From positions 1-64,000 of the forward strand of contig SIJG01000216.1 of NCBI GenBank assembly GCA_023374025.1: a DNA stretch of 64,000 nucleotides, written 5' to 3'. A program made the position numbers and the translations under genes. The notes beneath the pieces were generated by a model, which saw only the letters and a program-made list of their open reading frames with translations, was not told where the DNA came from and did no database searches. Shown here in pieces: positions 1 to 64,000 of this stretch; positions within the stretch are counted from its first letter, which is position 1; every line of letters starts with the position of its first letter. The DNA comes from Heterodera schachtii. Taxonomy: Eukaryota; Nematoda; Chromadorea; Rhabditida; Heteroderidae.

Positions 1-1424
1 GTTATGAACTGCATTTTTCATTTTTTATATTACTTAAATCCTTTGTATTAATTATTGCGAAAAAGTCGATAGAAATTTCATTTGTTTTACTCAGTTTTTT
101 TTATTTAATAATCCGTATATAATTTGAATGGTTAATAATTATATTTTTGCTCTTATTTTTTTAAATATTCATAATTTTTTTAATTCACTCACCGAAAATT
201 GAAATCCAAAATTTATTTGTAGAATTAGAGAATAATTATACAATATACAATCAAAAAGTCCAACTTTTAAAATTTCATCGTATTTTAACATTGCCAATTT
301 CATTTATTATTAAATTCAGATTTATTAGACCAATAAAAAAGTAAGCTGTTTTTATATATTTTTAAATAAATTTTAGATGATCATTATAGTGAGTTTATAA
401 TTTTATAATTAAATGTTTAATTAATTGAATATGAATTAATTAATTTTGGCGCAAATTGCACATTTATATCCAATTAACAATACACGTAATTAAATAGTTC
501 TTAAACTAATAAAAGCTGTTTTTCCTTAATTGTTTTATTGAAATATTAATTTTAATATTCTTTATGAATTTTTTTAATAAGTTTCATATAATAATTTTAG
601 TTAATTCTTTTACTTGCTTAATCTATTTGATTTTTAAATTAATATTATAATGATTTCTTTTTTTAATATGAAAACGATTAATTTCATATCTGTTCTTTAT
701 GCTTGTTTTTTTATTTCATGTCGTCATACTTCTCCTCTTCAACTCCTCGTGTCATATGAAAAACATTTTTTAAATATAAATTTAAATATAATTATTATCT
801 TAGTTTTTTCTTCATTATTATAGCTTTATTTAGGTACATTTTTAAATTAAAATTTTACTTTTTTTTAATGAGAACGATAAAAACTTTTGATCAATTTTTA
901 TATTTAAATTTTTTAATGAATTTCAGAAGTTAGCCTTGATTTATTCAAGTTTCTGAAATAATTGGCTCTTATTTCTGCCAAAAGTATTATTTCATTTTAT
1001 TTGCTAAATTCAATGATTATTTAAATGAAATGTTTTTATCATTTATATGTTGTTTTTTTAGATATGTCATTGGTACGAAATTTTTACATGATCAAAAATT
1101 AAATACTAATTTAAAAAATATTAAATTTATTGATGTTTATAAATATATTTTTATTTATAAATTTCTTTCTTTTCATTTTTTAGTTCAAATTTATTATTTT
1201 CATTAGTTTCTGTTTATTATTTTAAAGTTTTTAAAAATTAATTAATCATTTATGTTTACTTTAATTTCAATTTTCTTATATAAACTGCAATATTTTAATT
1301 ACTCTTATATTTTTTTAATAATTGTAAATTTAATTTAAACAATTTTAGTTTATTTTTATGTGCATTTAATGAAATATGTTTTTGATAATTTTTTTTTATT
1401 TGTAAGATATTTTTATCTACATAC
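1..1424. other. T-rich gene-free stretch
   Basis: The plus strand is dominated by T runs with scattered A-rich words. No open frame with coding-like composition, no splice-bounded exon series and no clear repeat ends were found. Confidence 0.6.
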
Positions 1425-1553
1425 CAGGGGTGGGACAACTCTCGCCTCTCGTCTCTCGCCTCTCGCCAACTCTCGCCATTTTTGGTACTCTCGCCTCTCG
1501 TCTCTCGCCTCTCGTTTTTTGGGACGAGAGGCGAGAGTTGAAAATACACCCCT
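1425..1553. mobile_element. short foldback element with CTCTCGCC arrays
   Basis: The left end AGGGGTG and right end CACCCCT are reverse complements. Inside, a run of CTCTCGCCTCTCGTCTCTCGCC-type units on the left is mirrored by GAGAGGCGAGAG before the right end. The same CTCTCGCC words recur at about 2376-2415, so the family has other pieces nearby. No convincing target-site duplication was seen. Probably a miniature inverted-repeat element of unknown superfamily. Confidence 0.45.
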
Positions 1554-1654
1554 AAAGATTGTACTTTTGAGCAGTCAGAAAAATTTTCAAATTTACGCGA
1601 AAAAAATCATAAATCTTTTTCTCCTTCCTTAATGTCTTCTCTATTTTTAGATAG

Positions 1655-1735
1655 CTCAATTCAAATGTGGTCTGGTGGCTAGACCTTCTGCCTTTCATTA
1701 TTTTTCTCTTGGGTTCAATTCCCCAACGGAACATA
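1655..1735 (+). repeat. tRNA-like sequence (possible SINE head)
   Basis: A box-A-like word (TGGTCTGGTGG) is followed about 45 bases later by a good box-B word (GGTTCAATTCC), which is the internal RNA polymerase III promoter layout. The T arm partly pairs, but I could not draw a full cloverleaf with an anticodon stem. A tRNA-derived SINE or decayed tRNA is more likely than a working tRNA. Confidence 0.35.
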
Positions 1736-1904
1736 AATTTTTTTATATTTTCTTTACATTATTTCAATTGAAATTTAATTAATAAAAAATATTTCAACTT
1801 AAAAATTATTGTTTTTTTATTTTTTTAAAGAGCATAAAACCGCAAATTTAACCAAAACTTTGATCATTTTTTGACAAATTCTGTAAACAAATCTCACTCA
1901 AAAT

Positions 1905-2115
1905 GTCAAATTTTTCCGGCGGCGCCTAGGACCCCGCACCCGCCCCCAATGTTCCAAAAAGTTTTTTTGAAAATACAGCGCCACAAAAAATCGATTTAAA
2001 AACAAAAAATTAAAAAAACAAGTTTTGGTCATTTTTTGAATAAAATCTGTTAACAAATCCGAAGTCAATTTTCAAAATTTTTTTCGGCGGCGCCTACAGG
2101 CACCGCCGAACCCCA
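1905..2115. repeat. two copies of the GGCGGCGCC dispersed repeat
   Basis: Copies of a GC-rich palindromic core lie at 1914-1933 and 2083-2112. The second is preceded by the companion word AATCTGTTAACAAAT. Related cores occur at 6392-6420, 21473-21505, 22737-22764, 32064-32096, 34741-34767 and 63962-63990, in both orientations and mostly inside larger transposon-like elements. Confidence 0.7.
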
Positions 2116-2119
2116 ACTG

Positions 2120-5100
2120 TCCCCGAAGTTTTAAAAAACACACCGCAAAAAAGGTGGTTTGAATGGCAAAAAATAATAAAGTTTGTTTGAAAAATAAATA
2201 TTTTTCATGAAAATATTTATTTTATTTTCATGAAAAAATTTAAAGATTTTTTGGATTTTTCAGGACCTGACTTGGTTTAAAAGCTAGGGCCCTGACCCGG
2301 TTTTTCTGGACCCGGCAATACCCTGACCCGGTATTTGCCCAAATACCCGGGCCTGTGACCCTAATTTTTTGGGGACTCTCGCCTCTCGCCAAACTCTCGC
2401 TCTCGTCTTTTTGGATGAATTAATTTTTCATTTTTAAACAATTATTTATTCATTTTTTGTGGTAAATAGAATAAATTAATTTTTTACTTATTTTTTTATA
2501 TTTTATTAATTGTTTCATCCCAAGTGGATTCCAGTCATTGGTTTATGTCTACAATTATATATGTTTCAATAGGAGGTCTGAATTATAGAATTCAATAATT
2601 CATAAATAAAATTATTTTTCCTTATTTCAAATAATTTCAAAATTTTTTGCATAAATTTTTGGTTTCTTTTTTCTTTCAATTTTTAAATATTATTTTATGA
2701 CGGCTGTTGTTGGCGAACCACTGATTAATCCTAATGAGAATTACTTTTTCGTCATTTAAATATTTAAATTTTATTTCTTTAGTTATAAAAATATATTTAA
2801 TTAAAAGTTGTTTATTTAAAGGTCTTTAATAAATATTCTTGAACAGGTGACCGTTTGACCTTTGTGCTTAGTTTGTCACGATAATTTGAAAAAAACTTTT
2901 AAATTTGTTTATATTGGTTTAATTTTTGTGACTTTCATTAAATTTTTTTATCGTTGGATTAAAATAAACAATAAAACAAATAAAGAATGTTTTTATTTTC
3001 TAATAATTTATATGACATTTTCCTGCTTGTTTAATGACTTAAAATTGCCTTTTTAATTTAATTAAAATAAATTTTATGCTTTACTAACCAAAAAGTATCA
3101 TTAATATTTCAACTATATTTCAATTTTCTTTTTAATCATTTTATATAAAAGATAAATGTTACCTTTTTAATCACGATTTAATATGTTTGATAATGTTTGG
3201 TTAATTTAATGTTAGCATTTAATTTTTTTATAAATTTTATTAACCGAACTCCTTCTTTTTTCAGTACTAAATTGAGTTTCTTTTTAATTCTTTTTTAAAC
3301 TTTACTTTTATATTAAATAAAATATAAAGTTTTATTGAATTATTATGAGTATTTTTAGAGAAATTTTCTATTTTTTTATGAAAAGTAATAAATGTCTGTA
3401 AAAAAGACAAAGAAGTTAAAATAAATCTCAATTTTTTGAAATTAAGAAAATTAAAATTTTTTCAACGATTGCGAAGTGTTATTCTTTAATAAAACTTTTA
3501 ATTCTATATTTTTTGACTTAAAGATGTTTAAATTTTTAATAATAATTTTTATTTATCTTTGTTATTAAGTAAGCTTAATTAATGAATTTAACCATTTTCA
3601 TTAAATTAAATTGCTTTTTAGGCGTTTGATTCTGTTATTGGTGACGTTCTGTTTAAATATTTGTTAATATGTGATATACTATTCTTTATTTAAATTATTA
3701 TTTATTTGTTATGTTTTAATTTTTCATTATGAATTCTAAAATTGTTTTGTTGATTGTTATTTAATGCAATATGAGAACATTTTAATTAGATAATTTATTT
3801 TTATTTTCTTTAAACCACCGCAATTTTTATTTGTTTGTTCTGAATTTATAAATTTCTCATAAATTTTATCTTTTTATTTACGTGTTTCTATTATTAAAAG
3901 TAGCAAGAAGGCTCGCTTAGAAAAACATGGACAGAATGGCATTACAATAACTGAGAAGTCTAAATGAATGAGGAAATTTTGTTTTAGATTTTTCTATAAA
4001 TGAAAAGCCGAAAAATAGGAGCTAAGTCTAATTTAATGTATAATATCTGCTTTAAAAAATTGTCGATAATTTCCAATAAGAGATGTAATTTTTAAGGGTG
4101 TATTTTTTTAAAAGCAAAAACCGATAAAGCGGTGCGCCCGGTTAACCCTGCTTTCGGTTTCGGTTTTTGACCTAAAAAGGCAGTTTCGGTTTTGGTTCTG
4201 TTAAACGACAATGGCCTTCCCTAGTATTTATTCAAAATCCAACAATGATTTGATTAAATAATAAAAATGTATGAAATCAATTTTATAGTGATTTGATGAT
4301 CCTTAAGGCGTAATATTTTCTTTCATTTTCTTATATTTTTGTAGTTTTTTTCTGTTTATTTTTATTTCGTTTTATGTCAATTTGTTTTTAATGGTTTACT
4401 TTTCTTCTGAAAATAAGAATACTATAATCGTTTTTGTATTGGATGTTATGTAAGTAAAAATGAATAACAAAAAATAATAATTTAAAAATATTATTTAGAA
4501 TAGAAATGCGTTTCTTAATGGATAAATTTATTATTTTTATGTTTATGTTTCAATTCTCAACGAAACTGAAATTGAGAAAAACAAATTGTTGTCGACATTC
4601 ATTCATTAAAATATTTTTTTAGAAAAAATTTATTTTAATGGTTATTATATTAAAAATATTGAAACATTACTATTATTAAATCAGCGTATGATGAAAAAAT
4701 TTCATAAAAGACTCAAGAAACGCAAAAGCATTTCTAAGCAATGAGAAAAAAATTTAGGATTTTATTCTTTAAATTATATTATATTTTTTAAAATTTTATT
4801 TCCACCATTGATCTGCTGTCCCTTTTTTGATTTTCCCGTGCTGCCGCGTTTCTTAAATTCGGCAACATTTATTAAGTATAAAATTAAAGAAATTTTTATT
4901 ATGTTTCAAATTTTTAACTAAATATTGTTTTACCCTTTCGAATTTATATTTTTCAATTTTTTAAATAACTTTATTTTTTGTTTATTTTATATTTTCATCT
5001 TTTAATCTCTTGTTCCCTGAGTGAAATTAAATCTTGTTGACAAAATGTTTTGTTCACCAATTCCTATATATATATATAATTATGTTTATTAATGCCAATT

Positions 5101-5798
5101 GTCATATGTAATTAAAATTATTTTAAATAAATGCAAATTACATTTTTTAGAAATATTTATTGTTGTTTATTAATTCTTTATAAAAATAAAAATTTTAAAA
5201 AATTTCACCGACTCCCAAAATTAAGTACGTTTGTACTGTAAAATGAATATTGGTTTTATTGTTATATTTTTATTCATTACATTATTATAAAATTAAAATA
5301 CAGGTCATTTTAATAAATAATGAATACTAAACATGCTAACAGTTATTATATTGTCGCAGCTATTAGTTCTTTTTCTATTTTTTATTTTATAATAAATTTA
5401 ATTTATTTTTTGAGAATTTGTAGTAAATTTTCTTTTTTTTTCAACTCAAATGGTCTTAAATTAACTGTTATTGTTCGAGTTATTTTATTTTATGTTATTT
5501 GGCTTTTTTTGTTGTTTATTAATACAAATATTTTTCAATTAAATAATTATACATTTCAAAATAATTTTATATTTACAAATTCTTATTCTTCTTCGTGAAC
5601 GGTCTTACGTTTTTTGAGTTGTGTTTTTATTTAATTTATTTAAATAATTATAATTATTATTTTATTTAGTTTCTTGAATCTAATTTTAATGTATTTAAAA
5701 AATTCTTGAAAGGATTTTATTTGTTCGCGTTGTGCCGCAGCCGTTTGTCGAATGGTGCGGGCTATTTTTGTTTTTTATTTCAGCTAATTTTAATATAT
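2120..5798. other. gene-free T-rich stretch with repeat fragments
   Basis: The segment at 2270-2420 carries CCTGACCCGG and CTCTCGCC repeat fragments. The segment at 4093-4215 carries a decayed repeat beginning TTAAGGGTGTATTTTT, with GGTTTCGGTTTT words. The remaining frames encode only low-complexity hydrophobic strings typical of T-rich noise. No gene is supported. Confidence 0.55.
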
Positions 5799-5806
5799 AT
5801 AACTAA
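5799..5806 (+). repeat. target-site duplication ATAACTAA (left)
   Basis: These eight bases are repeated exactly at 7057-7064, immediately outside the inverted ends of the element between them. Confidence 0.8.
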
Positions 5807-7056
5807 TAGAGACCGGACAACTGGGGTCGGAGGGATCCCGAGTCGGGATCCCGACTGAATCCCGATCCCGATCAATCCCTAACATTTTGGAAAAACGATC
5901 GGGACGGATCCCGAGTCGGGATCCCGACCGAATCCCGATCCCGATGAATCCCGAAGATTTTTTTCGGGATCCCGCGGGATTATTGGGATTTTCTAAAACC
6001 CAATTTTTTTTTAATTTATTGGCTTTTTAATTTTTAGTTTTGTGCTAAGTTTTGTTCAAATTCTTATCTAATATTTATAATTGATCAATTCGATTGTGAA
6101 AAATAGGGATGGTAATTATATCAGGTTTTTATAGAATTTTTTTTTCCAAAATTAGAATATCATGCCTAAAAAGTCAGACTGTAGGGTCAAAAACTAGAAC
6201 ATTTAACAACATAGGTTTAAATATTTTTTTTACAATTTAATCAATTAATGTAAATTTCTGTATTTTCGTCTCCTATTATCATTCTTAATTAATTTTAAGG
6301 AAATTAGAAAATCGTAAACTGCATCGGGATCAAAAATCAAGAATTTTTTTCGCAGTGAATTTTTTTAAAAACTTTAGAGGGACAGGGGGGAGGCCGGCGG
6401 TGCCGATAGGCGCCGCCGGGAAAATTTTGAATTTGAAATGTAATTTGTTAACAGAATATATCCTAAAACTGTCCATATTTTGTGATTTTGAATTAATTTA
6501 CAAGAAAATAATAGGTTCTTGGGTTTGGTGATACCAAATATGTAGACAACAATTTTATTCTGATTATTGGACAAAATTCTTAGAAATCATTGTTCCATGA
6601 AAGTATCTAATAAGATTTAGATACTAAAATAATTTATGATAATTCTTTTTTGGGAAATAAAAGTCAAAAATGGTCAACTTTTGCGTCAAATTTTGAAAAT
6701 TTTAACAGAATGTGAAAATTTATTTTGGGATTTTTAAGAGATTTTTTAAGAAAAATTAGCAAATGACAATATTTTTAAATTTAAAATTCAAGATCTTAAT
6801 TAAAAAATGGAGATTTTTCGAAAAATTATCGTAACTTCAATCCCGCGGGATCCCGCGGGATTGGTAAAATGGTCGGGAGGGATCCCGATTCGGGATCCCG
6901 ATGAAATCCCGATCCCGCTCAATCCCGATGAATTTAAAAAATCGCTCGGGACGGATCCCGAGGTCGGGATCCTGAATTTAATCCCGCGGGATCCTGAATT
7001 TAATCCCGCGGGATCCCGAAGAAATCCCGCGGGATCCCGATCCCGTTCGGTCTCTA
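5807..7056. mobile_element. non-autonomous hAT-like element with GGGATCCCG arrays
   Basis: The element is 1250 bases long. It starts TAGAGACCG, ends CGGTCTCTA, and is flanked by the exact 8-bp duplication ATAACTAA. Eight-base duplications and TAG/CAG-type ends are features of the hAT superfamily. Both subterminal regions (about 5825-5990 and 6838-7050) are packed with the palindromic word CGGGATCCCG and variants. The middle is AT-rich and contains an inverted copy of the GGCGGCGCC dispersed repeat (6392-6420). No transposase is visible; the weak open frame at 6807-7064 is just the repeat array read through. It would need transposase supplied from elsewhere. Confidence 0.8.
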
Positions 7057-7064
7057 ATAACTAA
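7057..7064 (+). repeat. target-site duplication ATAACTAA (right)
   Basis: Exact copy of 5799-5806. Confidence 0.8.
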
Positions 7065-8320
7065 CTACTCATTATGGGTTTTCTTTAAAAGAAAAATTTT
7101 GTCTTTATTAATCTATGATAGAATTTTCTTTATTCTGTGTAATAAACAATTATTTTATTTTATTTTCTCAAAGTTTTGTTTTAATAAGTTTATAAAAGCC
7201 GGTTACTCATTAATAAATCCTTGATTTTTTATAATTTTTTTTAAACATAATCATAAATTTTTTTTTTTTTCAAATTTTTCTATGTGAAGGAGAACTAATG
7301 ATATTATAAATTGATACAAATAAAATTTTATTTTTTAAATTTTTTCATTTATTTTTTAGATGTAAAAAACAAAAAATTTTAAATCAATGCTTTCTTAATA
7401 AATTAAAACTTTACTATTTTAAATTTTTATATAATCAATATAATTTTTTAATAATTTGTGCAAATTCTACTGATAGTCTCTCATGGGGAAATATTATGCT
7501 TAATTGTTAAAGCTTAAATATTCACGTTTAATAACTTAGTTTCTTGTTTTTAATTATATTAATTAATTGGTCTTTTTTTGTTGTTATTTTCCTAAAATAG
7601 AAAAAAATTAAAAAATAGGAAATTTTTTCATTATTTCTCTGTGAATTATTTTTTTGGTTTATAGCAAAAATATATTTTAATTATATATTTTAATTATTTC
7701 TTATTTTAATAATTGCATAATTTTACAACCTTTGAATCTTTTATTGTTGAGATTTCCTTTAAATAAAACTTCCGATTAGAAATTAATAAAAGTTTTTTTT
7801 TTAATTTTTTGAAATAAATTTCTATACATCAGTTTTCAAATTTTTCTCCTATTAAATATTTTTTTAATAATTATTATTTTTGTCTTAAACCCTTTAATTC
7901 TGTCTCATGGTTGATTTATCAGTTGTATTTTTTTCTTTAATTATTTATTTATAAATATATAATTTTGTTTTGTTTTTGAATAAGAAATATTTATTGTTTT
8001 TTCCTTTTAATGTCTTTTTGCATTATTCTGTTTTTCAATATTGAGTTTTTTATTTTTTGGATATTTTAGCTAATCAAAGATTTATATGAAAAAATATCAA
8101 TTTATATTTTGCGTATTATTTTAATAATAAATTTAACAGAACCGACATATTTTCTAATTTTATAAAATAAATTCAATTAAAATGAATTATCTAATTTATT
8201 CTAATATACTTTTTTATGTAATTTTTTTTTTCTAATAGCTATGAAAGTTTTCTTATAAGTTTAGAATTATAATGCAAATTTAAATATAATATTTAATTTA
8301 ATTAGTTCGGTATAAAAAAT
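7065..8320. other. gene-free T-rich stretch; first copy of a 50-kb-distant repeat
   Basis: Nothing looks coding. The segment around 7430-7490 is nearly identical to 57430-57500, sharing the words AATTTGTGCAAATTCTAC and TGATAGTCTCTCATGGGG. This shows a dispersed T-rich repeat with very similar copies at both ends of the window. Confidence 0.55.
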
Positions 8321-8324
8321 TTTG

Positions 8325-8880
8325 ATTAATAAAATATCAAAGTTATACATAATTCAATTTCATTTAATAAATAATTTTATTTTTTATTTATTTATATTAA
8401 CAAAGATTATTTTGAAAACGATTTTTTTTTTATAATGGAAAATAAAAATTGGCGCGTTTAAATCAGGGCTCGGATTCGTCCTTGAATAGCAAGGATGTCC
8501 TTGAAGTTGGGACCTTCCACTTGAAAATTTAAAAGTATCCTTCAATAAGTCCTTGCAAATGAGCATCGAAAGAAATAATTCAAAAATTTAATTTTTGACC
8601 TTTTATACTAAATTTTTATTAACTTATTGCATTTTTGGTGCAAAATCTGGTATTTTAAAAATATGGTCATCGCCATATCTCAAAATCGCAAAATCCTCCT
8701 TTTTTTGGTGAAAATCTGTTAACAAATGCCCGTCCTTGGAAAGGGAGTTTGTCCGATCCGAGCCCTGGTTTAAATACTCCAAATTTTATTTTTATTTTTT
8801 GTCTTCAAAATTTTCAATTTAGAGCAACTTTTCGTAGCTATTTTCAACTATTTTTCAAGACTATTTTTTTTTCTTTTTTT
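8325..8880 (+). repeat. duplicated segment, copy 1 (interrupted by a hAT-like element)
   Basis: Sequence here matches 10900-11160 on both sides of the inserted element. Shared words include AATATCAAAGTTATACAT, AACAAAGATTA, AATAAAAATTGGCG and CAACTTTTCGTAGCTATTTT. Copy 2 lacks the insertion and serves as an approximate empty site. Confidence 0.7.
8464..8767. mobile_element. 304-bp hAT-like MITE
   Basis: The ends CAGGGCTCGGA and TCCGAGCCCTG are perfect reverse complements. They are flanked by the exact 8-bp duplication GTTTAAAT at 8456-8463 and 8768-8775. CAGGG ends with 8-bp duplications are typical of hAT elements. The interior has the words GTCCTTGAA/GTCCTTGGA near the two ends and the AATCTGTTAACAAAT word shared with other repeats of this window. 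It contains no open frame of note. Confidence 0.82.
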
Positions 8881-10204
8881 TTAAATAATGTTTTTAAATG
8901 TTTAAACTTTTTTATACTAAATTATTTTTATATAATTAAGTAAATTTTTATTTCTCATTTGCTCTTTAAAAATTCACATCTCATTTGCTCTTTAAAAATT
9001 CAAATTTAACACAAAAATCTACAAATATAGTATTCTTTTAATAAACCACAATTTTTATCTAAAAATGTTTATCAGCAATATCGTTTGAATAATATAAAAA
9101 AAAAAGATTACTTTTTTAATTTGCTCTTCTGCTCTTACAAATAAATGGGAGATTTTTATAACATAAAATTAAAAAAACTTTTTATAATAGTTAAGTGTAA
9201 TATATTTTTTGAAAACGAAAATTTTTTTATAAATTTTTTTTTTAATTTAAAATTTTCTTAAACTTTTAGGGTTATTACGAATTGTTATTCTATATTTTAA
9301 TAATTCTTAAAATATACATATTTTTTTATAAATTTAAATGCTGCGGAATTTTTAGTTGGCAATTAAAACAATTTAAATAACTTTTTAAATTTTATATTTT
9401 CTGATTAACCACGGAAATTGCTCTAATGAGCTAAATTATTTGCTTAATTTATTTAAATATTTTTTTTCATTTTGTTTATTTTAAGTGAAATATTGACTAT
9501 CTAATATAATAAATGATTAGCAATAATTTTTAATTTATTTATTTTTTAATAAATTCTTGAATATTTGAATGTTTTTTTTTGACAACGTATGCATATCCTT
9601 TTTTAATTCCTAATAAGCGTAAATTTTATTTTATTTCATTGGCTTGTTTTTTAATAATTTGCTTATTTTTTTAAGTTAAAAAATCTGTTTATTATTTTAA
9701 AAGAAATTACAAATAGGTTATCATTTATGATCAGTTTAATACAATTTTTTATGTTTTTGTTTTGTAATATTATTACATTCATTTGAAATTCTACTCATTA
9801 TATCTTTTATAAGTCATAATGAAATTTGCGTTATAATGAAACAATAAATGCTAAATTTTATGTTATATTGTAAGTTTATTCAAAAATAATTTTATTATTA
9901 TCTTAAACTTTTGTTTTTTTAATTCAATGATTCGGCTATTGTAAGAGCAAAAAATTATTTTATTTTTCATAACCAATTTAATCATCTTTTTTATTCATAA
10001 ATAAGGTAATTTTTTGTAAAAAAAAACTTTCTTTCAACTGATTAACAACTCTCTATGTATTTTTGCCAGATTTTCAAATGAAATATCAAATCTTGAAGTT
10101 AATTGTTAATAGCATAAATTGGTGCTATGTCGTTATATAAAAAACCATCAAAAGGAAATTTTCAACAAAAAACTTTCCATAACTTTTGTATAAGCAAACC
10201 AAAT
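8776..10204. other. gene-free stretch; includes copy 1 of a second duplication (about 9590-10110)
   Basis: A 23-base unit ending GCTCTTTAAAAATTCA is tandemly duplicated near 8955-9002. From about 9590 to 10110 the sequence is repeated at 12560-12990, about 2.9 kb away. Shared words include AATGAAATTTGCGTTATAAT, ATTCAATGATTCGGCT and CAACTCTCTATGTA. No coding features. Confidence 0.6.
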
Positions 10205-10745
10205 TTAACATCCTTGGTATTATTCATAGCATCTAACATTTCTCTATTAGCTCACCTAAATTTCAAAAATTTTGGACAAGTTGAGCAAAGTTATGGCCAA
10301 AAGTACCCAAGGAACCGGGTTTTCAAACATTTTTGGCCATAACTTTTTTGAATCCTAATGCAATTTTTTTAATTTTGCAGGCTAATAGAGGAAACATAGG
10401 GCTAGCGAATGGTATCAAGATCACTTTTATTTTATTCGTATAAGAATGTTTTCATCAGAATTTTTGATCATCAAAAAATTTTATGCCTAATCAAATATTT
10501 TCGTTATAAATTATTTTGATTTTTTATTTTCTTGATATCATTCGATAGCCCTATGTTTACTCTATTAGCCTGCAAAATTTCAAAAAATTTCGTTAGGTTT
10601 CAAAAAAGTTATGGCCAAAAAAGTTTGAAAACCCGGTTCCTTGGGTACTTTTGTCCATAACTTTGCTCATACTTGGCAAAATTTTATAAAATTTAGGTGA
10701 GCTAATAGAGGACTCATAGGGCTAACGAATGATATCAAGAATTAA
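10205..10745. repeat. large foldback repeat
   Basis: A left arm (about 10205-10430) and right arm (about 10530-10745) are imperfect reverse complements around an AT-rich centre near 10460-10520. Matching word pairs include GTACCCAAGGAACCGGGTTT with its complement near 10640, and CTATTAGCTCACC with GGTGAGCTAATAG. Degenerate relatives (GTTATGGCC, AATGATACCA, ATAGCCCTATG) occur near 22050-22250, 24490-24620, 46540-46660, 49560-49900, 62140-62270 and 63470-63660. A dispersed foldback family of unknown type. Confidence 0.65.
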
Positions 10746-13640
10746 AAATTTGGTTGACTTTGACAAAAGGTCACAATTTTTGATGGTGCCATTATTCCAT
10801 TGAGAAAATGAAATTTTTCTTTATAATTCATGCTTTAAAGAGAATTGAATGAGTTTCAAATGCGACGAGTCGGATCAAATTTAAAATTTTCATTAATATA
10901 ATATCAAAGTTATACATTTACAAAAAATTCAATTTCATTTAATGCATAGTTTTATTTATTATTTATTTGTTTTAACAAAGATTACTTTAATCTCGATTTA
11001 TTTTATAATGGATTATTAATAAAAATTGGCGGCGCTTAATACGACAAATTTTATATTAAAAAATCGAATTTTATCATTTTTTGTCTTCAACAATTTTCAA
11101 TTTAGAGCAACTTTTCGTAGCTATTTTCAACTGTTTTTCAAGACTATATTTTTTCTTTCTATAATAATAAAAGGATTAAAAACAATTTTTCAATTAAAAA
11201 TTTAATAATTTAAATAATTTAATCTTTTTTTAAATTTAAATTCAAATATTAAATATTTCATCGAAATATTCACAGTAATTAATAAAAAATGAATTTTTTT
11301 TATAATGAATTTTTTAAAATATTTTGTCATTTTTAAAAAGAAAATAAAACAACGAAATTTTATGCGAATAATTGCGCTATATAAGCTATTTGCTGTTTGG
11401 TTTAAAAAATAAAATATATAATTATTATGTTATATTTTAGGTTTATTCAAAAAAAATTTTAAAAGAATTTTTTTTTGAAATTTTTGAAATTTTTACTTTG
11501 TCAATTTAATTCAATCTACATTCGGCCCCATTTTAACATTGTTTTTCTGATTTTTTTTAAAAAGTTCCCATATGTAAAATTTATAATTTAATTTAAAATT
11601 TATAATTTAATTTTTAAATTAATAATTTCAAAATTTATTTAAAAACAAATATATTTTTTTTCTAATTTTGTGTTTTCTTTTTAAACAAAAAATTGGTTTT
11701 ATTTATTTTTAATTAATAAATATGAATCAGATTCTTTTAAAGAAATATTTCTTTTATTTTCATGAATATTTATTTTTTCTTTCTATTTTATTATTGAATT
11801 TTTATATTTAAATCATTATATAACTAATTTATTTTTATTAAAAATAAAACAATTCTTAATTATAGGTTACGAAAGTTAATTTTCGGATAATAAAAATTAT
11901 TTAGCATTCGGCTAATTAATTCAATACAATCCTTCAGTGTAAGAAAATTATAAAATATAGAACAGTGGGACTGAGTTCCAAAAATTTTCGGATATTTTAA
12001 TTTATTACGCTATGTATTTTCAAAGTCTGGTGGCTGAAGGGCCGACGCCGTGGAAACTTTTTTTAAATCATAAAATAATTAAGCGAAATAAGAAAGAATT
12101 TGGCATTTGCTTTATTTTATTTATTATTATTTTTAATTGTAATATTATAATTTGCTTCTTTTTATTAATTAATAGTAGAATAGTTTAATTAATTATCTTT
12201 TAACTCTAATTTCTTTTAATCCGATGCATGTTCACGGACAAATCATTCGAATGATGTCAATTTTCAATTTATTTTATTATAAATAGCAATGTTGAATATA
12301 AATTGAAAATAATTAAAACTTTGAATTAAGTTTCGAAAATTATTTTGAATTTGAAATTAATTTCCTATATTTGCTGAATATATATTTTGTTGAATTAAGT
12401 AGTTTATTTTCATATTGATTAATGTTTTTAATTATATTTGATTATAACTATTATATTTTTTGTTTCATTTAATTACATAATAGTGTTCCATTTCTGGAAT
12501 GTAAGTTTTTTAATTATTTATTTTTAAATAAATTGATCATTTGAGAGTTTTTTCAACTATTGCACGCACATCCCTTTTTAATTCCTAATGTTTATATTTT
12601 AAAAGAGTTTACAAATAAATTAATCATTTATGATCTTTTTAATACTTTGTTTTATTATTTTAATTACATTCATTTTAAATGTTACTCACTATATGCTTTA
12701 TAAGTCATAATGAAATTTGCGTTATAATGAAACAATAAATGCTAAATTTTATGTTATATTGTAAGTTTATTCAAAAATAATTTTATTATTATCTTAAACT
12801 TTTGTTTTTTTAATTCAATGATTCGGCTTTTGTAAGAGTAGTAAAATTATTTTATTTTTCATAACAAATTTAATCATCTTTTTTTATTGATAAATAATTT
12901 TTGTAAAAAAAACTTTTTCCTTCAACTGATAAACAACTCTCTATGTAATTTTGCCAGATTTTGAAAATAAATACAAAACCTTGAGGTTAATGTTTAATAG
13001 GATAAATTTATTCTCCTGCTTCTGTATTACTGTTTATTGTATCGTGATTTTATATGCTATAATTTGCGATTTTTGCGTGTATTTTTTGCTATTTTCGCTC
13101 TGTTTCGGCCCCTATTTTGGATTTTTCGTTTTAAAAAAACTTTCAAACTTTTTTATTCTGATAATAATTTTTATTCAGTTTTTCTTTTGGCATTTCACAT
13201 TAATTAACTTCCAGATTTCCCTAATAATTTTAATTTTATATTTTAAGTACATTAAAAATATTTTATCGTTCTTAAGTTTTATATTTAAACAATTGCTTTT
13301 TTTGTTTTTTTCCTTTTTACATTTATTTGGAATTAATTTGTTTAGTTTTGTTATTCTTTCACTGAATGGTAAATAAATATCATGTTAATTATGTTATGAA
13401 ATTTTTTTTTTTGTAATTATTTTTGCTTATTTTTAGTGTAAAATTTAATTATTTATCAAAATTTTGTTTTAAATTAATTATTCAATAGACTTATTTATTT
13501 ATATTGGGATATTTAATATTGATTAAAAATATTTTTAATTTCTTAAACTTTCCTCGTGAGAATGTCCAAAGTGAGGTTGTTTTCCTGTGCTTTGCCAACA
13601 TAAAATTATTTTCAAGTTATTAATAATGAAGTAAAAAAGT
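10746..13640. other. gene-free stretch with duplication copies
   Basis: Copy 2 of the 8325-8880 duplication lies at about 10900-11160. Copy 2 of the 9590-10110 duplication lies at about 12560-12990. The only long open frame (12951-13376) encodes a continuous string of F, I, L and Y in T-rich DNA and does not look like a gene. Confidence 0.55.
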
Positions 13641-13647
13641 TGAAAAT

Positions 13648-14136
13648 TCAATCTATGTTAATATTTATTCGCAACCCGCAAATTTTCTTGACCCCCTCTT
13701 GCATGCTCCAAATTTTCAAACATTTCGAACTGTCGCAAACCTCCCGCATTTGGTGTCCAAGTGGCATTTGTTCGTCGCCATCATCTTCCATCAGTCCGCC
13801 TCTGTCCGGTTGGTCGTCGTTCTGTGCATTTCCGTTCCGCTGATTGTTGTTCCAGCGCCCAATGTCCACATTCAACAAAGGACGTCGCAGTTTGTCTTCG
13901 CTCATTTCATTTTACAAAACCAATCCGTTGTCATTGGGATTTTGCGCGACCACAGAAGAGATCGAAGCATTTCGGTTGAATTGAAATAACTGCGGGTCGT
14001 TTCCGTAGACAGAACGTTGGTTCAAATTCGGTGCGGTGAATGGTGGGTGCGCTCGAAGTGTGACGCCGTCGTTATTAAGAACAATCCCCGCGTTTGTTGC
14101 TTGTCGACGGGTCAAATATGGAGATCGGTTTATCAT
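13648..14136 (-). pseudogene. minus-strand open region with one in-frame stop, unknown product
   Basis: From 14136 an open frame runs 74 codons (polar; begins MINRSPYLTRRQATN) to TAA at 13912-13914. The same frame then continues for 85 codons from ATG 13905 (begins MSEDKLRRPLLNVDIG) to a stop at 13648. Base composition is much richer in G and C than the flanks. The sequence is Asn-, Arg- and Asp-rich with no signal peptide, membrane segment or recognised domain. It could be a gene with an unrecognised intron around 13910, two small genes, or a single-exon gene broken by one stop. I do not recognise a family. Confidence 0.4.
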
Positions 14137-14200
14137 TTTAATTAAAATTTCACTCCAATTTCTGCCTTTGTCGAAAAGTGGTGCGATGTCGGCGTGTTAA

Positions 14201-14376
14201 GATAAGTTCAGCCCGAATCTTATCTATACAAATGGTGTGAAAGTTCAACTGAATCTTTCTTAGGCAAAGTCCAATAGGATCTTTCCTCTTTTCCGACAAT
14301 TTTATGGAAAATTCAACCGAATTTTTCCAAGTTCCACGCTCGCTTTTCGTTAGGAAAGTTCAGACCCGAACCTTTC
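14201..14376. repeat. five tandem imperfect hairpins
   Basis: Five short stem-loops of similar build lie at 14201-14224, 14239-14259, 14266-14285, 14306-14328 and 14353-14376. Each has a left arm such as GATAAGTTC, GAAAGTTC or GGAAAATTC, a 4-6 base loop such as AACT, AATA or AACC, and a matching right arm with one bulged base. They lie just upstream of the minus-strand open region that begins at 14136, so they would be in its 5' leader or promoter. Confidence 0.65.
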
Positions 14377-14399
14377 ACTAATTTCAGCAGATAAATTTC

Positions 14400-14620
14400 C
14401 TCTTTTATCGTTCAAAACGAATCGATAAAAATTTCTCCGCTTCCTTTCTTAAAAATTTGGTCGGGAACCGATGAGAATGTTGCTGCTCTGTCCCAGGAGC
14501 GCCATGTTGGAAATAAAAGGGGGCTTTGGGGCAGGTCTGGGACTGTTGGACCACACTAACTAAGATCGAACTCAAACACAATTCGAAGAACACAAAATAG
14601 TCGGAGGAAAATGGACACAA
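14400..14620 (-). other. GC-richer flank of the island, possible 5' exon or leader
   Basis: The block continues the unusual composition. On the minus strand the word CAACATGGCG at about 14500 gives a start in good context for a short frame (MALLGQSSNILIG...). A longer frame covers 14405-14620. Neither shows a recognisable domain, so this may be the leader of the 14136 open region. Confidence 0.25.
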
Positions 14621-14639
14621 TATTTATTAACAGAAAAAA

Positions 14640-16683
14640 ACGAATAACAATAACTACGAACTGAGGGGCAGGAAATTAACAAAACAAATAAAGAAAGGAC
14701 GCCAACAAAACGCCAAACTAATTTAAATAATTAAAAGGTCACAATTATCCAACATATAACATAATTAGCAAAAGAAACTGAAGAAACAATATAAAGCAAT
14801 TATTAACTGAAAAGCAAAATATTTAATAATAAAATTCAAAATAATCTATTATCAAATAAAGATTAATAAATTCTTTAGAAAATAGTCATATAAAATATAA
14901 TAAAATATTTTTATCATTATTAAAAAACATATTGTAACTTAAAAAATTTTTATTATGAGATTTAAATATTTAATAAATAAAATGTGAAAAACATTAGTCA
15001 TAAAAATACCTAATAATGACACTAAAAATTTGAAAAAAAATGATTTGAAAAATATCCAACTCAGAATAAATATTTTAAATGCAGATCCTACAGAAAAATC
15101 GTGACTGGAAAAGGAACATTGCCTCTTTTTTTTTTGTTTTTTTTAATAATTATAAATTTACTTAAGAGAATGGAAAGAAATGTGTGTGGAAATTTCTAAG
15201 AAAATCGCAGTTACAAAAAATAAAATAATAACAATTAAAATTTTAAATTAATTAAATATTCATTTTGTATCTTTTGCTTCTGGCCGAAACTTTAAGCAAT
15301 GCGTATTATATACAATAAAATAAAACAAAAAACCGAACAAATATTATAAAAACCAAAAGTTATAATAATAAATTAATTATAATAAAAAAATACTATAAGA
15401 ATATAAAAAAATATAAATCAAAATTAATTTAAATTAATGATTAGAAAAAAGACACTTATAATTATACAAAAATTTTAAACAAACAAAAAAATATTCCAAA
15501 GGAATTTAATTTAGATTATCAAATAAATAAAATTCAGACTAGGCATAAATATTTTTTAAATTCGAAATTTTTTTTGTATTTTTTATTGTTTTTTTTTAAA
15601 TTGTTTAATAGTGTTTTTTACTCGCTTTTTTCTTATTAACGAAGTCCTTTTTTATCAGATAAGTAAATAAACTTTTTGTTGAATATTTTTATTTTAATTT
15701 CTAACAATTTTTTCATTCTTACAAAAAACATTATAATGCTAGAGAATTTCAATCGTAAATCATTTTTTATGCTTAAATTTTATATTTTCAATTTAATAAT
15801 TAAGTCATTATTTGTTGCGCTTTTTCTGATTTTTCTTTTTTTAAAATTCATTTTAGTCAAAAAACAAGTTTTTCGTGCGTTTCAAGCCGCGGGGAGCTCA
15901 GGAAATATTATGCTAAAACCTAAAATTTGCATCCCTAATGATGACAGACGGCAAGAAAAAAAATTAATAAATTATTTAATTTTCTCAAAATGAGAATCAA
16001 AAAATTTCTGATTCTATGACTTCAATGAATGTTTTGAAATACAATTGGTAAAATCAAAATTAGTTTTTATTTCAATTGTATTTCATTAGATTTTTTACAA
16101 TTCTGAATTTTGTTCTAAATATTTTTTCTGTATTTTGAAAGTATTTTTTCCTAATTTTCCAACTGATGACCTCGGATTTTTCTGGACGATGTGTTTAAAC
16201 TAGTTTGATATTTCTTTTCTTATCTGTGTTTAATATTATGGTGTTAAAATATGTCAAAATGTTTTACTACATTTTTATTTTTTGTTTTTATTTATTTTTA
16301 CTCAATTTAACTCATGCCAAGATTTCACCGAAATATAATTTTTTATTTCAGAATAATCATATGATATTATTTAAATATAAAGGTGAGTTTAATAATATTA
16401 TTAAATACTCCAATTTAGGACAAATTTGAAAAATCCAGAACATTTTGGGATTCTTGCTTCAATAATTTTAAAATTTTATTACGTTCACATAAACTGTTGA
16501 AAATTTTGCCATGGAAACATTCTATAAATGTGTATAAAAATTAAAACCATAAATTTATCACATGCTTCCAATACATTCATTATAATATTTAATAGCAATT
16601 AATATTTTAGGTATAATTCACAAATTAAATTCATTGGAAAATTATTGAAATATATCTCCATTCTGGCGTTTCTTGAAAACCCA
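14640..16683. other. A-rich then T-rich gene-free stretch
   Basis: 14640-15540 is A-rich on the plus strand, unlike the T-rich DNA to the left of 13.6 kb. Around 15888-15950 is a copy of the repeat GGGAGCTCAGG...ATCCCTAATGA, also found at 22398-22445. No coding features are supported; the frame at 15676-15993 is T-rich noise running into that repeat. Confidence 0.5.
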
Positions 16684-18270
16684 TTACGGCCCGTAAATTA
16701 CAGAAGATTTGCTCTTTTCACATCGTTTGCCCGAGCATTTGATCGCACCTTTCTAAAAAATGAATTTTTAAACAAATAAATTAATAAATGAAATAAAGAA
16801 ATTGGTTGGGGCAAAAACAATTAACAAAAAATGTCAAATAGGGAAATTTTCAAAAATAAATGAAAATGGAAAAAATTTTTGCCATAATTTTTTACCAAAT
16901 AAAGGCCTAATGGTCCAGCTTTTCCGATAATGCCGATTTCGCCTCCTTGAGGTATACCGGCCAAAAAGTCATAGGAAAGTGCGGTGATGCCGCTCTCCAT
17001 ACACAAAAGGTAGCCGTACCAAGCCTTCTCTTTAAATGTATCTTCATGGGCTTTACGGTTGCCTTCGACATATCCGTCCAAATATCCGTTTTCGCCCAGC
17101 ATAATATTAATGCATTTTGATGGGCGATCAGTTTTTGGGAGATCAAACGACTCACTAAAATAGGAACATAGTTAATTTGTGCTAAAACAGCGAACTAAGT
17201 ATAATTAGGGTTGCCGAGTCCGGGTATTTGAACAGGGCTAACCCCTGCTGATATTCGGCTTTTTAAATTTTAAAGTCTCAGACCAGGAATTTCTTAAAGT
17301 ATAAACAATTTTTTTGCTGAAATAAAATTAAAATGAATAAATTCTATTATTATTATTATTTTCTATCTAAAAATTTTTCTTGATAAAATTTTTGTTTACT
17401 TTAAATTTTTTTCCAAAATATGAATTTATTTTTCTATAATTCAAAAGTTTAAAAATATAAATAAATAAAAAATGCGCAATTGCGGAGACCTAAAACCCCT
17501 CAATTTCCAAAATAGGCAATTGCATCCAGCTTTGGACAAAAACCGTGCGACCAAGACTAAAAGCCCGAGACTCTCGGGCAGCAAATGGATGCCTTGTCGA
17601 GTTGATTGACGTGGACACTTTCAGCGTGTGGTGATCAGCATCATATTCCAGTCGGAAACCATGAAGCACTTGTCCATTAAAGGCTTTCCATTTTTTTTGT
17701 GCTTTTTTACAATCGTTGGCAATTTCATTGTTTTTCTCGAAATTTTCCAGAAAAAATTGCGATTGTATCGCTTCAGTCGCCGGGTCCATTAGTCCCACAT
17801 AGCAAACGGTCAATTTGCACTCGCATGGAAGCCCATCGCAAAGGCACGGCGCGGCACACATGCGCAAAGTGAGTTGACGCTCGTTATCTTCTGGCCCACC
17901 ATCAAAATACAACTTGATCAATTCGGGCACCGCTCCATTTATCAAAAGTCCATCAATTTCACTAACAAAAATTAATGTTTAAAATCTTTTTTATGTTTTT
18001 TACATCTCTCCGTCCGAGTTAAACATTATTGGAGTTCGATCTTCGGTTGCCAATTTGATTTCCTTGCCACTTTTCCAATCGAACATCTGTCTGCTGGACC
18101 CATCTTGTTGCCTCAACACTCGACTCAAAAAGCCGCTAACTGTGCTATTGCCAAGAATGTTAGCTTAATAATACAATTAAATTCTTTACTTTATTATATT
18201 CGGGGATTTAATGCATACCGTTGGCCGGGTTAAAATAGACAATTAAGAGCAAAATAATATGAAAAAGCAT
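16684..18270 (-). CDS. secreted cysteine-containing protein, five-exon model
   Basis: Exons on the minus strand: 18270-18219, 18163-18004, 17961-17497, 17154-16896 and 16752-16684 (stop TAA). Phases agree throughout and the total is 334 residues. Exon 1 is a signal peptide (MLFHIILLLIVYFNPAN). Exon 3 has a cysteine cluster (CAAPCLCDGLPCECKLTVC) followed by a region rich in short beta-like segments. The last exon ends in a basic tail with CSGKRC. The weakest join is the intron 17496-17155, whose donor GTTTTAG lies just before an in-frame TAG at 17490-17492. If that splice is not used the protein ends there at 227 residues, and the two distal exons belong to another transcript. I recognise no family. 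It has neither half of the repeated module found in the neighbours, from which it is divergently transcribed. Confidence 0.62.
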
Positions 18271-18322
18271 TTATTTTGAGAAAATTTTTGATTTTTCCTA
18301 AACAAATTTATTCAGTAAATTG

Positions 18323-18478
18323 TATTGAATAATGAATAAAGCGAATGGTATAATGGGGAGGACACCACCAAACACCAGAAATGATTAAAGCAAAAGTTAA
18401 TATTGAATAATGAATAAAATGAATGGTGTAATGGTAGGACACTACCAAACACCAGAAATGATTAATGCAAAAATTAAT
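18323..18478. repeat. tandem duplication, 78-bp unit x2
   Basis: Units starting TATTGAATAATGAAT at 18323 and 18401 are about 90% identical across 78 bases, including ACCAAACACCAGAAATGATT. They lie in the divergent promoter interval between the genes at 18270 (minus) and 18989 (plus). Confidence 0.85.
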
Positions 18479-18988
18479 TAAAAAAAACAGAATTGATGAT
18501 TCACTTTGGTTTTTCATTTAATATTTTATTAAGCAGCAGATTTTAATTTTCCACTAATGCATTATGGGCAATACGAACTAATCTCTCTATTAATCTCAAT
18601 TTTTATTTTTATCACAAATTTTCAAATCTCATAAATTACACTTCTTTATATTAAAATCAGAGCGCATGCATATCGAATTTTTTATTAATAAGCACATTAC
18701 TGGTAAAAAATAAGATTTTTGGTAGAAAAAACCCATTTTATTTAAAAAAAGCATCTCCGGGAAAATTAGGTCCTTTTCTTTGCAAATGTTCATTAAAATA
18801 TGCAAAATTTAATTATTTTCTTTTTTTAACCAAAATCTAAGAAAAAACAAAGCATATCGGGCTAAAATATGTACAAATCTTAGATATAAACTCAAATACG
18901 CGCTCTACTTAAAATATTTTATTATTTGAAAATTTATCCCTGGAATTTTTTGTAAAAAAATAATTTATAATTATAGTGAATTTTGACA

Positions 18989-21171
18989 ATGAAAAACATA
19001 ATAATTTCACTTATTATTCTTCATCAAATTGGTTATTGTAATGGTAATATTTATTGTAATTAACTAATTGACAAGTGCCATTAATTCACATTTTATTAAA
19101 GGACTGCTGACGTGCAAAGGTGGCTTCGCGGTTAAAAGTCTAAATCCATTGGTTGACAGCGCTCGCAAAAATGAAAATAAAACATGCACTGAGGACCAAA
19201 AATATTGTCTTGCAATAACCTGCACAAAAGGTCGATTAGGACTAAATGAAAAGAGGGAAATTTTTAAAAATTATTAAAAAAACAACTCAAATATTACATA
19301 AAAAACCAAAAATATTGATGATTATATATTGAAAAAAAGCGATGATGAAAAACAAATTTTTCCTAAATTAATTAAATATATAACTTTTTCTCATAAAATG
19401 CTTTCAACCTGTATTTTCACATTAAAAAATATAATGAACAGACAAAAGTCTTCCAAGAAATTAAATATTATTTTATTTTTTTTTAATAAAGAAATCCTTT
19501 TTTCGGCCTCTTCAAATGAACATTTAAAAACAACAGTAAAACTTGAGTAATCTGTTCTTCAAAAATAATGCAATAATTTGTTTCTAATAATATTTTTCTT
19601 TTTTTTTAAAAGATAAAATCATTGATTCTATTTATGTTACCTGGCCTAACAATAGAGAAAAATATAGCTAACTCAAAAACTTATTAAATTTATCTATTAA
19701 AAAAAAATTCCTACCTAGGCCAGAGTCACTATCATCAAAATTATGAAAAAAAAAACGAAAAATATTTAAAAAAATGTAAAAAATTATTTTTTTTATATGT
19801 GAAACTCATCTTAATGAATATGTAATATAACATTTATCTTCTTTCAAAAAAAAAGGAATTTCTAAAATAATTTTTGATCATGAAATTACTTATATAAATA
19901 GGAAAATTTTAGCAGGTGCGCAGGGTTTTTCCCAAATCATTTGGCGTTGTGATAAGGCGAATGACAATGTGGCATGTCAAGCGGCGAAATATGTGTTGGA
20001 AAATGAAACGAATTTGACCAACATTCAATGCAGCTGCGATTACGGCGAAACGGACATGTCAAATGCACAGTTTGAACTTCCGCCACTGCAAAAAGGGCTG
20101 ATGTGCAAAATGGGGGAGTTGGACATGGAAGGATATGGCGAAACGAAGAAAGGAATGTGCCTGGATGAAGACCAACACTGCTTCATGGCCATTTGTTCAA
20201 AAGGCAGGGCTATGATTATATACGGGAGAAATTACCAAATTCAAAATTCAAAAGTTTTAATTTTGCATTACGGCATTAACTAGAAATCAACTCGGGACAC
20301 CCGCGCTGGATTTTGCTGGGTCTAATCAGCAACATCATTTTTTGGAAAATTATGACACGGATAATAAAATCAATACGACAAAAATTTTGAATCCTAATCT
20401 CGCAACCGATTCGCGATATTGAATTTTGTTAAGATCTGGTTAGGACCCTCGAGTTAACAACACAATCCCAAAATGTTCAATTTGAAATAAAAAAACATGA
20501 TTTTCGTATTAAAACCAAAACGCTCGGTAAATTATAAAATTATGAAATAAAAGTTAGTGTAATTACCCAGATTTATTATTATTATCTAAAATTGGAAGAC
20601 TAAGTTAAGGCAATGAACACTACAAAACTGTGTGGGGATGCACTCCTGTGGCCAGCAAAGCTTTTATTAGCGCGAAAATTGGCGATGTGGACAATGCCAA
20701 GGTCAATTGTTTGTCTCTTTTTGGCAGAAAGGGCCTCGATTTTTCGAACGAAAATTTTACGGAACAAATGATGACAACGACAACCACAAAAACTAGCCCA
20801 AAACGAAAAACAAAAACGGCCACAACCACGACAACTTCGACGACAACTGTGACGACGATTGGCATGGAAAAGCAAACGACAAACCCTGAAGAGTCGCAAA
20901 CGACTTCGGCGGACGAGGGTGATAAAATATCAAAAATTAATTTATTTTTAATATATTAAAATTTTAATAGTAAATAGTGCAATTTGTGCAAAGTTTGCAA
21001 TGTTGTGGGTGGAGTTGATGATGCTGATTATTGGTAATAATTATCGTTATTAATTATTAAATTCAACACTGGCACAGGTGTTCCTGCTGCTGTCCATTTG
21101 AACTGATTGTTCATCAGTTGCATTTCTTGAGAAAAAATAAACAGAAAATTCAAACACAAATTATTCATTAA
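18989..21171 (+). CDS. secreted modular cysteine-rich protein 1 (ET-module-like repeats, Thr-rich linker)
   Basis: Exons: 18989-19043, 19102-19230, 19916-20203 (or from 19913), 20610-20918, 20994-21033 and 21078-21171; 304 residues. Exon 1 is a signal peptide (MKNIIISLIILHQIGYCN) ending in phase 1. Exon 2 is half A (LLTCKGGF...KYCLAITC). Exon 3 is half B (WRC...CSCDYGETDMSNAQFELP) fused to a second half A (LMCKMGE...HCFMAIC). Exon 4 is half B (VWGC...DFSNENF) running into a long Thr/Lys linker. The last two exons give a small cysteine domain (CNVVGG...WCSCCCPF). The intron after 20203 would begin GC rather than GT. The family resemblance to the nematode ET module is from memory of the cysteine pattern. 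Function is unknown; secretion is inferred from the signal peptide. Confidence 0.68.
20771..20918 (+). repeat. Thr-rich linker coding tract
   Basis: ACA/ACG/ACC/ACT codons dominate, giving TTTTTKTSPKRKTKT and similar runs interspersed with Lys, Ser and Glu. Such stretches are usually extended and O-glycosylated in secreted proteins. Comparable tracts lie at 26812-26876, 31068-31125 and, on the minus strand, about 42350-42400. Confidence 0.7.
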
Positions 21172-22437
21172 TTACAAAACACGATTGTTTACTAGTAATT
21201 TTCAACATAATGAAAATTATTTCCCATTTTTCATGTTTTATCTAATGTTTTGTAAATTGAAAATATGAATAATTTACTTATCAATATTGTATTATAAATT
21301 ATGTAATGTATTATTTAAATAAAAAATTGTATTTATTGATAATTATGAAAAATATTTAAATTGAATGATCTATACCGCGAAGCGAGAACTAAGTCTGAAA
21401 GAATAAATGAAATGGTCTAGATCGGTACCAGTACCGGCACCGGTCGATAATTTTAACAAATTTTCAAAAAACCTATCGGCGCCGCCGATCGGCGCTGACG
21501 GACCCACCCCCGTTCCCCAAGTTTTTTGGAAAATGTGCCGCTAAAAATTATTTGAAGCAGTTTTTCAAAATACCTTATGTTTGAGAATAAATTTTAAAGT
21601 TTTATGTATGTTAATTATGGATGAAATAAATTCAAAAAAATTTTTGTTTTGTACAGTATAAAAATGATTATTTTTTCTTTTCGTTTTCATTCTCGGTTAT
21701 TCAAACTTTTATATTTCGTTTCGTATTTGTTTTTGTATTGAATGCCCTTTTTCGTTTCGTTCTATACGAAAATTTTTTAATTTTCATGCAGCCCTGGTAC
21801 CGATACCAGATTTTCCAGTATCGGGGGAATCGGTACTATCGGTAAAAACCACACTGTTGACAATAAGAAACCGAGTACAAAATTAGTCAGTAAAATTAAG
21901 CAAAAGGAATGGAATATTTTCAAATTTTTGGACATTGATATTTTAGATTATTAATTTTATCTGTTAAGATAACGGGCCAAAATTCAAAAAAAAAAAACCC
22001 TATCATCTATCAACACCGCATTGAGATATTTCTCGCCCTAAGTATTCTATGTTACCTTTAAAATTTCACAAAATTTCATTGAGTTTCAAAGGTTATGGCC
22101 ACAAAATTCGGATTTAATCTTTTTAAAATTTTATAACCATATCTTTTTTATACTATTTAAAAGAAATTGTAATAAATATTTTAATAAAAAACATAGGAGC
22201 TATTGAATAATACCATGAGATATTAGCCAATTTATGAATTTTTATGTGTCACAATTTTTATTTTTATACCCCTTGGCGGATTTATGAAACGACTCAGCAC
22301 GTAATTTCTGTCAAAAATTTTCCTTTTATGATTTTTGACTAATGCCCATTTGATGGTTTTTGAATAACGTTCTAGCACCACACTGTTCTTACCATAGGGA
22401 GCTCAGGAAAAATAGGCTAAACCTAAAAATCGTATCC
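21172..22437. other. intergenic stretch with repeat elements
   Basis: 21417-21850 looks like one element: GGTACC/CCGGTACC-type words (TCGGTACCAGTACCGGC) are mirrored near the right end (GGTACCGATACC), and the GGCGGCGCC core lies at 21473-21505. 22020-22390 carries a degenerate relative of the foldback family. Around 22395-22440 is the short repeat TAGGGAGCTCAGG...ATCCCTA. No gene is supported. Confidence 0.5.
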
Positions 22438-22445
22438 CTAATGAC

Positions 22446-23254
22446 TAGAGTGAAGCGGGACCGGGAACTTTGTGCAAAACCGGGACCGGAATTTAATTTA
22501 TTTCAATTCAAAATAATACAAAATTAAATTTTAATTTTGTTTTTTATTTAATAAAATTCAAAAGTTAAAGCTAAATTAAATTAATGAAAATTTTCAAAAC
22601 GAATTTACTTCAATTATTTCAGACAATTAATCATTTTTAGACTCAAATGATCGAATATTTCTAGAAATTCAGATTTGCTTTTCACATCACTTTGTTTCGG
22701 CGCGCTTTTTCCAAAAAACTTTTGGGAAAGAATTGGGTCCGGCGGTGCCGATAGGCGCCGCCGGTGAAAATTTTGAAAATTTGGGTGTAATTTGTTAACA
22801 GATTTTCAGCAAAAAAAAAACTGATTTTGTGGATCAATAGGCACAACAATTTGTACGGATTTTCATTTAAAAATGATAAAAATATGTCAATTAAAAAATA
22901 TGAGGAATGATATTTTGTCGATAGGAAACCAATGAACATACAAAAAGAAAATTAAAATTTCTGTAGAGAGATTGAACCAGGCGAAAGAAAAAGGGAAGTC
23001 AAGGAGACTAGCCACTAGGCCATTTGCACAATTGGCCTTATCACTTTTAGAATATATTAATATATTTTTTAAATTTTTTCCTTTAATTTGTATTTTGATC
23101 ACTCACTAATTTTTCACTCATGCCCTCATTCTTACCAGTGCTTCTTTTTCCCGGTTGCCCTACCGGGACCGGGACCTGAGCTTTTCAAAATCCAGAACCG
23201 GGAACCGGGACCTCGGATGACCGGGAATTCCCGGCCCGGTCCCGCTTCACTCTA
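22446..23254. mobile_element. hAT-like element A of a tandem pair
   Basis: The inverted ends begin TAGAGTGAAGCGGGACCGGG and end with its near-complement CCCGGTCCCGCTTCACTCTA. The 809-bp element is flanked by CTAATGAC at 22438-22445 and 23255-23262. Inside are the GGCGGCGCC core (22737-22764) and a minus-strand tRNA-like sequence (22961-23036). No transposase frame is present. It abuts element B with only the shared 8-bp duplication between them. Confidence 0.85.
22961..23036 (-). repeat. tRNA-like sequence inside hAT-like element
   Basis: Read on the minus strand, a clear box A (TGGCCTAGTGG) is followed by a box B (GGTTCAATCTC) about 35 bases later. No proper anticodon stem is seen. This is a likely tRNA-derived SINE fragment or a borrowed polymerase III promoter. 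Confidence 0.4.
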
Positions 23255-23262
23255 CTAATGAC

Positions 23263-23895
23263 TAGGGATCATTTATTTATGTAAGAAAAATCGCGAAATA
23301 TGTAAATAAAATATGTATAAAAAACACTGAAATATGTATGAAATATGTACAAAAATCCAAAAATATGTACTAAAATATGTAAATAAAATTTTTTAAATGC
23401 TGTTTTTTGGAAAAAAATTCTTTCTAAAGGGTGAAATAGGCACAAATTGCCATAAAAATGACCTAAATAGGCTTAAAATTATCTTTTAGTAATTTAAAAA
23501 TTAATTTTTGGTATTCCATTTTTGAAAAAAAAAACTATTTTTTGGGGCACATTTTCAAAAAATTTTTTTGCTTTTCGCAAAAAATTTCTATAAATTCTCA
23601 AAATTTTTGAAAAAAATTGCGAAATTTTGGATATTTTTGAGGGTATTTCATAAAAAAATTCCCTAAAAATTCTCAAAAAATGCAAAATATGTACGAAAAA
23701 ATGCGAAAAAGTCCAAAATATGTATAAAAATATGTACATATGTAATATGTAGAAAAATCCGAAAATATTTAAAAATATGTAAATAAAAGTCCCAACTTTT
23801 GTTCGCAAACACAAAAAAGAAAGTGTTTTTCCTACTAATTAGGCTATGGAGAATCCAGGAAAAAAACATGTATTTACATAAAAAAATGATCCCTA
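23263..23895. mobile_element. hAT-like element B of a tandem pair
   Basis: The 633-bp element starts TAGGGATCATTTATTTATG and ends CATAAAAAAATGATCCCTA. It is flanked by CTAATGAC at 23255-23262 and 23896-23903. The interior is full of AAATATGTAAATAAAATATG-type words. Its near-terminal segment (AACTTTTGTTCGCAAAC) recurs near 47400 and, inverted, near 55840. No open frame of note is coded by it. Confidence 0.85.
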
Positions 23896-23898
23896 CTA

Positions 23899-24380
23899 AT
23901 GACAGATAATTGTTCAATTTTTTCTTTTTTTATATTGTGTTTTCTTATTTTGACCTTACTTTTATTTTCAATTTTTTTTTTTGATTTTCATTATGAATAT
24001 TTTAATTTATTAATCATATTACGACTTTTTGTACTCATAAATTTGCGCCTCGATACTTGCGCTGACCAACAAAAATGTACCATTTGCGCCGCTTACTCAA
24101 AATTCCATTTAAATTATTTGCTATTTTTAAATTAAATATTTGGATTTCATTTTATTGTTTAAAAATGTTTTATTTTATTTTTGGCTGGATGGGTTTTAAA
24201 TTAAAATGTCCATTTTTACTCGGAGGCACAAGTGTCGAGGTGCAAATGTCGGTGTACCAATTGCTAAAAATCTCAAAAAATCCAATTTGCCAAAGAATAA
24301 AAAAAACTGTTCAAAATAGTTTGGCTCAATTTCGATTTAATTATTTAAGTTTATTAAACGACTATAATATATTTGCATGA
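23899..24380 (+). CDS. uncertain small cysteine-containing frame(s)
   Basis: A hydrophobic N-terminal stretch is followed by CADQQKCTICAAYS (about 24050-24105). In another frame, KCPFLLGG (about 24205) follows. The pairing recalls the C-terminal cysteine exons of the gene ending at 21171 (CNVVGG...CCPFEL). The DNA is otherwise AT noise and no clean splice series was found. It could be a relic exon pair or chance. Confidence 0.2.
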
Positions 24381-24389
24381 ACGTGCCGA

Positions 24390-25100
24390 AAAGTAAAGCA
24401 TGTTTATGCTTTATTACTTTTTTGATGCAATTATAATAAAATTTTTTCGAATTTTAAATCTTTGTATAATCTATTAATTTTTAAAGTTTTAAGAAAAATC
24501 AATGAGTTTCAAAAAAAATTTCCGAAAAAAATTCCGACTCAAGACTTATTGAAATTTAATGACCATAATTTTTTATTAATTTTCTGGTAGAGAATATTTA
24601 CAGATGTTGAACAATACCATGAAATATATTAATTTGGTGAAATTGAGCCAAATTATGAATTTATATGTGTTAACCGTCGGCGGAATTTAAGAAACGCACT
24701 TATTTGTTAGTGGCGGTTTAAGAAATGACCAAGCACCGTTTTAAACCGATTCATACTCTTTTTAATAAGCTTTGAGTTTTTGAGCTAATTTATATTTTTG
24801 AGCTATTTTCTATTTTTACAAAACTAAAATTATTATAAAGTACAATTTTTCAATTTCGTTGATATACATAAAAGCCGCTTTGTGTGGTATCATATGGACA
24901 GGAAATGTGCGAAATAATTTATGCGGTGGCAATAACCAGCAAATAACATGAATCATCGCCACACTAATGATTTATTTGATTGGTGTGGCTTAATAATGTA
25001 CATATGTATGGATGGACATTTTTTTATTTTTTTAACCAAATCAAATAAATTCATAACATATATCACACTATTTTTTTATAAAATTAATAAGATATTTTTT
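24390..25100. other. intergenic AT-rich stretch
   Basis: Contains a degenerate member of the foldback family (24490-24620) and a fragment AATGACCAAGCACCG related to 22370 and 28670. Nothing looks coding. Confidence 0.45.
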
Positions 25101-25105
25101 AAAAA

Positions 25106-27981
25106 ATGCATACAAATCTTACGTTATTTTTTGCCTTCTTTGCACTGTTTGTACACTTGCATTGTTCTTTCGGTGATTTTTTTAATATAATAAATAAAAA
25201 AATGTATTGAATTTAAGGGCTTCGTTGCAAAGTTGGACGCGCGGAAAGATTGGCCGACTTCGAAAGCAGTGCTAATAACCAGACATGCCCTGACGGCTCA
25301 CAACATTGTTTAGCTGTCACCTGCTCAACATGTAAATATTTTAATCATACAAAAAATGTTGTCATGGGTTTTAAGCCTTTACCAAATTGAAATAAAGATT
25401 AAATAAATATTATAAATAACAAATTGTTTCCCGTGATTTCAAATAACAATTATATTTATAAATTTAAAAATCTTTTTAGTATCTTCAGGAGATAAAAAAT
25501 AATAATTTTTATAAAAACCTAAATTTTTTAAAAGCAAAAATACATTTATGTAGTGGATCAACCGGGCAATGATTTCATCCTTTGGGGATGTGCTAAGTCT
25601 CAAGAGGGCTACCAATGCGCCTTTTTTGAAATGGGCGTAAAGCGGGTGACGAAATCCGAGAATGTGTCCTGCCATTGCTCATTTGGTCAAAAACAAGTTG
25701 ATTTGGCAAATTTGCAGTTCACTTTACGTCCAGTCACTCAAAGGAGTAAGGCATTTTTACAAATTTTAAAAAATATTTAAGTGGGGCTTAATTATGTAAA
25801 TTATGTTTAAAACCTAAAAATGCTAGTTTTGGTACAAAATCCAATATTAAAAAAACTGTTCTAAAAAGTTCACGAAAACCTAATTCTCAGAATCATTTGC
25901 AATCACCCGAATTCTCGGGTAAAATCATTTACCGTACACATTATTAATATGATCATTTATGAAGCTTGCTTACAGAATTGCCGTTTTGCCCATTTTTCGC
26001 TTATAAATTTTTTCAAACTTATAGGGCTCAAGTGTAAAGTTGGTGCTTTCGACGCGTCCGGATATGGCAGCACAAACAAAAGCAATTGCTTTGATGGATA
26101 TAAATTTTGTTATGAAGCTAACTGTGCTGAAGTTGAGTTTCTTTTGAACAAAAATACCATTGTTTCTATTATTATTATTAAATTTTGTTAAAGATCCCTT
26201 AAGAGTAGAGATCGTTTGTATATCTGAGGATTATTATCCCCACTTTTTGGTTTGTATGGTTACAGAAAAAATTTTTGAGAATGAGGACGTTAAGCTTTTT
26301 GTGATCTTTTAAGAAATTAGAGGATTTTGCCTGTATTTTAAAAATAGGCACATCTGGATGTAAATTTTTTTTTTTAAATCTTCAATATTTTTTCGCAAAA
26401 ATTTCTCAGCTTTGCAATTAAAAATTTAAAGAAATTAATGAACTTAATTGATACAATTGAAATAGAACTAACTGGGATTTAAATATTTTCATAACTTCAA
26501 AATTTCTTTTTAAATTTGAAAAATCTTAATTAATGTCAAATTCTAAATTTGAAATTTTTATTTTCTCGTGATAAAATTTTTTTATCATTCGTGTCAAAAG
26601 TTTTGTGTTTAAGAAATTAATATAACGGTGAGTCCAACAATTAAAATTACAGGGAAAGAGCATATTCGAAGGGAATGGGGATGCTCTGATGGGAACAGCA
26701 GCAACAGTTGTGCCAAAATTGAAGCCAAAGTTGGTAAAATGGTCAACTCAAAATCAGCAGTTGGTTGCGAGTGTAAGTTTGGCCCTGAGGGTGTTGATTT
26801 TGCAACTGAGAGAACCACCACTGCAAGCACAACACCGACAACAACAACCACCGCCCCCTCTACCACTACGACAACTGAAGTGCCAAACTCAATCAAAAAA
26901 CATTTAAAAAAACAAATAAAAATAGTCAGAAATAGGGCTTCCTTTTTTAGGCAAATGCCTAAAATTTTTGAGTATTTAATAAGCATAGATAAGCATGAAA
27001 AACACGTTTTCCGCTTGGTTTGGGGTGTCTACGAGACTTTTATAATGCCTGTTTTTGCCTATTTCGGGATTTTTTGCCTAAAGTGCCTATTTTAGGATTT
27101 TCGAAAAATCCTTAACAAAAAATGCAATAAAAACGAAAAAAACACCCCTAAGAAATGACCCAAAAAAATTTTCAGTAAAATACACCCCTAAGAAGTGAAA
27201 AAATTTTTTCCAAAAATTGGTCCCAAAATTTAATGTTTTTTTCTTAATTTTTTGGTTTAAAAATTTGTTGATATTTGAAAAAACTTTAAAGTATTTAATA
27301 ATTTCATTTACAGTTGAAATATTTAAGTTTTAACGTGTATTGTTACCTAAAAAGCGTTAATAACAAATTTTATTTGCCTGTGCCTATCTGAGGATTTTTG
27401 TGCCTGTTTAATGCTATTTCGCGATTTTTTTATGCCTTTTTAGGTGCCTATTTCGCGATTTTTTGTGCCTAAAAAGGGAGCCCTAGTCATAAAGTATAGT
27501 AAATGAATCCAAATAAAAATTTCATTAAAACAATAATTTGTAGCTCTTTTTTAAACTTGGCTAATAGAGAAAACTTATAGTTTAATGAATTATACATTTT
27601 AATTGATATGACTTAGACTCGTAAATAGAATCGTAAATTTTCATTTTTTTCAAATCACCTTTCACATAAGAATTTTTCAGTATTCTCCTCCAGCTGTTGA
27701 TAAATTTGGAAGCAAATTGCAGTGTTTGGCGTGGGAAATATGCAATTTGTTTGTTTTAAAATCCTTTTAATATCGTAAAATTTAACCATTTTTCAAGGAG
27801 TGCCAAATGGAAACAGGCAAAGGTTTCACGACGGTTTGAAATTGGACCAAAATGCGAGGAAATGATCAAAAATTGGGGACAGTTGAAGGTGGCAGAAATC
27901 AGTGAAGAATATGAAAAAAATGCCGTCGCCGACAATAATGGACAAGTGTTTTTGCGGGACTTCATTGAGGCTATTAAATAA
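25106..27981 (+). CDS. secreted modular cysteine-rich protein 2 (ET-module-like repeats)
   Basis: Exons: 25106-25172, 25218-25331, 25554-25745, 26025-26132, 26653-26879, 27681-27748 and 27798-27981; 319 residues if joined as listed. Exon 1 is a signal peptide ([20 protein letters not shown]). Exons 2-5 alternate half A (LRCKVGR...HCLAVTC), half B (LWGCAKS...[17 protein letters not shown]), half A (LKCKVGAF...FCYEANC) and half B (EWGCSDG...[13 protein letters not shown]). Exon 5 ends in a Thr-rich linker. The last two exons encode a different C-terminal domain ([11 protein letters not shown], then KCEEMIKNW... to DFIEAIK). The third half-A exon lacks a usable phase-1 donor: its expected boundary at 26132 reads G|TT. 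The last long intron carries a transposon. Confidence 0.6.
26933..27485. mobile_element. hAT-like element in an intron
   Basis: The inverted ends TAGGGCTTCC and GGGAGCCCTA continue inward as TTTTTTAGGCA and TGCCTAAAAA. The flanks GTCAGAAA (26925-26932) and GTCATAAA (27486-27493) match at seven of eight bases. The interior repeats GCCTATTTCGxGATTTTTTG-type words, shared with 32480-32560. It lies wholly inside the intron 26880-27680 of the surrounding gene. Confidence 0.72.
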
Positions 27982-27999
27982 GAAATTTCAAATCATTTA

Positions 28000-28860
28000 C
28001 AAAATTAATAATGATTTTATTTTTCGGGATTTCAATTAATATGAATAAATATCACTTTATTTCTTTGTAATAATTTAAACAGATAAATAATTTCATTTCT
28101 TTGTAATTATTTAAATGGCAGAAAATATTCGTTAGGCCGGGATTCAGCATTTTTCAAAATTGAAATCTATCAAGTAAATTTTTTTTTGAAAATTGCTTTG
28201 CTAACCAGTAAGCTAATATTAAATCAATGGCAATGCTTATTTCTAAGGATCATAGAAAACACCTAAACTATTATCAGAAAGTTTCATTCACAGATGAGTC
28301 AGTGTTGATTCTCGTTTTGACATATGATAAAGAAAATATTTAATTACATTCATCAGACATACATATGTTACTCAATCGTTTACAGTTTCAAAATTTTTCT
28401 ATATTTTTTTCAAAAAAGCTATAACTTAATATCTTTGTACAAATAATAAAATATGAATAGCTTTTATTGAATAATTATTTAAATTTATTCAAACTTAACA
28501 AAAATTTCAAAAATTTTCCCTTCATATTTTATATACCAATGAATAACTCAATCAGCTGTTACGTTATGCATTTTTGTTCGCTATCGCTCCTTTCTCTTGT
28601 TGCTGAATATTAATTTGGTTGCCTTTAAGCAAAGTTATATTAAAAAATCTCTTCATTTGATGGTTTTTGACTAACGTCATAGCACCCATTAATTAATGGG
28701 GTAAAATTAATGGAAAAGTCAACTGCTGATAGTTCAGACAGTTTTTCATCCATCAATTTATTAGGATTAACAAAATTGTATTCATTATTAATACTTAAAT
28801 TTGCTTTATTTATGCATTTTCAACAATTTATTTTCTGTAATTTCACACGCTTTTAGGGCC
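28000..28860. other. intergenic AT-rich stretch
   Basis: AATAAA-type signals follow the stop at 27981. 28650-28690 carries a fragment (GATGGTTTTTGACTAACGT) also present at 22350-22380. No coding evidence. Confidence 0.45.
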
Positions 28861-28867
28861 CAACTTT

Positions 28868-31800
28868 ATGCACTTTTTCTTCCCAACATTTATTATTTTT
28901 CTCCATTTCTCTCCTGCATTTTTGGTCAAGGAATATGTGAAGACTCCATTCAAATATGATTCAGAAGTGGCGGGTGAAGTGCTCAAAGGAGCCGAGCTTG
29001 GAGCGAAATTTGGTGCAGCAATTAGTGGCGGTAATCCACTTGGCATTGTCCTCGGTGTAGCAGGAGGCATGCTTGTTGCAGCGCTCAAAATTGGCATTAA
29101 CTATGAAACTTGCGCAGCAAATCTGAAGTAAATGGCAAAGAGAAATTTTTTATGACAAATGATGGTTGAATTATATTGACAAAAATTCTAAAATATTAAT
29201 TATAGCCAGATAAAAAAAATCATAAAAAGGATGAAATACGGAAAAAAACAAACATCAAATATAATTTTAAGCATAAATTTTTGCAAAATAATGAATTTTT
29301 GGATTTAAAAAAAACTTTAAAAAGCTGTAGTTCTTGTTATTCTGCTCTTACAGTAAAAAAGAAACAAATTATGAAAGAACAAAGTGATTACGATTTATGA
29401 GGATTTTGTTCCAAATTTTAAAATAAAAAATAAGTTAACATTAAATGCACTTAAACTTGACCATAAAAAGAATCATTTTTGAAAAAAGAAAAATAGCTTG
29501 GATTTTCTCTAAAACAAAATTTATGAAATTTATTTTAACAAAGAGAAAATTTCAAAAAATTAAAAATAAGAATTCATTTACGAGATAAAATAAAATTAAG
29601 AGAATGTGGTGACCAATACGGCATTTGTGTTGATACTGGGAACCCTGATTATCACGATTACTGTTGTGGTGAGGTTTATGAATGGAGATGCTACAACAAC
29701 TACGAAGAAGTGAGTTCAAAAATTATATTAAATATAAAATAATATTTATTTTGACGAAAAAGGAACTATTATTGACTATCAAATAATGCATATGCCAAAA
29801 TTCTTTGGAAACCTATAACAATTTTTTTCGAAAAACCATGGAATACACATTCCTATGAATTTAAATTTACAATTAATTTTAAGAAAAGATTATCAAAATT
29901 TCTTTTCAAATAAAAAATTACGCTTATCCACTGAGTATTTTTTATAATTGTTTAACGATTTTTTGCAAAAAAAATCGGGCTATAATAATAATTCAACAAT
30001 TAAATAAAAGTTCAATAATTTAGATACAAGAAGTTCTTGCGACAAGATTTATGGAATATAATGCGGCCAGTTATTTTTAGGGCATAAAAATTAGTTTTTT
30101 TTTAAATAATAAAATTTTGGGAAAATAGAGAAAAATTTTCAAAAAATAAATTTATTATACGATGACATTAAAATGTTATATTTAAATTTTCTATTTCCAT
30201 ACAAATTTAAAACCCGGACTCAGTAATTCCGACCCTAAAACCGGAGTTTCGGAACCCTGTCCGATCCTCAGATTATGTTCAAACCTTATTTCTTCCCATT
30301 CGATAGACATTCCAAGCCCAAAAAGCTGTCCACAGAACGGAAAGCAAAGTGGACAGTCTGCACACAAAGGTTGATGGCATTCGGGAACAGAACGAAATAA
30401 AGAGACGAGAAGAGGAGAACAAAAAAGTGTGTGACCCGAGCAAAGAATGCAAACATTGCGGTGGAGTTTCGTCGTGCGTTCAAATTCCTCAATCTTGGAT
30501 CCAATTGTCTGGTTGTTGTGAGCCCGGCTATGAGCTAAAGTGCTGTGTTAGGGTAAAAATTTACTTTACTGTACTTAGCTTTTATCTGATTTTTAAAGTT
30601 TTTTAAATTTTTTTACAATAAAAGTTATTTTTTTGTTTTTAATAAGTCGTTCCATAAATTTTCCATTGGCATAAATTGAATAAAAATAATATTATAAATC
30701 ATAATTCTTTTAAATTCAACCAAATTCAGCATTCTTTGATACCTTTCAAACGCTCTAGTCAACCTTACAAATGTGACCAATAATAAAAGTCGAAGTTTCA
30801 GAATTTCATAAGAATAACTTTTAAAATTTATTTTATTTATTTTTGTGTAATTGACAAGTTGTTATAATTTGACACCAAATTCAATAAATTAAAAAAAGAA
30901 TGATTTCAATCTTTAGTTACATTGATTAATTTCATTTTGCCTATTTGAACACAAAGAAACGCATTTTAATAAATAAAAAATAATTGTACACAGAATTATT
31001 TCCCAAAAATGGATGAGATAAAAGCATAAAGTTGAAAAATTCATTTTGTGGTTTTTCCGTGCAGAGAACAACAACGACCACAACTTCTACCACAACAACA
31101 ACAATGACCACCACAACAACGGAAGAAAATTTGATGTGCAAAAAAGCGACTTTCGAAACGCACCCCGAGGGCAACATTTACAAAGAAGACCAAAACAAAA
31201 TATGTGAAAAAAGCGAACGCCACTGTTATGTGCTGAATTGCACAGCAGGTCGACCGAAACTAATTAGGCTATTATTATATGTGTGATTCATAAAAAAAAA
31301 GTCAAATTTGACAAAACAAAAAAAACTTTCTTGGAAATGGGCAGAATAAGCATTAATGAAATTAAATTAGGGCTACTGAAAAAAAAAACATAAATTACAT
31401 ACATAAATATTTTACCAAATAAAAATTGATCCAACACATAATAAAAATAAATAAACAAAATAATAGAAATAATTATTCATTTTGTAAATCACCAATAAAA
31501 TTTAGTTTCTACGTCACTTGAAGGGTATATTGGTTTAAAGGCAGAATGGGGTTGCAGTGAGACGAAGTTGTCCTTTTACGAAAATTTTAACAAAAGCATT
31601 GGTTGGATGGGCCAAGGCCATTTCGCCGGATCAAACTGCAATTTTTTTGTCGGAAAGAAACACGACGACATGTCCAATCATAACAAAGAAGTATTTGTAA
31701 TGAACCCTGGTAAAATTTAAAAATATTAAAAAATATATTTTCTTTTCAAAAAGGCATTTCATCTTTTTGGTGTAAGGGCGGACATTTTTGGGAAAAGCAC

Positions 31801-34216
31801 CATGGAAACAACGTGACAATTTGCAAGCCACATGAACATTTCTGTTATACGGTGAACTGCACTTTGGAAATAGATGGTACTCTTCCCAAGAGTTGAAAAC
31901 CTAAACTATAAAAATCAAGAAGTCCTTGAAATTGAGCATTCAAAAGAAAAGTTTTTAAATTTTACAATTTTTTAAACTTTAACTTTTATACCCAATTTTC
32001 ATTAACTTATTGCATTATTGGTGCAAAATCTGGTACTAAATTGCACAAAAATTCCCAAATTTTCCCCGGCGGCGCCTATCGGCATCGCCGGACCCCACCC
32101 CCCCCCCCCCCTCCCCTCCCCCCTCCCATGTTACAAAACGTTTTTCTAATATGCGGAAAAATGACGAAAATTACCAACCGATATAAAAAACTTTTTTGGC
32201 ATTTTGCCGTTTTGGTGTTTTTTCCCGAAAAAATTACATAAAAATGCAATAAAATCGGAAAAATACACCCTCTAAGAATTAAAAAATTTTCTCAAAAATT
32301 GATTGCCAAAATCATTTTCTTCTTGATAAAAAATTTTTGGTTTAAAAATTCTCTTTTTCGAAAAACATTATAAAAATTTAATAATCATTTAAATGACCAA
32401 AATTAAATTATATGGTTAGGTTTTACGTGTTTTGCTCCCTAAAAATGTTTAATAAAAAATTTTCAAATCCCCTTTTTCATGCCTTTTTCGGGATTTTCGT
32501 GCCTTTTCATGCCTTTTTTCAATTTTTTCGTGCCTTTTTCGCGATTTTTGGTGTCTTTTTAGTCGGTCTCTAGTATTGAGATTAGTTCATGTCATTTTAT
32601 TGCATATATTTTAAAAAACAGGCCCGAAACAATCATCTATGCTGAATGTTCTGACAAAGTGGGGATGCACGGACAAGTCCGATAAACTCCTTCAACAAAT
32701 GCCCGGACAGTTGATTGACCAAAATTCAGCCAGTCGAATCGTTGACCAACGCTGCAATGTAAGCTATGGAGAAGCAAATGTTACAATGGCCAATGCCAAC
32801 ATTGTTGTTCACATTCCGGGTAAATAAAAAATTAAAAATTAAAAAAATAATATTAATGTTTATTTTAATTAATTCCTTACAGCCAAACAATGCAAAAAGG
32901 CTTACATGTCAAAGTCGCGCAATTCTGACATAACGGACAAAGATTGCAGCCAATTTCAAAGCTATTGCTATTTGTTGAACTGTTCAACAGGTACACTGTA
33001 GAGATGGAAATCGAAGACATAATTTTTGGAAATCGGAATTCTTTAGTCTAAAAATATTTTGGAAAAAAGGAAAACATAATTCATCCAAGTCGAAAATGTT
33101 GGAAATTAATAATTTTTATTTAAAAAATTATATAAAAAAGTATTTTTGTTAAGAAATTAAAAAATTAAAATTTCCCTTATTTCCTGTTTCGCGCTTTTCT
33201 ATTCCACATTTAAAAATAATTCTTATGATCGGAAGTCGACTCAATTTTTACTCCAAATTTTACTAAATATAGAACTTTTTTATAATTAAACATAAACTAA
33301 ACTTATTTATCAGTCAACAATGACAACACAGCCGACATTATAACGGAGTGGGGCTGCACTGACAAACTGTATGACAATAATGATTTTCTTCATGGCAAAG
33401 CTAGGAATTTGAACGAGGCATATATTGGCCCAATTCCCACCAATTCTTTGTGCGTTTCCGCTGTCGTAAACGGCACAAATGATGGCCTGATGCTTCCAGC
33501 ACCAAGTCTATCACATAATTCATTTTATTATTATTATTTTTGTTTATATATTTATTTGAGCAAAAGCAAATAAGTGCAAAATTGGGCGTGAAACGCCAGG
33601 AAATAAAACATTCATCGGAGAATGTGGTCCAAATGAGAATGTGTGCTATTCAATTGCCTGTGAAGACAGTAAGTTCAATAATTTAATGAATCATCAACCC
33701 ATTTGGTGAAATTTGGTCATTTTTTGCACTGAGCTCAAGTGCCGTTTGGATTAGTCTCGTTTTCTGATTTTTAAATTCCATCAAGAGCTTTGGATAATAC
33801 CAAATTTAGCCGGTTCAGTCAAAATGTTTTAAGTGCCATATTCTCTCCATTTTTGAATTTTGGCATGGTAATTCTCAAAAACGAAAATAACAACAAAAAC
33901 AAAGATTGGAATAGATTTTTGAAATTTGAAAATTAATTCTTGCATTTTTTTTTTTGCAATGTTTGATGATTTTAATAGACCCTTTAACTTTATTCCTTTT
34001 TGGTAAATAATTTTTTGATGGGTTTACTTTTTGTCTGAGTAAGGTGATTTTAAATATGACTTTTATTTTACAGCACAACAGCCGGAAAAACGATACATTG
34101 AATGGGGTTGTACGTCCAACTTAAGCCAAATTTGTGCCAAGAAAATTGACGAAATCGATTTTAGCTCAAATAAACATTTGTGCTTTTGCGAGATTCTCAA
34201 AAACCCAAGTGTTTAA
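28868..34216 (+). CDS. secreted modular cysteine-rich protein 3 (largest of the family)
   Basis: Eleven exons: 28868-29127, 29601-29709, 30307-30552, 31065-31248, 31506-31709, 31754-31876, 32622-32819, 32883-32990, 33314-33505, 33567-33668 and 34074-34216. Every phase agrees; 622 residues. Order: signal peptide (MHFFFPTFIIFLHFSPAFL); a Gly/Ala-rich hydrophobic segment; cysteine motif 1 (ECGDQYGIC...YCCGEVYEWRC); a charged coiled-coil-like stretch; cysteine motif 2 (CKHCGG...CCEPGYELKCC); a Thr-rich linker. Then come four A+B module pairs, with half A as in CKKATF...HCYVLNC and half B as in EWGC...DDMSNHNKEV. The final half B is short (EWGCTS...LCFCE). An extracellular or secretory role is inferred; the biochemical function is unknown. 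The splice at 29127 skips an apparent TAA at 29129. Confidence 0.75.
31900..32575. repeat. composite repeat in an intron
   Basis: The left part (about 31915-32040) matches 8530-8660, inside or beside the 304-bp hAT-like MITE. It is followed by the GGCGGCGCC core (32064-32096), a long C-rich run (32092-32128), AATACACCCTCTAAG, and GCCTTTTTCGGGATTTTCGTG words like those of the element at 26933-27485. It is entirely intronic in the gene around it. The right end TCGGTCTCTAG resembles the end of the element at 7056. Confidence 0.6.
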
Positions 34217-34914
34217 TCTAAAGGAGAATTGAAGTTCCTTTGTTTGGTTGCAGGTGAATGTTATCAAAAACTATAAATAATTAAATAAATAATAATACAA
34301 AGATTTATTTTTTACAAAATTAACTATTTATAGGTGTGAATCCAAAACATCCATCAGAAAATGAGAAATTTCTATTGTTAAAGAATTTTGTATTTAATGA
34401 TTTTTCGTATTTTTCAATTCAATTAATTTTTGATTCATTCAATAATTAAACTTTGCAATAAAATGATGTTTAAAGGACAATTTCAGGATCAATCCTGTCT
34501 TTTTTTTAATTTTACAATATACTGTACAGGATTAGGTTTTCTTAACTTTTTTGTAATCAACGTAAATCATAACACAACAACAAATTAATTTTTTAATATA
34601 TATTCCAATTTGTTCATGTAAATAAAATAACATTAAGAATAAATTTTTAAAATGTCAAGTTTCGATTCTGGCCAAAGACAGTAACAATCGCAATTTTTTG
34701 CCGAACATTTTCAACAAAATTTTTGCAGAAAATGGTCGGTCCGGCGGTGCCTATAAAAAGCGCCCGGAAAATTTTAAATAACTTATGACCCAATTTGATA
34801 ACCTATTTCTTTTATAGTATTCAATTGACATTAAATATATATTTTGCCATGGAAAAGTTGATTTTAATCCATCGGTTGGCTGTCACTGAATTCAGTCGTT
34901 AGTTCGGTCTCAAA
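34217..34914. other. convergent intergenic region
   Basis: 3' ends of a plus-strand and a minus-strand gene face each other here. AATAAATAATAATACA around 34283 could serve polyadenylation. A GGCGGTGCC-type repeat core lies at 34741-34767. Confidence 0.5.
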
Positions 34915-37900
34915 TCATTTACTTCCCATATTCATGTTTGTTTCGCACCTTAATGGCAATTTATGTTCCAGTTTAGTCATAATATTCTTACCCAATACCA
35001 ATCCAAAGCACACACCATCGGATGAATCCATGGCAATCGGCCGCGGCATAACGGGTGATGACGAGTTATGCCTTGTATGGCCTGAATAGAAAAATACCGG
35101 GAGATACTAATATTTACAAATACAGACCGAAGGGCGATTAATCTAAATAAAAATTATATGTTCATAACAAATTAATAAACATTAATATAGAATTTGAAAA
35201 AATAATATAAAGGAAAAAAAAGTATTATAAAGAAATAATTTTTGTACTCCAAAAGGCAAAACAAAAAAATGCGCCAATTCATTTTTTAAATTGGAGCTTT
35301 TGTAATTGAATTTTCTTATTTTAAAGCGGTTTTTTCGGGAATCGCAATTGTTTGTTTCAGTCCGAAAAATTGTCAAGTTATTAGATCGAACTAAACTAGG
35401 CCGGCTGACTTGAATTTTATGATCACGATATCTCGGATCAACGTCGGCAAGAGCGTAATTTTCACTGCAACAGTCAGAAGCCTTCAATCCTTCTGACCAA
35501 ATGCAGAAAGCCTGGTTTTTCACTTCATAAGCTATTTTCTGATTTCCACATGCCGTTCCTCCAGCTGGGTCGCGAACCAACTTTAAGGACAATTAATGCT
35601 TATTCGAGAAAGTGCGCTTCAATATTACGATTGGCCGTTCTTTAATTGTTGGATCCTAAAAGAAAATTTAAGTGTTAGAATTATGCATTCTGTGATTTTT
35701 GCCATAAAGAGGGAATTAGTTTAATATGCCTCCCAAAATTTTGGATATGGTATGAGTTTTCCTACACCCTAGACCGAACACTAATAATTAGTGTTATAAA
35801 TTATATGGATCAAAAACCGACAAATATGAACATAAAATATGGACTAAAAAAAACTCAAAAATGGGTAAATATGGACTAAAAACTGTCAAAATATATGTTT
35901 TAAATCCTAAAAATTCAGAAAAATATATTCAATATCTGTCATTTAAAAAGACTTATAAATATGCAAAAAAAACTTCCAAAAAAATGGATTTAAACTTAAA
36001 AAATACCAATTTTTTATTAAATTCTAGCTTCACAATTGCAGACCAAATACATCTCTAAATTTTTGTAATAAACTCATTTTGTTGTCAGTGAAAATTCGAA
36101 AGCGAACAAATACCTAAAAATTTTCGAAATTTCAAAAAAAAAAAATTCCTTTTAGGAATGTATTTCCAGAAAGTCGATCTTTAGGGGGTGTGATTTTCGC
36201 TTTTTTTGCATTTTCCTTGTGAAAATTTGCCAAAAATGGCAAAAATACCGACTAAAAATGCAAAAATGTCGAAATATGGATTTATTCCCGAAAATCCCTA
36301 AAATACGGATTTATATGGATGTAACAATTTGTAAAAAGTTTACCGATGAACAGCAAGAACAGGTTGTGCTTTTATCACAGCATATTCCACGTATCATCTG
36401 GTCAAAATGCAACGGATCGCAGACACAGTACACTTGCTTGTTTTTGCATTCCGACTTTTTGTCCAATTCCGAAATCATTTCTTTCTTAGAAATAAATGAA
36501 CAATTTAAACGCATTTTTTTATATATAAAATACAGTATTGCCACAAATATACCCCAGAAGATTCAGCTTGGAGTAATTTACGATATATTGTAGCTAATGC
36601 AATAGCAACCAATAAAACATTAATGATATCATAAATACCCGCATGATTTCACCTTTTGTAATATCATAATACCCGCATAATTTCACTTTTGTATTTCATA
36701 AAATTTGTAATTTTTTACAAATGGTAGCCTGATTTTTTTTTTTTGCTTATGGATAATGCGTTAAATGATCCTAAGCCAACCGGAAATGTTACCCTAATCC
36801 AGGGAAGGAGTATTATTTGTAGGAATACAGTATTCTATAATTCATAAAGTACCGTCTTTATTTTGTTCCAAACATAATTCGGAAGTTTTGGCTTTGAAAG
36901 TGAAATGGGAAAAACAAATTCATATTCAATTTTTATTAAATTTAACTATAAAATTTTCAATTATAAAATATAATTTTACATTTATATGCGTACCTTTGGG
37001 GATTTATCCGGAATATTGATTAAAACCTTGAGGATATTTTTTTTTAAAGTTGAAAATGATTAATTTACCCATGGTTTTAAAGAAACGTCATGATATTCAC
37101 AAGAACGTTGATCGACCGTTTTCCCCTGTTTTGTAAGCCATTGATACGTTATACATGTCTTTTCGTCTCCACTATAACCTTCAATTTCCTAAAAAAATAT
37201 CAATAGTTTAAAAATTTTTATATTTCTAATGAACAATTAATTTAAAAATTAATTGGAAGATGTTTTGTCACTATAATTATTAATTTAATACAAATAACCG
37301 AACCGCAACTTCCACAGTTGGAATATGGTTTGGGTCCACCGTCGTTATTCCAAAATCGACAATCGAAAGTTCGTAATTTTCTTGGCAACAAATCGAAGCT
37401 TTTGCCCCTTCCTTCCAAAAGCAGGCCCGAGGCAATCCTAAATGAAAAAAAGATATTCGTTTGACAATTTGCGAATTAATTATTTAAATAATTACTCAAA
37501 GTTGTATCATGCTTTTCTTCATGCTGTTTAACTGCTTCCCGACATTTCTCATCCCCCCAATTTGTAAAAACAAACACCTTAATTTTAAAATAACACCAAG
37601 GATATATTATGTATTACCTTTTGCCGATCTGTAATTATCTTGTTCTAAAAAATACATTGATTTTGTTTTTAATCCTCAACAACCAAGAAGATATTTCAAT
37701 AATTTTTATGCATCATTTAAAATTTAGGCAATGATTTTTAGTAAAATTTTAAATCATTCGTTTAGTTGAATTAATTAAAAGATTAGTTTAGTGCTTCTAT
37801 AATATTTTTATAAATGAATAGAAGGAGTTTTCAAATTTTATTGAATTTTTTTTTAATGTTAATTTATTATTATTATTTTTATTTTTTAGCATACATATTC

Positions 37901-40018
37901 AATTGCCTATTTTCAGTTCGTAAACCAAATTTTTACCCATTCACAACATCCGCAAGAAAAACCACAGCACATGCCTCTTATCATATGTTTACTCATTACG
38001 TCACAAATACATCGCCCACTTCCGCATATGGAGTTTTTATCGAATTCCAAAGCCTTTTCTTTCTATATGATAAAAACTATAAATACATATTCTTTTTAGA
38101 AACTTTTAAGTATTCATTCTAGGTTTTTTTCTGAAATTTCCAACTATGCTACATAGTAATATATATAATACATATATTCTAAAATATATTTATTACCAAA
38201 TCGATCCTCTGCCAGGCGTGTCTTTGCTTCGATAGCTTCAATTAAAAAATGATATTATTAATATTCACTAATTTACACAATTTCCCGTTATAATATTAAT
38301 TTACAAATTCCCATCTGTAATATGTGGAGGCCTACCTATTTTTTAGATCCGAATAAATGAATTTCTATCATTCAAAAGTATATAATTTTAGACTTTTTAT
38401 ATTAGAAAGAAAAGCACGTTTAAACCATTTATTCTGTTTCCTAAATTATTTGCTTTTTATAAGCATATAAATTTAGGGCTTTCTAATTTCGAATAATATA
38501 AAATTTCATTAAATAAATTTTAATTTTATATAAAACATTACTATGTACTACTCGGTTTTTGGAATTGAATGAATATTTGTGTAATTTTTCACTCACCAAA
38601 ACAAAAAAACTGTAATGTATTAATCAGACCTGCTGTATCCTTTTTAATTAATTTATGTACCAATGTGCAGCATTTGATCACGTAGTTATCCGGACAGCAT
38701 TTTCTTGAATTGTAATTTTCCCGTACATTCGGACAACACTCAAAATCGTCCTTATCACCACCATCCTGTTCTGGCACACAATTTGCCCAGCCGCATTCGG
38801 TGCACGCAATTTGCGCTTCTTCTTTACATTCCTGGCTCACAAACAATTCCAATGGAAATGGCTGAAGAAAAAACAGAAAAGATAAATAATTTAAAAATTT
38901 AATTTCCTATTTACTACAACAATTGGTTGGATCAATAGCAGTTTGTACATAAAGGCAGTTCATACAATAAAAAAATTTTCAAATTAAAGCCTAACACTAA
39001 GCTTAGGCCTAAGCACACGCAAGCATATGCTTAGGGCTAAGCCTAAGCTTAATCCAAAAGACTTAAATGCCTATTGTAAGAATTGCCATGACCCCAATCG
39101 AGGCTGGGACAGTCCAAAAAAAGATAAATGAAAAAACTGTATACAGAAAATTATTCTTCGCCAAAAAACTTCATTCTTAACCTGCAAAAGTTCTAAAAAT
39201 TCAAAAAGTTTCAAAAAAGTTTTGAGATTTAAAATTTATTTTAATTAAGAACTTGTCAAAAATAAAATCTCTGTTTATAATAAAGCAGTAACTCATAAGT
39301 AATGCTCCGTTCAACGGCTAAGCATTTGTTTATTATGCATATTGAAATAATAATCCATATTAATTTATTCATCTAAAGCAAATATATCCAAGTAAATTAC
39401 AAAGTATTATTTTAAAATTGAACATAATGATTCTAAAAGTGATAAATTCTTATATGCAATTAAAAAATATAAGGAATTTTCGAATAAAAAAGACAAAAAT
39501 TATTCAATGCGAGATGCAGAAAGTTTTCATCGCGAGAAAAAGCGAAAGACGTTGATGGAATATTTAATTGACATTAAATTTAATTGAATCTATTTATAAA
39601 TTTATGATTAATTTATCGTTGTTTTCTAAAGAAACACATGTAAAATTAGTTTTAAATAAAAATTACAAATAGAATTAATAAATTACATAAATAGAATAAA
39701 ATAAAAAGTAATTGTGGGAGTTAACAGCATCTAAAGAAATCACTTTTTCTTTATTGACCAAATCAAAGCCCTAAGACAAGGCTCAGCTTCGTAGAGGGGT
39801 CTTAAGTGAAGTTATTTGATTAAAAAATAATTAAAATAAGAATTTAGTGACATAGTGGGCATGTTAGCATCAGAACACATTGAGACTAAACACAGCGAGC
39901 AGTGCAAAATCTAAATCATTGGTTATGATGAGATTTGAAAATTCAAACCAAAGAAAAAAATTTTTATGTAAATACCGTCAACAAAGTAAATGATTAGCAG
40001 AAGCGCCACAAAGATCAT
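34915..40018 (-). CDS. minus-strand cysteine-rich gene with micro-exons
   Basis: Supported exons from 5': 38861-38661, 38235-38197, 37644-37618, 37577-37496, 37437-37304, 37188-37069, 37026-36994, 36891-36853, 36484-36344, 35655-35629, 35580-35397 and 35081-34915 (TGA); 398 codons in phase. The first has ACTECGWANC...CCPDNYVIKCC. Two exons share the motif W-x-E-G-x-K-A-S-x-C-C-x-E-N-Y-x-L-x3-D, and another carries CSCC. Five exons are only 27-39 bases long. A signal-peptide exon at 40018-39976 (MIFVALLLIIYFVD, phase 1) is a likely 5' end, but no exon linking phase 1 to the phase-0 start at 38861 was found. The last exon is open in two frames, so its reading is uncertain. An apparent stop near 35594 lies within the 48-base intron. 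It has no A/B module but shares the CC-x3-Y motif with the gene ending at 34216. Product unknown. Confidence 0.55.
38998..39051. repeat. palindrome of AAGCTTAGGC units
   Basis: TAAGCTTAGGCCTAAGC is followed 14 bases later by GCTTAGGGCTAAGCCTAAGC, which can pair with it. It probably lies between exons of the minus-strand gene. A small foldback or degenerate microsatellite. Confidence 0.55.
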
Positions 40019-40130
40019 CACCAATTTGGTAATAATGCTATAGCTCTCCGCAAATAAGACAGATGAACCATTTGGGAGAAGGTCTACCAATTAAAAAATT
40101 ATAAGAAAACGTAAAAGTTAATTAAAAAAG

Positions 40131-40200
40131 TGTTTTTGTGGTGTAGCGATAGTGCGCCAGTCACCGTTTTTAAGTTCCAAGTTCGATTTGACATAAAAAG
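40131..40200 (+). repeat. tRNA-like sequence
   Basis: GTGTAGCGATAGTGCGC resembles box A and AAGTTCGATTTGA resembles box B, about 40 bases apart. No full cloverleaf. It sits at the left edge of the minisatellite-ended element. Confidence 0.3.
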
Positions 40201-40235
40201 CAAAAATAAAAATAAAGAATTTGCATGTAGGGGAA

Positions 40236-41040
40236 TCGGCTCTAGGAAAATCCGAAACTGGAAAATCCGACACCGGAAAATCCGACCTGGAAAATCCGAC
40301 ACAAGCGGAAAATCCGACACCGCTGGAAAATCCGACACTAGCGGAAAATCCGACACCGCTGGAAAATCCGACACTAGCGGAAAATCCGGCACTGGAAAAT
40401 CCGACACCAACTTTAAATTTTAAAAATAATTTTGATACTTTGAGTTAATATTTAAAATACATATAATAAAGTTACAGTACTGAAGTTATTTAAAATAAAT
40501 ATTTTTATTGCCATAATCTATCTAGGTAGGCATATGAATATTTTTCGTATGCCCTTTAGTTAAAAATAATTTCTGTGATCCTGGTGAAACGTCAATGAAA
40601 TAGGCTTAACAATTTTTAACATATGGATGAGGTAATTCTCCATTTTGAATGCTATTCCGTCCTCTGTTCTCGAATAATTTGGTTCTACCCCACCCCTTGA
40701 GTTTGTTAATGTCTTCTGAAGAGGCGAAATTCATGAGAATTCACCTGGACCTAATCCTCTCCAGGCAACAGAAGTTGACCAGATCATTCGTGAAAAAATC
40801 GACGCAAAAAAAAAATAATTCTCGGTAAATTCAATTCGAGAACTTGCTAAGCCTAGGTAGATAGATATTAACTCAAACAAACTAAAAACAATTTAAAGTT
40901 GGTGTCGGATTTTCCGCTTGTGTCGGATTTTCCAGTGTCGGATTTTCCAGTGTCGGATTTTCCAGTGTCGGATTTTCCAGTGTCGGATTTTCCAGTGTCG
41001 GATTTTCCAGTGTCGGATTTTCCAGTGTCGGATTTTCCGG
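40236..41040. mobile_element. foldback element with minisatellite arms (GGAAAATCCGACA)
   Basis: The left arm (40236-40415) is a tandem array of GGAAAATCCGACAC units alternating with GCT or TAGC. The right arm (40895-41040) is the inverse array TGTCGGATTTTCCAG, about eight units. The inner ends AATCCGACACCAACTTTAAA and AAAGTTGGTGTCGGATTTTC are also inverted copies. About 480 bases of unique AT-rich DNA lie between. Open frames through the left array give GKSDT or VSDFP repeats, which are translation artefacts. Class unknown. Confidence 0.65.
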
Positions 41041-41534
41041 CTCCCAAGTAAATTAGGAAAAAATTGTTTATAAAACCAAACTTTATTTTTAATTATTTTT
41101 AATTTATTTTTTTACCTAAAATACTCATTAAAAATATTAGAAATTAAAATAAGGATTCTGTTTCATAAAAAATATTTGGGTGTACTTTAGTCAAGGCCCC
41201 AGAAAATAATGGCACAAATGATATACCCAATCGATTCGTCTCGACGAGCTATGCACGAAAAAGTAGGTCTCCAGTTGTGGAAATGCCCAAAAACCGGTTT
41301 TTGAACGGGTTTAAAACCAGAAAAATTGAGTGAAAAGGGGGGGGGGGGCCCTGACCCTTTAAAACGGTCAAACTCGGACAAATTTTAAGTTTTCTTATAT
41401 AATGCACGAAATCGTTTAGCCTTGAATAATGAGTATTGCGCTAAAAAACCGCCGCACACTCTATTACGGCGGCCAGTAGGTGGGCGAGACTCCGGGCTTT
41501 TAAAGTTAATGTCACAATTTATTTAATTATCCAT
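41041..41534. other. intergenic stretch
   Basis: Includes a G run (41338-41348) followed by CCCTGACCC, a probable repeat fragment. No gene seen. Confidence 0.4.
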
Positions 41535-43922
41535 TTAAATTAATAAAAAACAACCGGATGTTTCCATTTTCTTCAACAAAGAAGTAATGTTTTCATTCTT
41601 GGCGCCAATAGCACAGTAGCATGTGTCAGTGTCCAAATTAAAACCAAATTTTTCAATGTTTTGGCCACAAATTTCGGATGCAAAATCTTTCTGACAGCCC
41701 CATTCAATAACATTCATGGCAGGCTTTTTTCCTTAATATTCAAAATAATTATCAGACTAATCGAATACTGAAAATAAATATTTAAAATTTCCCTGTTTAA
41801 AAAGAAATAAAAATTTATTAATAATGCCAATTAGGTAAAGAAAAAATTGATTTCATATATCAAAGTTGAATTCTTTCAATACTATAATAATTCATATTAA
41901 AGAAATTATCTCGTCCAAAAATGTCAGGGAGAAATATTTTTTTAATATTTTTCCGCCAAAATTGGTAGCACATATTTAAAGAATTATTTAATAAATTTAC
42001 GTAGATTTTCAGTATTTTTCTTTCCATATGGCTTAGGACAGCAATATTTTTTTTTATTAAAAAGTTATTTATTTTTAAATGTTCAAAAAATACTATTTTA
42101 TTTAAAAAATTACTTTTAATCATTTTTTTTTAGCTAAGTTGATCCCTTGGCTTAATTGTCCTTCGCGCTTTGGACTTATAATCTGTTACAGACTTAATTG
42201 TTCCAGTCAATTTAAAAAATATGCAATTCATCCTCCAACCTGAACTGCAATTGAACAAATAACAAAAGTTCTCTCCCGCGGGGCATTCATTGCCAAAAGA
42301 TGAATTGTTTTCCGGCGAAATGATTTCACGTTTGCAATTATATGGGGGCTGAGTTGTGGTTGTGGTGGTGGTAGTCGTTGTTGTTGTCGTCGTGGTCAAG
42401 GGCGTACCAGTAACTGAACTAATTATAAGAGATCTTCCCAGAAAAACTCAAAAATTTGAAAAAGGATGCATCAAATTTCAAATGTATGCAAAAATTTGAC
42501 CAAAAAGTGAATCATTCTATCTTGTTAGGATTATTCAGCTGACACGAGAACAGTGAGAGCAAAATCGTGGATCGTGAAAGAAACCGAAAATTTTTAAATA
42601 CTCATTTAATGAGTTTATATTTTAAAAAAGCTTTTTTCATTTTTCACTAATTTTAAGAAAAAAAAAATTACCAAACAATTGCAAAAACATTTGAAAAATC
42701 TCATTTTTTGGTTTTTTAATATCTTCAAAACAAATATTTCAACAAAAAAAGATTTTATGTGGGACTCCCTAACTAAACTTTACATAGATCACACCCCACT
42801 TTTGTATTAGTAAATTTTTTCACATTGGATTTACATTAGAATTTGTGAATGATATTATTGATAAAGTAAAAAAAAAAGAGCCAGGAATTTGAACTCTTTA
42901 TAAGCTGAAGAAGCCAAATCCCTCCCTATCCATTTTATGTACTTGGAAGCTGAAAATCCATCTGCTCATTGGACATTCCGACGCCATCTTTTCCCTTTTT
43001 GCACATACATTTAAGGTTGTCAATTTCGAAAAGTGCTGATTTACCGGGATCAGTTTCTATGTAAACAACAAGAAATTAAATATTTTTAAATTGCTTTAAT
43101 TTAATTATTTAATTAATTAAAAACTTTCAATATTTAAAAGTAAATTCCTATCTTTAGTGTTAAATTCAGGAAGTATTGTATTTTTAGTTAATGACAAAAT
43201 TCTTTTGATGATTGTTTTTTAAACCAAACAGCTTTATGAAATTAGATGTTAATATTAAATATAAACATTTTTTAAATCGATTATTGGCAAATCATTTTTA
43301 AATACCTTGACATTTTTTACTAGACTCATCATCAAAATCGGCTGCGCATCCCCATTCCACGTGAATTTGGTACCCTTTTTGAAAATTGTATTTAAAATTT
43401 CAAAACTGATTAATAAAAAAATTTCTAAAAGTTTGATTTTAATTCTCATCTCAATAATTGATTATAAAAATCGTAGAAATCTCCTCGATGAAAGAAAAAC
43501 ATTATTTTCCTAATACATAATTAAAAAAGAATTTTAGTTAGTTTTCTGTTACATTTTAAAATTCGATTTTTAATAATTAATATTATGAATTATTTTTCTT
43601 TTAAACATTTAACCATCTGTGCAGTTCATAAAGTAACAAAAATTATAAGCGCCCTTTCGCCAAGTACATGTTGTAGAAGGAAGCCAATTAACTTCCTTTT
43701 CCGACGCGAGCTTATACCCGCGTTTGCATTGCAATGCGTTCAACTGAAAATAATAAATAATTATTATTATTTATTTATAAATTTTGGATTTCGCATTTCC
43801 GATAATTGTATTATGTACACAGCAGCAGGACAACTTTTGAAGTTCCTTCTTGGACCAATCACAATTAAGAATGACAAACGACGAACAACAGAGATAGATG
43901 ACAAATGAAATGGCATTTTCCC
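41535..43922 (-). CDS. minus-strand modular cysteine-rich gene (ET-module-like), 5' end missing
   Basis: Exons: 43922-43819, 43743-43614, 43374-43306, 43056-42943, 42413-42240 and 41731-41535 (TAA). Phases agree and give about 262 residues. Order: a hydrophobic cysteine-rich piece (CDWSKKELQKLSCCC); half A (LQCKRGY...NFCYFMNC); half B, here split over two exons (EWGCAADF..., then CMCKKGKDGVGMSNEQM); a Thr-rich linker; a second half A (YNCKREI...NFCYLFNC); and a short final half B (EWGCQKD...CYCAIGAKNENI). The first listed exon opens in phase 1 with no in-frame start, so a signal-peptide exon upstream of 43922 is expected but was not found. Function unknown, presumably secreted like its neighbours. 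The split half B is unique among the family members here. Confidence 0.6.
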
Positions 43923-43929
43923 CTAATTT

Positions 43930-46241
43930 ATGTCATTACGTAATTGAATTTAATCACAATTTAAAAAAATACTTAGTTCAGATGATACGACCCATTTTAA
44001 TTGAGTTTTATGATAAAAGAAAAATGTCGAATATTTTACGACAAATTTATCATTTGTTTGTCTATGTCATTGTCATTCGTGATTGTGATTGGCGCCTCTC
44101 GGAGTCTTGGCTTAATTAACCACAAAATATTTTTTTTAAATAAAATCGCCTGAAAACCACCAAAATAATAATAAAACCGGGCATAAATCTCCCCCTCCGG
44201 GAACCCTTTTTTACACGTCTGTGAAAAAAATTTTAAGCCCAAATCAGTTTATAGCATTGTTAGGGGTTAAAACTCAAAAAGATATGAGATATGGCTTTAC
44301 AAAATTCGACCATAAAAATGTATCCCGGTCAAAACAAGAAAGAGCTTCCGACAAATGACAGAATCAGCTGTCCTATTAGTACTTATTACGAACCCCATTA
44401 AGAGATAGAAAATATATCGCTGTGAGGAGAATCATTGAGGCAAATGTGGAACATGTAAGCATTTATGAAAAAAATAATAATATCCCTAAAAAAGAAAAAT
44501 AATAAATATTAAAATCACGATAAAAACTGAATTAAAAGGAAAATTTTTACAACGAACAAATATTTTCGCATTCACACAATTAAAGAATGATTCACACTAA
44601 AATGGATGTTAATAAATTAAATCGAAAATGTCCATTAAATTAAAAAGTGTAAATAAATAATTTCGCTTTTTTATCTAATATAATTTCATGGAAATTTAAA
44701 AAATATTACATTTAACTTTTTTTAAATTTTATCATGAGCTTACTTATACTATAATATAATAAAATGAATATATAATAAGGGTAAGAGACAAACAAAAAAT
44801 CATAGAAAAAAAAAAGTCAATGATAATAAAACTAAAAATTAAACAAGGTCATAATTAAAAACAGCGACAAAATTGAGATCTTCTATTTTTTTCATTAAAA
44901 ATAAAACTTTTACACATAAGAGCTTCAAAATTTCTTAAATTAAAAGAAATAAATTATTTTTTAAACAAAATGTGATGAGAATATTTGGGTTTGGAATGGT
45001 GACAAATGTCGCCGGAAAATATAAATAAAATGTTAACAAAATTTTTCACTAAAGTAATTCATTTTTTAAATTTTGTACAAAAAAAAATTAATTTCTCTAA
45101 ACATAATTTGAAATAATTTTAAATAGCAATCATTTCCTTTTTAATTATTGAAAATGAATTTTAGACCTATGAAGTATTTGTTAATTTGAATTATAATAAA
45201 TATTTAAATTTCATTAATGAAATATTTAAATAAAATAATGAAAAGAATTAATGGATTAGTTAAAATGAGATTAAAACAGAAAAAATGATAACCAACGATT
45301 TTGATATTAAGTGATTTCTTAAATTGTAACTTATTCCACATCAAAACCAAAAATAGAAACAACCGACAACTCTGTGGAGAGTTGATTTAAAAAAATACAA
45401 CTTTTTCTAAATCATTAAAAAAATAAATTGCAAAATATAAAATAAATAATATATTATTAAAATAAAAATAAAAATAAAAATTTTTTTATTCTTTTAAATA
45501 AATCTTAATCCGAACTAAATGTAAAGGTATCATTTGAAAAATATGAACATTATTTTATTGTATTGATTCTATTGCTATGCTTCAATGCGTTCGTTGACAT
45601 GATATTAAAATTGAAAATATTCTAAAAGAAAAACAAAAAAAATTATTTACATTTATTAAAAGTATCTATAATAATTCCACACATTAAATGAAGGAAATAA
45701 ACGGTTTATATAAAATATAGAAAGTTATATATATATTACAAAAATGATAATTCAAATTTCATGCAAAATTGAATTAAATTACCTTACTTCCATTGCTTCT
45801 CATCAAAATTATTATTCAAAATGGACTGAGATTTATTCCATTAAAAGCGTACATTATTAGCTGTGCACAAAATCATTTATTGTTTGTATTTTAAAAAATA
45901 AAATAAATATAAAGTTAAAACAAAAATTATCTTAAAAAACAAAAAAATACATTTAATCTCATTAAATTACTGAGACATTAGCTTAATTTTCTTATAAATT
46001 TTTAAAATAATTTTTTTTCACTTTTCTTTAATGTATAAACCTCAAGAGAATATTTTATATTATAAATAATAAAATAAATATTGAGTAAAAAATCCAATGA
46101 AACCCAAATTTATGAGAAAATCAATCTACTTAAATAAGTTGTAAGGTGATAAAAAAAATTTGCTTTAATTCGCTTATAAAATTTTAAAAAAATGTCCGTT
46201 TTCAGTGTATATTGCGGTTTTCAGATCATCATGAAGAACTG
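43930..46241. other. A-rich gene-free stretch
   Basis: The plus strand is A-rich, with no splice-bounded exon series and no transposon ends recognised. It may contain the unseen 5' exon of the gene to the left. Confidence 0.45.
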
Positions 46242-47035
46242 GGGCCTTATGCTCGTCTCGCGGTTTAGTAAACCACGGTTAACCCGTTAACCACGGTTTC
46301 GTTAACCGTGGTTAACGACCGACCTTAACCGGTATGCTCGTCTTTAACCACGGTTAAGTAAACCATGGTTAACTGAACCGTGGTTAAGAGAATTTATCTT
46401 GAATTGAAAAATAATTAAAATTAAAAAAATATAATTAAATTATTATAATAATTATTTTCTACTTTATAATATCAATATTAGCATAGATTTAATTAAAAAC
46501 CCCCCGAAAAACTATTAAATCAAGAATTGGTTTTCTAAAATTTTTGGCCATAACTTTTTTAAACACAGCAAAAATTTTTTAAAATTTTACAAAATAATAG
46601 GGGGCTATAGAATGATACTAAGAATGTTTAATTTGGATGCTTCAAAAAAAAGTTTGCTGCATTAAAATTGTCAAATTACAAAAATAAAAGTCAGATTCTT
46701 TTTCTGCATGTAAAATTAACCTAGAAAAAATTTATTTATTTATTTTACTATTTAAATTACTAAATAAATTTACGTTAACCACAACTCGAGTTGTGGTTAA
46801 GATTCCTTAAGAAAGATTAAACCACGGTTAGATGAGCATACCGGTTGGAAATAAACCACGGTTAACTTACGTTAACCGTGGTTAAGGAGGCAGTAAACCA
46901 CGGTTAACTCAACCGTGGTTTAGCCTTAACCACGGTTAAAAAGGGAAGGACGAGCATACCGGTTAAGGATTCTTAACCACGGTTAACGTCGTTAACCGTG
47001 GTTTAGCTCTAAACCGCGAGACGAGCATAAGGCCC
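46242..47035. mobile_element. Harbinger-like MITE with AACCACGGTT palindrome arrays
   Basis: The ends are perfect inverted repeats: GGGCCTTATGCTCGTCTCGC at the left, the complement at 47016-47035. They are flanked by CTG at 46239-46241 and 47036-47038, a possible 3-bp duplication. GGGCC-type ends with 3-bp duplications suggest PIF/Harbinger. Just inside both ends lie arrays of AACCACGGTT/AACCGTGGTT/AACCATGGTT words (46264-46390 and 46776-47010), interspersed with a second palindrome ACCGGT and the word ATGCTCGTC or its complement. The centre is AT-rich with a fragment of the foldback family (46540-46660). No transposase is encoded. Confidence 0.8.
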
Positions 47036-47194
47036 CTGGTCTGTTCAAGTTTTATGAAAAGACTTTGATCAGCATCAAAAGTTATCTAAGCAGGAAGTTT
47101 TCAGGAATTTGCCCCAAAAATTGATTGTTTTATCACCAGCTACCAAAAACATATGACTATGATTGTATGGTTTACGTATTTTATTTTAAAAATT

Positions 47195-47655
47195 TACATT
47201 CACTGTCGTAATGTCTACTGTTCAATTGTCCACTTCTGTCCATATGATCTTCACTGTCCTAATGTCCACTGTCGAAATGTCAGGTCACGCATAAAATGTA
47301 ACCTAATTCTGTCGGATTGTGCACTGTCTATGTATAAAATCATGGAATAGGTAAATATATAAAAACCCCGAAATATGTAAAATATGTAAATAAAACTCCA
47401 AACTTTTGTTCGCAAACTCAAAAAAGAGTGAAAATTGTTTATTCTAAATTAACACGGATGGCATTTTGAAGGGATGGCTGCATCTTTATTCTTGATACAG
47501 CACAATCTGTCCCCTTCGGCGATGGCATTTTATATCTTTTAGTGTAATTTACTGTCGGATTGTCCACTGTCCGATTGTCCACCTCTGTCGGATTGTCCTC
47601 ACAGTCGGATTGTCCACTGTCGGATTGTCTACTATCCGATTGTTCGGGAGCCATT
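47195..47655. mobile_element. minisatellite-ended element (GTCGGATTGTCCACT units)
   Basis: Degenerate direct units of ACTGTCGGATTGTCC occupy 47204-47330 and 47550-47645. The right end reads TGTTCGGGAGCC. The block 47480-47550 (GATACAGCACAATCTGTCC, CCTTCGGCGATGGC) recurs inverted at 51370-51420 and direct at 51690-51730, so the same family occurs twice downstream. The short minus-strand frame here is array translation and not a gene. Confidence 0.5.
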
Positions 47656-47699
47656 AAAATACAGCAATGGAAGGAAGGATCACAGAAGAAATTTTAATC

Positions 47700-50600
47700 G
47701 CCATGGTAAAAAATATTAATAGAAACAAAGATGTTTAATGGATAATATATCAATTTATTCATATTAAAAATTAGGTCGAATCTAAAAAAAGTATTAAAAA
47801 TGAAGATGAATGAGAAAATGCTTCTTAAAAAATATATTCAAAAATATAATTAAAAATCCATTGAGAATATTCCATTGAAAAGAAAATTATCGGCTTGCGG
47901 CAATTTATTTTTGCTTGCATTATAAAAAATAAAATTAAATTATAAATGATGAAAAATTATCATTAAAACAAAAACCTAAAAAATTTTGAAAAAAATATTG
48001 TAATATATGAAAAAAAAAATTTACAAAATGAGAGGCAAAAACAATTAGATGCTTACATTCATCCAGACCAAAAAGTGATAAAAGTGAAATTATTAGCAAT
48101 AAAACAACAGTTACTGAAGAATTCAACAAATTGATAATATAATATAATTTTATAAAATAAAAAATATAAATGAATATAATGAGTAACAATGTTAATTAGA
48201 TTAAAACAAACGCATAAAAATATTCGATGAAAATTCGAGCCAAAATAAATAATTTTCATTTAATAATGAAATTAGTATTAGGTTTGCTTTTATGTAGATA
48301 AATATTTTTAATCTGCTTTCCTGTTTCAAAGTTTACATTATTTTTTTATCTGTTTTTGAGAATTGTTTTGACAATTTTCAACTTTGTTAAATAGGTACTA
48401 ATTTTCCCGTTTTATGTGTTTTATTCATTGAAATGTATACGATAATTTTTGGTAATTTGCAAAAATTTTTTGTTGGAATTTTGTTTATGTTGGCAGAATT
48501 GTTAGTTAATTTTTAAAATATTTTCCAATTGTGTAATTTTGTCTTTATTTATGTTTTGTCTTTTATTAAAACTCGATGTTCAATTGAAATAAACTCTATG
48601 TAGGCTGACATTTTGGATGACAAAGAATTACCCTATTAAAATTCTAATTATATGAATTAGTTTATTTACAAATTTATCATTTAAAATAAGATTTGATTAA
48701 AATAATTTTATAAATTCTTTTTATAATTAATTCCTAATTTTTAAATTTGTTAAGAGGATAATTTCATAACACCTAAGCTGATAAATTAACGTCGATTGCC
48801 GATTAAGCTTGAATTTTTTGTGTTAATTATATATTCTTTTTCTTAATGAAAATTATAATTTTTTTTTTTGATTTCTTCATTATAATTTGATGAAAATACT
48901 CTCAATTTAAAAATCAATGTTTTTTTTTTGAAATTTTTTAAAATGGAATAAATTTCTATTTATTATATATTTAAATTTATGCACATAAATGATTTTTTCT
49001 GTCACTGTTTTCAAATATATAAAAAGTCTTATTATTTGCAATTATTGAATAATAGAGCTATTTTGTTGTTTTTTTGTGATTTGAAATTTGATTTTGTTTT
49101 TCATTCTGATTAATCGTTCAACATTGCTCACAATTTTAATTATTTTTTAATAGTTTTAAATTGCTTAATTATAGGTCCCCATTTCTCGCCAATTTTTCTC
49201 AAAAAAAAACGGGAATAAAAGTGCCCTTTTTTATTTTATTTTATTTCTCATGCTCTGGTAACCCGAAAACGCTTCTTTTTTTTTGTTCGTTGATTATTTA
49301 TAAATGAAGTCAAGTTTAGATTTATCATTTATTTATTGTGGTTTCATTTAAATATTATCCATTTAATTTAAAGCTATTAAAATTTTCTTTTAAGTACAAA
49401 TTTTATAATGCAAATTTAAATAAAAATTTATTTAATTTTATTAGTTCGTTATGAAAATTTCATTAATAATATATGAAAGTTACATTTACAGAAAATCAAT
49501 TTCATTTCATATTTTTTGTTTGCAGCAAAGCTTTCATTTAGATAGGCACTATAAATTATTTGGGGCAATACTCGACATTTCACAAAAAGTGCAAATTTGG
49601 GCGCTTCACAAAAAGTGCAAATATAAATTTTTTCATAACTTTTCTCAGACACAAGCAAGTTGCACAATCTTGGTATCATACGATAGCCCTTGAATTGCTT
49701 TATTAGCTTCGTAAATTTCAAAAAATTTATTAAGTTTTTCAAAAGTTATAACAATTTTTCCAGTTTTTTGGCTAGAACTTTTGAAAAGCTTAATAAATGG
49801 TTGTGTCTGAGAAAAGTTATGAGTTGATTTATTCAAAAATAACAAATTTGCACTTTTTGTGAAGCGCCCAAATTTGCACCTTTTGTGAAAAGTTTTTCAA
49901 AAAAAATTGCTTGCCAAAAAGGGTTTGTGAAAAGCAAAAAGCTTTGATTTATTATGTTCTTTTAAATTATTTTTCGCTTTTAATCTTAAGTTGCATTTCT
50001 ATGCTGATTAACAAATTGTGAGTGTGCTTTATTATTTAAATTATATAAACTAATTTTAATTTTTCTCTCTTATCATTTTTTTATTTTAATCTCATGCGTT
50101 GTTTTGAGACGGTACCGTAGAACTGTCGTTGATCCATATGAATAAAAAATGTTATATATGCTTTTAATGAAATTTATTTCTTTTTATCATTTACAAATCG
50201 TTTATATATTTTGTAATAATTTTTATTAATATTATTTGTTCTAAACTTAATTTTCATCTATTTATCTTTTTTCATGTCGGTGGATCATCCTGTTTTGCAG
50301 TATCTGGTACACCGTTTTTATATTCACTAATAAGAATAATTTTAATATTTATACCTCGTATTCCTCGTTCTGAGCATCTGCGTTTTTCTTCATGGATTTA
50401 ATATATACTCCGTTTAAATAAATATTGATAAATAAATACAAATTGAAATTTATTTAATGATTTGGTTGGACAACTTAAAAAAGCTTAATTTTAAATAGTG
50501 CAAAATTTGTTAAATTTTTGTATCGAATTCATCATTTCCTTATGATTTTGCATTAAGATTTTCTGTTATATCTCTTTCATTTCAGATTCTTCAATATTTG

Positions 50601-51290
50601 TAGACATTTTAATGGTTTATTTTATATAAAAAGCTTCTTTTTGTTTTGTGTAATTAAATTCACTAAAACAATTAAAATGATTAAAAATTAAATTTTTAAG
50701 TTTTTTGGATATATAATCATTTTGAGTTGGTAGTTTTATTATAACGTAATGACAGTAAAAAGATAATATAATGTAAGAAATAAAATATTTTTTCATAAAA
50801 TAAACTTTTTCGATTTTTACCATTAATTAATTTTGCAATTTTACATTTTTCAGAAAATTCACTACATTGTTATTTTCATTAATAAATTGACATTATACTT
50901 CTAATATGATCATCATAAATTTTATTTTCATCTAATAAGTTTTTTTTTAAATAAAGTCATCAGAAGAGAGAAAACCACTTACTCTGACGACTATTCATAT
51001 AAATGTGTCGTAGAGTAAGTGACAATATATAAATGATCACATGAATTAAAAAAGACAAAAATATGTGAAATTAAATAAATAAATAAATAAATTGAGGTCT
51101 GAGTCAAATGAGGTCGAAACATAAAAATACCAAATCACTTAGAAATTTGTTATATTCTAGCTTTTCCGGTCTTACATATTACCCTAGTGAACTTTTAAGT
51201 TTTGTTTTTAAATTGATTTAAAGATTTTGTTTTTATTATTTCTTTGTCGAGTTGATTCAACAATTTTGTTACCCTCCCAGCAAAGGGAAT
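47700..51290. other. gene-free stretch, A-rich to about 48.25 kb then T-rich
   Basis: No coding features. An inverted pair at about 49585-49630 and 49840-49880 (GCGCTTCACAAAAAGTGCAA and its complement) belongs to the foldback family. Several TCTCATG-led short mixed-composition islands occur (49237, 50088). Confidence 0.5.
50976..51021. repeat. near-perfect 16-bp stem hairpin
   Basis: CACTTACTCTGACGAC (50976-50991) pairs with GTCGTAGAGTAAGTG (51007-51021) with one unpaired base and a 15-base AT-rich loop. It could be a small structured RNA or the remains of a MITE. The stem is short for a microRNA precursor. Confidence 0.55.
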
Positions 51291-51297
51291 GAATTTT

Positions 51298-51756
51298 TTG
51301 GCTCCCGGACAATCGGACAGTGGACAATCCGACAGTGAGGACAATCCGACAGTAAATTACACTAAAAGATAATAAAATGCCGTCGCCGAAGGGGACCGAT
51401 TGTGCTGTATCAAGAAAAAAGGAAAATAGGCAAATAAATTGATTTCTTCGTACACCATTAAGCACTTTTGTCAAAGAAATGTAAGGAAGTAAGCATTGGA
51501 TTTATTGATCAAAATTTCACCTATAATTTACAAGACGGCATACGTGGGCGAGGAATGGCAAGAAAAGGCGCTTTTATTTCAATAAATATGCAGCCGGTCT
51601 CTTCAAAATGCCAATCTATGTTAATGTAGAACGAAACATTTTTAGACTGCATTCGCACTTTTTTTTTTATTTGCCTATTTTCCATTTTTTAATACGGCAC
51701 AATCGGTCCCTTCGGCGACCGCATTTTATTATCTTTTAGTGTAATTTACTGTCGGA
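51298..51756. mobile_element. minisatellite-ended foldback element
   Basis: The left arm (GGCTCCCGGACAATCGGACA... to AGGAAAATAGGCAAATA, 51300-51437) is mirrored by the right arm (TATTTGCCTATTTTCC... to TTTACTGTCGGAT, 51667-51756). The arms share AATTACACTAAAAGATAATA and the CCGAAGGGGACCGATTGTGC block in inverse orientation. It is related to 47195-47655. Confidence 0.65.
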
Positions 51757-51759
51757 TAA

Positions 51760-52321
51760 ATGAATATATTAATTTTAAAATATTCTTTAAATATAACCAT
51801 AAAAGCATTAATAATATTTCTTAATTCATTTTAAAATATATTTCATTATCCTTATAAGCAAAATTAAATTTACTTTTACAACTAATTTTAAACTTTTACA
51901 TTCTATAGAAATGTTCTTAGATTATTAATTAAGTAATTTAAATTTATTAAATTTTGTTTTTCCCTCCTGCTACAGAAACGGACGTTATTGATGATTAATT
52001 ATTTAACTTTGAACATTTAATAGTTTTAAATTTATATACGAAATGTCAAAAGAAATTTGATTTTCTTCAAAATTTTATTTTATTAACTATTTATAAATTG
52101 TTATTATCATTTATTTAATTCAATTCTTTTATTTAATTAATTATAAAACAAGTTGATTGAGTTTAATTTTCTTAATTCATCACTATGATTTAATTTTTTA
52201 TTTTTCATGAATGTTTCTTTCTGTATCAAATTTTAAATTTAAATACGAACTGTAATTTGCTTTAATTTTTATTTTATAAATATGATAAATGTAATAATAA
52301 TTTATTACTTTATTCTTTTAT
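51760..52321. other. T-rich gene-free stretch
   Basis: No coding or repeat ends recognised. It forms the 3' flank of the GC-rich island. Confidence 0.45.
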
Positions 52322-53655
52322 TTATGTAGTGGCGGATGAGCAGAGATCACTGTTGTCCACGTCGAGAGCTACGAAACTGATCAGAACCACGACGTCGCCA
52401 AGACGCCTAAGCCCATTCCGAGCGGTCGCGTCCACGCCATTCCTGCTGGTGTCCTTCACGGACGTCTGATGAGATGAACGAGAAAAGCTGTGCCGACGGT
52501 GGTCGACGAGAACAAACCCGCGGCTAATGTTGGGGCGGCGGCGTTCTTCAGAAGTACTAACATCAGGTCGCACAACTTGAAAACGCGGTCGCGGGCGGCC
52601 CAATTCCTTCTCACCGGGAAACTTCCCAACTTCATAAATCCAAGCCATCATTGTCTTCGCTCCGTGTTCAGTCAAGAGTCCCGACTGGTTCACTCGATTT
52701 CCCGCGTTTGTTCCTCCGTAGCGAAACACTTCCATGAGGCTTCTTCCTTCTTTCGTCACAGCTCCGAACCGAATGTGAGTGTCGTCGCAGAGCTTGGCCA
52801 AACGTCGAACAAGTTCGAGAAATTGCGCTTTTCGAGAGTGAATGTACGGCGGCACGGCCCAGTAGATGAAAACGTGGCCATAGCGCTCACAAATGGCCCT
52901 CAATCGCTCAAAGCATTCGCAAATCGTTTCCATCGTCTCATTGGCCAGTAGTGCATCGCGTCCACATACAATTAGCAAAGTTTTTACTTTCCTGGAGAGG
53001 ATGGCATTGTCAAAATTGCGCACAAGCCCACCAAGCCTTCTTCTTCACTTATCAGCATTTCGACGGCCGTCATCTCAGTGAAATTCACCAATTGCTTGGC
53101 AGTCGAATCGCCCATCACAACTCTTGGCTTCTCGATCAAACGCCGGCGATGGATGAGTTGGGCTCGAATGACTTCAAATGCCCACGGCGCTTTCGCAAAG
53201 AATTCTTGCCATGCCAATTGTTCCGTTTGGCTTTCTTCTCAGAATGGCAGTTTTGGCGGCGCAATTTGGAGAAGCTGATAGCTGCTTTCTTCCAAAGTTC
53301 GCCTCAATTTCCGGCACGTGCGAACGCGCATTTCGGTCACTTCCATCAAATTTTCTGCAGACGGGAGCATGTCCGAAGGCACCATGTCGCCACGGGCACC
53401 AATAAACAGCACAAATTCCTGGCCAGCGGTGCCATCCATGATCGTTTCCACCAAACGACGAGATGCCGTTGTTGAGCCGAATTTTTTGAGCAGAAATGCA
53501 CAGAACAGTGCTTGAAGCGGCGTTGACACCTCTTTTGCGCCGATTCCGATTTGGCGATTTAGGACGGCATCAAAATCGGCAACGACCAACTGCGTGCAGT
53601 GCTCATCCGTAATCTCGCCTCGGCTCATGAAAAGAAATAAATTTGATAAACACAT
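52322..53655 (-). pseudogene. broken SGNH/GDSL-like hydrolase coding region
   Basis: One intronless minus-strand region reads from ATG 53655. Its frame is stopped once by TGA at 53239-53241, continues open to about 53040, then continues one frame over to the stop at 52322. The segment after the TGA has VVMGDSTAKQL, matching the GDS-containing nucleophile block of SGNH/GDSL enzymes. Then come TLLIVCGRDAL (block III-like), FIYWAVPPYI, and NQSGLLTEHG where active enzymes usually carry D-x-x-H-L. Both catalytic Asp and His thus appear absent. Base composition is much richer in GC than the surroundings. SGNH domains occur both in cellular esterases and in some non-LTR retrotransposon ORF1 proteins, so a retro-derived copy is possible. 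One stop, one frameshift and lost catalytic residues argue for a pseudogene or a non-enzymatic relative. Confidence 0.55.
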
Positions 53656-53659
53656 TTTA

Positions 53660-55850
53660 ATGAAAAATAATAAAAGAAAATTTAAATAAAAAACTTAATA
53701 ACGCTAAAACAATTCTTGTTTTAAAATATGTAATTACGTGATACAAATTTATAAATATCATAATAAAAGTTATAATAGTAAACTACACTATAAAATCTAT
53801 CAATGAAAATATATCATTATTTACCATCTATTTAATCTAACAATAATTTCAATTAAAATTTTGAGTGGGACCCTCGATACAATAAACACGAATACCGAAT
53901 CAGGAGAATATTATAATAAAAAATTGTATTGAATAAAAACTTGTAGTAATTACTACAAGTGAATAAAATTATTAAATTTGAACACCAAATATTAATTTGC
54001 TTCTTAATAAAATAGATATGTATAAATTTAATAAATCGAAATTATATATAATTCAAAGTAAATCTTTGAAACATACAGCTCAACGTTTTTTATCATTTTT
54101 TTTTTGATTTTGATAAATTCATTTTCTTAAAGAATAAGTTTATCTTTTTCACTAATCGATCTTTAATATGAAAATTTTATAATAAATGTAAAGAAATTTC
54201 AACGGAAAATTCTATGTTAAATATAAAATTATAGTCGAGACTAATAATTGAGAGGGAGATAAAGATCTTGTGAACGAATCAACAGCGCAAGAAGAGGAAA
54301 TAAATAAAATCGCAAAACCCGGCAATAGGAAAATTTAAGAACTTTGAAAAAATTATATAAAAAAGAATTTTTGCAAAAAAAAAAAAATTTGTATAAAAGG
54401 TAATTAAAATGGAAAAAAAACTAATTAAATAAATATTTAAAAAATAATCAAATAAAAACGTAAATATATTTAAAATTTAAAAAATGAGAGTCATTACACC
54501 AAATAAATTGATTTTAAAAGATGAAAATATTGAAAATATATAAAATAAAATAATTTTACAATTATTAAAACTAAATATATGAACAACCCCAATTAATGGA
54601 AAAATAATTAAATTTAAAATGAAAACGTAACATTACGAGACTTAAATAATGATCTTAACGGAAATATTTATGAGTTTAAGAAAAGACTTCCATAAATTCC
54701 TTTGCTTACATTCGCTATGAAAATTTTCAAAAACTTCATTTGATGCCAAAAAGTCCATTTTAAAATTTATTCAAAATTAGAAAAATGAAAAAAAAATTAC
54801 CCAAATTTTATTTTCCATCTCAATGATAGCTTTTACAAAAAAATATATTTAAAAAAAATTTTGAAGATGAAATATTTTAAGTTAGCTTTAATAGATAATA
54901 TTGCGCCATTTTATTTTAAAATATTTATGTGAGAAAAATATTTAAAATCAACCTGTTGGGATTCAAGTCATAAATTCCTTATGGGTTTGATTTAACAATA
55001 AATTATTTTAAAAAACGGATGTTCTGTGATTTAGAGTGCACATAAAATTGTAGAGAAACAAAAATAAGAATGTAGAACATTAAATTTGTAGAGTAAATGA
55101 AAATAATAATTCAAATATAAAATCGAAAAGGCAATAAAACCAAAAGATAATTATAAATAAAAATAAAATTTTACGACCATAATTTTTTTCAATAACGAAT
55201 TATGAAATTTTATGGGTTATTAAATAAATTTAAAGCTATTGTTACATTTATTTGTTAACTGTTAAAAGTAAAATAACCTTTACATCACTCGAAAGCTATC
55301 GAATTTTTCTATTATTGCCATGGTAAAAATGAACAATAATATTAACAAATTCCATAAAAATAATTTAATATATAAGCAAATGAGGGCAGAGATAAAATTA
55401 TTAAACTCGAAAGTTTTACATAATAAAACTGAGGTAAAAAAAAAGATAAAAATGAATTTGAATCGTCATAAAAGAAAATGTATTAAAAAAATAGCTCAAA
55501 ATTTAAAGAATATTTAATAAATTAAAACAAGTATCTATTCAAATATTGTCACCATTACGTTGCAATTGTTATGAGGATGTATTTGTATGAGGCATTATAC
55601 ATGAGAAAAAATTCTTATAATTATATTCAAATTAAGTTGAATAATCATTATTATTTATTAATATTAATGTAACCATAAAATCATTTTAAATAAAAATTCA
55701 TCCACAGACATTGAAAAGAATTATGGCGGCCTTCAAAAAAACTTAAAAATATTTGGAATTTTTTTCACAATTGTAATATATAATAAAAAATATTTAAATC
55801 TTGAATGTTAAAATACTCGGAAAAGAATTGCCTTTTTAGTGTTTGCGAAC
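53660..55850. other. A-rich gene-free stretch
   Basis: The plus strand is A-rich, the mirror of the T-rich DNA on the other side of the island. The 65-codon frame at 55320-55517 is Lys/Asn-rich, as expected from A-rich noise. No gene supported. Confidence 0.5.
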
Positions 55851-57900
55851 AAGAGTTGGGACTTTTCTTTTATTCAGATGTTTTGCAGATTTAAGAGCAT
55901 TTATTTTTCTAATTACTTTTCTTTTCTTTTTTTGCTTTATTTCGTATAATATGTGATGGATGATATCATTTCAGACATTGACAAATTAGCTTCAAAAATA
56001 TAGGGCCATTTAATTTCTTTAAACATAAGTTAAGTAACAATTATTTTTAATCAAAAATGAAATTACATGAAATTTAAAAAATATAATAAATGTAGACCGA
56101 ATAAAAAGGGATTTCATAAACCGCTAGGGGTCATTTCTGTCTGAGCCAAGTTTAAAGCATTATAACTTTTTTCTCAGTGGGCCAAAATTTATAAATTTGG
56201 TACGTTCGAAAGCTCTACATGTTTAGAAGCTTTTGATAAGGTATTTCTAAGCGATTTGCAAATTTTGGGAAGCCGATATTTTTCTCATTTGTCCTGACGA
56301 TATTTTTTTCTTTTATTTTGCATGGTAAAAATTTCTCTGTTATTTAATAACAATTATAATATGTTTCCATATGCAAATAACAAAATAATTAATTGTTTTC
56401 GTTTATTTTTAAAAGTGTTTTTATTTAGTGTTTGGCATTAGTTATTTAACATAACTTTTTTATAATTTTTTGTTAAATGTATTACTATGATTTATCTATT
56501 AAAAAACTTGCATAATAAACTGAATTTGCATGTCAGTCGGACAGGAGTATATCAAATTGCTTTCTCGTTGCCGCCATTTTACAATTGTTACTAATGTTTT
56601 CTGAAAAAAATTTCATATGTAAAATTTATAATTAAATTGTTAAATTAATAATTTTTGTAAATATATGAAAAAAAAAAAATTATTTTGCTATCATTTTGTT
56701 TTCTTTTTTTTTTATTAAATTCGTTTATTTCTTTTTATTAATAATATTAAGATATTAATATTATTTTTTATTTAATTGAATGTATTGAATTATTATTTTT
56801 TCATTATATTTTTTCATTTCTATATTCAATCATTTTAATAATCATTTATTTAGCGTAAATTTCAATATAAGTTAAATTGTTTTTTTTCAAAAAATATATC
56901 AATTAAGTTTAATTTATTATTAAATATTATTTTTACATTTCAGTTAGATTAATGATTTTTATTAATCATGTTGTTTTATTTTTTAATTTGTTTAATAATT
57001 TTAAGATTTTTTATTTTTCATCAATTAACGTTATTTAATTTTATTCTGTACGATTAATATGCAGAAATAAGTTATATTTTCAAATTATTTTTAGGTGTTA
57101 GTGTTAATTCATGCTCTCTACACGCTTGTTGTCTGAGAAATTCTTTCGATCGTTACTCATTAAATTAATATTTGAATTGATTTAAATATATATTTTTTTA
57201 ATATTTTCTTCTATATATTAAATGAAAATATTTTTATTGTTTAATCTTTAACTATCAATATAACAATATATAATTAGTTAATTAAATTTTTATTTTGTAT
57301 TTTTCTTTTATTATTTTTTACTTTAGTATTTATATGATAGTGCAAAAACATTAACTTTTAATCTGCATAAATATTATTAGTAAAAAGCGGAGTTTTCAGA
57401 AAATTTATGTGGCAATTTAACTTTACTATTTTAAAGTTTTATATAATCAACATAATTTTTTAATAATTTGTGCAAATTCTACTGATAGTCTCTCATGGGG
57501 AATATTTCTCTGTGAATTATTTTTAAATTTATGGCAATATTTTAAAAAGTTCAATTATTAGTGTTTTGAATTCTATAAATTATTCAAAAACTTTGATAAA
57601 CTTTTATTTTAAGCAGCCTAAAAGGCACTTAAATTAACAAAAGTTTTGGTCAGTTAATTGAGTAAGTATGAAATTAATAAATTTTGCTGAAATTAAAAAA
57701 GAAAGAATGACGTAGCATCTCAATGTACACAGAGAACAAAAAATAGATAAAAGAAATTTACCTTATTTTATTCTAATTAGAAAATATTTACTAATTTATT
57801 TTCTTATCTCTTTTTGGCATTTAATCTCATGGTTGGGTTCAATAACAGCATTTCTATCGGTGTTATACATATGTCTATCTTTTTTTATTTTGGTTTAATT
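55830..57900. other. T-rich stretch with repeat fragments
   Basis: 55838-55870 (GTTTGCGAACAAGAGTTGGG) is an inverted fragment of hAT-like element B. 57430-57500 is the second copy of the 7430-7490 repeat. No genes. Confidence 0.5.
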
Positions 57901-57904
57901 TAAA

Positions 57905-57980
57905 AAGGCTCTGGGAGTGTTCGGAAGGGGCGTTCCCTCCCTCTGATTGGTTGAGCCCTTTGCGCCTTACAGTACTCTAA
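57905..57980 (+). repeat. GC-box/CCAAT-like repeat, copy 1
   Basis: GAAGGGGCGTTCCCTCCCTCTGATTGGTTGAGCC... ends CTTACAGTACT. A second copy at 63335-63395 has GAAGGGGCGGTCCTTCCCTTTGATTGGTTGAGCC and the same ending. The GGGCG and ATTGG words resemble promoter boxes, but no gene follows either copy. Confidence 0.45.
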
Positions 57981-60900
57981 CGACTAACATTTATAAACTA
58001 ATTAAAGTTACAATTGTTGAATTAGAAGATTAAATTTAATTACTAATTTTATAGTAATAATTATTCTTATTCAGTTTATTGTAAATTAAATTATTAAAAC
58101 GGATTATTGAGTAATTAACATAATTTAGATACGAAATGTTGAAAGAAATTATGATTTGTATTAATTTTTAAATTTTTAAATATGTTTAAAAGTAATAATC
58201 ACTTTATTTCTTTTATTTAATTAATTGTAAAATAAGTTTGTTTTGTATCTTTTATCTCTTTTTATTTTTTCATTTCACGACCTAAAAATCGTTTTAACGT
58301 TGCTGTTTAATTGTCGCTTCTCGTGCTTCTTCTATTCGGTTGTTAGTAATAAGTTTTATTTTATTTGCCTTTATTTTTTATTTTGCAGTAAAGAAATTTT
58401 TTTTATTTAATCACCTTTTATTCTTAATTTGTTTTTGATGAATAGAATTTTTAAATTTTATTTATAATTTTATGCTCCAAAAAAATTAAATTATATTTAC
58501 TAATTATTTAAATTTAGCAAATAAGTCTTACTGAATATCAAATAATATTTTTATTTTCCTTTTATATATTTTTTTGTTAAATTGTTTATGTGTGATTTCT
58601 CTTTTTTTAAAATTGCTTAATAATCTCGAATACGTGCGTTGTATTGTATTTAAACGGGGATGGCTTCACCCTATAGATAATAAATTTTTATTTTATATAA
58701 ATATATTTTCTCAATGAAAAAATAAAATATAGAACTTGTAATGATTTAGCAAGTAAGAATTTTATTATTTTTTTTTAATGAATAAATTTTTTGTTTGGTT
58801 ATAAATTTTTTTCGCTAATTATAAACCAAATGATTTTCATTTGAATTAAATGTTTTTTAAAGCTCGGATCCAGCAGCAATTAAAATCATGATTAATTTTA
58901 ATTAAATTAATAAACTGTAATAGGCAGAATTTTAATTATGCGACATAAAAATATTTAATATTTTATTGTATTATAAGTTATGCTATTGCTTAAATTGAAT
59001 TTATCTTATTGTTTTATAAATACTTTTTCTTGTGGTTATCATTTAATTTACTTGTCTCTGTTTTCTCTATTCGTGGATTTATTCGATAAGCAGCCGAATC
59101 AGTAAAAAAAATTTAATTTTTATTTATAATAAAAACAGTTTTTCTTATTTATTTAATTGTCTGTCCTCAGGTTTAAAAATATATTGAAATTTTTATTTTA
59201 TTATTTTTTATATTTTTTATTAAATGTTTTTTCTATGATTTATCTCTTTAAAAACTTGCCTGGCCAGACTAAACCGGCCAGACTAAACTAACCCGGTCCG
59301 GAAAGAGCACATTCTGACGAACAAAATAAAAAAAGAATAATTTAAACAGGTGCTGAAGCAAAGAATAAAAATTAAAAAGTTTGTTATAATCTAATGGCAT
59401 TTCATTTAGTAACTAATTTTGTTTTGTTAATTTAAAATTTGTCTTTTCTATTTTTTATTTCATAAAATTCAATGTTTGCATTCTTTGTTATTGGTGTTTT
59501 ATTGCTTATTAAACATTTTTATTACTCCTTGATCGTTGACTTAAGTTTCGAAAAAATCGTCCCATGTTGTAAAATTTATTTAAATTTTTATAAATATATT
59601 TAATTTTTTAATATTACTCTCGTTAACTATTTTACATATCATTGCAAAAATTCAGATTAATTTTTATTTATTTTTTGGACTTTTTTAGTGAGTTTAACCA
59701 AATTATTATTTTATTCATTTATATGTAATTATTTGCATTTGAAATATCGATATGAATTATTAATCTTATATTTATAATTTGTTTTCTCCAAAAATAAATT
59801 AAAATTGTCGGTATAGAAATAAATGCATATTTTTCCATGTTGCATTGTCGAGTTTTTGCCCATCGATTTAATTGATCATCTTTTAATTAAAAGTTTGTAT
59901 TTTCAAAATAATAAGATAATAAATGTTTTAAAGTTAATTTTACATTTATTTGAATATAATTAAGAAATAATCGATTCATTTTATAAAGAAAAAATACTTT
60001 ATTATTATAGTTAGACAAATAGTTCTTATTTTTGCTATTAGTTGTTTTTGTTTTTATCTTATTAAATTTCTCTTCAATAGTTTTAATAAATAATAGATGC
60101 CTTTTTACCCTTTTCATAAAATTTATATAGGAAAAAAATAAATTAAAAATTTAATTTTTGAAATATATAAAACTCTCGAATTTTGACAATTTAAAGCTTA
60201 ATTATTTTTCACTATTATTTCATTTTTTTAAATTAAAATTAGTGACAGATTTTAATTATATCATATAACAATATTTTTGTGCTATTGTATTTAAATGTTC
60301 AATTTTATATGAATTTTCTTTAATTGCAAAGTCTGCTAATGAATTGTTTCTTTGTTTTACTTTTTGATTAATTTGTGCTTTTTTCTGTTTGAAGAATTTT
60401 GAAAAAAGATTTACAAAAATACCCAATTACTCCATCAGTTTTCAAAAAAGCGTAATGTTCAAAAAAAAAAAGAAGTTAAAATTATAAAATATTCCCTTGG
60501 TTTTAATTAAACAGTTTATTGTTATTATTTTTTCTCTTGCCTTGGTTAATAATTCAAAACTCTCAAGGAATTTAATATCATTTCATTTTGTATGATTTCA
60601 ATAATTTTATTAATCATTTATTTTAAATGCTCTTTTAATTTGTTAATTTTTGTTTATTCCACAATAAATAAAATAACAACTCAATCTAAAGCTTGGAAAT
60701 TGTCAAATTCAGAAAATTTGAAGAAAGAATGAATATTTTCTGAGAAAATAAAAGCATCGATTTTAAAATATTTTTTGAGTATTAAATAACCTTTTTTAAG
60801 TTTAATTTTTTTTTTTTTGGGGTTCTCTTTTCATTTATCTCTTGTTAGTAAGATTGAGTTTCTCTCCATTGTAGAATTGGCTTGTTTAATTGTTCATAAT

Positions 60901-63330
60901 AATTTTAATTTTAGATCAAACCAATCAATTTGTCTTTAAATTATTGCTGACGATTTTTTTTATCTCTTTTCTTAAGGTCATAAATATTTCCATCAAGATC
61001 ATTATTAAGGCTCGTTTGTTATGCTTTACATTTTAAAATTTTAAGTATTATTTTATTTTTTAAATTAATTGGAGTTATTCATATTTTTAGTTTTAATAAT
61101 TGTAAAAATTATTTATCTTTTATTATTTTCATCTTATATTCTCATTTGATACTATTAACATAATGAATTAAAATATCTTTTTTCCTCAGCTTTATAATGA
61201 GAACATTCGATTTTAATTTAATATGCTAATTGTATAAATTCTTGCTTTTATTTGCTTCGTTTTATTTAATTATTTCTATTGAAATAATTTTATTTATTTT
61301 TCTTTATTAATATTTCTTTGCTTTAATATATTTGCCTTTTTATTGTAGATAAAGTATTTTAATTTTTTATGGGCTTTTTCATTTGCAGTTACTTTTCTCA
61401 ATTCTACGTTTTTCTATCCGATTTTCAATATTTTTAGCATAAAATTTTTATTTGTTTACATATTTAAATACAATAGGAATTATGTGTAATATTGAGGTTA
61501 TGTATGATTCAATTATATCTATCTATAATTATATTTACTAGTTATAATATATATTTTAATTTATTATAAAATAATTTTTTATATATATTTTCTCTCTTTT
61601 TTCAAATCTCATGAATGTCATGCTTCTTTCTTTATTTTTTGAGATGGATAAAATAAAATAGGAAGTTTTTATAATTTTATTTATTCCAATTTTGCATAAT
61701 GTTAAATATTTTTTATTTATATTATTCATAATAAAACAATTAAAGATTCATTTTTGTTAAAATTTTATGGTAAAACAAATATGCCTAGTAAAAAGAGTGC
61801 AAATTTTTTACAAAATTGGCTTTATAAGTTATCACTTGACAGGAAAACTTTAAGTAAATTGAGTTTTCATATTTATTGTGGGGTCTTTGCTGTTTTTTCT
61901 TTTAAGAGAATGAATTCAAATTCAAATTCAATTTATCTTTTTTTTAAAAGCTCGATTTAGTTTTAATTTCTTTTTTTCTAAAATTATAAAAAATATTTAT
62001 TTTTATTTATTTTCAGTTGAAAAAATCAAAAAATTTGGTTTTGTTTTTTCTTTTGGAAAAAAATCCACGTTTTGTACCTGGATCCTTTAAATAAAAGTTA
62101 CTGACAATTTGCCGTAAAATAACAACGAAAATTTTTAAATTTTTGACAGATAATTTAATTTTAAAAACTTAATATTTTTCGATAGCACTAATTGTTTCTA
62201 TATCCTGCCAAATTTCAAGAAATTCGTTAGGCCCTGAGAAATTCAAAAAACAATATTTTTTAACATTTTTTTCATTTCATTTATGCTTTTTTATTGCCTT
62301 TCATTTGAAGTAATTTAAAATTTTGTTTATAATTATTATTTTATTTATTAAATTAATCACTAATCACTGATTATATTTGTAATCACTTTTCACCCTTCTG
62401 ATTTAATGAATTTAATTTCAATTATAAAATATTTATATATATATATTTTTTAAATTATTATGTTTTTAAAATAAAATTTTTTAAAATTTATTTAAAAATT
62501 TATGCTCATATTTCTTGTGCAAAGGCTATGTTCTATACACGTGTAGTGATTTAAATTTTAATGTGGTGATTTGAATTTAGTTCATTTTTGACTGAATCTA
62601 AAAATATTTTTTATATATAAATTTTATATTATTATTCAGAATTTTAAAAATAAAATATTTAACCAATTCTTTTACTCAATTAATTCTTTCTAAACCAATA
62701 GTAAATGAGAGGCATTTCTGGTCTAATTTCTTTAATGCATAAATATAATATTTTTCTATTTAATAACTCATTTGAAGAAATGAGTTTTTTTCATTTTGAG
62801 CTAATATAATATATATATATATATTTATATTTTGAAAATTGGAATTTATTTCATTTTTCTTTTGAAACAATTAATTTTTTTATTATCTCATGTGTTGTAG
62901 ACTTTTCTACGTCGAGAGTTGTTGTTTCTTATATTTATAATAGAATTGTGTTTAAATAAATATTTTTAAATTTATAAAATAAATGAAACTTTATTTTAAT
63001 TTATATTAATGCTAAAATTAATTTATTAGTGTTGCTTAATAATTTTATATTTTTAGATAATTTATTAGTATGCTTCTTCTGCTTGAGCTGTATTACTTTA
63101 AGTTCGATATTTATCGGTGTAAAAAAAAAAAAATTAAATTTGTTTATTTCAAAATATTTAGTAATTTCAAAAAATCAAATTAATTTTGGAAATGATCAAA
63201 TAAAAGAGAAAGGGCGGTGAGGAAAAAAAAAAGTTTTCTTACTAAATTCCTAATTTTCCATTTGGCAGATTAGAGGTCAAATAAAAATTTGCGAAAGGAT
63301 TGAGTGAAGCTATAAGAAGAATCCCTTTGA
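57980..63330. other. T-rich gene-free stretch
   Basis: No coding features seen. 59265-59300 has the short tandem GGCCAGACTAAAC/CGGCCAGACTAAAC. AT-dinucleotide tracts occur near 62437 and 62810. 62140-62270 holds a degenerate foldback-family member. The frame at 61754-61960 is short and without features. Confidence 0.5.
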
Positions 63331-63334
63331 TAGA

Positions 63335-63395
63335 TGGGAAGGGGCGGTCCTTCCCTTTGATTGGTTGAGCCAATGACATCTTACAGTACTTACCA
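63335..63395 (+). repeat. GC-box/CCAAT-like repeat, copy 2
   Basis: See 57905-57980; the two copies share GATTGGTTGAGCC and CTTACAGTACT at equal spacing. Confidence 0.45.
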
Positions 63396-63734
63396 GGCGT
63401 GCTGGGTCATTTCTTAAATAATGCCAAGTTGTAAGAAAATAAAAAATGTAAGACATATAAATTCATAACTTGGCTCATATTCAACCAAATTAATAAGTCT
63501 TTGTATCATTCAATAGCTTTAAGTGTTGTCCATCAGAATATTAATTTAGAAAATTTTTTCTTTAGTATAAAAAAAGTTACGGTTATTAAATTCCACAAAA
63601 CCTTGAGTCGGAATTTTTTGTCCAAAATTTTTTGAAACTCAATGCAATTTTTTGAATTTTAAAGAATAAAAGATTAAATAGAGGAATTGAAATTCTAAAA
63701 AGAAAATTTAATTTAATTGCTTTAGTACTTACCA

Positions 63735-64000
63735 GGAATGGCACGGAATTTCGCTTTCCGAGTTCCAATTTCCGACATTTTTGGAGCCGGACTTCCGATT
63801 TCCGACTTCCGAAACAATTTAGGAAGTCGGAATTCCGATTCCAGAAATTTTTGATAAAAAGTCGGAAATTTTCGGAATTTTTTTTTGAATTTTTTTTCAA
63901 AAAATTTATTAATTTTGGTATATTTCTGTTAATAAATTGCACTGGAAATTTTCAAAAATTTCCGGCGGCGCCTATCGGCACCGCCGGACCCTTCTCCATA
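63735..64000. mobile_element. repeat element running off the window
   Basis: The block 63740-63850 is a series of short inverted words built on CGGAATTTCC/TTCCGACTTCCG. It is followed by AATAAATTGCACTGGAAATTTT and the GGCGGCGCC core (63962-63990). This is the arrangement seen at the left halves of other elements here, so the partner end should lie beyond 64000. Confidence 0.5.

Follow-up and report, generated by a model that had tools for sequence, protein, structure and literature searches.

What kind of protein is encoded by four neighbouring genes that repeat one two-part cysteine module in different copy numbers, and how could such modules be gained or lost without damage to the reading frame? 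The question is raised by the first 64,000 nucleotides of contig SIJG01000216.1 of the nematode Heterodera schachtii (the window). The reading that we prefer, at a probability of about 0.5, is that the genes encode secreted tandem-domain proteins, in which a first half (A) and the following second half (B), with an intron inside, would together make up one disulfide-rich domain with up to eight cysteines (C1-C4 in A, C5-C8 in B) and a fold like that of the LU (Ly6/uPAR, three-finger) domain.

Ten module pairs in four genes

The earlier note had described four genes that repeat the A/B module, in about 2, 2, 4 and 2 pairs, with threonine-rich linkers at different places. The exon table (Table 1) and the searches with profile HMMs, seeded with nine A and eight B halves, bear this out: there are ten pairs, distributed over the genes exactly as 2, 2, 4 and 2, and the Thr-rich stretches (16-23 Thr per 21-53 residues) take four different positions over the four genes. 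The A profile recovered ten halves in the window, all at E<=6.5e-6, and the B profile nine at E<=1.4e-6, the tenth being split by an intron and found as two pieces (E 0.003 and 0.024). Outside the four genes no A match is better than E 0.15; the next-best B match, which lies within an intron of gene 1, has an E-value of 0.039. Since seeds match by construction, the search was repeated with one gene left out at a time. Nine of the ten held-out A halves were then regained at E<=0.023 and the remaining one at 0.17, while for B six of ten came back at E<=0.011 (one via a piece of the split half), two at 0.13-0.15 and two had no match at E<=1; the top matches beyond the four genes reached 0.065 (A) and 0.34 (B).

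Table 1. Exons of the four genes as read from the genomic sequence (E-values from the A or B profile; phases given as in/out; C12, C25 and C214 are other contigs of the same genome)
Gene	Feature	Position	Strand	Support
1	signal-peptide-like exon	18989..19043	+	ATG, hydrophobic N-terminus, GT donor; ends in phase 1
1	half A1	19102..19230	+	E 7e-15; AG/GT, phase 1/1
1	half B1 and half A2, one fused exon	19916..20203	+	E 2.6e-20 (B), 6.3e-17 (A); AG acceptor, GC donor, phase 1/1
1	half B2 (without C6, C8) and Thr-rich stretch	20610..20918	+	E 1.4e-6; AG/GT, phase 1/1
1	putative last exon with stop	21078..21106	+	AG acceptor, phase 1 in, stop
2	signal-peptide-like exon	25106..25172	+	ATG, hydrophobic stretch, GT donor, phase 1
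2	half A1	25218..25331	+	E 4.3e-17; phase 1/1
2	half B1	25554..25745	+	E 4.4e-24; phase 1/1
2	half A2	26025..26132	+	E 1.3e-16; TT at the usual donor place (+7), as in four copies
2	half B2 and Thr-rich stretch, provisional 3' end	26653..26879	+	E 2.4e-20; AG phase 1, candidate GT donor phase 0
3	N-terminal exon, signal-like start and Gly/Ala-rich hydrophobic stretch	28868..29127	+	relatives C214:60370, C25:1015288
3	first other cysteine exon	29601..29709	+	AG/GT, phase 2/0; relative C214:61127
3	charged helix and second other cysteine exon, provisional start	30317..30552	+	relatives C12:1362486, C25:1016795; GT donor, phase 0
3	Thr-rich stretch and half A1	31065..31248	+	E 4.8e-16; phase 0/1
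3	half B1 (without C6, C8)	31506..31709	+	E 9.8e-23
3	half A2	31754..31876	+	E 5.1e-18; phase 1/1
3	half B2 (without C6, C8)	32622..32819	+	E 5.7e-24
3	half A3	32883..32990	+	E 6.5e-6, not among the seeds; phase 1/1
3	half B3 (without C6, C8)	33314..33505	+	E 5.5e-16; AG/GT, phase 1/1
3	half A4	33567..33668	+	E 1.6e-14; AG/GT, phase 1/1
3	half B4 with stop, C6 and C8 present	34074..34216	+	E 1.9e-12
4	half A1, provisional upstream start	43614..43743	-	E 3.5e-17; AG/GT, phase 0/1
4	half B1, first piece (WGC...C)	43306..43374	-	AG/GT, phase 1/1; E 0.024 on an overlapping frame
4	half B1, second piece (C.C...N)	42943..43056	-	E 0.003; AG/GT, phase 1/1
4	Thr-rich stretch and half A2	42240..42413	-	E 2.1e-15; phase 1/1
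4	half B2 with stop	41535..41731	-	E 2.6e-18; four relatives, 52-58% identity, on C12 and C25

The first exons of genes 1-3 look signal-like by eye, so that the proteins are apparently secreted. The last exon of gene 2 that was described earlier (about 27760-27981) is putative only.

The modules belong to a large family that is organised in gene clusters. With a single query, 70 exon matches were obtained in this genome, of which 36 at E<=0.001 are spread over 14 contigs. Relatives of all four window genes lie on contigs C12 and C25; the fetched loci contain 44 distinct A halves and 46 distinct B halves. The family is named by none of the libraries that were searched: NCBIfam gave no match, and in a large protein collection, the nematode content of which is uncertain, 0 of 359 candidates for gene 2 reached E<=0.1. 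Literature on the ET module, on three-finger proteins in plant-parasitic and cyst nematodes and on nematode Ly6, represented partly by leading titles and the openings of abstracts, held nothing on the A/B family.

One domain or two

That nearly every half is an exon of its own with phase-1 junctions, as the earlier note had it, is mostly correct, the exceptions being the fused B1-A2 exon of gene 1 and the split B1 of gene 4, to which two phase-0 acceptors and the TT donor place of gene 2 must be added. Among the 44 A halves of the fetched loci (a set without window gene 4), a GT donor is found exactly 7 bases past the last cysteine codon in 31 and a GC in 4, a phase-1 GT at +10 or +16 in 5, and TT in 4. 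On the acceptor side, an AG in phase 1 precedes 33 of the 40 A halves that were tested, and one in phase 0 was present in 1 and in phase 2 in 5. Where a B half has a W.C motif, a phase-1 AG precedes it in 34 of 35 cases, with phase 0 in 11 and phase 2 in 5. As a domain, in the preferred reading, corresponds to two exons flanked by phase-1 introns, the gain or loss of a whole domain stays in frame, and unequal exchange could add or remove entire domains.

The cysteines themselves leave room for another reading, namely that each half forms a small disulfide domain by itself, of a type specific to nematodes, which we consider possible, if on the unlikely side. Four cysteines are present in 36 of 44 A halves (five in 4, three in 4) and mostly four or two in B halves, numbers that would suit self-contained units. 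C6 and C8 occur together in 21 B halves, are both absent from 15 and are discordant in 1 (n=37, a count inflated by related copies, in which 11 of the 46 B halves from the fetched loci were left out for want of the W.C motif and 2 gene 4 halves were added by hand). Because one of these cysteines is almost never seen without the other, a dispensable disulfide between them is suggested, and such a bond would again lie within B; the fusion of B1 with A2 in one exon and the weak or negative outcome of the LU sequence tests (see below) point the same way. The order of the halves, however, speaks for a single unit: of 68 pairs of neighbouring halves less than 3 kb apart, 66 show the alternation of A and B, all four gene models have A as their first and B as their last half, and a model of LU sequences prefers the order A-B (see below).

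Likeness to the three-finger fold

LU domains have ten cysteines, bonded 1-5, 2-3, 4-6, 7-8 and 9-10, with an Asn directly after the tenth. The A/B module shares the cysteine order and has a late Asn that may correspond to it, being at least 90% conserved over 20 aligned modules and preceded by no tenth cysteine. Its cysteines can be placed by order on LU 1, 4, 5, 6, 7 and 8; by the same mapping LU 2, 3, 9 and 10 are without counterpart and, unlike in LU, there are two extra cysteines (C4 and C7), so the full ten-cysteine pattern is not present in A/B modules. Under the reading as one LU-like domain, the LU disulfides 2-3 and 9-10 would have been lost and one cross-link gained, giving the bonds C1-C3, C2-C5, C4-C7 and the dispensable C6-C8.

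A correspondence is also found at the level of gene structure. LU genes, as described in one account (PMC6600238), consist of a signal exon and two exons per domain, with phase-1 introns, the dividing intron being at the tip of loop 2, and are clustered. This layout, which is most alike in genes for multi-LU proteins (e.g. PLAUR), is also found in the window genes as read from genomic sequence, apart from the exceptions given above, and the dividing intron lies inside the domain in both cases, its placement in loop 2 of A/B depending on the cysteine mapping. The same source (PMC6600238) mentions that the 2-3 bond is often lost, that strand E is sometimes helical and that mammalian multi-LU proteins lack the 7-8 bond in their N-terminal LU; domains without the 7-8 pair occur in LU and A/B genes alike. 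The A/B genes differ from LU genes in their Thr-rich stretches, in the other cysteine exons of gene 3 and in giving no significant match to an LU profile (e.g. PF00021, PF00087, PF17064).

The tests at the sequence level are weak or negative, and kinship to LU is so far unproven. No Pfam family passes its own cut-off for joined or X-joined modules. The five joined modules gave weak three-finger matches (QVR 0.068 in one, cobra-type 0.033 in one), and cobra-type matches were found in 3 of 20 X-joined modules (best 0.009, PF21947, short of the cut-off), next to five unrelated families in one module each (0.049-0.28). Shuffles with fixed cysteines gave three-finger matches in 0 of 20 and unrelated families in 2 of 20 (0.033-0.034); as modules and shuffles both match unrelated families, E-values of this size arise by chance. 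Human LU controls were recognised by UPAR_LY6 at 5e-6 to 3e-15, and A/B modules gave no such match. A model built from six LU sequences scored the A-B order above B-A in 19 of 24 modules (24 used of 39; p 0.016) and modules above their reversed sequences (p 0.013) and above Cys-fixed shuffles (p 6e-6), p-values that all refer to related modules. With hhalign, the score against six human LU sequences (11.3) was no higher than the range of 150 decoys, whose median was 9.4 and maximum 16.5, and the reversed profile scored better (14.4); PDB sequences gave no match at E<=10, and a search of the genome with UPAR_LY6 gave none either, its controls being silent too. In structure prediction, half B folded alone as a helix without strands (pLDDT 64.6), and the B1-A2 exon was uninformative (pLDDT 40).

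If the LU-like reading holds, gene structure rather than sequence identity would tie an expanded secreted nematode family to an extracellular fold that ranks among the best studied, and the family would supply naturally occurring domains that either have or lack one particular disulfide. If the fold has been guessed wrongly, what remains is a clean case of exon-cassette evolution, with half-domain exons in phase 1 and arrays of 2 to 4.

Possible roles and remaining alternatives

As LU-like tandem domains, the proteins would likely serve extracellular protein-protein binding, on the worm surface or in secretions, with the Thr-rich stretches, probably O-glycosylated, as spacers between domains; given that the worm parasitises plants, these arrays are candidate surface or host-contact proteins. 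A more far-reaching scenario, which we regard as speculative and rather doubtful, is that a multi-domain three-finger family was independently expanded in a lineage of plant-parasitic nematodes: the cassette of two exons in phase 1, as in LU genes, would have been kept, two ancestral disulfides replaced by a new A-B cross-link, the 7-8 bond dropped in chosen domains as in the uPAR family, and the array combined with further cysteine domains and with mucin-like spacers, yielding uPAR-like modular binders at the interface of worm and plant.

Whatever their fold, the proteins might be secreted effectors that are delivered into the plant. The pectate lyases encoded by the host genome, which is that of a plant-parasitic nematode, the signal-like first exons and the clustered, expanded state of the family would fit this; we nevertheless hold it to be unlikely, given that ATGCCA, the DOG box (a gland-promoter motif according to PMC4901422), is absent from the 500 bases upstream of genes 1-3 and is as frequent in the window as expected by chance. 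One copy lies within 500 bases of the first module exon of gene 4, at a provisional gene start. Synonymous changes, moreover, prevail where close copies were compared: relative to the C214 copy, the 345 comparable codons contain 14 differences that are synonymous and 7 that are nonsynonymous (pN/pS 0.13), a count for one copy pair that omits the starts of the gene 1 A1 exon and the gene 2 B1 exon, at which the C214 or C200 copies show more than simple substitutions. The cassette effector families of the pea aphid, built from miniature exons according to PMC7495047, are similar to the A/B genes by description, as secreted proteins put together from small exons by an animal that feeds on plants.

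The ET module (PF01684) is nematode, extracellular and cysteine-rich, may be three-finger-like, and has a cysteine spacing that we take to be similar to that of the A/B module, on which the earlier note had based the resemblance. That the A/B modules form a divergent branch of the ET family is nevertheless quite improbable, though a very distant tie is conceivable, and the label was rejected because there is no HMM match whatever: PF01684 is absent for five joined modules (E<=1) and 20 X-joined modules (E<=10, a nominal limit since the HMMER filters discard most matches above about 0.1), searches that included no ET positive control, and an exon-by-exon search of the genome with the ET model was without match, its controls being equally silent.

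The earlier note had also pointed to a combination with two other cysteine domains. The two further cysteine exons of gene 3 are real; the first has no Pfam match, the second is found again ahead of A/B exons on C12 and C25, and the N-terminal exon of the gene has relatives on C25 and C214. The two cysteine stretches have only a CC....KCC end in common (E 0.010), which is too little for a claim.

Structure of the module and its exons

The repeated cysteine module that the earlier note had described in four genes is confirmed by ten A halves and ten B halves in the window, arranged as 2, 2, 4 and 2 pairs, with half A following approximately the pattern L-x-C-K-x-G ... C ... C-(Y)-x-x-x-C and half B approximately E-W-G-C ... 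C ... C-x-C-x-F-G ... D-x-x-N. Leave-one-gene-out HMMs regained 9 of the 10 held-out A halves (E<=0.023) and 6 of the 10 held-out B halves (E<=0.011), so that the repeat is no artefact of seeding; divergence is much greater in B than in A. In the assembly searched (178.5 Mb, 356 contigs, with the window taken from C216), a gene 2 query yielded at least 70 exon matches, among these 36 at E<=0.001 on 14 contigs. The family loci extracted from this assembly (the "fetched loci", with gene 4 of the window outside the set) contain 90 distinct halves, 44 A and 46 B, which alternate in 66 of the 68 neighbour pairs at most 3 kb apart; the two non-alternating pairs adjoin each other on contig C12, where halves stayed below threshold.

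The claim of one half per exon holds for most halves, the exceptions being B1 and A2 of gene 1, which share a fused exon (also found in the gene 1 relatives on C214, C200, C95, C25 and C12), and the first B of gene 4, which is split by an extra intron. Likewise, phase-1 boundaries within modules were recovered at the window junctions as read from genomic DNA, with four exceptions: phase-0 acceptors at the first A exon of gene 4 and at the Thr-rich/A1 exon of gene 3, a phase-0 candidate donor after B2 and the Thr-rich stretch of gene 2, and TT at the usual donor place of exon A2 in gene 2. The TT is present in all four copies seen (window, C214, C12 and C25), with an other-phase GT one base before; either this splice site is unusual but conserved, or the true exon end lies at another place. 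Relative to the last Cys codon, the donor of the 44 A halves in the fetched loci is a GT exactly at +7 in 31, a GC at that place in 4, and a phase-1 GT at +10 or +16 in 5; the other 4 (all one gene-2-type exon) read TT. On the acceptor side, 40 A halves were scanned for an AG before the first Cys: 33 have one in phase 1, 1 in phase 0 and 5 in phase 2. The 35 B halves that carry a W.C motif were scanned over the stretch where the acceptor is expected, and 34 have an AG in phase 1, 11 in phase 0 and 5 in phase 2.

The GC donors are those at 20204, at its relatives on C200 and C214, and at C25:1017339. As GC/AG introns at a raised share are apparently confined to Heteroderidae, according to PMC4901422, these 4 of 44 donors point to a cyst nematode as host. 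A nematode source is indicated by the SL1 RNA genes, which 45 of 50 scored candidates resemble, many of them arrayed and all below the Rfam cut-off (best 56 versus 75 bits). The same genome holds 27 exon matches above cut-off to pectate lyases (PF03211, profile search), which makes a plant-parasitic tylenchid very likely.

Three exons precede the first A of gene 3: one that is signal-like and rich in Gly and Ala, a first cysteine exon, and one with a charged helix and cysteines that joins the Thr-rich exon in phase 0. Relatives were found of the first exon (C214 and C25), the first cysteine exon (C214) and the second cysteine exon (C12 and C25); wherever A/B exons were found too, the order with respect to them is that of gene 3. 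We infer that these exons belong to the same transcript as the A/B exons; none of the upstream pieces reaches the Pfam cut-off.

Possible relation to the Ly6/uPAR domain

The module is named by none of the libraries searched. Its proposed identity as the nematode ET module is not supported, as no PF01684 match appeared in a Pfam search of 5 joined and 20 X-joined modules (20 of 39, truncated and near-identical modules being left out). Below cut-off, QVR (0.068) and a cobra-type family (0.033) each matched one of the 5 joined modules; the cobra-type match recurred in 3 of the 20 X-joined modules (best 0.009), and five unrelated families gave one match each (0.049-0.28). None of 20 Cys-fixed shuffles matched a three-finger family, and 2 matched unrelated families at 0.033-0.034. 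Matches of this strength thus do arise by chance; the cobra-type one alone stands out, through its recurrence. A small model of the Ly6/uPAR three-finger (LU) domain, made from six human sequences and scored on 24 of the 39 modules, which are related to one another, gave tiny absolute scores, with means of 2.97 bits for A-B, 1.38 for B-A, 0.78 for reversed sequences and -0.11 for Cys-fixed shuffles. LU comparison by hhalign and a PDB sequence search with the modules were negative.

Gene anatomy provides a stronger argument for LU than these scores, with the reservation that phase-1 cassettes are common to many unrelated extracellular domains, so that an LU-like layout is no proof. According to the review PMC6600238, LU genes often lie in clusters and begin with a signal exon; each domain then takes up two exons, which generally lie between phase-1 introns and are divided by an intron at the loop 2 tip. 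The nematode genes share this exon layout. In the same review strand E is sometimes helical, to which the helix predicted at residues 8-26 of half B (57-residue model, mean pLDDT 64.6) may be compared. We regard an LU-like two-exon domain as the best reading of the module, at about even odds.

The cysteines are numbered C1-C4 in half A and C5-C8 in half B. C6 and C8 were scored in 37 B halves, 35 taken by script from the 46 fetched and 2 added by hand from gene 4, many of them orthologous copies: 21 have both, 15 have neither, and the remaining one has an additional Cys shortly after C5 and lacks C8. This joint presence and absence supports a putative C6-C8 bond. By our grouping, the halves without C6/C8 fall in about five positions (one in gene 1, its second B, plus three in gene 3 and one on C34), and independent losses are perhaps fewer. 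By elimination and LU analogy, the other bonds would be C1-C3, C2-C5 and C4-C7. In LU domains, again following PMC6600238, disulfide 2-3 is often lost, and mammalian multi-LU proteins lack 7-8 in their N-terminal domain, whereas the nematode domains without the putative C6-C8 bond are the first three in gene 3 and the second in gene 1.

A role in extracellular binding is suggested by the signal-like starts, the repeats, the Thr-rich spacers and the size of the family. An effector function is possible but unsupported: the ATGCCA motif is missing from the 500 bases upstream of genes 1-3, and the window contains 29 instances, no different from the shuffled mean of 28.8.

Copies and neighbouring sequence

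Relatives of all four genes lie on C12 (~1.34-1.41 Mb) and C25 (~0.99-1.02 Mb), and the cluster as a whole therefore appears old. C214 and C200 hold near-identical copies, either alleles or recent duplicates. Between the window and C214, 14 changes in 345 comparable codons are synonymous and 7 nonsynonymous (pN/pS 0.126), and against C200 the numbers are 6 and 4 in 131 codons (0.159), all small counts; aligned non-coding stretches are 87-91% identical. The starts of the gene 1 A1 and gene 2 B1 exons, where copies differ beyond simple substitution, were omitted, so that constraint holds for the compared parts only, and some copies may be defective. At C200:2994, Trp replaces the first Cys of the window copy in the first A half of gene 1. 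Two gene-1-like copies on C95 (304117-305640 and 317969-319507) are inverted, with identical halves and ~12 kb between them.

Features of the cluster and its surroundings (gene extents as in the earlier note; 3' end of gene 2 and 5' end of gene 4 provisional)
Feature	Positions	Strand
Gene 1	18989-21171	+
Gene 2	25106-27981	+
Gene 3	28868-34216	+
Gene 4	41535-43922	-
TT at donor place, gene 2 A2	26133-26134	+
Further cysteine-rich gene(s)	35200-38906	-
Minisatellites, related units GTGTCGGATTTTCC / ACTGTCGGATTGTCC	40245-40407, 40902-41038, 47551-47643, 51307-51354	
Similar short tandem repeat, downstream of gene 2 B2 exon	27395-27470	
Similar short tandem repeat, gene 3 intron	32471-32560	

The further cysteine-rich gene or genes repeat the units C.W.EG.KAS.CC.ENY.L..VD and C.C......IRG.CC; the pieces tried match nothing in Pfam, and weak relatives occur near the paralogous clusters on C12 and C25 and on other contigs. 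The minisatellites lie between gene 4 and this adjoining minus-strand gene, and further out. The two similar short tandem repeats are perhaps fragments of one mobile element.
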